A stretch of DNA of 42,099 bases from assembly GCA_001917905.1 (NCBI GenBank), contig MNEX01000080.1:1-42099 (forward strand), written 5' to 3'. Every line of letters starts with the position of its first letter. Within the stretch, counting starts at the first letter, position 1. The notes under the pieces were generated by a model. It was not told where the DNA came from, searched no databases, and saw only the letters and a program-made list of their open reading frames with translations. Below, in pieces: positions 1 through 42,099 of the stretch. This DNA is from Acidobacteria bacterium 13_1_40CM_65_14. GTDB taxonomy: Bacteria; Acidobacteriota; Vicinamibacteria; Vicinamibacterales; CAVVIG01. The position numbers were made by a program, and so were the translations under genes.

Positions 1-2
1 CT

Positions 3-1319
3 ATGAGAGTCTCAGTTTTCGGTCTCGGTTATGTCGGAAGCGTGTCGGCGGCGTCGTTTGCGGCCGACGGGCATGAAGTGATCGGCGTTGACGTGAACAC
101 CGACAAGGTCGCGACGGTTAATGCCGGCTGCAGCCCGATCGTGGAGCCGGGGCTCGACGATCTGTTGCAGCGCGCCGTGTCCGAAGGCCGCTTACGAGCG
201 ACGACCAGTACGGCGGACGCGATCGCCGATTCGGACGTGTCGCTCCTGTGCGTCGGCACGCCAAGCCGCAAGAACGGCAGCCTCGACCTCACGTATCTCG
301 AGCGCGTGTCAGAGCAGATCGGCGCGGCCCTCAAGAGCAAGGCGAACTACCACGTCGTCGTCGTCCGCAGCACCGTGCTCCCGGGGACGACGCACGAGAA
401 GGTGATTCCGGCGCTCGAGCGCGAGTCCGGCAAGAAGTACGGCGACGGCTTCGGCGTGTCGGTGAATCCCGAGTTCCTCCGCGAAGGCACGGCGCTCAAG
501 GATTTCCGCAAGCCCCCCCTCACCCTCGTCGGCCACAACCACGCAGCCGACGCGAGCGGGACCATTGCCCTCTACCAGGCGATCGACGCGCCGCTCGTCA
601 GCACCAGCATCCGCGTCGCCGAGATGATGAAATACACGAGCAACGCGTGGCACGCGCTGAAAGTCTGCTTCGCGAACGAGATCGGCAACTTGTGCAAGCG
701 CGTCGGTGTCGACAGCCACGAAGTGATGGACATCTTCTGTCGCGACGAGAAGCTGAACCTCTCGCCCTACTACCTGAAGCCGGGCTTCGCATTCGGCGGC
801 TCGTGCCTCCCAAAGGATGTCCGCGCGCTGCAGTACCGCGCGAAGGAAGTGGACGTCGAGCTGCCGGTCATCTCGCAGATTCTGCCGAGCAACAAGCTGC
901 AGATCCAACAGGCGTTCGACCAAATCATGGAAACGGGCAAGAAGAAGATCGGCCTGCTCGGTTTCAGCTTCAAGGCGGGCACCGACGACCTGCGCGAGAG
1001 CCCGATCGTCATCCTCGCCGAGCAGTTGCTCGGCAAGGGACGCGAGCTCTGCATCTACGACAAGAATGTGTTTCTCGCGAAACTGGTCGGCGCGAACAAG
1101 GAATACATCGAGAAACAGATTCCACATCTTTCGTCGCTGCTCTGCAACACCATCGACGACCTCATCGACAAGTCCGAGGTCATCGTCGTCGGCAATCAGG
1201 CGCCCGAGTTCGCGGAAGCACTGACGAGGGCGCGCGCGGACCAGATCATCGTTGACCTCGTCCGGCTGCCGATTTACGCGTCGCTGCTTCAGGCTGACTA
1301 TCGAGGGATTTGCTGGTAA
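3..1319 (+). CDS. algD: GDP-mannose 6-dehydrogenase, AlgD-like
   Basis: Predicted to oxidise GDP-mannose to GDP-mannuronate in two NAD-dependent steps, supplying uronic acid for an exopolysaccharide. The 438-residue protein has the family's full length. It opens with a Rossmann fold (VFGLGYVGSVSAA, residues 5-17), carries NPEFLREGTA in the middle, and has the catalytic cysteine in FGGSCLPKD at exactly residue 268, the position known for Pseudomonas AlgD. The C-terminus ends in GICW as in AlgD. Other residues remembered from AlgD (KYTSNAWHA, GLLGFSFKAGTDDLRESP) also match, so GDP-mannose is favoured over UDP-glucose dehydrogenase. The ATG at 3 leaves no upstream sequence for judging the ribosome site. 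It is followed by an A-type repeat and two more polysaccharide-type genes. Confidence 0.9.
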   Translation: MRVSVFGLGYVGSVSAASFAADGHEVIGVDVNTDKVATVNAGCSPIVEPGLDDLLQRAVSEGRLRATTSTADAIADSDVSLLCVGTPSRKNGSLDLTYLERVSEQIGAALKSKANYHVVVVRSTVLPGTTHEKVIPALERESGKKYGDGFGVSVNPEFLREGTALKDFRKPPLTLVGHNHAADASGTIALYQAIDAPLVSTSIRVAEMMKYTSNAWHALKVCFANEIGNLCKRVGVDSHEVMDIFCRDEKLNLSPYYLKPGFAFGGSCLPKDVRALQYRAKEVDVELPVISQILPSNKLQIQQAFDQIMETGKKKIGLLGFSFKAGTDDLRESPIVILAEQLLGKGRELCIYDKNVFLAKLVGANKEYIEKQIPHLSSLLCNTIDDLIDKSEVIVVGNQAPEFAEALTRARADQIIVDLVRLPIYASLLQADYRGICW

Positions 1320-1351
1320 CGCCAGTGAAAAAGCACCTATCGTCCGAGCCG

Positions 1352-1436
1352 ACGAAGAACGCAAAGGCCGCAAAGGGCGCAAAGACAAGTCAGGTTTGTT
1401 CTTTGCGGTCTTGGCGGTCTTTGCGTTCTTCTGGAA
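1352..1436. repeat. A element 1 (inverted array of nine-base words)
   Basis: The left arm iterates CGCAAAGG and CGCAAAGA words; the right arm iterates the complement (CTTTGCGGT, CTTTGCGTTC). The arms are separated by about 12 bases. It fills the space between algD and the formyltransferase gene. Confidence 0.85.
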
Positions 1437-1440
1437 GACA

Positions 1441-2301
1441 ATGCGCACGCTGCTGATCTGCCACGACGACGCCCCTCTGGATCGCGCGGGGCTGGTGCGA
1501 TGGCTCGGCTCGTTCTCGACCTTCGCCGGCACGGTCGTTCTCCGCGAGCCGCGCGGCCGGCTGAAGAAGCGCATCAAGCGCGAGGTGTCGCGCGTCGGCG
1601 TCTGGCGGTTTCTCGACGTGTTGGCGTTCCGTTTGTATTACACGCTCGCGCAGGCAGCCGGCGACCGCGTCTGGGAGCAGCGCGAGCTCGCGCGACTGCG
1701 CGCCTGGTTTCCCGATCGCCCCGACGCGCCCGAGCTCGTCGTCTCGTCCCCCAACTCGCCTGAGGCTGAGGCGTTCATCCGCGAGCAGCAGCCTGATCTC
1801 GTGCTCGCGCGTTGCAAAACTCTTCTCAAGGAACAGATCTTCACCATCCCGGCGCTCGGCACGTACGTGATGCACCCGGGCATCTGTCCCGAGTACCGCA
1901 ACGCGCACGGCTGCTTCTGGGCGCGCGCGACCGGCGATCAGCAGAACGTCGGCATGACACTGCTGCGCATCGACAAAGGCGTCGACACGGGGCCGGTGTA
2001 CGGCTACTTCCGCGTGGACGCCGATCCGGCCGAGTCGCACGTCGTCACGCAGCACCGCGTCGTGCTCGAGCACCTCGACGCGATTCGCGACAAGCTGCTC
2101 GAGATCGAAGCCGGAACCGCTGAGCGCATCGTCACCGAGGGACGCCATTCGGCGACCTGGGGTCAGCCGTGGATGACCGCATTCCTGAAGATGGTCCGCG
2201 CGGGCAATCACGTTCGGCGACGTCCTGTTCTGGATACGCCGGAGCGCCACGGCGCGACGGCGTCAGGCGTGGGGGTGGGGCCCCACGCGTTTGAAAGATG
2301 A
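1441..2301 (+). CDS. Formyltransferase-fold protein with a repeat-derived C-terminal tail
   Basis: Related to the methionyl-tRNA/GAR/sugar-nucleotide formyltransferase superfamily. Residues around 140-185 carry the family signature HPGICPEYRNAHG followed by GMTLLRIDKGVDTGPV. The superfamily transfers a formyl group from 10-formyl-tetrahydrofolate. The position between algD and a polysaccharide deacetylase suggests a sugar-linked substrate, but this is inference. The ATG at 1441 is preferred because the upstream in-frame stretch is A element 1. The last 27 residues (260-286; RRRPVLDTPERHG and onward to GVGPHAFER) are translated P element, so the native C-terminus has been replaced or extended. 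The stop overlaps the next gene's start as ATGA (2298-2301), indicating translational coupling. Confidence 0.75.
   Translation: MRTLLICHDDAPLDRAGLVRWLGSFSTFAGTVVLREPRGRLKKRIKREVSRVGVWRFLDVLAFRLYYTLAQAAGDRVWEQRELARLRAWFPDRPDAPELVVSSPNSPEAEAFIREQQPDLVLARCKTLLKEQIFTIPALGTYVMHPGICPEYRNAHGCFWARATGDQQNVGMTLLRIDKGVDTGPVYGYFRVDADPAESHVVTQHRVVLEHLDAIRDKLLEIEAGTAERIVTEGRHSATWGQPWMTAFLKMVRAGNHVRRRPVLDTPERHGATASGVGVGPHAFER
2218..2289 (+). repeat. P element 1 (two hairpins)
   Basis: Hairpin 2 spans 2236-2263 with outer stem ACGCCG/CGGCGT, inner stem GCGC/GCGC and a four-base loop. Hairpin 1 spans 2267-2288 with an 8-bp stem GCGTGGGG/CCCCACGC. It encodes the tail of the formyltransferase. Confidence 0.9.
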
Positions 2302-3161
2302 CACCTGCCCTCATGTACCACGACGTCGTGCCGGCAGGCGCCGAGGACACGAGCGGTTTCCCCGGCCGCGATGCCGCGTTGTACAAGGTGACGCCCGAGT
2401 TGTTCGACGCGCACCTCGAGGCGATCCGCCATCTTTTTTTCACTGGCGCCGGGGCCCCACCCCCGGCGCGACCTGACGCTGACACCTCGCCTCGGATTTC
2501 CATGTCCTCGGCTCGGTGTGGCCGCAGGCGCTCCTCATCAGATCTGCCGACGATCACGTTCGATGACGGTGGGGCCAGCGCGATGACTGCCGCAGACGCG
2601 CTGGAGCGCCACGGATTCAACGGTCATTTCTTCATCACCGCGAACTACATCGGCACGCGCGGTTTTGTCACCGGGCAGAATCTTCGCGAGCTGCGCGAGC
2701 GCGGTCACGTGATTGGCAGCCATTCGTGTTCGCATCCGCTTCGCATGGGTCACTGCTCGTGGCCGCAGTTGGTCGACGAGTGGACGCGGAGTGGATCGAT
2801 GCTGTCCGAGATTCTCGGCGAGGACGTGAACGTCGCATCGGTTCCTGGCGGCGAGTTCGCGCCGCAGGTCGCCGAGGCGGCCGCGAGAGCGGGATTCACG
2901 CGGCTCTTCACGTCGGAGCCGACGACCGAGGCACGCCACGCGTTCGGCCTCACGCTCCTTGGCCGCTTCACGATTCAGCGATGGACCACGGCGGACACGG
3001 CCGCCGCGCTCGCCGCCGGCGAATGGCTCCCGCGCGCGCGGCAAGCCGTCGTGTGGAACGCGAAGAAGATCAGCAAGCGGCTTGGCGGCGAACGGTATCT
3101 GCAGCTCCGCAAACTTCTGCTCGGCCACGGGAACGAAGTGCGGTGGGGCGATCAGCGCTAG
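2298..3161 (+). CDS. Polysaccharide deacetylase (NodB-type) carrying an internal repeat insertion
   Basis: A carbohydrate esterase 4 type enzyme expected to remove N-acetyl groups from a cell-envelope or exported polysaccharide. It starts with PALMYHDVV. It has the metal-binding first motif TFDDGG and the second motif HSCSHP, matching the H-x3-H metal ligands. No signal peptide is visible. It is translationally coupled to the formyltransferase by ATGA. Residues 50-82, between EAIRHLFFT and LPTITFDDGG, are a diverged P element (GAGAPPPAR...) placed just before the catalytic motif. This is a junction where homologues should show no such segment. The frame is maintained through the insertion. 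Confidence 0.8.
   Translation: MTPALMYHDVVPAGAEDTSGFPGRDAALYKVTPELFDAHLEAIRHLFFTGAGAPPPARPDADTSPRISMSSARCGRRRSSSDLPTITFDDGGASAMTAADALERHGFNGHFFITANYIGTRGFVTGQNLRELRERGHVIGSHSCSHPLRMGHCSWPQLVDEWTRSGSMLSEILGEDVNVASVPGGEFAPQVAEAAARAGFTRLFTSEPTTEARHAFGLTLLGRFTIQRWTTADTAAALAAGEWLPRARQAVVWNAKKISKRLGGERYLQLRKLLLGHGNEVRWGDQR
2445..2543 (-). repeat. P element 2, diverged, inside the deacetylase gene
   Basis: Hairpin 1 is GCGCCGGGG/CCCCGGCGC (2446-2469), a compensated variant of the usual stem. A hairpin-2 equivalent at 2482-2519 has ACACC/GGTGT outer and GCC/GGC inner pairs flanking the same TC/TC bulge, with a longer loop. It is in the opposite orientation to the copies that encode VLDT. Confidence 0.65.
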
Positions 3162-3167
3162 CCGCTC

Positions 3168-3290
3168 GTATTGCGGATTGAGGACTGCGGAATGCGGATT
3201 GATCGCGGATTCAATCCACAATAAATCCGCAATCCGCAATCCTCAATCCACAATAAATCCGCAATCCGCAATCCTCAATCCGCAATGTCG
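3168..3290. repeat. Short-word inverted array W1
   Basis: Iterations of GCGGATTGAGGA-like words face their complement (AATCCGCAATCCTC). The right arm is itself duplicated in direct orientation (3219-3251 and 3250-3283 approximately). It separates the deacetylase from the amidohydrolase remnant. Confidence 0.85.
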
Positions 3291-3302
3291 AGGTGCGTAT
3301 AG

Positions 3303-3491
3303 GAGATCGGTCACAAGGGTTTCACGATCGATGCGCAGGCCATGGCCAAGGTGCTCTTCGACTTCGCCACGCACGCCGACTATCGAACGGCAGTGAAGAG
3401 GGAATTCGATGGGATCAAGGCGCTGTTCGGTGAGTATCAGGCGTCGTTGAAGAAGGTGTACACAGTGCCAACCGTGCCCGATCCGAAGTAG
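3303..3491 (+). pseudogene. C-terminal remnant of an M20 amidohydrolase (AbgB-like)
   Basis: A 62-codon open stretch without a start codon reads EIGHKGFTIDAQAMAKVLFDF and ends at TAG 3489-3491. The HKG...A..MA...L.D pattern is what I recognise from the C-terminus of aminobenzoyl-glutamate/peptidase M20 hydrolases. The catalytic and dimerisation domains are missing. The fragment begins immediately after W1, so the gene was probably truncated in connection with repeat insertion or deletion. The fragment is too short for a firm family call. Confidence 0.55.
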
Positions 3492-3492
3492 A

Positions 3493-3566
3493 AAGCAACC
3501 GCGGAGCACGCTGAGATCGCAGAGCGATCTTTTTCTGCGTTCTCTGCGAGCTCTGCGGTTGCTTTT
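3493..3566. repeat. A element 2
   Basis: Inverted array: the left arm begins AGCAACCGCGGAGCACGC, the right arm ends CTCTGCGGTTGCTTTT. It lies between the convergent M20 remnant and the SpoIID fusion gene, whose stop codon sits at the repeat edge. Confidence 0.85.
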
Positions 3567-5163
3567 ACCGTACGTCTTTCCAGTTTCTCCCGCTCTGAAT
3601 CTGCTTCGCGAAGCACGCATGCGCGCGCGCGTACGCGTTGGTCAGCGCGCCGACCGACACCGGGCGGCGCAGCTCGTTGTCGTCGGGGCACGACGCACGC
3701 GGTTCGGGTGTGAATGGCGGCCGCTGCGGCGGCTGACCGGGAATCGGCGGCTCGCCGGCGAAGTAGATCGCCGCGCCCTCTCGCACCCACAGCGCCCTGC
3801 GTCCGAGAGTGGCATCGGTCATCACGTGCACGAGCTCGTGGCGAATCGTGCGGTCGAGGACTCCGCGCTCGCGGAGCACGGCGAGCGGCAGCAGGTGCAG
3901 TTCGTTGTTCACGATCGCGCCGGACGTGAACCACGCCTGCCCGGTGGCGCGCTCGTAGTCGTCGGTGGTCGGGTGAAACCGCAGCGTCACGCGCGCGGGC
4001 GGCGCGACGCCGAGCGTCCGCGCCAGCTCGTCGCGCGCCTTCAGCGTCTGCGTGGTGATGGTCGCCTGCTCCCCGACATCGTCATCGGGGAGCGACACCC
4101 AAACATTACTAGTCGGGCTAGAGCCTGACTCAAGCCTGACTTCAGCCTGACTAGAGCCCGACTTCACTCCGACTTCAGTACGACTAGTAATGTTGGGGCG
4201 CGATATCTTGAGGCCGGGGAAATAGCGGCCCAAGATGTAGTCGGCGTCCTTGCCGTCGGCCGCGAGCTTCGCCGATCCGATGACGCACATGCCGACGCCG
4301 TGCCCCGACCCGTGACCGCTGAAGCGATACGCATCGCCCTGCTTCCGCAGCTCGAACGCGCTGCTCTTGATGTGCTGCCACCCAAGCGTGCGGCCGACGG
4401 CGACGCGCAGGTCCTGCCCGGAGATCTGTTCCGGCTGCAGACCCTCGACGCGCAGCCGCGCGACGCGGCCCGACCCGTTCCGCGACACGATGCGCACGTC
4501 GCGCAGACGCTCGCCGCGAAATCCCGACGCCCGCAGCGCGCGCAGCAGATCCTCCTCTGGAATCTGCGCGGCCCACGCCGGCGCCCCTCCACACGCATCG
4601 TCGTCTCGCGACGGCAGGTACGGCGGATCCTCGTGGCCAGGCCACACCGCAGACGGGATCTCGGTCCGCCCACCGCACGACGCCGTGTAGTACACGTTGG
4701 CGACGTCGCGTCCGCGCAGCAGGACGCGCCCCGCCGTCGCCTGCGCCGCACGCCCCGTCGCAGCGGTCGCCGTCCGCACGACCTGACAGTGCGTCTGATC
4801 GCAGAGATCGAATCCATCGGCGCGATGCCGGCCTCGATTCGCGATCGCGAACGTGCGAACCGTGATCGCAAGTGCGTCGAGCGCCGCCGGCTGGCTGTCG
4901 CGCGCCGCTTCTCCGGCGAGCACGCGCGCGACATACGTTTCGAGCGGCATCGTCGTCACCGCGTACCCGCCGTCGGGCGTCGCGATCCCGACGCGGAGGT
5001 TTTCAGCCGGTCGCGCGGGTTGTGGTCGTGTAGGGGCGGACCCATGTGTCCGCCCTGGGCTCACGAGTACAAATGCAACCACGAAGACACGAAGGCACGA
5101 AGAAACCCCTGTACGAAACGTTCTTCGTGTCTTCGTGCCTTCGTGGTTGCGTTTGAGCATCAT
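3565..5163 (-). CDS. SpoIID/LytB-domain protein fused to a zinc metallopeptidase domain
   Basis: A 532-residue exported protein. Residues about 45-320 form a SpoIID-type domain (MPLETYVARVLAGE, YYTASCGGRTE, GHGSGHGVGMC). This family includes the sporulation peptidoglycan lytic transglycosylase and amidase enhancers. Residues about 355-532 resemble gluzincin peptidases with HELVH at 442-446 and a downstream EGAAIYF glutamate. The start at 5163 overlaps the stop of the upstream hydrolase as ATGA. Residues 3-29 are translated A element 3, whose hydrophobic half (CLRVFVVAFVLV) seems to serve as the signal peptide core. Residues 322-353, in the interdomain linker, are translated repeat W2. The wall-remodelling role is inferred from the domains. 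Confidence 0.75.
   Translation of the reverse strand: MMLKRNHEGTKTRRTFRTGVSSCLRVFVVAFVLVSPGRTHGSAPTRPQPARPAENLRVGIATPDGGYAVTTMPLETYVARVLAGEAARDSQPAALDALAITVRTFAIANRGRHRADGFDLCDQTHCQVVRTATAATGRAAQATAGRVLLRGRDVANVYYTASCGGRTEIPSAVWPGHEDPPYLPSRDDDACGGAPAWAAQIPEEDLLRALRASGFRGERLRDVRIVSRNGSGRVARLRVEGLQPEQISGQDLRVAVGRTLGWQHIKSSAFELRKQGDAYRFSGHGSGHGVGMCVIGSAKLAADGKDADYILGRYFPGLKISRPNITSRTEVGVKSGSSQAEVRLESGSSPTSNVWVSLPDDDVGEQATITTQTLKARDELARTLGVAPPARVTLRFHPTTDDYERATGQAWFTSGAIVNNELHLLPLAVLRERGVLDRTIRHELVHVMTDATLGRRALWVREGAAIYFAGEPPIPGQPPQRPPFTPEPRASCPDDNELRRPVSVGALTNAYARAHACFAKQIQSGRNWKDVR
4103..4198. repeat. Inverted repeat W2 inside the SpoIID fusion gene
   Basis: The outer arms AACATTACTAGTC and GACTAGTAATGTT are perfect complements. 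Between them are iterations of GCCTGACT and complementary AGTCGG-type words. It is in frame in the linker between the two protein domains. Confidence 0.9.
5077..5155. repeat. A element 3
   Basis: The left arm repeats ACGAAG words; the right arm repeats CTTCGTG words, ending in CTTCGTGGTTGCG. It is translated as the N-terminus of the SpoIID fusion protein. Confidence 0.9.
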
Positions 5164-5801
5164 TCCAGTCCGAGGAACGGCGCGACGCTTTCCCACATCC
5201 GCGGCAGGCTCGCGACCAACTGATGATCGTCATCGAGCAGTGACAGCGTGACGTTCGGTCGCGTACGCGCGAACGCTTCCACCGTACGATGGTCGACCGA
5301 CGCGTCGCGCAGACCCTGAAAGACGAGCGTCGGCTGCTGAATGACAGCATTGAAGGCGTCGTGACGCAGGCTGTCTTCGTGGAACGACACGTTCAGCAGC
5401 CGCTCCTCGCCGTGCGCGTAGTGGAAGAACGGCAGGGCGCCGCGGCGCTTCCACTCCTCGATGCGCTCTGGCGGCAGCAGATGATGTCCCGGCTTGGCGA
5501 ACATGACCGCCGGCGCGAGCAGCACCACGCGATCGATCCTCGACGCGAACTTCTGCGCCGCGAGAATCGCGAGCGTGCCGCCGAGGCTGGATCCGATCAG
5601 CGTGACTGCTCCATTGGCGAGGTTGGACCCGAGCTGATCGATCATTCGCGTCAGCGTCAGCGTCGCGAACTCCGGCTCGTTGAAATCGGGGCAGTCGAGG
5701 CGGATGTCGTGCTCACGGAGCCGCTCGGCGAAGTATGCCGCCTTCGTCGATTTCGCCGACGAGGCGAACCCGTGGAGATAGAAGACGCGCGACGGCTTCA
5801 C
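5160..5801 (-). CDS. YqiA-type alpha/beta hydrolase (esterase)
   Basis: A serine esterase of the YqiA/UPF0227-like group. It has YLHGFASSAKSTKA near the N-terminus (the oxyanion HGF), the nucleophile elbow GSSLGG, and late aspartate and histidine candidates in DASVDH and DDDHQ, which would complete the triad. The GTG start at 5801 overlaps the SET gene's TGA (GTGA), so the reading frame is probably coupled. The longer frame upstream is only shadow sequence inside the SET gene. The stop overlaps the SpoIID fusion start. The substrate is unknown. Confidence 0.8.
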   Translation of the reverse strand: MKPSRVFYLHGFASSAKSTKAAYFAERLREHDIRLDCPDFNEPEFATLTLTRMIDQLGSNLANGAVTLIGSSLGGTLAILAAQKFASRIDRVVLLAPAVMFAKPGHHLLPPERIEEWKRRGALPFFHYAHGEERLLNVSFHEDSLRHDAFNAVIQQPTLVFQGLRDASVDHRTVEAFARTRPNVTLSLLDDDHQLVASLPRMWESVAPFLGLE

Positions 5802-6190
5802 AACAGCTTCTGGCAGCCGGCCCGGCAGCGGCACTTGATCAGGCCTTCACCGTCGGTGTTGTAGTTGTAGGTCAGCTCCTCGCCCTTTCGAATGGGACGC
5901 GCGGCGCGAATCCAGATTGTACCGTCGACGATGTGGATGTAGCAGTTGGGCTGGCAGGAGTGATTGATGAAGCGCGCGACGTTGCCGCCGACGCCCGCGT
6001 CGATGACGCGGCGGTTCGTCAGCTTGAAGCACCAGATGTGACCGTGCTTGATGTAGCGAAGCTCGCGCCGGAGGCTCTCCTGGTTCGAGATCTTCTCGCC
6101 CGCATAGTCGATGATGCGTGTGTTCTTCGGAATCCGTTCGGTTGCGTAGACGCCCCATCCATGAATCTTCGATCGCCGTTTCTCGATCAT
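5798..6190 (-). CDS. Small SET-domain protein lysine methyltransferase-like
   Basis: A 130-residue single-domain SET protein. It has the N-motif GWGVYA, the cofactor/lysine-site motif RFINHSCQPNC and the C-motif ELTYNY. It ends with a CxCxxxC post-SET cluster (KCRCRAGCQ), which in the family binds zinc with the cysteine of NHSCxPNC. These domains transfer methyl from S-adenosylmethionine to protein lysines. Bacterial targets are mostly unknown. The ATG at 6190 is chosen because upstream in-frame sequence is repeat DNA. First gene of a three-gene coupled unit (SET, hydrolase, SpoIID fusion). Confidence 0.85.
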   Translation of the reverse strand: MIEKRRSKIHGWGVYATERIPKNTRIIDYAGEKISNQESLRRELRYIKHGHIWCFKLTNRRVIDAGVGGNVARFINHSCQPNCYIHIVDGTIWIRAARPIRKGEELTYNYNTDGEGLIKCRCRAGCQKLL

Positions 6191-6215
6191 CTCTACTAAG
6201 ATACAGCGCCTGCGG

Positions 6216-6335
6216 CCACGCCAGCACGCGAGCGCGTGAGCGCGAGGCGTGCGAGGCGTCAGCGAGCGACAGCCTTGAGCCGTTGCGAGGCGTGTGCGCC
6301 GAGCAACAGCGGCGGGGGGCGACGAGCCCCCGCCG
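6216..6335. repeat. Long GC-rich repeat S (first copy)
   Basis: The region 6240-6330, read on the minus strand, matches 32452-32522 closely: both contain CTCGCAACGGCTCAAGGCTG and TTGCTCGGCGC. It lies between the divergent SET and DUF309 genes and forms the start region of the latter. Confidence 0.75.
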
Positions 6336-6689
6336 CCGCAGCTCCTCGAAGGCATCGAGCAGTTCAATCGCGGCGAATTCTTCGAGCAGCACGAGACCCT
6401 CGAGCTGCTCTGGCGCGCCGAGCGTCGCGACATCCGCTATCTCTACCAGGGCATCCTGCAGATCGGCGTCGCGTTCTATCAGCTCCGCCGCCTGAATCAT
6501 CACGGCACCGTCTACCTGCTGACGCGCGGTCCGCGGTATCTCGCGCCGTTTGCGCCGCGGTGCCAGCGCGTCGACGTCCAGGCGCTGCTCGACGATGCGG
6601 CGGCGGCGCTGCGCGAGGTCGAACGCCTCGGACCCACCCGTCTCGCGGAGTTCGACCGGTCGCTCGTCCCCAAGGTACGACTCGTATAG
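6294..6689 (+). CDS. DUF309 family protein
   Basis: The core LLEGIEQFNRGEFFEQHETLELLWRAER has the F..GEFFE.HE.LE..W pattern of the DUF309 family, a small helical family of unknown function. RYLYQGILQIGVAFYQL continues the conserved helices. About 131 residues from the GTG at 6294. The first 16 codons (RRATAAGGDEPPPP) come from repeat S, so the native start is uncertain and may have been lost. Confidence 0.75.
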   Translation: MRRATAAGGDEPPPPQLLEGIEQFNRGEFFEQHETLELLWRAERRDIRYLYQGILQIGVAFYQLRRLNHHGTVYLLTRGPRYLAPFAPRCQRVDVQALLDDAAAALREVERLGPTRLAEFDRSLVPKVRLV

Positions 6690-6721
6690 AATGGGGCGCC
6701 TTCTCATTCCAGGAGCGACCT

Positions 6722-7894
6722 ATGCGCCTGTTTCTTGCGCTCGCCTTGGCGAGCCTCGCCATCACCATGACCTTTGCACAATCCTCGAAGCAAGTCTGGC
6801 CGACCAGTAACGCCAGCATGCCGTTCAGCGCGGCCGTCAAAGCCGACGGCCTCATCTACGTGTCCGGAACGCTCGGTTCCGGCGCGGCCGACGTCAAGGC
6901 GCAAACCAAACAGGTGCTCGACAACATCAGCGCGACGCTCAAGACGGCGGGGTCGAGCCTCGCCAACGCCGCGAGCATGACCGTGTATCTCAAAAACCAG
7001 AGCGACTTCGCGGCGATGAACGAGGTGTATCGCACCTACTGGACGAAAGATCCGCCGGCGCGGACCACGGTCGTCGTCCCGCTGCTCAACGAAGGATTGG
7101 TCGAGATTTCCGCCGTCGTCGTACCGGACGGCGGCCAGCGCGTCGTCGTCAACCCGAGCGAGTGGGCCTCGTCGCCGAATCCGTACAGCTACGCCATCAA
7201 AACGGGGAACACCGTGTACGTGTCGGGTCTCATCGCCAGGAACGGCAAGGACAACTCGCCAATCAAAGGCGACATGGCCACGCAGACCAAAGCGGTGATG
7301 GAGAACGGCGCCGTCGTGCTGAAAGCGGCCGGCATGAGCTTCGCCGACCTCGTCAGCTCGCGTGTGTACATCGCTGACAGCGCGGCGTTCCAGGACATGA
7401 ACAACGTGTACCGGACCTACTTCCCGACCGATCCTCCGGCGCGCGCGACGGTGAAAGCCGCGTTGGTCGCGCCGGACTACATCGTCGAGGTCACGATGAT
7501 CGCGGTGAAGGGTGCGAACCGAACCGCGTTCACGACGCCAACCGCCGATGGTCAGCCCGGCACGAAGAACCCCAATCTCAGCTCGGCGATCCGCGTCGGC
7601 AATCGCCTGTATGTGGCCGGCATTCTGGGGAACACGCCCGCCAACAAGGGCGACGTGAAGGCGCAGACCGCCGAAGCGCTGACGCGCATCGGCCGCACGA
7701 TGAAGGCGGCCGGGTTCGAGTGGAACCACGTCGTCGAGGGCGTCGTGTATCTGCCCGACCTGACGAAGTTCAACGACATGAACGCATCGTATCGCGAGGC
7801 GTTGTCGAAGGACTTTCCCGCGCGCGCAACGGTCGGCGCTGGGCTGATGAACGCCGATGGCGCGGTGGAAATCATGTTGACGGCCGTGAAATAA
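6722..7894 (+). CDS. Secreted protein with three tandem RidA (YjgF/L-PSP) domains
   Basis: A signal peptide (MRLFLALALASLAITMTFAQ) is followed by three RidA-like domains at about residues 23-138, 143-262 and 270-390. RidA proteins normally are single domains that form cytosolic trimers and deaminate reactive enamine/imine intermediates. Each repeat retains YVSG or YVAG and the arginine-bearing PARTTV/PARATV segment, in the position of the RidA substrate-binding arginine. The three domains could fold as an intramolecular trimer, placed in the periplasm by the leader. A good ribosome site AGGAG (6711-6715) sits 6 bases before ATG. It ends just before A element 4, facing the GMC gene. Confidence 0.85.
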   Translation: MRLFLALALASLAITMTFAQSSKQVWPTSNASMPFSAAVKADGLIYVSGTLGSGAADVKAQTKQVLDNISATLKTAGSSLANAASMTVYLKNQSDFAAMNEVYRTYWTKDPPARTTVVVPLLNEGLVEISAVVVPDGGQRVVVNPSEWASSPNPYSYAIKTGNTVYVSGLIARNGKDNSPIKGDMATQTKAVMENGAVVLKAAGMSFADLVSSRVYIADSAAFQDMNNVYRTYFPTDPPARATVKAALVAPDYIVEVTMIAVKGANRTAFTTPTADGQPGTKNPNLSSAIRVGNRLYVAGILGNTPANKGDVKAQTAEALTRIGRTMKAAGFEWNHVVEGVVYLPDLTKFNDMNASYREALSKDFPARATVGAGLMNADGAVEIMLTAVK

Positions 7895-7908
7895 CGAAAA
7901 GAAGAAGA

Positions 7909-7979
7909 CGATCGACGCAGAACTCGCAGAACCCGCAGAACAAGAATTTTCTGCGTGTTCAGCGGTTTCTGCGTTTAAC
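7909..7979. repeat. A element 4 between convergent genes
   Basis: The left arm CGCAGAACTCGCAGAACCCG faces a right arm of CTGCGTGTTC and TTCTGCGTTTAACG words. It includes the stop codon of the GMC oxidoreductase gene. Confidence 0.9.
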
Positions 7980-9570
7980 GTCGTGCCGGAAACCCGCGCG
8001 CGATTTCGTCTGCCGACCGCAGCGTGAGCGCGACGAAGGTCAGCGTGCCGTTCGTGCAGCCGCCGGTCGGTGTCGTCGGCGCACCGACGACGAACAGATT
8101 GGCATGATCGTGCGTGCGGCCGAAGCTGTCACACACACTCGTCGCGGGGTCGGATCCCATGCGGCAGCCGCCGCCGGGATGATCGAGGTAGTCGCCTTCG
8201 CTCGTGCCGGCGATCCGTCCGTTGCTCGCACGCGCGAGCGTGCCGAACACATTCAACACGTGCACCTTCGTCGCCGCCTCGCGCGCGAGCGTCGCCTCGT
8301 CGAAGTGATGCTCGATCGTCGGCATCGGATCGCCGTACCGATTCTTCTTCGACCCGTCGAGCGTCAGCCGGCTGTCGGCCGACGGATGCACGTCGACGTA
8401 CGCGCGCAAGCGCACCGAGCTCCCCTTGGTCCGCGATCGCCAGTCGGCCATCAGCTCGTCGCCGAGCAGCAGCTTCCCCTCCGGCGTACGGAGCCGCGGA
8501 TCGCGACCGGCGGAGCTCTCCCACACGCGAGTGTCGTGACGCACGAATGGCTTGTCGGCCGGGCACCGGAAGTACTCGCGCGAGATGAGGCTGTGCGTCA
8601 TGTTCTGGCCGGGGAATGTCTGGTCGTCGATGTTCGCGGTCGCCGAGATGAACCTGTGACCGTTCATGTATCGGCCGACCAGTCCGGAGCTGTTCGCGAG
8701 GCCGTTCGGGAACCGGGAGTTGGACGACAGTAAAAGAAGATGCGAGCTCCAGCAATAGCCGGACGCGATGACGAACGTCTTCGCGCGGTACTCGACCGGA
8801 TCGGTCGGGCGATCCTGATGAAAGCCCTGCGCGGCAACGACTGTCGGCCGTCGATCGTCGAGCACGAGTCGCCGCACGAGGGTGCGATCGTGCAACACGA
8901 TCTTCTTCGGCTCCATCAGCTGGCGAAACGTGAAATCGGGCGAGTAGCGCGCGCCCGACGGACACACCTCGCCGCACGTGTCGTACACGCAGCAGGCGCC
9001 GCGGCCGCCGAACGGCGTCAGGTTGCGCGCCATCGGCAGGCCGTCGAACTTCAGGCCGCTCTTCTCCGCCCACGCTTTCAGGATTTGCAGGTTGTAGGAG
9101 AGCGGGATCGGTCCCTGCGGGTACGGTTGCGATCGGCGATCGGCTGCGTACGCGCTCGGCTCGCCGCTCACGTTCAGACGGCGCTCGGCCTCGCAATAGT
9201 AGCGCTCGAGATCCTGCCATTCGATCGGCCAGTCGTACGCGAGCCCGTACATCGACTCGAGCCGCAGGTCCTCTTCTGAAAACCGATTGCACGCGCCGCC
9301 CCAGTGCAGCGCGAGGCCGCCGACCGCCATCGTCATGGAGATGATGCCGGCCGCCTGCTGATCCTCGATGTAGTCGTCGTGCCACGGATGCTCGCCGTAG
9401 TCGTTCGCGCGCTCGCGATAGCGGCCACGGTTCTGCGTGTCGAAAATCGATCGGCCGGCTTCGACGACAGTGACGTGGACGCCGGACCGAAGCTCGGAGA
9501 GCTTCTGGGCGAGCATCGCGGAGGTGATGCCGCCGCCGATGATGCAGATGTCGGTTTCGTGGACAGGCAT
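7975..9570 (-). CDS. GMC-family FAD oxidoreductase (sugar or alcohol dehydrogenase large subunit)
   Basis: The N-terminal dinucleotide fold DICIIGGGITSAMLAQKL binds FAD. The GMC-type C-terminus NLFVVGAPTTPTGGCTNGTLTFVALTLRSADEIA holds the active-site region. CCVYDTCGEVCPSGARYSPDF in the middle is a cysteine-rich segment. The arrangement resembles the large subunit of membrane-associated gluconate or fructose dehydrogenases. The small subunit is encoded upstream on the same strand. The ATG at 9570 is chosen because an in-frame extension to 9609 would be translated P element (MGVGPHAIRK). The partner cytochrome is not in the immediate neighbourhood. Confidence 0.8.
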   Translation of the reverse strand: MPVHETDICIIGGGITSAMLAQKLSELRSGVHVTVVEAGRSIFDTQNRGRYRERANDYGEHPWHDDYIEDQQAAGIISMTMAVGGLALHWGGACNRFSEEDLRLESMYGLAYDWPIEWQDLERYYCEAERRLNVSGEPSAYAADRRSQPYPQGPIPLSYNLQILKAWAEKSGLKFDGLPMARNLTPFGGRGACCVYDTCGEVCPSGARYSPDFTFRQLMEPKKIVLHDRTLVRRLVLDDRRPTVVAAQGFHQDRPTDPVEYRAKTFVIASGYCWSSHLLLLSSNSRFPNGLANSSGLVGRYMNGHRFISATANIDDQTFPGQNMTHSLISREYFRCPADKPFVRHDTRVWESSAGRDPRLRTPEGKLLLGDELMADWRSRTKGSSVRLRAYVDVHPSADSRLTLDGSKKNRYGDPMPTIEHHFDEATLAREAATKVHVLNVFGTLARASNGRIAGTSEGDYLDHPGGGCRMGSDPATSVCDSFGRTHDHANLFVVGAPTTPTGGCTNGTLTFVALTLRSADEIARGFPARR

Positions 9571-9589
9571 CTGAGTCTCTTTTCTTATG

Positions 9590-9666
9590 GCGTGGGGCCC
9601 CACCCCCACGCCTGACGCGCTCGCGGCGTAAACCGCTCGCGCGTATCAAGAACAGAACGTCTGCGA
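9590..9666 (-). repeat. P element 3
   Basis: Hairpin 1 at 9590-9611 (GCGTGGGG/CCCCACGC). Hairpin 2 at 9615-9644 with outer ACGCGC/GCGCGT and inner GCGG/CCGC around a six-base CGTAAA loop. It forms one arm of a composite with P element 4. Confidence 0.9.
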
Positions 9667-9681
9667 TCCCTCATCACCGCC

Positions 9682-9712
9682 GGCCGCGTGAGCGCCGAAG
9701 GCGCCCGCGGCC
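9682..9712. repeat. Central hairpin of the P3-P4 composite
   Basis: The stem is GGCCGCG (9682-9688) with CGCGGCC (9706-9712), and inside it GCGCC with GGCGC around a GAA loop. It sits midway between the two oppositely oriented P elements. Confidence 0.85.
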
Positions 9713-9720
9713 ATTGAAAG

Positions 9721-9777
9721 TTACGCCCGAGCGCTACGGCGCGAGGGCGTCAGCGCGTGGGGGTGGGGCCCCACGCG
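9721..9777 (+). repeat. P element 4, inverted relative to P element 3
   Basis: Hairpin 2 at 9723-9750 (ACGCCC/GGGCGT outer, GCGC/GCGC inner). Hairpin 1 at 9755-9776. It lacks the AGAACAGAACGTC end present in other copies, perhaps trimmed during formation of the composite. Confidence 0.85.
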
Positions 9778-9797
9778 ATACAAGAAAGAAAGCGGTT

Positions 9798-10367
9798 TCA
9801 CCGTAGCGGCTCCGGTCTCCGAATCGTGACCGCAATCGGTCGGCACACCTCGCGCTGAATCATCGCGCTGTAGCAGACGTCGTTCGCTTCGCTGCTGCGG
9901 AAATAGAACGCCATCAGGTCGGCGACGACGTGCTGGCCCATCGGGCGCGGCGGGAGCGCGCGCACGCTGGCCTTCGTGAGCGCGGCATCGAGCAGCGTGC
10001 GCCGCGTCTCGAGACCGAGCGACGACCAGCGTCCGCCTTTGGCGCGCGCGTCCGCGTCGAGCGCCGCGAGCTGCGACACGTAACCTGCGACCGGCGACGC
10101 GCCCGTTTTCTGGAGTCGCGGATGGCCGTAGCCGTGCGTCATCGCGACGCCTTCGCGATAGCCGCGCGTCCACTGCACGAACTTGTCCACCGTCGCGCGC
10201 ACGCGCTCGGCGCCAAGCGACGCCGGCAGCACGGTCGGCGAGATTTCGTGCAGCATCGCGATCGCATCAGGCGTCAGCTCGCGCGGCTGCGCCAGCAGAC
10301 GAAGACGCTGGAACGGCAGGACGGCTGCACACGATGCGACCCATTGGAGGAGCGTGCGTCGTTGCAT
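9798..10367 (-). CDS. Gluconate 2-dehydrogenase subunit 3-like protein with Tat-type leader
   Basis: A 189-residue protein. It starts MQRRTLLQWVASCAAVLPFQ, an arginine-pair leader resembling a twin-arginine signal, as expected for the small subunit that escorts a folded flavoprotein. LHEISPTVLPASLG and the downstream helical region fit the subunit-3 family. It lies directly upstream of the GMC subunit on the same strand, with 227 bases of repeats between. Together they probably form a periplasmic dehydrogenase. A short hairpin (10383-10401) lies in its leader region. Confidence 0.7.
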   Translation of the reverse strand: MQRRTLLQWVASCAAVLPFQRLRLLAQPRELTPDAIAMLHEISPTVLPASLGAERVRATVDKFVQWTRGYREGVAMTHGYGHPRLQKTGASPVAGYVSQLAALDADARAKGGRWSSLGLETRRTLLDAALTKASVRALPPRPMGQHVVADLMAFYFRSSEANDVCYSAMIQREVCRPIAVTIRRPEPLR

Positions 10368-10382
10368 TTTTTTTATTCTCGC

Positions 10383-10401
10383 GCGGGGCCCGGCGCCCCG
10401 C
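10383..10401. repeat. Isolated hairpin in the divergent spacer
   Basis: Seven-pair stem GCGGGGC/GCCCCGC on the minus strand with a five-base loop, resembling a solitary hairpin 1 of the P family. Confidence 0.6.
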
Positions 10402-10413
10402 TCGAATCCTAAT

Positions 10414-10428
10414 GCTATAGTGTGGCCA
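10414..10428 (+). promoter_or_regulatory. Extended -10 promoter of the first radical SAM gene, probably leaderless
   Basis: TGC-TATAGT at 10413-10421 is an extended -10 hexamer. The ATG at 10428 is seven bases past the hexamer, where transcription would start. No ribosome site precedes it. Confidence 0.6.
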
Positions 10429-11411
10429 TGGAAGGAATTATTGCTGCGTGGGGACGCATCCTCACCGGGCACATCCCCGCCCTGTCGGTCGAGATCACCC
10501 GGGAGTGCCCGCTGCACTGCCCGGGCTGCTACGCGTACGGCGACGATCATCTCGGCGGCGACATCACGCTTCGCGAGGTTCGCGACTTCAAGGGCCAGCA
10601 GCTCGTCGACGGCGTCCTCGGCCTCATCGATCGCTACCGGCCTCTCCACCTGTCGATCGTCGGCGGCGAACCGCTGGTCCGCTACCGCGAGCTCGACACG
10701 CTGCTGCCGATTCTGGCAAGCCGCGGCATCTACACGCAGCTCGTGACGAGCGCCGTGCGCGAAATTCCGAAACACTGGCACGGCCTGCCGCGCTTCTCCA
10801 TCGTCGTGTCGATCGACGGCCTGCAGCCGGAGCACGACGCGCGCCGGACGCCGGCCACCTACGATCGCATCCTGAAGCACATCGCCGGTCACAAAATCAC
10901 CGTGCACTGCACGGTGACGCGACAGCAGGTGCAGCGCGCCGGCTACATCGAAGAGTTCCTGCGCTTCTGGTCGGAGCGGACCGAAGTCGAGAAGATCTGG
11001 TGCAGCCTCTACACGCCGCAGATTGGCGAGATCTCGGACGAGCGGCTACGACCTGCCGATCGCGAGCGCGTCGTCGCGGATCTGCTCGCGCTGCGCCTGC
11101 GCTTCCCGAAGCTCGCGCTGCCGAAGGGCCTCATCGAGGTCTACGCGGATCCGCCGGATTCTCCCGACGAGTGCGTGTTCGCGCGCACGACGATGACCAT
11201 CTCGGCGGATCTCACGACACGGATCACGCCGTGCCAGTTCGGCGGCAATCCCGACTGCAGCAACTGCGGCTGCATCGCGTCAGCGGGCCTCGCGGCCGTC
11301 GCGCGGCATCACCTCTTCGGGCTCATCCCGGTCGGGTCGATCTTCAACGGCTCGCTGAAGCTCGGTCAGCGGATGAAGCGCCTGCGGCCGGCCGAGGCGT
11401 CGGCGGGCTGA
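10428..11411 (+). CDS. Radical SAM enzyme 1
   Basis: The iron-sulfur motif CX3CX2C is at C27, C31 and C34 (ECPLHCPGCYAYG). It is followed by the GGE-type SAM-binding motif (SIVGGEPLVRY) and VVSIDGLQPEHD. A C-terminal cysteine set (CQFGGNPDCSNCGC) suggests an auxiliary cluster, as in HpnH-like or SPASM-like members. 327 residues from the ATG at 10428; the GTG six bases upstream lies within the promoter spacer. The substrate cannot be assigned. It is followed at once by a second radical SAM gene with its own promoter, so the two may act in one modification pathway. Confidence 0.85.
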   Translation: MEGIIAAWGRILTGHIPALSVEITRECPLHCPGCYAYGDDHLGGDITLREVRDFKGQQLVDGVLGLIDRYRPLHLSIVGGEPLVRYRELDTLLPILASRGIYTQLVTSAVREIPKHWHGLPRFSIVVSIDGLQPEHDARRTPATYDRILKHIAGHKITVHCTVTRQQVQRAGYIEEFLRFWSERTEVEKIWCSLYTPQIGEISDERLRPADRERVVADLLALRLRFPKLALPKGLIEVYADPPDSPDECVFARTTMTISADLTTRITPCQFGGNPDCSNCGCIASAGLAAVARHHLFGLIPVGSIFNGSLKLGQRMKRLRPAEASAG

Positions 11412-11428
11412 TGCTATAATTTTTGGAT
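11412..11428 (+). promoter_or_regulatory. Extended -10 promoter of the second radical SAM gene, probably leaderless
   Basis: TGC-TATAAT at 11412-11420, a consensus extended -10. The TTG start at 11428 is at the expected transcription start. It is nearly identical to the promoter at 10413-10421. Confidence 0.65.
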
Positions 11429-12459
11429 TGGCTCCGCTCACAACTGCACACCGTAAGGTCCGGTCGCTGCGGGAGTTCGTCCGCGGACTGGTGCACACGG
11501 CGCATCCGCTGCTCGTGCAGATCATCCCGATCCGCCGCTGCAACATCGACTGCGGCTATTGCAACGAGTACGACAAAGTGTCCGCGCCGGTCCCGCTCGA
11601 CGTCATGAAGCAGCGCATCGACACGCTCGCCGCGCTGAAGACGTCGGTGGTCGCGTTCAGCGGCGGCGAGCCGATGCTGCACCCGGATCTCGACGCGCTC
11701 ATCGCGCACATCCGCGCGCGCGGCATGATGGCCGGGCTCATCACCAACGGCTACTTCCTGGTGCCGAAACGTATCGAGGAACTGAATCGCGCGGGGCTCG
11801 ACTTCCTGCAGATCAGCATCGACAACGTCGAGCCCGACGAAGTCTCGAAGAAGAGCCTGCGGCTGCTCGACAAGAAGCTGCAGGACCTCAAAGCGCACGC
11901 GACCTTCGACGTGAACATCAACTCGGTCCTCGGCGGCGGGATCAAGAATCCCGAGGACGCGCGGACGATCAACACGCGCGCACGCGCGCTCGGCTTCTCG
12001 ACGTCGATCGGCATCATCCACGACGGATCGGGACGACTGAAACCGCTGGGCCCCGTTGAGCGCAAGGTGTACGACGAGGTCTCCGCGGCCATCAACGGCG
12101 CGGGACAGGTCTTGAAGAATCTCTACTCGGGGATTCGCAGCTTTCAGGACAACCTGGCGGACGGCAAACCGAACGACTGGCGATGCCGTGCGGGCGCGCG
12201 CTATCTCTACGTGTGCGAGGACGGCCTGGTCCACTACTGCTCGCAGCAGCGCGGCTATCCCGCGGTACCGCTCGACACCTACACCATCGACGACATCCGC
12301 CGCGAGTTCGCGACGCCGAAGTCATGCGCGCCGTACTGCACTGTCGGCTGCGTGCACCGCGTGTCGACGATGGATTTCTGGAGATCGCCGCAGGACGCTC
12401 GGCTAAAGCCTTCGCGCTACGAAGACCGCACCCGTCCAGCCGTAGCGCGAAGGCTTTAG
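11428..12459 (+). CDS. Radical SAM enzyme 2 with repeat-derived C-terminus
   Basis: CX3CX2C at C38, C42 and C45 (RRCNIDCGYCNEYDK), then VAFSGGEPMLHPD (SAM binding) and LQISIDNVEPDE. A C-terminal SPASM-like cysteine group (WRCRAGARYLYVCEDG, CSQQRGYP, CAPYCTVGCVHR) probably holds an auxiliary iron-sulfur cluster. This architecture is common in peptide and small-molecule maturases. The start is TTG at 11428, placed by the TATAAT seven bases upstream. The last 20 residues (DARLKPSRYEDRTRPAVARRL) are translated D-type repeat, which also supplies the stop. The substrate is unknown. Confidence 0.8.
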   Translation: MAPLTTAHRKVRSLREFVRGLVHTAHPLLVQIIPIRRCNIDCGYCNEYDKVSAPVPLDVMKQRIDTLAALKTSVVAFSGGEPMLHPDLDALIAHIRARGMMAGLITNGYFLVPKRIEELNRAGLDFLQISIDNVEPDEVSKKSLRLLDKKLQDLKAHATFDVNINSVLGGGIKNPEDARTINTRARALGFSTSIGIIHDGSGRLKPLGPVERKVYDEVSAAINGAGQVLKNLYSGIRSFQDNLADGKPNDWRCRAGARYLYVCEDGLVHYCSQQRGYPAVPLDTYTIDDIRREFATPKSCAPYCTVGCVHRVSTMDFWRSPQDARLKPSRYEDRTRPAVARRL

Positions 12460-12596
12460 AGGATGTGAAGAAATCACGTGAATGCAAAGGCCGCTAAGAC
12501 CGCAAAGAAGAATCTCTTCGAACAAGATGCTTTGCGCGCTTTGCGATCTTTGCGTTCAACGTGATTCTTTCACAAGGCTTTAGCCGAGCGATCACG
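12404..12596. repeat. Nested composite repeat D-A5-D between convergent genes
   Basis: A hairpin of CTAAAGCCTTCGCGCTACG with its complement (12404-12460) comes first. It is followed by GAAGAAATCACGT, then A element 5 (12478-12562, arms ATGCAAAGGCCGC and TTTGCGATCTTTGCG). It closes with CGTGATTCTTTCACAAGG and CTTTAGCC. The outer parts are mutually inverted. It supplies the C-terminus of radical SAM 2 and ends next to the PLD gene stop. Confidence 0.85.
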
Positions 12597-13500
12597 ACGC
12601 TTTCGCGAGCTGCTTCACTTCCTTCTTTTCGGCTTTCTTTTCTTTCTTCCGTTCCTTGCGGCCGCTCTCGGTCTGCGCCCAGTCGTGTTCAAACACGGCC
12701 TGCATCTCGCCGATCACCTTCTCGTCGGTGATGACGACGCCGACCTCGCGGCGCTTCTCGAGCTCGAGACGCCGCAGGCTCTGGCTGCCGAGGAACCCGC
12801 GCTTGCCGTCGCGGATCATCGCGCGGATGTGCAGGCGCTTGCCCGGGTACTTCTCGCCGTTGATGTTCCACTTCGCTTCGACCTTGCCGATGATCTTCAC
12901 GTCGACGCCCGCCTTGATCCGCTCCGTGAGGAGCCGCAGCATCGCATCGTCGGTCACCTGCGGGTCGTAGATCAGCAGCTCCTTGCGCGCGCCTTTGATG
13001 AAATTGACCAGACGCTCGCGCGCGTTCTCCGGGCTGACCACAAAGCGGTCGTAGCCGGGGATGTAGGGCTGCCGCTCGAAGTCGGCCTCGAACAGCTTCA
13101 TCGCCTCCTTGATTAACTTGTCGTTCTTGGTGACGAGGCCGAAGCTGCGGCTCTTCTCGATGTCGAGGCCGGTGAAGTTGAATCCGTACACGTGCAGGAC
13201 ACGACTGTCGAGAATCATCATCTTGCCGTGATACCGGATCAGGTCATCCGCGGTCCGGGAGACGGTCACGCCCATTTCGAGCAACCGCATCTCGAGCTTA
13301 CGCAGACCTTTGGTGCCGCCGCGGTTCTGGTGTGCCGTAAGAGCGCGGACGTGGACACCACGGGTCACCGCCTCGCCGAGTGCGCGTGCGATTTCATAGC
13401 GGTCGAGCCGGAAGATCAGGATATCGATCGTCTTCTTCGCCTGCTTGATGGCGGTGACGATGGGCGCGACGCCGGAATCAGGTTGAATGATGAGTTTCAT
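12592..13500 (-). CDS. Phospholipase D-superfamily protein
   Basis: Two PLD half-domains. The first motif is YHGKMMILDSRVLHVYGFNF (HxK). The second is LHIRAMIRDGKRGFLGSQSL, where the usual lysine is arginine (HxR). The superfamily forms a phosphohistidine intermediate during hydrolysis or transfer of phosphodiesters, and members act on phospholipids or nucleic acids. No signal peptide or membrane segment is apparent. The C-terminus is a lysine-rich tail (KERKKEKKAEKKEVKQLAK). The ATG at 13500 is preferred over the adjoining TTG at 13503. It faces the radical SAM operon across a composite repeat. Confidence 0.8.
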   Translation of the reverse strand: MKLIIQPDSGVAPIVTAIKQAKKTIDILIFRLDRYEIARALGEAVTRGVHVRALTAHQNRGGTKGLRKLEMRLLEMGVTVSRTADDLIRYHGKMMILDSRVLHVYGFNFTGLDIEKSRSFGLVTKNDKLIKEAMKLFEADFERQPYIPGYDRFVVSPENARERLVNFIKGARKELLIYDPQVTDDAMLRLLTERIKAGVDVKIIGKVEAKWNINGEKYPGKRLHIRAMIRDGKRGFLGSQSLRRLELEKRREVGVVITDEKVIGEMQAVFEHDWAQTESGRKERKKEKKAEKKEVKQLAKAS

Positions 13501-13550
13501 CAATATGCCGCGCCAGCAAGTTGCTGGCCATCTCGACGGGGACGTTAGCT

Positions 13551-13624
13551 CAACCGCAAAGCTCGCTACGCACGCAAAGTAAGCCTTTCTTTCTCTGCGA
13601 TCTCTGCGAGTTCCGCGGCTGCTT
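13551..13624. repeat. A element 6
   Basis: Arms begin CAACCGCAAAGCTCGC and end GAGTTCCGCGGCTGC. It separates the TonB receptor gene from the PLD gene, and the receptor's stop codon sits at its edge. Confidence 0.8.
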
Positions 13625-15975
13625 TAGCGTCCCGCAAAGCGGACGCGGATCCCGCCGTTGACGAGCCGCGGCGTGCCGATCGTCGACGGATTCGTCTGGA
13701 CGAAGTACACCTGGTCGAGCAGATTCTGCACGCCGACGAACACTTGAAGGTTGCGTCCAAGGTCGCGCGATGCCGTGACATCGACCATGGCATATCCCGG
13801 CAACCCCGGGCCGGTGGAGGCATCGTACCCCGCTTCGGTCAACGTTGCCGCCGGAATGAAATTCACGTTGAGATCGTCGTTGAACTGCAGCCCGGCGAAT
13901 TGGAGGCCGAGCGCCACGCTCGCGTACCTGGGATTCGAGTAGATCACTTGCATCGATCCTCGGTGCTTGGGCACCTGCGGCAGGAACTTTCCGACCAGCG
14001 CGGCATTCGCGACGCCGCCATCGGTGACCGTCGCCTGGTCGTACAGATACGCGCCCGAGAATCTCCAGGATGCGCCGAGGCGGTACTCCACGTCGCTCTG
14101 AATGCCCCGGACGCGAGTCCGCCCGAGGTTCTGCTTCTGCGCCAAGGTCGCGGTGAGCGTGACGTTCGATACCGGGTTCCTGACGCGATTGTCGAACCAT
14201 GTGAGGCGGACCGACACGTTACGCGCCGGTGCGACATTGATTCCTGCTTCCCCTCCCACCAGACGCTCGGGGCCAAGTTGATCGTTCGGACGCGTTGTGA
14301 CGGCGCCCACCGAGAACTGGCGGTACAGCTCGGTGAGCGTCGGCGCCCGGAATCCCGAATTCACCGCGCCCCATCCGGTCACGCGATCTGACACGTGGTA
14401 GAGCGCTCCGATGTGCGGGCTGACGACCGTGTCGGTTCTGTCCAGAAGGGACGGACGATGATTGGCGGTCGGCAGGCCAGTCGCCACCGTGGTCTCCAGG
14501 TTGTGGCCGTCGTAGTTCCGCCAGTGATCGACGCGCGCGCTGAGCGTGAGCACGAGCTTCGAGGTCGGCGTCAGAATGTCCTGCACGAACGCTCCAAGGC
14601 TTTGCTGAGTCCCTCCAGAAATACGCTGGACCGACAGCGTCGCCTGCTGCGTGACGGGCGGCACGATGACGGTGGGGACTGCGGCCACGAACGCATCCTC
14701 CCGGCTGTCGCCGTCGACCCATCGCCAGTCGGTTCCTGCGCTGAAGAGATGGGCTCCGCCGCCGGCTTTGGTCCACTGCGCCATGCCGCCCACACCGTTG
14801 GTCGGCACATGTTGATCGGTCGCCAGGCGGACGAGGTTTCTTGTCGTGGCCGCGTTGGTCACCGCCAGGAAGTTGAAGTGCGCCTTCTGAACGTCGACGA
14901 ACACGCGGCCCTGAAGATCGCTGCCGTCCGGCATCCGCATGCGGACGCCGCCGTTCACCGTCGTCCACCTGGTGTCGTTGACTTCGCCGACCTTTCCGTT
15001 GATCCGATTCTCGGTGAAGTATCCGGTCCTGAAAAACGCGTTGATCCGGTCGGTCGGCGTGTACTCGAGTTTGACGCTCACGTTCCTGTAGTTCACGTTG
15101 GCGTTGTTGTCGATCGGTCCACGCTCTCTCGCGGCAACGATGGGGAATCCATCCGTATTCAAGAAACTGCCTTCGACCGCCGCGCCAACCTTGTTCCATC
15201 TGTCGCTGGCGAAAAAGTCGACTTTGGGGCTGTTTCGGTTGCCGTACTGCGGCTTGAGCTCGATCGTGCGCCGCGTGGGCCGGCTCGTAATGATGTTGAT
15301 GACGCCGCCCATCGCGTAATTTCCGTAGAGGCTCGAGCTCGTGCCCTCGGTTATCTCGATCCGATCGACGCTGACAAGCGGCACGCGACTCCAGTACACC
15401 CAGCCGCCGAACGGATCGTTGAACGGAATGTCGTCGAGCAGCACGAGCGTCCGGCTCTGACCGCTCGGCCCGATCCCGCGGAGCGACACACCCTGCGTGG
15501 TCGGCTGGGCGACGAGGCTGCTTGCCCGGCGGAAAAGGCTGAAGGTCGGATTCTGGCGAAGCACGTCGTCGGCCATGAGTGCCGGCGACGCCTGGATCTG
15601 TTCGCTCGTCAACACGCTGACGCTCGCGGGCACGTCTCCCAGCCGTTGTTCCGTGCGAGTGGGCGTGACCGTGACCGTCTCGAGCAGCGTCGCCGGCTGC
15701 AGCACGATCTCGATCTCACGACCGCGGTCGCCGCTGCCGACGCGCTGCGATTTCTCGGCGAAGCCGCCGGCCCGCACGATGACCGTCACGTCGCCGTCCA
15801 CCGGCATGTCAACGGTGAATCGCCCATCGGCCCCGGTCGTCGCGACATGCTCCGACCCTGAGATCGGTTTCACGACCACGGACGCGCCCGTGACGACGGC
15901 GCCGGTGGAATCCTTCACGACGCCGGACACGGAGCCGGGAGCCGCGAGCGTGAGAGCAAGAAGCAACGCAATCAA
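13624..15975 (-). CDS. TonB-dependent outer-membrane receptor with carboxypeptidase-regulatory-like N-terminal domain
   Basis: 783 residues. A short hydrophobic leader is followed by SVSGVVKDSTGAVVTGASVVV, the start of a CarboxypepD-regulatory (beta-sandwich) domain to about residue 95. A plug domain follows (VTVTPTRTEQRLGDVPASVSVLT, GVSLRGIGPSGQSRTLVLLDDIPFNDPFGGWVYWSRVP, YAMGGVINIIT). The rest is a 22-strand-type barrel ending in an aromatic-poor FAGR. Such receptors import siderophores, vitamins or glycans using the TonB system; the ligand is not evident. The start is TTG at 15975, supported by GGAGG seven bases upstream. The hairpin D2 lies immediately upstream. Confidence 0.9.
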   Translation of the reverse strand: MIALLLALTLAAPGSVSGVVKDSTGAVVTGASVVVKPISGSEHVATTGADGRFTVDMPVDGDVTVIVRAGGFAEKSQRVGSGDRGREIEIVLQPATLLETVTVTPTRTEQRLGDVPASVSVLTSEQIQASPALMADDVLRQNPTFSLFRRASSLVAQPTTQGVSLRGIGPSGQSRTLVLLDDIPFNDPFGGWVYWSRVPLVSVDRIEITEGTSSSLYGNYAMGGVINIITSRPTRRTIELKPQYGNRNSPKVDFFASDRWNKVGAAVEGSFLNTDGFPIVAARERGPIDNNANVNYRNVSVKLEYTPTDRINAFFRTGYFTENRINGKVGEVNDTRWTTVNGGVRMRMPDGSDLQGRVFVDVQKAHFNFLAVTNAATTRNLVRLATDQHVPTNGVGGMAQWTKAGGGAHLFSAGTDWRWVDGDSREDAFVAAVPTVIVPPVTQQATLSVQRISGGTQQSLGAFVQDILTPTSKLVLTLSARVDHWRNYDGHNLETTVATGLPTANHRPSLLDRTDTVVSPHIGALYHVSDRVTGWGAVNSGFRAPTLTELYRQFSVGAVTTRPNDQLGPERLVGGEAGINVAPARNVSVRLTWFDNRVRNPVSNVTLTATLAQKQNLGRTRVRGIQSDVEYRLGASWRFSGAYLYDQATVTDGGVANAALVGKFLPQVPKHRGSMQVIYSNPRYASVALGLQFAGLQFNDDLNVNFIPAATLTEAGYDASTGPGLPGYAMVDVTASRDLGRNLQVFVGVQNLLDQVYFVQTNPSTIGTPRLVNGGIRVRFAGR

Positions 15976-15990
15976 TGTGAGCCTCCAAGA

Positions 15991-16008
15991 GGCCGGCTAA
16001 AGCCGGCC
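15991..16008. repeat. D-type hairpin 2
   Basis: A perfect palindrome, GGCCGGCT-AA-AGCCGGCC, 16 bases upstream of the TonB receptor start. It shares the CTAAAG centre with 33425-33442, but the stem sequence is different and compensated. Confidence 0.85.
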
Positions 16009-16042
16009 GCCACCGAAAGTACGAGCGCCGGATCCCAACCCC

Positions 16043-18031
16043 TCATCGGTGTGGTCCGGCTTCCGCCTTCGCATGAAGCTTCGGCGGACCGCCGTAGCCT
16101 TGGCGGAGGCGGTCAGCCGGACCGGTCGTCTGCAACGCAAACGCGACCAACGACGCATCCTCGCCGCCGCCCGTGGCGACGACGACCAACTGACGGCCGG
16201 CGCGCGAGCGGTACGTCATCGGCGTCCCATTCGCGCGTCGCGGCATCGGTGTCTGCCACAGCTCGGTGCCGGTCGCCGCGTCGACCGCGTGAAAGGCCAC
16301 GTCGCCGCCGCCGGCAAACACGAGTCCTCCAGCGGTGGCCAGAACGCCGGGCGCGCCCGCGGCGCCGAGGACGGCCGGCAACTTCACGTCCTTGAGCGCG
16401 GGATGGCGGCGAATCGACGGTGTATCGCCGAACGGCACGCGCCACTTGATCGCGCCGCGATTCAGATCCAGCGCGACGAGATGACCATACGGGGGCTTCA
16501 GCAGCGGCAAGCCGTTCATGAACTCGGCGTTCGTGTCGCCGACGCGCACGAGCTCGGCGTCGACCTCCGATGCGCGCGGGTTCGCGCTGGAGCGATCGGG
16601 CGCGCCGACGCGCGTGACCGCTGCCTGATTCGTCGTCTTGAAGAACAGCACGCCGCTCTTCGCGTCGAACGCGGACCCTCCCCAGTTCGCGCCGCCGATG
16701 AGACCGGGACGCTGCACCGTGCCGCGAAGGCTCGGCGGCGTGAACAGTGGGCCGATGCGGTACTTCTTCAACTCTTCTTGTGCCGCCGCTTTCAGCTCCG
16801 GCGTGAAATCAATCACATCGTCCGATGTCACGCCCTGCTCGGTAAACGCAGGCGGTTTGGTCGGAAACGGCTGCGTCGCCCACGCGCGCTCGCCCTCGAC
16901 GTCGCTCGCCGGCACGGGACGCTCTTCGATCGGCCACACCGGCTTCCCCGTCACGCGATCGAAGACGAACGCAAAGCCCTGCTTGGTGAGCTGGACAACG
17001 CCTTCTATCGTACGTCCGTCGACTTTGATCGTGACGAGGCTCGGCGGCGACGGGTTGTCGTAGTCCCACAACCCGTGATGAACGAGCTGGTAGTGCCACT
17101 TGCGCGCGCCGGTGTTCGCGTCGAGACACACGATCGATTCGGCGAACAGATTCGCGCCGGGACGGCGGCCGCCGAAGAAATCGTTGCTCGGCGTGCCGAG
17201 CGGGACGTACACGAGCCCGCGCTCGGCGTCGAGCGACATTGGCGGCCACGCGTTGGTGTGGCCGGTGAAGCTCCACGAATCGTTTTGCCACGTGTCGTTG
17301 CCCGTTTCGCCCGGCTGCGGAATCGTGTGGAACGTCCAGATCTGCTTGCCGGTGTGCGCGTTGAACGCCCGGATGTCGCCGGGCGGATCGTTGCGATAGA
17401 CCAGTCGATCGCCAACGCCGTTGCCCAGAATCACGAAATCTTTGTAGACGACGGGCGGCGACGTGTTGGTGTAGTGGAGTTTGTTGATCGCCCAGACGAG
17501 ACCCTCGCTCAAATCGATGACGCCGTTCCGGCCAAACGAATCGACGGGCTGACCGGTCGCCGCGTCAAGGCAGATGAGCCGGTAGCGGCTATTGATAAAG
17601 ATGCGCAGCTTGTTGCCCGCCGTGCGATCGCGCCACGCGGCGACGCCGCGGTGCACGAAGCCGGTGCCGTTTGGCGGCTGCCCTTCCTCGTACGGTTTCG
17701 GATCGTAGGACCACAACTCCGCGCCGGTGTCGGCGTTGAGCGCGACGACGCGGTTATAGGGCGTGCTGAAGTACAGCACGTTGTCGATCATCAGCGGTGT
17801 CACCTGAAAGTTGCCGGGACGCGTGCCGAACTGGGCGAGCGCTTTCTCGCCCGTCTTCCATTCCCACGCGACGCCGAGGCGCGAGACGTTCGACGTGTTG
17901 ACGTCGGTCAGCGGCGAGTATTTCGTGCCGCCCGGATCGCCGCCGTAGAATGGCCATTCGACCATCGGCGCGTCTGGCGCAAGCGAAACGAATGCTGCCG
18001 CGACGAGCAAGGCGGTGATCGGCTTCAACAT
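16043..18031 (-). CDS. Secreted PQQ-dependent dehydrogenase (quinoprotein) with repeat-derived C-terminus
   Basis: 662 residues with a signal peptide (MLKPITALLVAAAFVSLA) and WPFYGGDPGGTKYSPLTDVNT at the start of the mature part. That is the classic opening of quinoprotein glucose/alcohol dehydrogenases. Multiple beta-propeller blade motifs follow (VALNADTGAELWSYD, AFNAHTGKQIWTF, HAVDAATGTELWQTP). These enzymes oxidise sugars or alcohols in the periplasm with pyrroloquinoline quinone. The substrate is unassigned. Start at 18031, divergent from the amidohydrolase and sharing its -10 region. The final 26 residues (GPADRLRQGYGGPP and onward) are translated repeat R. Confidence 0.85.
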   Translation of the reverse strand: MLKPITALLVAAAFVSLAPDAPMVEWPFYGGDPGGTKYSPLTDVNTSNVSRLGVAWEWKTGEKALAQFGTRPGNFQVTPLMIDNVLYFSTPYNRVVALNADTGAELWSYDPKPYEEGQPPNGTGFVHRGVAAWRDRTAGNKLRIFINSRYRLICLDAATGQPVDSFGRNGVIDLSEGLVWAINKLHYTNTSPPVVYKDFVILGNGVGDRLVYRNDPPGDIRAFNAHTGKQIWTFHTIPQPGETGNDTWQNDSWSFTGHTNAWPPMSLDAERGLVYVPLGTPSNDFFGGRRPGANLFAESIVCLDANTGARKWHYQLVHHGLWDYDNPSPPSLVTIKVDGRTIEGVVQLTKQGFAFVFDRVTGKPVWPIEERPVPASDVEGERAWATQPFPTKPPAFTEQGVTSDDVIDFTPELKAAAQEELKKYRIGPLFTPPSLRGTVQRPGLIGGANWGGSAFDAKSGVLFFKTTNQAAVTRVGAPDRSSANPRASEVDAELVRVGDTNAEFMNGLPLLKPPYGHLVALDLNRGAIKWRVPFGDTPSIRRHPALKDVKLPAVLGAAGAPGVLATAGGLVFAGGGDVAFHAVDAATGTELWQTPMPRRANGTPMTYRSRAGRQLVVVATGGGEDASLVAFALQTTGPADRLRQGYGGPPKLHAKAEAGPHR
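16055..16118. repeat. Repeat R (double GGCGG hairpin) at the PQQ gene C-terminus
   Basis: CCGCC (16063-16067) pairs with GGCGG (16083-16087). A second CCGCC (16089-16093) pairs with GGCGG (16102-16106). It is translated in frame as the tail of the quinoprotein. Confidence 0.7.
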
Positions 18032-18046
18032 GGCGCGAGTGAGGGG

Positions 18047-18054
18047 ATTATAAT
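18047..18054. promoter_or_regulatory. Palindromic bidirectional -10 box
   Basis: ATTATAAT reads TATAAT on both strands (18049-18054 on plus, 18052-18047 on minus). It would give a leaderless start for the amidohydrolase at 18062 and an 8- to 9-base leader for the PQQ gene at 18031. No strong -35 was seen on either side. Confidence 0.55.
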
Positions 18055-18061
18055 GCGCGCC

Positions 18062-19291
18062 ATGCGAATGAAGATTGTTCTCTTTGCGTCGATCGTAGCG
18101 GCGGCGGCGACCCTCTCTGCACAGGATCAAGCGATTCGCATCCGCGCCGCGACCATCCTCGACGGCACCGGCAAGGTGGTGCGGAACGCGACGATCATCG
18201 TGCAGGGATCCAAAATCACGTCGATCGACACCGGGAATGCCGGTCCTGCGAGTTACAACCTCGGACAACTCACGGTACTGCCGGGCATGATCGACGTGCA
18301 CGCCCACGTCGCGTGGCACTTCGACAAGGACGGCCGCTATGCCGCCGGCGCGGGATCGCCGGCGAGCGAAATCCTCTACAGCGCCGAGAACGCGTACACG
18401 ACGTTGATGGCCGGCTTCACGACCATTCAAAGTCCAGGGTCGGCGAGCGACGTCGATCTACGCGACGCGATCGCGCGCGGCGTGCTGCCGGGTCCGCGCA
18501 TTCTCACGTCCATCCGTCAGCTCAACGAACGCAGCGGAACGCCGGCGGAGATTCGTGAGAAGGTGCGTCAGCTCAAAGCGGACGGCGCCGACGTCATCAA
18601 GATCTTCGCGTCGGCCAGCATTCGCGACGGCGGCAAGCAGACGATGACCGACGAGCAGCTGCAGGCGGTGTGCGGCGAGGCCAACGCCATCGGCATGCGG
18701 ACGATGGTCCACGCGCACAGCCCGGAGTCGATCAAAGCGTCGGTGAACGCCGGCTGTCAGCAGATCGAGCACGGCGTCTTCGCCAACGACGAAGTGCTGA
18801 AGCTGATGGCGGACAAAGGCGTGTACTTCGATCCGAACATCGGCGTGGTGCTGCAGAACTATCTCACGAACAAAGCGAAGTTCCTCGGCATCGGCAACTA
18901 CAACGAGGAAGGCTTCGCGTACATGGAAAAGGGCCTCGGCCTCAATCGAGACATGATCAAGAAGGCGGTCGCGACCCCGAACCTCAAGATGGTTCTCGGA
19001 ACCGATGCCGTCGCGGGCGCGCACGGCCACAACGCCGACGAGATCGTCGAGCGCGTGCGCCAGGGCAATCAGAAGCCGATGGACGCGATCGTGTCAGCGA
19101 CGTCGCTCGCCGCGAAATCGATGCGCCTCGACAAGACGATCGGCACGCTCGCGCCCGGTTTCGAAGCGGATCTCGTCGCCGTCGAAGGCGATCCGCTCAG
19201 CGACATCACAGCCGTGACACGCGTCGCGTTCGTCATGAAAGGCGGAAAAGTCTACAAGCACGTCGCGCCCGGCACGCGCGGCACGCACTGA
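18062..19291 (+). CDS. Secreted imidazolonepropionase-like amidohydrolase
   Basis: 409 residues with a signal peptide (MRMKIVLFASIVAAAATLSAQ). Metal-site residues of the amidohydrolase superfamily are all present. H80 and H82 are in DVHAHVAWH, and the carbamylated lysine candidate is K180 in VIKIFAS. H217/H219 are in VHAHS, H237 is in QIEHGVF, and D315 is in LGTDAVAG. Members of this secreted group hydrolyse cyclic imides or Xaa-Pro-type dipeptides; the exact substrate is unclear. ATG at 18062 is chosen because it lies eight bases after TATAAT; 18053 is an in-frame alternative within the -10 box. Divergent from the PQQ dehydrogenase. Confidence 0.85.
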   Translation: MRMKIVLFASIVAAAATLSAQDQAIRIRAATILDGTGKVVRNATIIVQGSKITSIDTGNAGPASYNLGQLTVLPGMIDVHAHVAWHFDKDGRYAAGAGSPASEILYSAENAYTTLMAGFTTIQSPGSASDVDLRDAIARGVLPGPRILTSIRQLNERSGTPAEIREKVRQLKADGADVIKIFASASIRDGGKQTMTDEQLQAVCGEANAIGMRTMVHAHSPESIKASVNAGCQQIEHGVFANDEVLKLMADKGVYFDPNIGVVLQNYLTNKAKFLGIGNYNEEGFAYMEKGLGLNRDMIKKAVATPNLKMVLGTDAVAGAHGHNADEIVERVRQGNQKPMDAIVSATSLAAKSMRLDKTIGTLAPGFEADLVAVEGDPLSDITAVTRVAFVMKGGKVYKHVAPGTRGTH

Positions 19292-19321
19292 ATCATCGCC
19301 GTCGCGCGAAACTTCACGGAC

Positions 19322-19465
19322 GAATGTAGCGCGACGGCTTTAGAGGTTGTGAAGGAATACCGACGTTGAACGCAGAACTCGCAGAACACGCAGAAAGACC
19401 TCAAGCATGTTTCTCTGCGGGTTCAGCGGTTTCTGCGTTGTACGTGATTTCTTCACGCGCTCTTT
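19322..19465. repeat. Nested composite repeat D-A7-D
   Basis: GTAGCGCGACGGCTTTAGAGG leads into A element 7 (19366-19443, arms CGCAGAACTCGCAGAACACG and GGTTTCTGCGTTG). It closes with CGTGATTTCTTCACGCGC and CTTTAGCC. The same architecture is found at 12440-12596. Confidence 0.85.
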
Positions 19466-19483
19466 AGCCGAGCGACAGCGGGC

Positions 19484-19936
19484 GTGCTCGAATGCGTCAT
19501 CCTGATTGGACTGCCGGGCGCCGGTAAGACGAGCTTCCACCGGCGCCATTTCGCCGCGACCCACACGCACATCAGCAAGGATCTCTGGCCGAACGCGAGC
19601 GGCCGTGACGCGCGGCAGCGGCGCCTCATCGACGAGGCGCTCGCCGCCGGCCAGTCGGTCGTCGTCGACAACACGCATCCGACCGTCGCGGAGCGTGCGC
19701 CGATCATCAGCGCCGCCCGCGCGCGGGGCGCACAGGTCGTCGGCTATTTCGTGGATGTGACGACGCGCGTCGCGGTCGCGCGCAATGCCGAGCGTGCCGG
19801 GCGCAGCAAGGTTCCGAACGTGGCGATTTTCACGGTCGCCAAACGGCTCGAGCGGCCCACGCTGGCCGAAGGGTTCGATCAGTTGTTCCGCGTCGAAGTC
19901 ACTGAGGACCGCGGGTTTCGAGTCACTGAGCTCTGA
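19484..19936 (+). CDS. Small P-loop kinase-like ATPase
   Basis: 150 residues with Walker A GLPGAGKTS (residues 9-17) right at the N-terminus. ISKDLWP and VVVDNTHPTVAERAPII follow, a pattern found in polynucleotide-kinase-like and zeta-toxin-like small kinases. YFVDVTTRVAVARNAERAGRSKVPNVAIFTVAKRLERPTLAEGFD fits the lid and C-terminal helices. The phosphate acceptor is unknown. GTG start at 19484, immediately after the D-A7-D composite. The last residues (EDRGFRVTEL) and the stop border repeat W3. Confidence 0.75.
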   Translation: MLECVILIGLPGAGKTSFHRRHFAATHTHISKDLWPNASGRDARQRRLIDEALAAGQSVVVDNTHPTVAERAPIISAARARGAQVVGYFVDVTTRVAVARNAERAGRSKVPNVAIFTVAKRLERPTLAEGFDQLFRVEVTEDRGFRVTEL

Positions 19937-19998
19937 CCGAAGTCAGACTCCAGTACGGAGTCCAGTCAGACTCCAGTACGGACTCCAGTCTGACTAGG
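19929..19998. repeat. Inverted array W3 between convergent genes
   Basis: Iterated AGTCAGACTCCAGTACGGA words with complementary AGTCTGACTAG at the end. It contains the stop region of the kinase and the stop of the small minus-strand gene. Confidence 0.85.
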
Positions 19999-20260
19999 TC
20001 GGGCGGAAGCGCGCGCGGCGGGCGAGGAGCTCGGTGATGCCGACCTCCAACGCGTGGACGAGCGCGATCTCCTGCTTGCCCGGCGCGATGCTTTCCAGGT
20101 ATTTCACGACCGCCGCGCGTTCGATGCTGACGTCGTGAATGTGGACCATCGTCGACGTGACTTCCACGCCGTGAGCACCGGTTTCGGGTGACGGCGCGTC
20201 GACGGGCTCGGTGGACGCCGTTACGGTCTCAACAGGCGCGTGCGCGCTCGTTGCTTCCAC
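19994..20260 (-). CDS. Hypothetical small acidic protein
   Basis: 88 residues, family not recognised. A low-complexity acidic/threonine-rich N-terminus (MEATSAHAPVETVTASTEPVDAP) precedes a conserved-looking core (VHIHDVSIERAAVVKYLESIAPGKQEIALVHALEVGITELLARRARFRPT). The core is predicted helical and ends abruptly in a stop supplied by W3. This may be a truncated N-terminal part of a longer protein. Support for real coding is a GGAGGT ribosome site about six bases before the GTG at 20260. No signal peptide or membrane segment. Confidence 0.6.
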   Translation of the reverse strand: MEATSAHAPVETVTASTEPVDAPSPETGAHGVEVTSTMVHIHDVSIERAAVVKYLESIAPGKQEIALVHALEVGITELLARRARFRPT

Positions 20261-20617
20261 GGGACACCTCCGAAATCGTCATTCCGCAAGTGCGGTGCCA
20301 CCGCGAATCCGTGCAATAGACGCTGTGTTTGGCGAGTGCGTGTCGCGAAACGGCTCAGCCGATCACGAACTCAGTAGTTGGCGACGCCAGTCTTTCTCGG
20401 CACACCGCCACCGGGGCCGTTCGAAATACGGGCGCGGCTGTTAGGGGGCTGGCGCGGAGCTCAGCACGAGGATCACCCCGGAAAATCAGCGCCGATCGCA
20501 GACGGTTCCATCGACGCGGTCGCGGTGTCCGCCTTGCACCATCCGACGCGCTCAGGTCCCAGCTTCCTGCTGGGCGTTTCATTGCGGTCGGCGTTCATCG
20601 GGCTCGGAGGTTCGTTC
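20261..20617. other. Divergent intergenic region, no gene seen
   Basis: 357 bases between the small minus-strand gene and the HAF-repeat gene. Open frames here have no recognisable protein features. It presumably holds both promoters; no clear -35/-10 pair could be picked. GGAGG at 20606-20610 is the ribosome site of the HAF gene. Confidence 0.5.
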
Positions 20618-21881
20618 ATGGTTTCGGGTCAAGGTCGCAAGTCGATCCCGCTCAGCGTCCGTCTCGCGCTCGTCGGCATCGTGGTCGCGCTGTGCAGTGC
20701 TGACGTCCCCACTCAATCCGCCGCGCAATATGGGATTGCCGATCTCGGAACGCTCGGCGGATCGTCTGCGGCGGCTTCAGACGTGTCCGAATATGGCGGG
20801 ACGATGGTCGGCCAGGCGCAGACGTCGACCGGCGTGTATCAGGCATTTCGCGTCGGCCAGGCGCAGACCGCGTCGGGCCAGGAACACACGTTTTCTTACA
20901 GCCTCTACGGAGCAGGCGGGATGGTCGATCTCGGCACGTTGGGCGGCACATCGAGCGCCGCGTACGGGACGGAGTACGGGATCGTCGTGGGCGCCTCGAA
21001 GACAACCGGCGATGCGCGTCTGCAGGCGTTTGCGTTCACCAGCGGCGCAATGTCGCGGCTGGCGTTCGATTGGGGCGGAGACAGCGTGGCGAGAGCGGTC
21101 CGGGGCGGTTTGATAGTCGGGTACGCGTGCACCTCGGGCAATGCGTCCTGCCGCGCGTTCTCGTTCCGCGACGGTGTGGCGACCAACCTCGGATCGTTCG
21201 GCGGCAACAGCGTCGCGAATGCAGCGAACTACAACGACCAAATCGCCGGAACGTCGGCGCTTGGCGATCAGACGACCACACATGCGTTTCTGTACGCGAA
21301 CGGCGCGCTCACCGATCTCGGCACGCTCGGAGGCAAGAGCCGCGAAGGGCTCGACATCAACTCGCGCGGTGACATCGTCGGCACCTCGGACACCGCCAGC
21401 AGCGGACGGCACGCGTTCCTCTGGCAAACGCGAATTCGATGGCGATCGTACCGGCCAGCGTCACTGTTCCCGCCGGGGCCACGTCGGCCACGTTCACCGT
21501 CACGACGAAGACGGTGACGACGAACGACGCGGGCGCGGTCACGGCCAATTTCGGTGGCGTGTCGAAAACGCTGAACGTGACGGTGCGGCCGATCCGCGCC
21601 AAGACGCTGGCACTCTCGCCCAATCCAGCGACAGGCGGGACGACGGTCAGCGCGACGGTCACCCTCGAGTGTGCGGCTCCGTCGGGCGGCATCGTCGTCT
21701 CATGTCGAGCAGTAGCGCGTCGGTCGCGGCGCCGACGGTGTCGAGCGTGACGATTCCGGCCGGTGCGACGACAGGTTCATTCAGCGTGCGCACGTCGCGC
21801 CCGGCGGCGCGTACGGGCGCGTCGATCTACGCGACGGTGTACGGCGTGAGAAAGAGCGCGGCGATGACGGTGAACCCATAG
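20618..21881 (+). pseudogene. Frameshifted HAF-repeat surface protein
   Basis: It starts at ATG 20618 with a leader (LSVRLALVGIVVALCSA). HAF-type repeats follow: YGIADLGTLGGSSAAASDVSEYG, MVDLGTLGGTSSAAYG, ALTDLGTLGGKSREGLDINSRGDIVGTS, HAFLW. After about 21430 the continuing similarity moves to the next frame (SVTVPAGATSATFTVTTKTV, immunoglobulin-like). Near 21700 it moves again (SSSSASVAAPTVSSVTIPAGA), ending at 21881. Restoring one C near 21700 would rejoin GGIVVS with LSSSS. Either two frameshifts inactivated the C-terminal part or the assembly has errors. The HAF part alone could still be made to 21517. The function of HAF proteins is unknown. Confidence 0.7.
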
Positions 21882-21887
21882 CGACTG

Positions 21888-21910
21888 AATTGTCACAGAT
21901 TGTGACAATT
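21888..21910. terminator. Perfect hairpin between convergent genes
   Basis: AATTGTCACA, loop GAT, TGTGACAATT: a ten-pair stem in the 27-base gap between the HAF gene and the pseudouridine synthase gene. The stem is AT-rich at its base, which suits bidirectional termination. Its GTCACA core could also bind a regulator. Confidence 0.6.
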
Positions 21911-22853
21911 ACCCGTGGCTGCGGCGCAGCTGCGCGACGAGGCGGTTCATGTCGTCCGGGAGCGGCGCTTCGAAGCGCAGCTCGCGGCCGTCAGCAGGAT
22001 GCAAGAACGTCAGCCGGAAGGCGTGCAGCGCCTGACGCGGAAATGCGATGGGACGCAGCGTGTCGGGCCCGTACGTGTAGCGCTGCTCGCCGACCAGCGT
22101 GTGGCCGCGTAAGCGCGCCTGGATGCGGATCTGATTTCGCCGTCCCGTGACGAGCGTCACCTCGATGAGCGACGCGCGTCCCAGCGGCTCGACGAGGCGG
22201 TAGTGACAGATCGCGTCCTTGCCGCGCGGATCCCGCGGATGCGTTTCCTTCTGAATCAGTGCCTTCGTATCCCACACGAGGCGATCGCGCCATGTCCCGG
22301 ACGCGGGATTCGGCTGCCCGTACACGAGCGCGCGATACACGCGCTCGGCGCGGTGACGCTTGAACTGTTCCTTGAGCTGCGCCTGCGACGCCGCGGTCTT
22401 CGCGAAGACGACGAGGCCGGACGTGTCGCGGTCGATGCGATGGACGACGAACGGTCGCGGCTTGCGCCGCGTTTTCAGATAGGCCTTCAGATCTTCGAAC
22501 ACCGATCGCGCGCCCTCGCGCCGCTCGAGCGGCACCGCGAGCACGCCTGCCGGTTTGTTCAGCACGATGAGCGCGTCGTCTTCGTAGAGGATCGGCAGGT
22601 CGCGTTCGTCGCCGAGCGTGGCGCGGCGCTTCGCCGTGCCGGGCCGATCCATCCACACGTGCACGACGTCGCCGGCCGTGAGGCGCGTCGCCGCATCGGC
22701 GGCCGATGCTTCGCGATCGTTGATGAAGACTTTTCCGCGCTCGAGCGCAGTGGCCGCCTTCGCGCGCGAGCCTAGACGCTCTGCGGCAGCGAGATACTTG
22801 TCGAGTCTGAGGCCGGCGTCGTGTGGACCCGCGGTCCAGCGTGGCTTCGCCAT
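21909..22853 (-). CDS. RluA-family pseudouridine synthase
   Basis: 314 residues. The N-terminal S4 RNA-binding domain (LDKYLAAAERLGSRAKAATALERGKVFINDREA) is followed by the RluA catalytic domain with HRIDRDTSGLVVFAK. The conserved catalytic aspartate is D141; the motif has RID where most family members have RLD. VTGRRNQIRIQARLRGHTLVGEQRYTYG continues the family. It converts uridines in rRNA or tRNA to pseudouridine; the site cannot be predicted. ATG 22853 lies within the 3' end of the PHP gene, an 82-base overlap suggesting coupled translation. Confidence 0.88.
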   Translation of the reverse strand: MAKPRWTAGPHDAGLRLDKYLAAAERLGSRAKAATALERGKVFINDREASAADAATRLTAGDVVHVWMDRPGTAKRRATLGDERDLPILYEDDALIVLNKPAGVLAVPLERREGARSVFEDLKAYLKTRRKPRPFVVHRIDRDTSGLVVFAKTAASQAQLKEQFKRHRAERVYRALVYGQPNPASGTWRDRLVWDTKALIQKETHPRDPRGKDAICHYRLVEPLGRASLIEVTLVTGRRNQIRIQARLRGHTLVGEQRYTYGPDTLRPIAFPRQALHAFRLTFLHPADGRELRFEAPLPDDMNRLVAQLRRSHG

Positions 22854-23503
22854 CCGTACAGATCCGACATGATACTGGCGGCTTCGGTCCAGGCGAGCGG
22901 ACGGCTGACGACCTCGACGATGCGGCCGTCCGCAATCGCCGCGCAGATCGCGTCCGCATCGCGCGGGGCATCGACCAGCGAGTAGGTCGTCCCGAGCTGC
23001 CGCAGCCGGTGCACGTCGCCGTTGCCGACCATCGGCTTGCCGTGCCGCGCGGCCCACCGCTCCGCCGGACGGTTGAAATTCACCAGGCGCGTGAACATCG
23101 CGTTGTACTCGACGGCGTCGAACAGATGCGCGTAGCGATCGAGATCCGACCAGAGGCAGAAGGTCGACGGGAAGAACGGATGGGGCGCGACGACGAGCCC
23201 CGCGCGCCGGCGTTTCAACCGCGCGAGATCGTCGAACGAGCGGACATCTTCGGTGCCGCCGTCGAAGTTCAGGAGCAACACGTGCTTGCCGCCGATCGTC
23301 CGCTCGATGCCGGGAATGAGGACAATGCCGCGCTCGGCGGCGTACGACTCGAAACAGCCGAGGTCCAACTGGCGTTCGTGCAGCGTGACCGCCAGCGCGT
23401 CATAGCCGAGCCGCGCCGCGCGGTCGATGAGCTCGGTCGTTGTATAAGGGATCCGGTCGACTGGATCGTCTGACGTATGTGTATGAAGGTCGACTTTGAG
23501 CAT
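22772..23503 (-). CDS. PHP-domain metal-dependent phosphoesterase
   Basis: 243 residues. Opens with KVDLHTHTSDD, the first PHP metal-binding motif. APHPFFPS and VGNGDVHRLRQLG provide later histidine and aspartate ligands. Proteins of this family hydrolyse phosphoesters; many are uncharacterised. It starts at ATG 23503. The C-terminal 27 residues are encoded in the overlap with the pseudouridine synthase gene and look non-conserved, so the stop may have shifted. Confidence 0.8.
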   Translation of the reverse strand: MLKVDLHTHTSDDPVDRIPYTTTELIDRAARLGYDALAVTLHERQLDLGCFESYAAERGIVLIPGIERTIGGKHVLLLNFDGGTEDVRSFDDLARLKRRRAGLVVAPHPFFPSTFCLWSDLDRYAHLFDAVEYNAMFTRLVNFNRPAERWAARHGKPMVGNGDVHRLRQLGTTYSLVDAPRDADAICAAIADGRIVEVVSRPLAWTEAASIMSDLYGWRSHAGPRVHTTPASDSTSISLPQSV

Positions 23504-23638
23504 TCGCCTCTGGTGCTATCAGTTTCCGTGCCGACCTCGGCAGCGGAGGCCCTTGACGAACGCTCGCAAAGACCGCAATGATCTCTTTCGGTCCGAAATA
23601 GTTTTCCGTTTAGTGACCTTCTGTCTGCCGAAACATCT

Positions 23639-24061
23639 CTACGGGCGCGGGCGCTTCAACACAATCGTCTTGGCGCCATCGGCCGCGGCGAAGGCAACGC
23701 CGGTCGTCTCCCAACCGAGCGGGCCAAGCTCGTTCAGCCTGCGCGCCACGTCCTGGTTGGCCGGTACGACCACGCTCTGATACTCCCACGTCTGCGGCAC
23801 GAGGCGGACGCGGATCGGGTCGTCGAACACGGGCGTGTTCTGGGCGTTGACGACGTGGACGCGAAGCGGCGGCAGCTCGCGCGACGCGCTTTCCAGCCTC
23901 ACCGGGATCGCTTCGCCATGGTCGGGACGGTTCTGAATCCAGACGCGGGCCTCCGTCATCTGGCCCGGATAGGCCGTCGTCTGCTGGGGCGCCGCGAGCA
24001 TCGCCGATCGATAGGTGACGAGCGCGGTCGCGGCCAACACCGAGATCAGGAGCGTTCGCAT
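23639..24061 (-). CDS. Small secreted protein with DUF4177-like C-terminus
   Basis: 140 residues. Signal peptide MRTLLISVLAATALVTYRSAMLAA. The C-terminal part TWEYQSVVVPANQDVARRLNELGPLGWETTGVAF has the W-E-Y...LNELG..GWE pattern of the DUF4177 family. The middle is unassigned. ATG at 24061 is supported by GGAGG eight bases upstream. The function is unknown. Confidence 0.7.
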   Translation of the reverse strand: MRTLLISVLAATALVTYRSAMLAAPQQTTAYPGQMTEARVWIQNRPDHGEAIPVRLESASRELPPLRVHVVNAQNTPVFDDPIRVRLVPQTWEYQSVVVPANQDVARRLNELGPLGWETTGVAFAAADGAKTIVLKRPRP

Positions 24062-24086
24062 GGAAGCCTCCGACTGTTTAGACGTA

Positions 24087-25373
24087 TCAGCGGTTGATCG
24101 GCTGGAAGTAATCGGGGAGGTTTTTCTTCGTGTCGCGCAGGATCTCGACGATGGCGCGGCGATCGGCGGCGGAGAGCCGCGCGTATTTCGCGCCGGTCTC
24201 ACGGCGCGACAGCACGTCCCACAGGCGCCGGTAGATCGCGTCGCTCGCCTCGGACGGAAGCGCGTCGAAGGCGTCGGCGTAGATCATGTAGCTGCACGGA
24301 TACCGGAGGAGCCGCGTCGAGAGATCCAGCTGCCGCAGCGATCGGCCCTGACGATCCGCGGGCCCTTCCCCGGAAAACTTCTCCGCGAACCCTGACGTAC
24401 CCGTGACGCGATCCGGCAGCGGGGTCTCGTCGACGAGCAGCAGGTAGTCGACGACGTCGGCCGCCGCGCGGCTGATCATCGCCGCGGCGTCCGGACGGCC
24501 GGCCTGCAGCGCGACGCGCGTGTCCCAGCCGATGCGCGTCAGCAGGTTCGTCATCCGCATTTGATGCTCGAAGACCAGCAGCGCGACGATGTCGCTGTGC
24601 GGCGAGACGTACCGCTCGCTCTCGATGCGATCCTTCACCGACTGCACGTTCATCGTCTCGGTGGTTGTCAGCGTGTCGGGATCGCTGCTGGTGACGAGCG
24701 CCGCGTTGCCGAGATGGGTCATCGCGCCGTGGCGTCCGGTCACGTAATGGCCTGCCCAGCGCTCCACGAACGGACTGCGATGGTCGGCCACGTAGTTGCC
24801 GAAGCGCGGCGCGGTGTTCCCGGTTGCGGTCGTGACGACGCTGCGCACCAGCATGCCGGGCACATCGAGCGTCGCGTTCGCGTTGTGGCACCCGAGGCAG
24901 AAGTCGCGCCGCTCGATTGCGGGCTGCTCGGCGCGGCGCTGGTCGAGCGTGTAGAAGATGACGCCCTGCTGCGGATCCTCGGCGGCGAACTCGAGGAAAT
25001 CCGCGCCGGGAATGTAGCCGACCGTGACCGTGTCGTTGAAATACAGCGCGCGCGGGTTGCGGGGGTGGATGAAGCGCGACTGCACGCTGGTCTTCGAGAA
25101 GATGAGCACTTGTGACTCGCTCGCCAGATGCAGCGCGTCGAGAATCGACGGCAGATAGCCGCCGGTGTCGTCGAAGGTGAGACGCGCGGCGCCGCGCTGG
25201 AGGTCGGCATTCAGCCGCGCAACCGCGTCAGTGGTCGGCTTGGTGAAGTACTGCAACGCCGGCTCACGGACCAGATCGGCTGAGACGTCGCTCAACTGCG
25301 GCGGCGACGCGGCGACGCCGGCGATCAACCAAGCCGCGATGGATCCCCCCAACCGGAGCGACGAGAGGCGCAT
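24087..25373 (-). CDS. Secreted single-haem c-type cytochrome-like protein
   Basis: 428 residues with a signal peptide (IAAWLIAGVAA). A single CLGCH haem-attachment motif lies at residues 159-163, but there is no typical small cytochrome c fold around it. The rest (SRFIHPRNPRALYFNDTVTVGYIPGADFLEF, PRFGNYVADHRSPFVERWAGHYVTGRHG) resembles a secreted family seen in Acidobacteria and related soil bacteria, of unknown role. The ATG at 25373 follows a lower-GC boundary. It may exchange electrons with periplasmic dehydrogenases; this is conjecture. Confidence 0.7.
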   Translation of the reverse strand: MRLSSLRLGGSIAAWLIAGVAASPPQLSDVSADLVREPALQYFTKPTTDAVARLNADLQRGAARLTFDDTGGYLPSILDALHLASESQVLIFSKTSVQSRFIHPRNPRALYFNDTVTVGYIPGADFLEFAAEDPQQGVIFYTLDQRRAEQPAIERRDFCLGCHNANATLDVPGMLVRSVVTTATGNTAPRFGNYVADHRSPFVERWAGHYVTGRHGAMTHLGNAALVTSSDPDTLTTTETMNVQSVKDRIESERYVSPHSDIVALLVFEHQMRMTNLLTRIGWDTRVALQAGRPDAAAMISRAAADVVDYLLLVDETPLPDRVTGTSGFAEKFSGEGPADRQGRSLRQLDLSTRLLRYPCSYMIYADAFDALPSEASDAIYRRLWDVLSRRETGAKYARLSAADRRAIVEILRDTKKNLPDYFQPINR

Positions 25374-25406
25374 AGAGGTAATGTTACGCGCGGAATCGCG
25401 ACCGCG

Positions 25407-26027
25407 CTATCTGCGGTTAACAGTGCGTTCGGTGACGAAGGCCCGGGCTGCCAATACAAGCTTTCGATAAGAGCTCGGGCGGTAAATGTCCGCAGAAAGA
25501 GTATTGCGAAATCGTCTCAACTTCCCGTACACCCACAGGAGATCGCTGAGTTCTACAAGAGGCGGATTAGGAGCGCGGTCGAAGATGTCGAGCAGTACTT
25601 CGAGCGTTCCGCGGACTGTTCCGGAATGAATCGATGGATCGTATCCAGCCACATCACTGAGGGATTGTGTCAGTCGATGAGGAGTGCGTTCGAGAACGCG
25701 CCACTCGTGCGTGGCATCGGTATCGAGCAGCGAGATGCCGACGGCGATTCCGAGTTCAAACGCCATGTTGAACCGTGGAACGCGAAACGGCCCAGAGCGG
25801 GAGGTCTGAACACGTGACAGATCGTGAAGTGAAAACGGGCATTGTCGAATGACCGAGTGGAGGCGTCGTAATCGGTCGGTGGAGGCAGGAACTTCGACTA
25901 CGCATCGTGGATTGAGGCCCAGCGACGCGAGCCCCGCGATCAACGAGAGGAAAATGCGTTCGTGCTGACGATCGAATGGAATGTTAATGAAAACGTCCGA
26001 CGGCACGACGCGAGGCCGCGCACCCAA
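25407..26027 (-). CDS. TIR/nucleoside deoxyribosyltransferase-like protein (possible immune effector)
   Basis: 206 residues. Distinct blocks: VFINIPFD (13-20), LGLNPRCVVEVP, RQCPFSLHDLSRV (62-73), PRFNMAFELGIAVG (84-97). The combination of an N-terminal beta strand, a D-rich loop and a FELG glutamate (E91) recalls TIR domains and nucleoside 2-deoxyribosyltransferases, which cleave N-glycosidic bonds in NAD or nucleosides with that glutamate. I recall related 'FINVPFD' proteins as orphan genes in many genomes. Start is TTG at 26027, with the stop of the small upstream gene nine bases before it. The GC content is visibly lower than in the flanks, suggesting transfer. A defence role is inference. 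Confidence 0.6.
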   Translation of the reverse strand: MGARPRVVPSDVFINIPFDRQHERIFLSLIAGLASLGLNPRCVVEVPASTDRLRRLHSVIRQCPFSLHDLSRVQTSRSGPFRVPRFNMAFELGIAVGISLLDTDATHEWRVLERTPHRLTQSLSDVAGYDPSIHSGTVRGTLEVLLDIFDRAPNPPLVELSDLLWVYGKLRRFRNTLSADIYRPSSYRKLVLAARAFVTERTVNRR

Positions 26028-26036
26028 GTGAAGTCG

Positions 26037-26279
26037 CTACTTGTGCCTGCGACCACTCGAGCGACGCGATCCGCTGAGTGAGGACTTACGGCTTCGGATC
26101 GCGATTGATTTTCCTGCCCGCGGTTTCGAGGCCGTGTAAGTGACGACACTATCCTTCGCGATGAAGGCGCGCACGGCGGCGACCTCGCCAGTCGACGCAC
26201 CGTACTTGCGCGCGGTCTGTTCAAAGGACAGCGGTCGGGCTGCGATTGAGTTGACGCGGATTCGGAACGGCTTACTCAT
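26037..26279 (-). CDS. Small HTH-like basic protein, partner of the TIR-like gene
   Basis: 80 residues. RPLSFEQTARKYGASTGEVAAVRAFI looks like a helix-turn-helix (a SFEETAR-x-GVS-type segment). The C-terminus is a basic, serine-rich tail (KSIAIRSRKSSLSGSRRSSGRRHK). It probably binds DNA, and the tail would be compatible with autoregulation. ATG at 26279; the stop at 26037 lies nine bases before the TIR-like start, so the two form a transcription unit. The family is not firmly recognised. Confidence 0.55.
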   Translation of the reverse strand: MSKPFRIRVNSIAARPLSFEQTARKYGASTGEVAAVRAFIAKDSVVTYTASKPRAGKSIAIRSRKSSLSGSRRSSGRRHK

Positions 26280-26332
26280 TTTCGCTTCATGTTAGCACGA
26301 CCATAACGATGAGTACTTTGCAAAGCGGACGC

Positions 26333-26345
26333 CATAATTGTTATG
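26333..26345. promoter_or_regulatory. Possible operator upstream of the HTH/TIR-like cassette
   Basis: Inverted repeat CATAA-TTG-TTATG, 54 to 66 bases upstream of the small HTH gene start. A further CATAAC half-site is near 26312. The DnaE2 stop lies immediately beyond. Confidence 0.35.
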
Positions 26346-26348
26346 CGA

Positions 26349-29300
26349 TTAATAAAAATCGTGGGCGTCGAAGTCGATGTCGAGGCCGCGCATGCCCTGC
26401 ACCTGCTCGGCGCGGACCGACGTCACGCCGTCCTGGCTTTGCAGCACACCGTCGACGATCAGAAACGGCTCTTCGACGATGACGAGTCGATCGCGCGCGA
26501 ACAGATCGGGTCGGACGATGATGTTCGCAATGCCGGTTTCGTCCTCGAGCGTGAGGAAGACGAAGCCTTTCGCGGTCCCCGGACGCTGGCGCGTGATCAC
26601 CATGCCGGCGACGCGGACCCGGCGTCCCTGCCGCGTCGTGTAGAGATCGCACGCGCGCAGGATGCCGCGCGTCGCGAGATCGTCGCGGCGGAGCGCCATC
26701 GGATGGCGGCCGGCGGTCAGCCCCATGCCGGCGTAGTCGGCGACGAGGCGCTCGGCCTCGGTCATGGGTTTCAACGGACAACGGTCCACGACATTCAACG
26801 CAGAACTCGCAGAACCCGCAGAAATTTCTTGATCACAAGGCTCTGCGAGTTCCGCGGATTCTGCGTTGATCGTTGCGGACGCCGTAAACAACTCGCCGGA
26901 AGGTCGGACCGCGCGCTCGGCCTGCCAGAGCGCGGAGCGGCGGTCGTAGCCGAACGCGTTCAGCGCGCCGATATCGGCGAGGGTCACGACCTCGTCACGG
27001 CGGAGACCCGTGCGCGCGACGAGCTCGTCGAGCGATTTGAACCGGCGGCCGTTTGGTGTGGCCGCTGGTGCTTCGTGCGAGCAGACGTTGCAGAACAGAC
27101 CGCCGTTCGTCGTGCGCTCGAGCATCGACTGATCATCACAGCCGCACTTCGGACACCGCCAACGTTCTTTATTTGCGTGGGGCCCCACCCCCACGCCTGA
27201 CGCGCTCGGGCCGTTGCCCTCGCGCGTATCCAGAACAGAACGTCGCTGAAGGGCATCGGCGCAAACGCTTTCGATTCTCTTTCCGACCTCCTGTCGCAGG
27301 CCGCGCACGTACCGCAGCCCCAAACGGATCGCGCCGTCCGATTCGATCGTGCAGTTCCAGTCCGACACCTGCACGTCGATCGGATGAAAGCGGACGCCGC
27401 GGCGCTGCGCGTCCTTGACGAGCGTCGACGGATGATAGAACCCCATCGGCTGATTGTTGAGGAGCGCGGTGTAGAACGCGGCCGGGTAATGGACCTTCAA
27501 ATACGCGCTCGCGTACGCGAGCAGCGCGAAGCTCGCGGCGTGCGATTCGGGAAAGCCGTAGAGCGCAAACGAGGTGATCGACGTGATGATGGTCTCCGCC
27601 GCGTCGCCCGTAATCCCCTTCCGCGCCATGCCCTCGCGCAACTGCACCTCGATCTGCTGCATCCGCTTCTCGGATCGCTTGAAGCCCATCGCGCGCCGCA
27701 AATCCTCCGCCTGACCTCCGGTGAAGCCGGCGGCGACCATCGCCAATCGCAGCAGCTGCTCCTGGAACAGCGGCACGCCGAGCGTGCGCTTCAGGATCGG
27801 CTCGAGCGACGGATGCGGGTACTGCACCGGCTCACGTCCCGCGCGGCGATTCAGATACGGATGCACCATCTGCCCGACGATCGGTCCGGGCCGGATGATC
27901 GCCACTTCCACCACGAGGTCGTAGAACGTCGTCGGCTTCAAGCGCGGGAGTGTCGCCATCTGCGCGCGCGACTCGACCTGGAAGACGCCGATCGTGTCGG
28001 CCGCCTGCAGCATCTTGTAGACCGCGGGATCCTCGGGAAGATGCGCGAGGTCGATTTTTATTCCGCGTGGGGCCCCACCCCCACGCGCTGACACGCTCGG
28101 GCCGTGGCCCTCGCGTGTATCCAGAACAGGACGTCGTCGATTTTCATCGAGAGGCTCTTCCCATCCCGCCTGTCCTGCCCCTCCTGCCTGTCCTGCCCTT
28201 TCACCATTCACCAGCGCGAGCGAGTCCTGCAGCACCGCCATCATGCCGAGGCCGAGGAGATCGACTTTGACGATGCCCATGTCGGCGCAGTCGTCCTTGT
28301 CCCACTGGACGACGACGCGGCCGGGCATGCTCGCGTTTTCGAGCGGGACGACGGCGTCGAGCTGACCCTGGCAAATCACCATGCCGCCGGAGTGCTGGCC
28401 GAGATGGCGCGGCAAATCGAGCATCTCCTTCCAGAGCCGCGCGAACAGGCGCACGCGATCCGAATTCAGATCGAGCCCGACGGCCGAGAGCTGCCGCGGC
28501 AGCGTGTCGGCGGGATCGGCGAACTCGAACTGATTCATGATTTTCGCGAGCCGATCGATCTGCGCCAGATCGAAGCCGAGCACCTTCCCCACTTCGCGCG
28601 CCGCGCTGCGCCCGCGATAGGTGATCACATTCGCCGTCATTGCTGCTCTGGGCCCTTCGGGGGCCGCGCCCTGCCCGTGATTGTATTTTTCGTAGACGTG
28701 CTGGATGACCTCCTCGCGGCGATCGCCGCTCGGCAGATCGAGATCGATGTCGGGCCACTCGCCGCGCTCTTCCGACAAGAACCGCTCGAAGAGCAGATCC
28801 ATCCCGACCGGATCGACCGCGGTGATGCCGAGGCTGTAGCAGACGGCGCTGTTCGCCGCGCTGCCGCGTCCTTGCACGAGGATGTCGTGCTGCCGCGAAA
28901 AATTGACGATGTCCCAGACGATGAGGAAGTAGCCGGCGAGCTGGAGCTTCTCGATGAGATCGAGCTCGCGCGCGATTTGCGCGCGCGCCCGATCGTGATA
29001 CGGGCGATACCGCTCGCGGGCGCCGACCTCGGTGATTTTCCGCAGGAACGACGTCTGCGTCTCACCGGGCGGCACCGGGTAGTCGGGAAAGCGGTAGCCG
29101 AGATCCGCCATCGTGTACTGCAGGCGGTCGCCGAGCTCGCGCGTGCGCGCCACGGCGTCGGGATAATCGCGGAAGAGCTCCGCCATCTCGCCGGGCGGCT
29201 TGAGGTACCGCTCGGCGTTGGGCGCGAGCCGGCGTCCCGCGGTGGCGAGGTCGGTGTGATGGTGGATGCAGGTGAGCACGTCGAACAGCGGCCGCTCGGA

Positions 29301-30053
29301 CGGCGTCGCGAAGCGGACGCCGTTGGTCGCAATCGTCGGAACGCTGAAGGCCGACGCCAGCGCGACGAGCGCCTCGTTGTCGCGCTCCTCGTCGCGGCGG
29401 AAGTGGCGCTGCAGCTCGACGTACATATTCGCGCGGCCGAAGATCCCGACGAGGCGATCGAGCAAGCCGCCGACGCCGTGGCGCCGGCCGTCGAGCGCCG
29501 CGCGCCCCGCCAGCGCGACCAGACCGGTCGTGCAGCCGACCAGCTCCTCGAGCGCGAGCGCGCCTTCGCCCTTCGGCGCGCGCATTTTCATCCGGGTGAT
29601 GAGACGACACAGATTGCGATAGCCCTCTTGACTTTCACATAACACCGGCAACAACCAGGTTGCTTCAGCGCTCGGCCAACTTTTTTTACTGGCCTGGGGC
29701 CCCACCCCCAGGCCTGACGCGCTCGCGCCGTCGCGCTCGCGCGTATCTAGAACAGAACGTCGCTGATCGCGGTCCACTCCCAGGCCTGACACGCTCGGGC
29801 CGTAGCCCTCGCGTGTATCCAGAACAGAACGTCGCAGATCGTCTTGTGCGATGGTCAGCTCGGCGCCGACGATCGGGCGAATGCCGGCGGCTTGCGCCGC
29901 TTTATGGAAGCGCGGCGCGCCGTAGACGCCGTCGCGATCGAGCAGCGCGAGCGTGGAGTAGCCGAGGTCGGCGGCCCGATCGACGAGCGCCTCGGGGAGC
30001 GACGCGCCTTGCAGAAAGCTGAAGGCCGACGCAGTGTGCAGTTCGACATACAC
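26349..30053 (-). CDS. dnaE2: Error-prone DNA polymerase III alpha subunit with in-frame repeat insertions
   Basis: 1234 residues. The PHP-domain start YVELHTASAFSFLQGAS is typical of DnaE2. Catalytic aspartates are in PDIDLD (D435, D437, D439 region) and VKVDLLGLGMM (D598). The C-terminal OB-fold includes VRVAGMVITRQRPGTAKGFVFLTLEDE. DnaE2 performs mutagenic lesion bypass with ImuA and ImuB. At least four in-frame repeat segments interrupt it. They are residues about 70-126 (two tandem P elements), 614-664 (W7 plus P), 933-963 (P) and 1056-1089 (A element 8). Residues 963-994 add a two-CxxC zinc-ribbon-like stretch. Removing these leaves about 1030 residues, the usual family length. GTG start at 30053. 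Activity is plausible but untested. Confidence 0.88.
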   Translation of the reverse strand: MYVELHTASAFSFLQGASLPEALVDRAADLGYSTLALLDRDGVYGAPRFHKAAQAAGIRPIVGAELTIAQDDLRRSVLDTREGYGPSVSGLGVDRDQRRSVLDTRERDGASASGLGVGPQASKKSWPSAEATWLLPVLCESQEGYRNLCRLITRMKMRAPKGEGALALEELVGCTTGLVALAGRAALDGRRHGVGGLLDRLVGIFGRANMYVELQRHFRRDEERDNEALVALASAFSVPTIATNGVRFATPSERPLFDVLTCIHHHTDLATAGRRLAPNAERYLKPPGEMAELFRDYPDAVARTRELGDRLQYTMADLGYRFPDYPVPPGETQTSFLRKITEVGARERYRPYHDRARAQIARELDLIEKLQLAGYFLIVWDIVNFSRQHDILVQGRGSAANSAVCYSLGITAVDPVGMDLLFERFLSEERGEWPDIDLDLPSGDRREEVIQHVYEKYNHGQGAAPEGPRAAMTANVITYRGRSAAREVGKVLGFDLAQIDRLAKIMNQFEFADPADTLPRQLSAVGLDLNSDRVRLFARLWKEMLDLPRHLGQHSGGMVICQGQLDAVVPLENASMPGRVVVQWDKDDCADMGIVKVDLLGLGMMAVLQDSLALVNGERAGQAGGAGQAGWEEPLDENRRRPVLDTREGHGPSVSARGGGAPRGIKIDLAHLPEDPAVYKMLQAADTIGVFQVESRAQMATLPRLKPTTFYDLVVEVAIIRPGPIVGQMVHPYLNRRAGREPVQYPHPSLEPILKRTLGVPLFQEQLLRLAMVAAGFTGGQAEDLRRAMGFKRSEKRMQQIEVQLREGMARKGITGDAAETIITSITSFALYGFPESHAASFALLAYASAYLKVHYPAAFYTALLNNQPMGFYHPSTLVKDAQRRGVRFHPIDVQVSDWNCTIESDGAIRLGLRYVRGLRQEVGKRIESVCADALQRRSVLDTREGNGPSASGVGVGPHANKERWRCPKCGCDDQSMLERTTNGGLFCNVCSHEAPAATPNGRRFKSLDELVARTGLRRDEVVTLADIGALNAFGYDRRSALWQAERAVRPSGELFTASATINAESAELAEPCDQEISAGSASSALNVVDRCPLKPMTEAERLVADYAGMGLTAGRHPMALRRDDLATRGILRACDLYTTRQGRRVRVAGMVITRQRPGTAKGFVFLTLEDETGIANIIVRPDLFARDRLVIVEEPFLIVDGVLQSQDGVTSVRAEQVQGMRGLDIDFDAHDFY
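26795..26872. repeat. A element 8 inside dnaE2
   Basis: Arms AACGCAGAACTCGCAGAACC and GCGGATTCTGCGTTGATCG. In frame, it encodes TINAESAELAEPCDQEISAG in DnaE2. Confidence 0.9.
27175..27248 (-). repeat. P element 6 inside dnaE2
   Basis: Hairpin 1 GCGTGGGG/CCCCACGC, hairpin 2 with outer ACGCGC/GCGCGT and inner GGGC/GCCC around CGTT, then ATCCAGAACAGAACGTCGC. Encodes QRRSVLDTREGNGPSASG in DnaE2. Confidence 0.92.
28065..28139 (-). repeat. P element 7 inside dnaE2
   Basis: Hairpin 2 outer ACACGC/GCGTGT and inner GGGC/GCCC around CGTG. One base longer between the hairpins (CGCTGAC), so hairpin 1 is read in another frame (ARGGGAPRG). Confidence 0.92.
28155..28203. repeat. Direct-word repeat W7 inside dnaE2
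   Basis: CCTGTCCTGCC and CCTCCTGCC iterated, adjacent to P element 7. It encodes ERAGQAGGAGQAGWEEP in DnaE2. Confidence 0.7.
29692..29767 (-). repeat. P element 8 inside dnaE2
   Basis: Hairpin 1 stem GCCTGGGG/CCCCAGGC, a compensated change from the usual GCGTGGGG. Hairpin 2 inner stem GCGC/GCGC around CGTC. Confidence 0.92.
29772..29838 (-). repeat. P element 9, tandem with element 8
   Basis: Lacks the first arm of hairpin 1. Hairpin 2 outer ACACGC/GCGTGT, inner GGGC/GCCC around CGTA. A tandem copy, in the same frame as element 8. Confidence 0.9.
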
Positions 30054-30070
30054 GACGAAGACTCGGCGAT

Positions 30071-30568
30071 TTACATTTCATCAGCCGATGGCCCGTACGG
30101 CCCGGGGACGGGAATGTTGTTCAGGCGCAGGTACACCCCGAGCTGCGCGCGGTGATGCACGAGATGGTTGAAGCAGTAGCTGCGGACGCAGGTGTAGCGC
30201 GGCAGGGTGAAGAAGACGTTGGCGCCCTGCCGGAGGGTCCATGGCACGAAGTAGTCGGCGTCGGGTCTGGCGAGCATCGGGCGCACCGCGGCGACGTTTG
30301 CGTCGAACCAGGACAGCAGCTCGGCATTCGATTTCGCGGCCTTCGTCATTTCTTCCATCGGCACGCTCGCCAGATCGAACTCGGTCTGGTTCATCGTCGG
30401 GTCGGTCCATTTGATCATGTTCACGATGTGGCTCCCGAGATCGCCCATCGAGAACGACTTGTCATGCGGCTTCCAGCCGAACTTGTCGTCGGGCACGCGT
30501 TCGAGCACGCGCCGCGTCATGGCCATTTCCTGATCGAACTCGGGCAGCAGCAATTCGGCAATCGTCAT
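30071..30568 (-). CDS. DinB-family metal-binding protein
   Basis: 165 residues. DinB/YfiT-type four-helix bundle. GSHIVNM and NHLVHHRAQLGVYLRLNNIP give histidines matching the metal-binding triad. These proteins are thiol-S-transferase-like or of unknown function. ATG at 30568, 13 bases after imuB and 17 bases before dnaE2, so it is embedded in the mutagenesis operon. Its presence may be operon-specific, as DinB-superfamily genes are often damage inducible. Confidence 0.78.
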   Translation of the reverse strand: MTIAELLLPEFDQEMAMTRRVLERVPDDKFGWKPHDKSFSMGDLGSHIVNMIKWTDPTMNQTEFDLASVPMEEMTKAAKSNAELLSWFDANVAAVRPMLARPDADYFVPWTLRQGANVFFTLPRYTCVRSYCFNHLVHHRAQLGVYLRLNNIPVPGPYGPSADEM

Positions 30569-30581
30569 CGCGTCGCTCCTC

Positions 30582-32399
30582 TCAATCCACAATCGCATCG
30601 ATGAACCACGCGTCGGTGTCGCGGTCCTGGAAAATGCGGTACACGGCGCCGTCGGTGAGTGCGACATCCCACTCGTCGCGGTTCCAACTTTTTTCATTTG
30701 CGCGGGGCCCCACCCCCACGCCTGACGCCCTCGCGCCGTTGCGCTCGGGCGTATCTAGAACAGAACGTCGCTGATCTTCTCCCGTCCCTCCGACCCACCA
30801 CTCACCGGACGTTCTCCACGGACCGGCGCATTGCACGACGCTTCCACCCACGAAGCCGCGGCGATCGGTGGTGACGCGGACCGGACGGCCGTTGTCGATC
30901 GCCACGCGCGCCGGCACTGGTTGGCGACATCGACGCAGCGCGCTTACAACATCTTCTTTTACGTCGCGTGGGGCCCCACCCCCACGCGCTGACGCGCTCG
31001 GACCGTCGTCCTCGCGCGTATCCAGAACAGGACGTCGCAGATCCGTGTCAGATACGTGGGATGTTTCTCTCCGTTCTCTGCGTGTTCCGCGGTTGCTTTC
31101 GTGCTCGGTCTTGAACGGCGCCATCGCGAACGCACCGGGACGATACGAATCGACGACTGCGGGCGTGCCGAGACGGTCCTGTCCCATCAACGCACTGAGA
31201 CGCGCGAGGAGCGTCGACAGCTGCTCGGGCGTCGGCTGCGCGCGCGTGAAGAGCGTGTGCTGCAGCACGCGGCCCGGCGTCGGATCGATGACGATGGCGA
31301 CGCGATCGATCGCGGCGGCCGGCGGATGCGATTCGAGATCCAGCAGCGCGAGCGTGCGCAGCGTCCGCACGTCGCGCATCGGCGTCGGCAGCTCGAGGCG
31401 CCGCGCGTGCGAATCTTTGGTGACGAGCCGCAGCAGCACGTGCAGCACCGCGGCCCCGCGATCGCGCCGCTCGAGACGCGTGGACAGCGGCTCGAGCAGC
31501 CGCGTGAGGACGAACGACAGCGGCTCGAGCCCTTCAATCGGCCACTCCAGTTCCAGTGACGACTCGAACCGCTCGTCCTCGAGCGTCGGGACGAGCGGCC
31601 GGACATCGTCTCCACGCGCGAGGGCCTGCCAGATGAGTGCCTGACGTCCGAGGCGCGACGCGAGATCCGCGGATGGCAGCGCCGCTAACTCTCCCAGTGT
31701 GCGAATGCCCCACTGGCTGAAAGTTTGAAGTTTGAAGTCTGAAGTTTGAACGTCAGACTTCAGACTTCCGACTTCACACTTTTCGAGAATGTTGATCGGT
31801 AGAGGCGCCAGTGCGTCAGCCTCGGCGCCGCACGGAACAACCGTCACGCCCGGCCGCGCGTGCGCGAGGATGACCGCGGCCATGCGCGTGCCGGCGACCG
31901 CCACGTGGACGCGGACGCCGCGCGACGCCGCTTCGCGCCGGAGCTCTTCGCCGATGGTTTTCCAAACAGATCGCGGGGCCCCAACGGCACCCCAACGCGG
32001 CTGCCGCGTTGGGGACCCCGCCCCCCCGCTCGCCAACGCCCTCGCGCCGTTTTCCAACACTCGCGGGGCCCCACCCCCGCTCGCCTCGCTCGCGCCTTCG
32101 CGCTCGCTCGAGCCGCAGGCGCTGCGCTCGGGCGTATCCAGAACAGAACGTCGCTGAAACAAGCGCTCGAGCCCGCTGACGTCGATCGACACAAGATCGT
32201 CGCGATGACACTCGTAGCGCGGGGAGAATTCCTGCGCGATCGCCGCCAACGTTTCTGCACGCGCGTGGGGCCCCACCCCCACGCGTTCTCGCGGGGCCCC
32301 ACCCCCGCTCGCTGACGCCTCCCACGCTTCGCTGTCGCTCGCGTGGGGGGCGTGGCCGCAGGCGCTAGGCGCAGATGGTCGATAAAGGCACGCGTACAT
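30582..32399 (-). CDS. imuB: ImuB, inactive Y-family polymerase homologue, with five repeat insertions
   Basis: 605 residues. Core matches: FSPRYECHRDDLVSIDVSGLERLF, GEELRREAASRGVRVHVAVAGTRMAAVILAHA, SQWGIRTLGELAALPSADLASRLG. ImuB is a Y-family homologue lacking the catalytic acidic residues, which recruits DnaE2 and the beta clamp. Five segments are repeat-derived: residues about 8-48, 82-148, 202-226, 430-485 and 538-571. The residual core is about 385 residues. The start at 32399 overlaps the 3' end of imuA by 35 bases. No clamp-binding motif could be assigned with confidence; repeats may have displaced it. Confidence 0.82.
   Translation of the reverse strand: MYACLYRPSAPSACGHAPHASDSEAWEASASGGGAPRERVGVGPHARAETLAAIAQEFSPRYECHRDDLVSIDVSGLERLFQRRSVLDTPERSACGSSEREGASEASGGGAPRVLENGARALASGGAGSPTRQPRWGAVGAPRSVWKTIGEELRREAASRGVRVHVAVAGTRMAAVILAHARPGVTVVPCGAEADALAPLPINILEKCEVGSLKSDVQTSDFKLQTFSQWGIRTLGELAALPSADLASRLGRQALIWQALARGDDVRPLVPTLEDERFESSLELEWPIEGLEPLSFVLTRLLEPLSTRLERRDRGAAVLHVLLRLVTKDSHARRLELPTPMRDVRTLRTLALLDLESHPPAAAIDRVAIVIDPTPGRVLQHTLFTRAQPTPEQLSTLLARLSALMGQDRLGTPAVVDSYRPGAFAMAPFKTEHESNRGTRRERRETSHVSDTDLRRPVLDTREDDGPSASARGGGAPRDVKEDVVSALRRCRQPVPARVAIDNGRPVRVTTDRRGFVGGSVVQCAGPWRTSGEWWVGGTGEDQRRSVLDTPERNGARASGVGVGPRANEKSWNRDEWDVALTDGAVYRIFQDRDTDAWFIDAIVD
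30700..30776 (-). repeat. P element 10 inside imuB
   Basis: Hairpin 1 here is GCGCGGGG against CCCCACGC, one C-A mismatch (uncompensated). Hairpin 2 outer ACGCCC/GGGCGT, inner GCGC/GCGC around CGTT. Confidence 0.9.
30966..31043 (-). repeat. P element 11 inside imuB
   Basis: Hairpin 2 inner stem GGAC/GTCC around CGTC, outer ACGCGC/GCGCGT. A double base change relative to the GGGC/GCCC copies preserves pairing. Confidence 0.92.
31060..31102. repeat. A element 9 (half) inside imuB
   Basis: Right-arm words CTCTGCGTGTTCCGCGGTTGC without a clear left arm. Adjacent to P element 11, encoding ESNRGTRRERRE. Confidence 0.6.
31721..31791. repeat. Inverted array W4 inside imuB
   Basis: GAAGTTTGAAGTCTGAAG words opposite CTTCAGACTTCCGACTTC words. 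In frame, encoding EVGSLKSDVQTSDFKLQTF. Confidence 0.8.
31970..32157 (-). repeat. Nested P/G repeat cluster inside imuB
   Basis: GCGGGG hairpin 1 copies, one G hairpin (CCCCAACGCGG-CTG-CCGCGTTGGGG at 31990-32014) and an extended hairpin 2 variant with GCCGCAGGCGCTG. It ends in ATCCAGAACAGAACGTCGC. It encodes about 65 residues of ImuB without a stop. Confidence 0.8.
32258..32360 (-). repeat. Double P cluster near the imuB start
   Basis: GCGTGGGG/CCCCACGC hairpin followed at once by GCGGGG/CCCCGC hairpin, then GC-rich sequence ending in GTGGCCGCAGGCGC. Encodes ImuB residues about 8-48. Confidence 0.8.
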
Positions 32400-33336
32400 C
32401 GTCTACTCCGCGTGGGGCCCCACCTTTTCTTATTGCGCCGGGGACCCCACCCCCGTCGCAGTTGCTCGGCGCGTTTGCGCCTCGCAACGGCTCAAGGCTG
32501 TCACGCGCTGACGCGCTCGGAACATTTCCTTGGCTCTCGGGGCCCCACCCCCGCTCGCTCGGGCCGCAGGCGCTGTCCTCGCACGTATCCAGAACAGAAC
32601 GTCGCAGCGTGGCCTCGCATGAACGCCATCGCGCGCGAATGACGCGCGCCTCCATGTCGAGCCCATCGAACAACCGTGGCGTAGCCCTCAACCCTAAGCC
32701 CTCAGCCCTTGTGAGCCGCAGCGTGAGTCCAGCGGAACTACGTGCCATCGACTCGGACCCCACGAGCACGCCCGCCGTCTGCTGACTGCCTTCGATGAGG
32801 CGCTGCAGCCGCATCCACGTGGTGAACGGCAGGCGGCGGATGGCGTCCATCGGCGCCTCGCCGACGTCGAACGCGACGATGCCGAAGTTGCCCGCCTGCA
32901 GGACGAGCGTGAACGCGCGAATCGCCTGTTCGACGGCGCGCTGATTCAGATCGCGGCACAGGCCGGGATTGCAGACGACGTGGCCGCGGACCCACAGGAG
33001 GCGATCGAGCTGGACGCCGGCGGCTTCGGCGGACGCCACGTCGAGCATGTCGAGCGCATCGACCAGCGCGACGAGCTCGCCGCGCGCGGTGGCCGCCGCC
33101 AGCATCTGCAGCAGCAGGCTCGTGCGCCCGGAGGATCGCGGTCCGACGATCTCCGAGAGTTGTCCGCGCGGAAACCCGCCGCTGAGCCGTGCGTCTAAGG
33201 CCGTGTGCCCGGTCGGCGCGCACACGTACTCGTCGGGCATTCCCGCGGGATCGAGCGGTGGCAGCGCCGTCGTCAGCGTGCGATCGAGGCAGTGCGTGCG
33301 GAGCAGCGATTCGAGGTCGGCGCGTGCGAGCGGCAT
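32365..33336 (-). CDS. imuA: ImuA, RecA-like mutasome protein with repeat-derived C-terminus
   Basis: 323 residues. RecA-like core with Walker-A-like EIVGPRSSGRTSLLLQML, in which arginine replaces the lysine, and ELVALVDALDMLDVASAEAAGVQLDRLLWVRG. ImuA, with ImuB and DnaE2, makes the damage-induced mutagenic translesion complex. The native protein seems to end near residue 242 (ARVIRARWRSCEAT). The last 80 residues (RRSVLDTCEDSACGPSERG... to STICA) are translated repeats, and they overlap the imuB start. First gene of the operon; a promoter is proposed at 33370-33398. Confidence 0.8.
   Translation of the reverse strand: MPLARADLESLLRTHCLDRTLTTALPPLDPAGMPDEYVCAPTGHTALDARLSGGFPRGQLSEIVGPRSSGRTSLLLQMLAAATARGELVALVDALDMLDVASAEAAGVQLDRLLWVRGHVVCNPGLCRDLNQRAVEQAIRAFTLVLQAGNFGIVAFDVGEAPMDAIRRLPFTTWMRLQRLIEGSQQTAGVLVGSESMARSSAGLTLRLTRAEGLGLRATPRLFDGLDMEARVIRARWRSCEATLRRSVLDTCEDSACGPSERGWGPESQGNVPSASARDSLEPLRGANAPSNCDGGGVPGAIRKGGAPRGVDDVRVPLSTICA
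32410..32607 (-). repeat. P/S repeat cluster forming the ImuA tail
   Basis: A half hairpin 1 (GCGTGGGG), a GCGCCGGGG variant, the second copy of repeat S (32452-32522), and a GGGG-CCCC hairpin leading to ATCCAGAACAGAACGTCGC. It is read in frame as the C-terminal 80 residues of ImuA. Confidence 0.8.
32683..32714. repeat. Possible short direct-word repeat in imuA
   Basis: CCCTCAACCCTAAGCCCTC words iterate within the C-terminal half of imuA, encoding EGLGLRATP. Could be native sequence. Confidence 0.35.
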
Positions 33337-33369
33337 CGTGTTTTCGCCTTATCTTCGCCTAGCTCGCGC

Positions 33370-33398
33370 AGTATACGGCAGGCCAGCGCCTCGATCAA
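33370..33398 (-). promoter_or_regulatory. Promoter of the imuA-imuB-dinB-dnaE2 operon
   Basis: On the minus strand TTGATC (33398-33393), a 17-base spacer, then TATACT (33375-33370). No inverted GAAC/GTTC or CTGT/ACAG LexA-type site was recognised next to it. Confidence 0.55.
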
Positions 33399-33424
33399 GT
33401 AAGGTAAGATACTCGGACCACGCG

Positions 33425-33442
33425 GCAGGCCTAAAGGCCTGC
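33425..33442. repeat. D-type hairpin 3
   Basis: Perfect palindrome GCAGGCCT-AA-AGGCCTGC followed by GCTAC, between the divergent imuA and MFS genes. It shares the CTAAAG centre with 15991-16008. Confidence 0.85.
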
Positions 33443-33463
33443 GCTACTACTGTTTAGACATTC

Positions 33464-34774
33464 TTGGCCGAACCCGCCCCCGCTCAAGTCACGACAACCG
33501 CTGACGACGCCCTCGCGGCCGCGTCCTCACTCGGCGCACGGACCTTGCGCCGGATGTTGACGGCGTTCACCTACCGGGACTTCCGCGTCCAGTGGTTCGG
33601 CGCCTGCACCTCGAGCATCGGCACCTGGATGCAGATCGTCGCGCAGAACTGGCTGGTGCTGTCGCTGACCAACTCGCCGTTCTTCCTCGGCCTCGACGCG
33701 TTCCTGCAGCAGCTGCCGATCATCCTGTTCACGCTCATCGGCGGCGTGTTCGCGGACCGCTACGATCGCCGCCGGACGCTGATCGCGTCGCAGTGCGTGC
33801 AGATGACCACGTCGGGCATGCTCGCCGCGCTCATGTACTTCCAGGTCGTGGAGATCTGGCACATCCTCGTGCTGTCGTTCGTCACCGGCCTCGCGCAAGC
33901 CTTCGGCGGGCCGGCGTATCAGTCGCTCATCCCGTCGCTCGTCGACAAAAAAGATCTGCCGAACGCGGTCGCGCTCAACTCGATTCAGTTCAACGTGGCG
34001 CGCGTCCTCGGTCCGCTGCTCTTCGGCGCAACGCTCGCGGCGTTCACCCGCTGGGGCTACACCGAATCGCAGGCGATGAATGCCTGTTTCCTTCTGAACT
34101 CGCTGTCGTTCCTCGTCGTGATCAACACGCTGATGATGCTGCGCGTGAAGCACATCCCGCCCGCGAGCTCGACAGGGATGCGGGCAGAGCTGCGCAGCGG
34201 TCTGTCGTACGTACGGCATCACGGGACGCTGCGCGCGCTGATCGTGCTGGCGGCGGCGACGACGTTCCTCGGCTTCGCGGTGCTGACGTTCCTGCCGCTC
34301 TTCGCGCGGAGCGTCTTTCACGAAGGCGCGAGCACCTACAGTCACCTGATGGCGTTCTCGGGGGCGGGCTCAATCGTCGGGGCGCTGATCATCGCGTGGC
34401 TCGGCAAGTTCCGGAAGATGGGTCTGACGGCGCTGCTGGTGCAGGCTATTTACGGACTCCTGATCATCGGGTTTGCGATGTCGCGCATCCTCTGGCTGAG
34501 CGACCTCCTGCTGTTTCTCACCGGCGCGGCGCTGATGCTGGTGTTCTCGACGGTCACGTCGCTCGTGCAGCTCATTGCCCCGAACGAGATGCGTGGCCGC
34601 GTGATGAGCATCTACATGCTCGCGTTCCGCGGCGGCATGCCGCTCGGCAGCCTCGTCAGCGGCTATCTCGCCACGTATCTCGGTGCGCCGTTGGTCATCG
34701 GCATGAACGGCGCGCTTCTTGTCGTCGTCGCGGGCTATTTCCTGATGCGGAGTCACGGAGTTCGCGAGGTGTGA
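33464..34774 (+). CDS. MFS exporter (EntS-like)
   Basis: 436 residues, 12 predicted transmembrane helices. LRRMLTAFTYRDFRVQWFGACTSSIGTWMQIVAQNWLVL and FADRYDRRRTLIASQ show the DHA3/EntS-type N-terminal pattern. GGPAYQSLIPSLVDKKDLPNAVALNS and PNEMRGRVMSIYMLAFRGGMPLGSLVSGYLA are also family typical. Probably exports a small molecule by proton antiport. TTG at 33464 is the furthest start; the ATG at residue 31 is possible. Followed two bases later by a deacetylase gene, so likely one transcription unit. Confidence 0.85.
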   Translation: MAEPAPAQVTTTADDALAAASSLGARTLRRMLTAFTYRDFRVQWFGACTSSIGTWMQIVAQNWLVLSLTNSPFFLGLDAFLQQLPIILFTLIGGVFADRYDRRRTLIASQCVQMTTSGMLAALMYFQVVEIWHILVLSFVTGLAQAFGGPAYQSLIPSLVDKKDLPNAVALNSIQFNVARVLGPLLFGATLAAFTRWGYTESQAMNACFLLNSLSFLVVINTLMMLRVKHIPPASSTGMRAELRSGLSYVRHHGTLRALIVLAAATTFLGFAVLTFLPLFARSVFHEGASTYSHLMAFSGAGSIVGALIIAWLGKFRKMGLTALLVQAIYGLLIIGFAMSRILWLSDLLLFLTGAALMLVFSTVTSLVQLIAPNEMRGRVMSIYMLAFRGGMPLGSLVSGYLATYLGAPLVIGMNGALLVVVAGYFLMRSHGVREV

Positions 34775-34776
34775 CC

Positions 34777-35829
34777 ATGAGAATCGCCGATTTCAGACGA
34801 CAGACATCAACCACGAAAACGCGAAATCACGAAACCACGAAACCAACCACGTACAAATCGGTTTTCGTGTTTTTGGGTTTTCGTGCTGTCGTGGGAGCGG
34901 GCGTTTTGCTGCTTGCGTCCGCGGCGCTGCTCGCGCAGGCGCGGCCGCAGCCGGGAACGAAGCTGCCGCTGTCGCAGGTCGAGGCGCAGATGTTTCACGT
35001 CAGCGCCGGTAAGCGGCTCAAGCCGGCGGCGTGGCCCAACGGCGCGCGCGTCGCCGTCGGACTGAGCTTCGACGTCGACAACGCGACGGCGGATCTCGCG
35101 ACCGGCAACCTGATCTCGGAATCGATCTCGCGCGGCGAGTACGGCGCCGTCGACGGCGTGCCGCGGATTCTACGGCTGCTCGACAAGCATCAGATTCCCG
35201 CGTCCTTCTTCATTCCGGCGGTGAGCCACCTGCTGCACCCCGAGATGATCCCGATGATCTTGAAGAGCGGGCGCCACGAGATCGGCGTCCACGGGTGGAT
35301 TCACGAGCACCTGCCGTCGGTGAACGACGCGGCCGCCGAGCAGGACATGCTCAACCGCGCCATCGAGACGCTGACCAAAGCGATCGGCAAGCGGCCGGTC
35401 GGCTACCGCGCGCCGTCATGGCAGTTCAGTCCGTGGACGATGAAGCAGGTGAAGGACGCCGGGTTCCTCTACGAGAGCAGCCTCATGGCGAGCGACGATG
35501 CCTACGAGATCCTGCTGGACAAACAACCGACAGGCGTCGTCGAGCTGCCGATCGAGCGCATTCTCGACGACTTCCCGTACTTCGGCGGCGCGACCAACGG
35601 CGGCATGCCGAATCCGGATCTCATCGAGCAGGTGTTCCGGTCCGAGTTCGATGTGGCCTACGAGGAAGGCGGGCTCTTCATCCTGACGATGCATCCGCAC
35701 ATCACGGGGCACCGGTCACGCGTCGCGGGACTCGAGAAACTGATCCTGCACATGAAGTCGAAGCCGGGCGTGTGGTTCGCGACGCACGAGCAGATCGCGC
35801 GGTACGTCAAAACGAACTCTCGAACGTGA
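34777..35829 (+). CDS. Secreted polysaccharide/peptidoglycan deacetylase with A-element N-terminus
   Basis: 350 residues. GLSFDVDNATADLATGN (first motif), IGVHGWIHEHLPSV (H-x3-H metal site), GYRAPSW and MHPHITGH are NodB-type motifs in the order of PuuE/HP0310-like deacetylases, which act on N-acetylated or cyclic amide groups. The leader is VVGAGVLLLASAALLAQA. Residues about 11-40 (TSTTKTRNHETTKPTTYKSV and on) are translated A element 10. The native start may be lost or may be GTG near 34889. It is coupled to the MFS gene with a two-base gap. The stop borders repeat W5. Confidence 0.8.
   Translation: MRIADFRRQTSTTKTRNHETTKPTTYKSVFVFLGFRAVVGAGVLLLASAALLAQARPQPGTKLPLSQVEAQMFHVSAGKRLKPAAWPNGARVAVGLSFDVDNATADLATGNLISESISRGEYGAVDGVPRILRLLDKHQIPASFFIPAVSHLLHPEMIPMILKSGRHEIGVHGWIHEHLPSVNDAAAEQDMLNRAIETLTKAIGKRPVGYRAPSWQFSPWTMKQVKDAGFLYESSLMASDDAYEILLDKQPTGVVELPIERILDDFPYFGGATNGGMPNPDLIEQVFRSEFDVAYEEGGLFILTMHPHITGHRSRVAGLEKLILHMKSKPGVWFATHEQIARYVKTNSRT
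34809..34895. repeat. A element 10
   Basis: The left arm iterates CACGAAA words; the right arm iterates TTTTCGTG words. It forms the N-terminal stretch before the deacetylase's hydrophobic leader. Confidence 0.9.
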
Positions 35830-35866
35830 AATTGCAGATTTCAGATTGCAGATTTCAGATTGACCC
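35829..35866. repeat. Array W5 between convergent genes
   Basis: GCAGATTTCAGATT is directly repeated. It carries the deacetylase stop region and the nucleotidyltransferase stop (35855-35857). Confidence 0.8.
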
Positions 35867-36547
35867 AGCCAGGGCGTTGAGCCGCTCCCGGACGACAGGA
35901 TAACGCGCCTGACTTGCACCGTCGGGCAGTAAGAAACCAGGCAGCGCGTCAACAAACGAACGCGTGTCGAGCAAACGCTTCATTGCGGATGCGATGTAGC
36001 CTCGGACGTCCGGCGCGGCGTTTCGTACTTCGTCGACGATTTCCGGACGGCCGTCGATCACCGTAATCACATCCTCGAGATCGTGACTGCCACTGTAGTC
36101 GTCATGGCCGCGTCCTCTGAACGCCGCCAGCTTCGTCGCGAGGAAGTAAGGTGATGTAATGACGCGCGTTCTGAGGCCCGCGATCTCCAGATCCTGTGCA
36201 GCATTGATCGCCGGCGCGTACCACTGATTGCTGAAGCCCAGAATCCGCTCATCAGTCGGCATGACGTCGATGATCAAGTCCTGGTCGCGCCATCGGCACG
36301 TCGGGGCGTCTTCGTTGTGATCTTCATGAAGTCCCAACGCGCGCAGCCGCTCTGACAGGGTCGCGTACTCCCCATATGATGCAATTTCGATGATGGTGTC
36401 GACGTCTTTCGTCACGCGGATCCCGCTTGCCCCCGCGTCTGAGATCAGCAGACCGGTCGTACACCCGCCGATGAACACGAGCTCGTTCAGTAGCGGCTCC
36501 AAAACCCTGACAGCGGCTTCAAGTAGCTTGAGATTCGGATCGTTCAT
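35855..36547 (-). CDS. AbiEii-like nucleotidyltransferase
   Basis: 230 residues. FIGGCTTGLLIS (GG at 27-28) followed by RVTKDVDTIIEI (D48, D50) is the nucleotidyltransferase GG...DxD pattern. DLIIDVMPTDERILG gives a third acidic residue. AbiEii-type toxins of type IV toxin-antitoxin and phage exclusion systems have this fold. The N-terminal half is well preserved and ends at the W5 repeat. The ATG at 36547 overlaps the end of the upstream winged-helix gene by 29 bases, as expected for a paired operon. Confidence 0.75.
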   Translation of the reverse strand: MNDPNLKLLEAAVRVLEPLLNELVFIGGCTTGLLISDAGASGIRVTKDVDTIIEIASYGEYATLSERLRALGLHEDHNEDAPTCRWRDQDLIIDVMPTDERILGFSNQWYAPAINAAQDLEIAGLRTRVITSPYFLATKLAAFRGRGHDDYSGSHDLEDVITVIDGRPEIVDEVRNAAPDVRGYIASAMKRLLDTRSFVDALPGFLLPDGASQARYPVVRERLNALAGSI

Positions 36548-37076
36548 GGAGCGACGGTCGGAGTCTGGCGATCAGTTCCTTTTCAGCGAGCTTGCGCTCT
36601 CGAACGCGGCCTTCGCGTAGCGCATCGATGAGCGCAAGCAACTCGTACAAGAATGGATCGCGCAAGGCGGCGGCGGGAGCGGACTTGTAGAGTGGCTCGA
36701 GAGTGACGCCACGGTGTTCACCTTCCGGAAAGGGCCACACAGGCGGCGGCTCGGACCCGGAGTCGATCTCGCTGTTCAGCGGCGGCGCAGCATACGACGT
36801 CGGGACTCCGCGAGTGACTTCCCCCCGCTTCGCCGGAAATGCGTACTTCACGCCGTGGACGAGGAACTCCTGCACCGCTTCGATCAATGGACGGTTTCCT
36901 TCCGCATCGCCGGATACAAGCCGCGCAAGCACGAGCCGCTTCAACGCCGCATGAACCTCAGAAGAGCTGATCGAGAGGTCGACGCTCATCTGAGCCATTG
37001 GGGGACGACGTCCCTTATAGCTGAGGAGCTTGGCAAGGACGAACACGTCTTGGGGCCGAAGACTTGGTTGAACCAT
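36519..37076 (-). CDS. Winged-helix regulator paired with the nucleotidyltransferase
   Basis: 185 residues. LRPQDVFVLAKLLSYKGRRPPMAQMSVDLSISSSEVHAALKRLVLARLV fits a winged-helix DNA-binding domain, in the role of AbiEi-like antitoxins, which repress their own operon. The middle is proline- and serine-rich, and the C-terminal helix runs ALIDALREGRVRERKLAEKELIARL. ATG at 37076; an inverted repeat operator candidate lies just upstream. GC content here is lower than the window average. Confidence 0.7.
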   Translation of the reverse strand: MVQPSLRPQDVFVLAKLLSYKGRRPPMAQMSVDLSISSSEVHAALKRLVLARLVSGDAEGNRPLIEAVQEFLVHGVKYAFPAKRGEVTRGVPTSYAAPPLNSEIDSGSEPPPVWPFPEGEHRGVTLEPLYKSAPAAALRDPFLYELLALIDALREGRVRERKLAEKELIARLRPSLHERSESQAT

Positions 37077-37430
37077 TCGATATTCGCGAATCGCGAATGC
37101 AGAATACCATATCGTCACCGGAAAGATCCCAAGAGCCGCTCTTGTCAGATTCAGGCCGTGCGTACGAAATGGGACTCTTGCTCAAAGCGGGGCACGATCA
37201 CACTGGCTGCCGATCTTGCGGTCGAAGAAACGGGGTTTCAGAACTTCGTGATTGCTCACGAGCTCTTGCACCTTCGTATCCGCAATCACGGAAGGCTATT
37301 CAAGGCCTTCATGACTGCTCATGTGCCCAATTGGCGATCGCTGGAAACGAACCACAGCCGATCGCGGTCAAGACTGTTCACCTGTAGATTTCACCGCAGC
37401 GACACGCGCGGCGACGATCTGAATTCCTAA
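37068..37430 (+). pseudogene. YgjP/SprT-like metallopeptidase, probably 5'-truncated
   Basis: The C-terminal part KWDSCSKRGTITLAADLAVEETGFQNFVIAHELLHLRIRNHGRLFKAFMTAHVPNWR matches the pattern of the YgjP/DUF45 family (WGSC...HELxHL...NHG..F), with HELLH as the zinc site. The usual N-terminal portion is missing or not recognisable. The first start in this frame (TTG 37068) lies inside the divergent winged-helix gene's start region. It could be a small intact protein, but truncation seems likelier. The stop lies next to array W6. Confidence 0.5.
37082..37098. promoter_or_regulatory. Operator candidate for the winged-helix/nucleotidyltransferase pair
   Basis: ATTCGCG-AAT-CGCGAAT, a perfect 7-bp inverted repeat, six bases before the winged-helix gene's start and just downstream of a possible -10 (TATTCT at 37109-37104, minus strand). 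Confidence 0.55.
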
Positions 37431-37477
37431 TTGCGTCGCCGTTCCTCGACGCAGACGGCAACAAGAAAGATTAGGAA

Positions 37478-37541
37478 CGTGGAATTCAGAATTTGGAATG
37501 GTTGCACGAATTCCAAATTCCTAATTCCCAATTCCTACTTG
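37478..37541. repeat. Inverted array W6 between convergent genes
   Basis: GGAATTCAGAATTTGGAATG faces ATTCCAAATTCCTAATTCCC. It ends at the stop of the following minus-strand gene. Confidence 0.85.
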
Positions 37542-38503
37542 GACCTCTTCTTCGCCTCGTCCTCGGCGGCCTTCCTCTCTTCGGCGCGCGCGCCCGACAG
37601 AATGTCCATCAGGCCGTAATTGCCCTCGTGACACGCGTACTCGTAGACGGGTCCTTGCGTCTTCGCCATCGGATACGCCACGGTCCAGGGCCTCGTCCAC
37701 GTCGTCCGATCGTCCACGGTGAAGCGATACTCGAGCGTGTCGGCATCGAGGCGCGTGAAGCGTTCGACCAGATGCAGGGTCGCGCCGGAACCACGGAAGT
37801 TCGTTTTGTCGGTGAAGTTGATGGTGTCGACGACCAGCGTATCGCCCTCCCAGTGGCCGCGCGAGTCCCCCAGCCAGCGGCGGACTGTCGGGCCGCCATG
37901 CGGACGGCCGTCCATGGGCACGATGCGCGCATCGTGGATCATCTCTGTGAAGAGCACCACGTATCCAGGCGTCTGGTACACCTGCAGGTTGTTGTTGTAG
38001 GGACCGGGCAGCATCCCGTCAGGCACGCCGCGCGTCAGGCAGCGCTCGAACAAACCGCGATTCTCGTACGAGTCGGCCGGCCCGTGTGTTCTCGCCGCCG
38101 CGCGACGTGCGGCGGCTCGCGCCTGACCCTCCGTCGTCAGTGGCGGGATCTTCCCGTCAGGCGGATCGACGATGAGCGACGTGCGTCTGGTCTTGACGAC
38201 CGTTTTGCCGTAGTCCAGCCACCATGCGGGATGGACCGACTGCTCCGTGCGCGGATCGTCGGGCGGGCGGCCGTCTTCACGTTCGAGCGCGCGCTGCTCG
38301 TACGCCGCGACTTCTTCAGCGGTCATGAATTCTTTGTCCGCGAACTGCTTGGGACGCTCGAGCGGCGTCGCGCTGCGGTAATCCCAGATCCCTTGCAGAT
38401 CCGGATGGCCGTCCGGCGTGCGCGGCAGCGTCCGCGTCTGCCCTCCCAGCGCTCCAGGCGCCAGCACACAGATCGCGATCGCAAGACCCACGATCGATTT
38501 CAT
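37535..38503 (-). CDS. Hypothetical secreted protein (Acidobacteria-type)
   Basis: 322 residues. Signal peptide MKSIVGLAIAICVLAPGALGG. HPDLQGIWDYRSATPLERPKQF and the later HWEGDTLVVDTINFTDKTNF, RFTRLDADTLEYRFTVDD are characteristic of a secreted family abundant in Acidobacteria and of unknown function. The C-terminus is rich in charged residues (RAEERKAAEDEAKKRSK). The start at 38503 overlaps the end of the beta-propeller gene by four bases. Confidence 0.7.
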   Translation of the reverse strand: MKSIVGLAIAICVLAPGALGGQTRTLPRTPDGHPDLQGIWDYRSATPLERPKQFADKEFMTAEEVAAYEQRALEREDGRPPDDPRTEQSVHPAWWLDYGKTVVKTRRTSLIVDPPDGKIPPLTTEGQARAAARRAAARTHGPADSYENRGLFERCLTRGVPDGMLPGPYNNNLQVYQTPGYVVLFTEMIHDARIVPMDGRPHGGPTVRRWLGDSRGHWEGDTLVVDTINFTDKTNFRGSGATLHLVERFTRLDADTLEYRFTVDDRTTWTRPWTVAYPMAKTQGPVYEYACHEGNYGLMDILSGARAEERKAAEDEAKKRSK

Positions 38504-39639
38504 CGCCTACCTCTTCTCACTGCGGCGGGGCCCCACGGCACCCCAACGCGGCTGCCGCGTTGGGACCCCGCCACGGCACCCCAACGCGGCTGCCGCGTTG
38601 GGGACTGGAGGATGCCGGTGGTGTTTCGCTTCGGCACGAAGCCGACCGGAATCAGCGCGACTTCCTTCATCGACTTGATGTCGACGACGGACACGTCGTT
38701 GGTCACGGGGTTGGCGACGTAGGCCTTCTTGCCATCCGGCGTGAGCGTCACCCACCCGGCGCCCTTTCCACCGAGAAACACGGTCCCGATCACGTTCAGG
38801 TCAGGTAACGAGTACGAGTACAGGGCGTTGTTCAACCGGCTGCAGACCACCAGCGTCTTCTGATCGGAGGTGACGGCCATCCCATGAGACGGATCCGAAC
38901 CCTCCGGAACCGTCGATCGCCCCGGAGGCAAATCCGGGTTCTTGATCCGCTTGATTTCCTTGTGCGTCGCAAAGTCGACGACCGCGAATCCGTTGAACCC
39001 GGTCAGTTGCGTGAACAGCCATTTGGTCGATCCGTCGGGATTGGCGGAGAACGTCATCGGACGGATGCCCAAGTCCATGTCCAACGTCCACGCGGGTTCT
39101 TCCGTCGTCGCGTCGAACACGTTGATCGTTTTTCCTTGAATCGAGCCGGCCACGACGTACTTGCCGTCAGGCGTGACATAGGCGTTGTGGATGGTGCCCT
39201 TCGTCGGCAGCGTCTTCACGCGTTGGAGAGACGCAGTGTCGATGACGTCCACGCCGCCCGGCGCCTGGATGATCCCCACGTACACGCGCTTCCCACTCCG
39301 GCCGATCGCGAGATTGTTGGGATGGCCGCTCAGTGGAATCTGTTTGACCACCTTGAGTGTCTTGGCGTCGACGACGTCGAGCGTGCTGAGCGCTTCGTCA
39401 CTGATGTAGATGCGGCTGCCATCGGGTGCGATCGCCGCACCATGATTGACCTCGATGCCGTCAATCTGTCCGACGACTTTGTTCGTCTCGGGATCGATGA
39501 TGTGAACGTTATCGCCTGCGCTGTTGGTCTGAACGATCACGACTTTGTGCGCGGCGCGCGCGGGTGAGGCGGCCCACGCACACACCGCGATCGCCGTCGC
39601 GGCTCCGAGACACCAACGAGACGTCTGTCTGGTCATCAT
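38500..39639 (-). CDS. YVTN-type beta-propeller protein with repeat-derived C-terminus
   Basis: 379 residues. Signal peptide, then 40-residue blades typical of YncE/YVTN proteins (VHIIDPETNKVVGQIDG, LDVVDAKTLKVVKQIPLSGHPNNLAIG, GWVTLTPDGKKAYVANPVTNDVSVVDIKSMKEVALIPVG). Extracytoplasmic; function unknown, possibly a scaffold with the neighbouring haem protein. Residues 344-379 (SPTRQPRWGAVAGSQRG and on) are two translated G hairpins, which extend the protein past its likely natural end (GFVPKRNTTG). Confidence 0.8.
   Translation of the reverse strand: MMTRQTSRWCLGAATAIAVCAWAASPARAAHKVVIVQTNSAGDNVHIIDPETNKVVGQIDGIEVNHGAAIAPDGSRIYISDEALSTLDVVDAKTLKVVKQIPLSGHPNNLAIGRSGKRVYVGIIQAPGGVDVIDTASLQRVKTLPTKGTIHNAYVTPDGKYVVAGSIQGKTINVFDATTEEPAWTLDMDLGIRPMTFSANPDGSTKWLFTQLTGFNGFAVVDFATHKEIKRIKNPDLPPGRSTVPEGSDPSHGMAVTSDQKTLVVCSRLNNALYSYSLPDLNVIGTVFLGGKGAGWVTLTPDGKKAYVANPVTNDVSVVDIKSMKEVALIPVGFVPKRNTTGILQSPTRQPRWGAVAGSQRGSRVGVPWGPAAVRRGRR
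38541..38603. repeat. Two tandem G hairpins
   Basis: CCCCAACGCGG-CTG-CCGCGTTGGGG at 38579-38603, and the same with one fewer G at 38541-38564. Flanked by GGGGCCCC. Another copy is at 31990-32014. Confidence 0.9.
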
Positions 39640-39641
39640 GT

Positions 39642-40094
39642 CTATTCACTCCCGCTTTTCGTTTCACCGAGCACCCAGGCCTTCAGGATCTGCCATTCCG
39701 GATCATTCTGCGAATTCCAGTGTTTGCCGCCGTTGTGATAGAAGTCGCCGCCGGCCTGTTCGGCGAGCGGGTGCACGAGGAGCCGGCTCTTCAGATTGCC
39801 GGGCGCGACGACCCGCCGCATGGCCTCGAAATTCTTGCGCGACTCGTCGTCGTTCCAGGTCGTGCCGCCGGACGAGAACGGCTGCAGACGCAGCGGCGTG
39901 CCCGCGATATGGCACGAGATGCAGCGCGCGTGGCCGGGACGCTTCGCCGCAAAGATTGGCTGCACGCGCGTCTTGAAGTATTCGAAGTCCAGGGATGGCG
40001 CCGCGGGCGGCGACTGCGCGGCCGCGGCGGGATGGATCGTCAGCGCCGCGAGAACGAGGGATCCGATGGTCGCGAGGATGGCGTGTCTCTTCAT
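39642..40094 (-). CDS. Secreted single-haem protein (cytochrome-like)
   Basis: 150 residues. Signal peptide MKRHAILATIGSLVLAALTIHPAAA. CISCH is a haem-c attachment motif. FKTRVQPIFAAKRPGHARCISCH and the AGGDFYHNGGKHWNSQNDPEWQILKAWV end are of a type seen in planctomycete/acidobacterial cytochrome-like proteins. ATG 40094 is supported by GGAGG eight bases before it. First gene of a three-gene unit with the propeller and the hypothetical protein; the starts and stops nearly touch. Confidence 0.75.
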   Translation of the reverse strand: MKRHAILATIGSLVLAALTIHPAAAAQSPPAAPSLDFEYFKTRVQPIFAAKRPGHARCISCHIAGTPLRLQPFSSGGTTWNDDESRKNFEAMRRVVAPGNLKSRLLVHPLAEQAGGDFYHNGGKHWNSQNDPEWQILKAWVLGETKSGSE

Positions 40095-40190
40095 CGTGCC
40101 TCCGTGGAAGCGACGCTTCACTGCCGTGGTATGACGGGGGTCAGGTTATACCTCGGGCCGACGAGGTGCAACAGTAAGCTACGAATCTCT

Positions 40191-40919
40191 TCACGCGAGC
40201 GCTCGCGAGAACATGTAGACGCCCAGTGCGAGCACCAGCAGCGCCACGAGTCTCCGGAACAGACGCGGTGGAATCCGCTTCAGGATCCGCTCGCCGGCGA
40301 TCGTGCCGGCGACGACGCCGGCCGTCGCGACGATGATCGTCGGCGCGAGCTGCATGAGGCGGCGACCATCAGTCACGACGTACACGGGCATTCGCGCCGC
40401 GTCGACAATCAACCCGATGGCGGTGGCGGTCGCGACAAACGCCGCAGGCGACAGGTCGTACCCGAGCAGTGCTGCGGATCGAACGCCGCCCTGGTTGCCC
40501 ACCAACCCGCCGAGTAATCCAGACGCGGCACCGGCAATCCAACCCGTCGTCCGGCCAAACCGCAGGCGGTCGGACACACCGGTCAGGCCGGCGAGACCGA
40601 CGAACACCAGCAGGGCGGCGAAGACGACGATCAGAAAAGGAGAAGTCGCGTACCGCTGCAGCACGGCTCCGGTCAGTCCACCGGCGGCGCTCATCACACC
40701 GAACGTCTTCAGCACGCGGCAACTGGTGTCGCGCCGCATTCTCCAGAACCGCACCGCGGTCGCCACGACATGCGGAATGGAAACGGCGGCGACGGCGAGG
40801 CGCATGTCGACGTGCGTGTTGAACAGCGGCGTCAGGATGCTGCCGATGCCGAATCCGGCGACCGATGCGATGGCGCCGGCGGCGACCGATGCGACGGCGA
40901 TGAGGGTCGTGAATCCCAC
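40191..40919 (-). CDS. TauE/SafE-family permease
   Basis: 242 residues, about eight hydrophobic segments with AGAIASVAGFGIGSILTPLF at the start and GLLGGLVGNQGGVRSAALLGYDL in the middle, typical of the TauE/SafE family (sulfonate/sulfite exporters and similar). The substrate is not predictable. GTG at 40919 was chosen because it lies five bases after the DUF190 stop. The longer upstream frame is shadow sequence of DUF190. Confidence 0.75.
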   Translation of the reverse strand: MGFTTLIAVASVAAGAIASVAGFGIGSILTPLFNTHVDMRLAVAAVSIPHVVATAVRFWRMRRDTSCRVLKTFGVMSAAGGLTGAVLQRYATSPFLIVVFAALLVFVGLAGLTGVSDRLRFGRTTGWIAGAASGLLGGLVGNQGGVRSAALLGYDLSPAAFVATATAIGLIVDAARMPVYVVTDGRRLMQLAPTIIVATAGVVAGTIAGERILKRIPPRLFRRLVALLVLALGVYMFSRALA

Positions 40920-40924
40920 GCGGT

Positions 40925-41263
40925 CTACGTTCGGCCGGGTCGATACAGAAGGACTTCCGCGCGCTCGAGAGTGATCAAGCCGTCGCCGACCATCTGCTCG
41001 AGGTCGGGCATGAACGCTTCGATCTTGTCGGGCGCGTCGACGATTTCGATCACGATGGGCAGATCCTGCGAGAGCTCCAGCAGCTTGGCGGTGTGAATGC
41101 GGCTGTGGGCGCCGAAGCCCATGAAGCCTTTGATGACCGTCGCGCCGGCGAGGCCGCGCTTGCGCGCCTCGACCACGATCGCTTCGTAGAGCGGCTTCCC
41201 GTGCCAGCGGTCCGCTTCGCCGATGAAGATCCGCAGCAGCTTGCCTTCGGTTGGAATAGTCAT
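40925..41263 (-). CDS. DUF190 family protein
   Basis: 112 residues. EGKLLRIFIGEADRWHGKPLYEAIVVEARKRGLAGATVIKGFMGFGAHSRIHTAKLLELSQDLPIVIEIVD is the DUF190 signature, a PII-like ferredoxin fold. Genes of this family often neighbour crcB, as here, and may regulate fluoride export. ATG at 41263. Confidence 0.85.
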   Translation of the reverse strand: MTIPTEGKLLRIFIGEADRWHGKPLYEAIVVEARKRGLAGATVIKGFMGFGAHSRIHTAKLLELSQDLPIVIEIVDAPDKIEAFMPDLEQMVGDGLITLERAEVLLYRPGRT

Positions 41264-41272
41264 TCTTTACTC

Positions 41273-41344
41273 GCGCGGGGCCCCACCCCCGCGCCTGACG
41301 CCCTCGCGCCGTAGCGCTCGGGCGTATCCAGAACAGAGCGTCAC
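41273..41344 (-). repeat. P element 15 between DUF190 and crcB
   Basis: Hairpin 1 GCGCGGGG/CCCCGCGC, with both arms changed relative to GCGTGGGG. Hairpin 2 at 41298-41325 with outer ACGCCC/GGGCGT and inner GCGC/GCGC around CGTA. It occupies the gap between two co-directional genes. Confidence 0.92.
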
Positions 41345-41706
41345 CGAATGATAATGAATCCAATCCACAGGCCGACGAGTCCGGCGACGACCTGGCCGAC
41401 GATGTTCACGGCTGCAGCGAGGAACTGCCCATCGCGGAGCAGTTGCACGCTCTCGAACGCGAACGAGGAAAACGTCGTAAAGCCGCCGAGCACGCCGACA
41501 AGGAGGAACACGCGCGCGTGCGGTCCGAACACGAAGCGCCGCTCGGCCAGGCCGGCGATGACGCCGAAGACCACGCAGCCGACGACGTTGACGGCGAAGG
41601 TCCCGACGCCGAGCAATGAGCCCGACGCACGAAGGACAGCGCTCGAAAACAGATAGCGCGCAACCGATCCGAGCGCGCCGCCAATCGCAATGAGTAAGAG
41701 ATTCAC
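41341..41706 (-). CDS. crcB: CrcB/Fluc fluoride channel
   Basis: About 121 residues, four hydrophobic segments. GGALGSVARYLFSSAV at the N-terminus and GGFTTFSSFAFE in the third helix are the Fluc signature (phenylalanine box and TM3 break). Exports fluoride as a dual-topology dimer. Start choice: GTG at 41706 rather than TTG at 41712, because the TTG coincides with the divergent gene's ATG. No fluoride riboswitch was recognised upstream. Confidence 0.88.
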   Translation of the reverse strand: MNLLLIAIGGALGSVARYLFSSAVLRASGSLLGVGTFAVNVVGCVVFGVIAGLAERRFVFGPHARVFLLVGVLGGFTTFSSFAFESVQLLRDGQFLAAAVNIVGQVVAGLVGLWIGFIIIR

Positions 41707-41711
41707 GTACA

Positions 41712-42099
41712 ATGACGGTCGCCGCCATTATGCCAGTCCTCGAACTGTTCACCAGCTCCGGCCTCGGATCGCTCGTCGGCATGCGCCACGCGCTCGAGCC
41801 CGATCATCTGGCCGCGGTGTCGACGCTGCTCACCGACCCGCGTGACACCGATCGAAGGAATCACCGGATCAAAGCGGCGTTCCTCGGCGCGTGCTGGGGA
41901 CTGGGTCATACGATGTCGCTCATCGCGATCGGCGCCGTGCTCGTCGTACTCCGCGCGGAAATGCCAGCGTCGGCCACGGATGCCTTCGAGCTGGGCGTCG
42001 CGCTGATGCTCGTGGCGCTCGGCCTGCGCGCGATCTATCACGCCGCGCGCCAGGGACCCGCCGGTCCCGTGCACGTCCATCATCATGGCCGCGTCGTCC
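41712..42099 (+). CDS. Nickel/cobalt-type transporter, 3'-truncated by the window
   Basis: Translation from ATG 41712 gives LVGMRHALEPDHLAAVSTLL, resembling the NiCoT/RcnA-type H-x4-DH signature, then GACWGLGHTMSLIAIGAV and a His-rich loop (VHVHHHG). The open frame runs off the window end. ATG 41730 is an alternative start that would avoid overlapping the crcB start. A TACAAT at 41708-41713 could be its -10. Confidence 0.7.
   Translation, partial: MTVAAIMPVLELFTSSGLGSLVGMRHALEPDHLAAVSTLLTDPRDTDRRNHRIKAAFLGACWGLGHTMSLIAIGAVLVVLRAEMPASATDAFELGVALMLVALGLRAIYHAARQGPAGPVHVHHHGRVV

What the first reader, a model, noticed from the sequence alone, without database searches (positions are those of the whole stretch)
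2218..41344. A two-hairpin interspersed element whose copies covary like a structured RNA
At least ten copies with hairpin 2 (2218, 9590, 9721, 27175, 28065, 29692, 29772, 30700, 30966, 41273) share a second hairpin with a constant layout. It has a six-pair outer stem, a fixed TC/TC internal bulge, a four-pair inner stem and a CGTN loop. The stems differ between copies but stay paired. Outer stems are ACGCGC/GCGCGT, ACGCCC/GGGCGT, ACACGC/GCGTGT and ACGCCG/CGGCGT. Inner stems are GGGC/GCCC, GCGC/GCGC, GGAC/GTCC and GCGG/CCGC. Hairpin 1 also shows paired changes (GCGTGGGG, GCCTGGGG, GCGCGGGG with matching partners). This is strong evidence that the folded form, in RNA or single-stranded DNA, is selected or is copied by the mobilising machinery. 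I know of no described family with this structure. Whole-gene mobility is inferred.
Basis: seen in the sequence. Interest (0 to 1): 0.92.

Follow-up and report, generated by a model that had tools for sequence, protein, structure and literature searches.

The report
Folded genomic repeat translated inside proteins
A soil bacterium carries well over a hundred copies of a ~95-base sequence that folds into two hairpins; copies sit just before genes or inside genes, where they appear to be read as an extra stretch of protein, so one small repeat keeps both a fold and a readable peptide.

Summary
All ten copies have the hairpin; a covariance model finds at least 138 matches in this genome, a MAG whose closest DnaE2 relatives are soil Acidobacteriota group 6. 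In 162 copies from five genomes the stems stay paired through two-sided changes.

(1) Fourteen copies lie inside open reading frames, among them DnaE2, UvrC, UvrA, biotin ligase and threonine synthase, and 14 of 14 are read in one frame, giving RRSVLDTRE..GASASGVGVGPHA..K; an Era-like gene is a partial exception. UvrC of two genera shares the insertion, with compensated stem changes that alter amino acids. (2) Other copies are mostly sense-oriented just before a start codon: 75 of 106 have an ATG 6-17 nt past hairpin 1, against 15 of 162 controls.

Best read as a new family of protein-coding palindromic repeat. It works like Rickettsia palindromic elements and intragenic REPs but fails some of their defining features. 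No target duplications or terminal inverted repeats and no linked Y1 transposase were found. The mobiliser is unknown.

The parts
2210..2304 (+). full copy; upstream formyltransferase-like ORF 1252-2301 reads into it in frame A and stops at its end; the ORF starting at 2298 (polysaccharide deacetylase-like) begins 9 nt after hairpin 1
9574..9670 (-). full copy, TTTACG loop subtype; hairpin 1 ends 19 nt before the ATG of a GMC-oxidoreductase-like gene
9697..9792 (+). copy with an alternative 5' tail (..GCGGCCATTGAAAGTT) that several other copies also have; downstream gene antisense
27159..27253 (-). full copy read in frame A inside the DnaE2-like ORF 26349-30053
28049..28144 (-). full copy read in frame A inside the DnaE2-like ORF
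29676..29770 (-). full copy read in frame A inside the DnaE2-like ORF
29769..29842 (-). truncated tandem copy (hairpin 2, half of hairpin 1) inside the DnaE2-like ORF, same frame
30684..30778 (-). full copy in frame A near the C-terminus of ORF 30582-32399 (ImuB-like by my reading; no Pfam match at E<=1e-3)
30950..31045 (-). full copy in frame A in the same ORF
32047..32161 (-). degenerate composite copy in the same ORF
32519..32612 (-). degenerate composite copy
41257..41351 (-). full copy between two co-directional genes: the upstream one (CrcB-like, my reading) stops at the element's 5' TGA, the downstream ATG is 9 nt after hairpin 1; a copy lies before the same gene in G016

Best explanation
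A family of ~95-base non-autonomous mobile repeats of Vicinamibacterales. Sense-strand anatomy: 5' tail GACGTTCTGTTCTNGAT; hairpin 2 (six pairs, tandem G.A, four pairs, NACG loop); CAG linker; hairpin 1 (about 8 pairs, GTGGGG loop); A-rich 3' tail, roughly GANTAARAAA. Shown: the fold is maintained by paired changes, also in copies inside genes; copies are mostly co-oriented with the genes called around them; they sit just before start codons or inside ORFs; intragenic copies are read in one of the three frames (one partial exception). Inferred: insertion spreads the element; copies persist where harmless, namely before an ATG (where their own A-rich tail stands next to the start codon) or in protein loops in the one frame that gives a hydrophilic linker. 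Inferred and weakest: it is copied or moved as a folded single strand, perhaps by a HUH-type enzyme, because it has hairpins near both ends but neither terminal inverted repeats nor target duplications.
For: Copy number. Covariation: in 162 copies each hairpin-2 pair is Watson-Crick in 97.5-100%; 57 same-branch paired changes over all pairs against a null mean of 4.9 and maximum of 12 in 1000 placements; on A3 98.3% of cells paired against 86.3% shuffled, covariation score 0.296 against 0.096, 0 of 500 shuffles. Tandem G.A: GA/GA becomes GC/GC on both sides in 7 copies, all from G016. Frame: 14 of 14 intragenic copies in frame A, although frame A holds a stop in 74 of 116 testable copies (B 57, C 63). 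Alignments to solved structures break at the insert in UvrA, threonine synthase, ROK kinase and biotin ligase (the second biotin-ligase segment is weak). UvrC insertion shared by two genera, in frame. 13 intragenic copies keep 129 of 129 hairpin-2 pairs; the other 149 keep 1477 of 1485. Orientation between co-directional genes: 36 sense, 3 antisense. ATG 6-17 nt after hairpin 1: 75 of 106. No TSD or TIR.
Against: Mobility is not shown: no clean filled/empty DNA pair was found, because relatives carry other filler in the loops examined. No Y1 transposase is linked in the 12 of 23 such loci examined; G002, G012 and G013 have model matches but no Y1 gene, while G006 and G026, without matches, have three and four. 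Other transposase families were not searched. Translation is inferred from open frames and coding potential, not from protein data. An Era-like gene is entered in another frame and reaches frame A after a 1-base deletion in the stem. One of the 14 ORFs (L124) has no Pfam match and may not be a gene. No excess of G.U over A.C cells (14 against 9), so RNA is not favoured over single-stranded DNA. In hairpin 1 the two outermost pairs are mismatched or missing in 39-40 of 162 copies.
Confidence: 0.62

Rival explanations
1. A mobile 5' leader: the element works as a cis-acting RNA (two hairpins plus an A-rich ribosome-entry region) that sets translation of the following gene; intragenic copies are by-products.
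For: Strong co-orientation and short distance to the ATG; nine loci shared in position between genomes, about one expected if positions were independent (the expectation is my estimate from ~5,500 genes); compensated differences at those loci (14 two-sided, 3 other in hairpin 2).
Against: Copies at shared sites are hardly more alike (0.76-0.90) than random pairs (mean 0.81); at three further loci the copies lie in opposite orientation; an ATG also follows 10 of 16 copies whose downstream gene is called antisense. Functions and expression of the downstream genes were not surveyed.
Confidence: 0.22
2. Neutral sequence kept palindromic by DNA-level repair (arm-to-arm template switching) without selection on the fold.
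For: Two-sided changes with very few intermediates are what arm correction would give; no G.U excess.
Against: The non-palindromic GA/GA internal loop persists in most copies (GA on the 5' side in 150 of 162) although correction would erase it; loops and the 5' tail are conserved too.
Confidence: 0.1
3. A REP-type element spread by a RAYT (tyrosine HUH transposase).
For: Hairpins, no TSD, genome-wide scatter; one Y1_Tnp gene in this genome.
Against: In 12 Y1_Tnp loci the model gives only weak hits (E 0.002-0.05) at L253 and L244, from genomes without model matches; presence of the gene and of the repeat do not track each other in 20 genomes; no unpaired GTAG or CGTC tag.
Confidence: 0.06

Closest known systems
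Rickettsia palindromic elements (RPE)
   Same: About 100-150 bp, palindromic, many copies, inserted in frame in conserved proteins, encode a characteristic peptide (PMC10969869 passages; PMC2229807 passages).
   Different: RPEs are described there as long stem-loops with terminal inverted repeats in Rickettsia; this one has two separate hairpins with conserved unpaired tails in a soil acidobacterium. Sequence relation to RPEs was not tested.
GTAG/CGTC-tagged REPs, including intragenic REPs
   Same: Short hairpins with complementary stem variants; intragenic in repair genes including DnaE2 and uvr genes (PMC3733652, parts 1-5 of 8 read).
   Different: REPs are 20-40 bp single hairpins with an unpaired tag and lie mostly downstream of genes; here the CGT of CGTC is in the stem, there are two hairpins, and the usual position is just upstream of genes.
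IS200/IS605 ends and their non-autonomous derivatives
   Same: Subterminal hairpins on one strand near both ends (IS608, PMC5934647 passages); no duplications or terminal inverted repeats found here.
   Different: No transposase gene between the ends, none linked; guide/cleavage pairing not demonstrated.
BOX elements of pneumococcus
   Same: Modular composite repeats with stable RNA folds, some forming ORFs or lying before genes (PMC3049150 passages).
   Different: Other modules by name and organism (sequences not compared here); the passage seen says the pneumococcal repeats are over-represented between convergent genes.

Membership tests
Rickettsia palindromic element | in-frame insertion in conserved protein genes with a conserved peptide | tested here: met
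Rickettsia palindromic element | long stem-loop with terminal inverted repeats | tested here: not met
   two separate hairpins; no excess of inverted matches between flanks
GTAG/CGTC REP | 20-40 bp single hairpin with unpaired GTAG or CGTC tag at one end | tested here: not met
   ~95 bp, two hairpins; CGT of CGTC is the paired 3' end of the outer stem
GTAG REP | RAYT gene flanked by the repeat | tested here: not met
   (12 of 23 Y1_Tnp loci examined, incomplete genomes)
MITE (DDE type) | terminal inverted repeats and target-site duplication | tested here: not met
   longest direct match mean 3.65 against 3.67 shuffled, inverted 3.19 against 3.50 (152 copies; borders approximate)
IS200/IS605 non-autonomous | subterminal hairpins on one strand, no TSD | tested here: met
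IS200/IS605 non-autonomous | fixed target tetranucleotide left of the element and guide pairing | tested here: inconclusive
   left border shows only a loose (T/G)C(G/T)G preference
Rfam RNA family | match to a curated covariance model | tested here: not met
   0 matches at gathering over the window and at E<=1 over 29600-31100

The most novel reading that the evidence does not exclude
A mobile element under two simultaneous constraints: its sense-strand fold is preserved by compensatory changes even within protein-coding genes, at the cost of amino-acid changes (UvrC of two genera), while one reading frame is kept acceptable as a protein linker, and its 3' end doubles as a portable translation-initiation leader when it lands before a gene.
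Probability: 0.25. Interest if true: 0.82.

Novelty: new variant of a known kind. Interest (0 to 1): 0.6.

Why it matters
In-frame palindromic repeats are best known from intracellular Rickettsia and Wolbachia (the latter from a reference title seen). Here a soil lineage has a family with a defined, covarying two-hairpin fold, one preferred reading frame and a preferred place before start codons, and other repeat families fill the same protein loops in relatives. That makes testable how a mobile element reconciles a fold needed for copying or expression with a peptide tolerated by conserved proteins, and what moves repeats that have no linked transposase.

Tried and rejected
Rejected or unproductive: (1) Translational bypass or splicing of the intragenic copies: not needed, since all 14 are open in one frame. 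(2) RAYT linkage. (3) Retro-copying by a resident reverse transcriptase: no RVT_1 match at E<=1e-3 in this 87%-complete genome. (4) Target duplications. (5) A clean empty site: DnaE2, threonine synthase and UvrC loops of relatives hold other filler, 18 of 30 loci matched my loop pattern and 12 did not, and of the 18 only G000 and G016 have this element (carriers G012 and G015 have other filler there). (6) RNA against DNA from wobble pairs: 14 G.U against 9 A.C cells, undecided. (7) Rfam.

Rows dropped: the 162-copy set is the best 97 of the 150 aligned A2 rows (one search found 167 matches) and the best 65 of the 78 A3 rows; lower-scoring, mostly composite or truncated copies were left out. 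The frame test used the 116 of 150 rows with a recognisable tail; the Era-like gene was skipped there for that reason and found. The 66-of-85 haplotype count leaves out 12 of 97 copies with rare stems. The tree-based null is my own coarse parsimony version on a tree from the same 72 columns, not R-scape; some non-partner column pairs with few changes also reach 0.67-0.75 there.
Full report
Check of the observation. Nine have both hairpins; 29772 is truncated. The window is contig C181 of a 6.33 Mb MAG. The tail pattern is found 52+52 times in the genome against 1 for the reversed control, and a covariance model from the ten copies finds 138 matches at E<=1e-3, a lower bound. The closest DnaE2 relatives among the 80 loci kept are soil MAGs titled Acidobacteria gp6, and others titled Vicinamibacterales. 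In 396 genomes drawn from the phylum, four of the same family have the tail (119, 26, 5 and 1 matches; the last with a mismatch) besides two single one-mismatch hits outside it; G016 and G013, which have copies, were not in that draw. The model matches 20 of 60 nearer genomes, own genome included, some only weakly.

Fold. In 162 copies (97 of this genome, 65 of G016, G015, G013 and G012) the ten pairs of hairpin 2 are Watson-Crick in 97.5-100% of copies each, with exchanges such as GC/AT (129/32), GC/CG (121/38), CG/GC (130/27 and 137/24). The two outermost pairs of hairpin 1 are mismatched or missing in 39-40 copies; its other six are Watson-Crick in 96-99%. The internal loop is GA/GA in most; in 7 copies both sides are GC. 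On A3, 98.3% of cells pair (shuffled 86.3%), 13 pairs have two-sided changes and the covariation score is 0.296 (shuffled 0.096; slid registers at most 0.044). On a tree of the 160 distinct sequences I counted 57 same-branch paired changes against a mean of 4.9 and a maximum of 12 under random placement. There are 66 distinct haplotypes among 85 copies, so modules have been reassorted, though not freely: outer and inner stems are associated in both sets (p=0.0005), outer stem and hairpin 1 (p=0.001) and inner stem and hairpin 1 (p=0.03) in this genome, inner stem and loop base in the other genomes (p=0.01), while outer stem and loop base are independent in both. Both strands fold; the sense strand is 4-9 kcal/mol more stable as RNA in the four copies tried.

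Inside genes. The DnaE2-like ORF of 1234 aa runs through four copies and the neighbouring 605-aa ORF through several. Of 150 aligned copies, 116 could be tested for frame; 14 lie in ORFs with coding potential on both sides, and all 14 are in frame A, which translates as RRSVLDTRERDGASASGVGVGPHA..K (consensus). Frame A is not the most open frame in general: it holds a stop in 74 of 116 copies, B in 57, C in 63. Frame B gives a Trp/Phe-containing peptide; selection for a tolerated linker is my inference. Pfam names hosts as Lhr-type helicase, amidase, ABC transporter, UvrC, biotin ligase, methyltransferase, threonine synthase, ROK kinase and UvrA; L124 has no match and L116 was not scanned. Alignments to solved structures break at the insert in UvrA (364-412), threonine synthase (431-473), ROK (196-253) and biotin ligase (240-268, second segment weak). 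An Era-like gene (my reading) is a partial exception: entered in another frame, with a one-base deletion in the stem that brings it to frame A. Further copies read in frame A are at a C-terminus or in other genomes.

Orthologous copies. Flanks of copies from other genomes match flanks of a copy here in the same orientation at nine loci (65 copies against 97), seven on both sides, one of these with about 600 extra bases downstream, and two on the downstream side only; at three further loci the copies are in opposite orientation. At the nine loci hairpin 2 differs by 14 two-sided and 3 other changes and hairpin 1 by 8 and 1, but the copies are hardly more alike (0.76-0.90, ten pairs) than random pairs (mean 0.81), so repeated insertion or conversion cannot be excluded. 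UvrC is the clearest: both genera carry the insert between the same conserved segments, in frame, G016 with an additional unit, and the inner stem (GGGC/GCCC against GCGC/GCGC) and hairpin 1 differ by compensated changes that alter the peptide. In other relatives that loop is as short as four residues beyond the conserved arginine or holds unrelated peptides.

Before genes. Of 162 copies, 11 are intragenic by this call's test; of the rest 106 have a co-directional gene downstream, 16 an antisense one and 29 none detected; between co-directional genes 36 are sense and 3 antisense. An ATG lies 6-17 nt after hairpin 1 in 75 of 106, in 25 of 45 of the none-or-antisense class, in 2 of 11 intragenic copies and in 15 of 162 controls. 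The ATG is therefore partly a feature of the element's end or target, and not only of selection for genes. Gene calls rest on a simple codon model of mine, not on a standard gene finder.

Mechanism. No excess of direct repeats or terminal inverted repeats flanks 152 copies. One Y1 transposase gene and no RVT_1 reverse transcriptase were found here; the Y1 gene does not track the repeat across 20 genomes and the model has no strong match near 12 of the 23 Y1 matches found. Other transposases were not searched. Copying of a folded single strand is thus an inference from anatomy, compared with IS608 as described in PMC5934647 (passages).

Known work. PMC3733652 (parts 1-5 of 8 read) describes REPs inside genes, many in repair genes and including DnaE2. 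PMC10969869, PMC2229807 and PMC3049150 were seen in passages, PMC8266576 in abstract and outline. The listings showed no description of this repeat in Acidobacteriota; only that open-access library was searched. Verdict: a real, new family; a variant of a known kind.

Noticed in passing
window 7897-7990, 19361-19445, 26789-26873: A second palindromic repeat family (AACGCAGAACTCGCAGAAC..TTCTGCGTT). The copy at 26789 is read in frame in the DnaE2-like ORF (NAESAELAEP..SAGSASSALN); several relatives show similar peptides at the same place and G001 has many DNA matches to it.
   Followed up: partly
UvrC loop, L346-L375: One loop of UvrC holds different in-frame repeat-like peptides in different genera (for example SGFGIRDS..PIPNPQSR, LVVSLSNHE) and is only a few residues long in others: a shared insertion-tolerant loop.
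   Followed up: partly
window 31976-32018, 38527-38569, 38565-38607: A third GC-rich palindromic repeat (GGGCCCCAACGGCACCCCAACGCGGCTGCCGCGTTGGGGACCC), three copies.
   Followed up: no
L085:4553-4647, L063:2540-2634, L080:1226-1319, L123:2843-2933: Hairpin 1 also occurs behind a different 5' module (variants of CTGAGCGGATAGTCG..AATCA), often close before an ATG, so elements look modular.
   Followed up: partly
window 9697-9792; L082:3009-3103; L105:3002-3098; L096:4222-4315: A second type of 5' tail (..GCGGCCAYTGAARGTT) in front of the same hairpin 2.
   Followed up: no
L257, L268, L271 (G016): Three pairs of copies in divergent orientation with 34, 42 and 27 bases between them, possibly serving divergent genes or moving as dimers.
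   Followed up: no
window 3170-3286: A perfect 32-bp tandem duplication of an AATCCGCAATCC-type unit, with 88% complementary arms around it.
   Followed up: no
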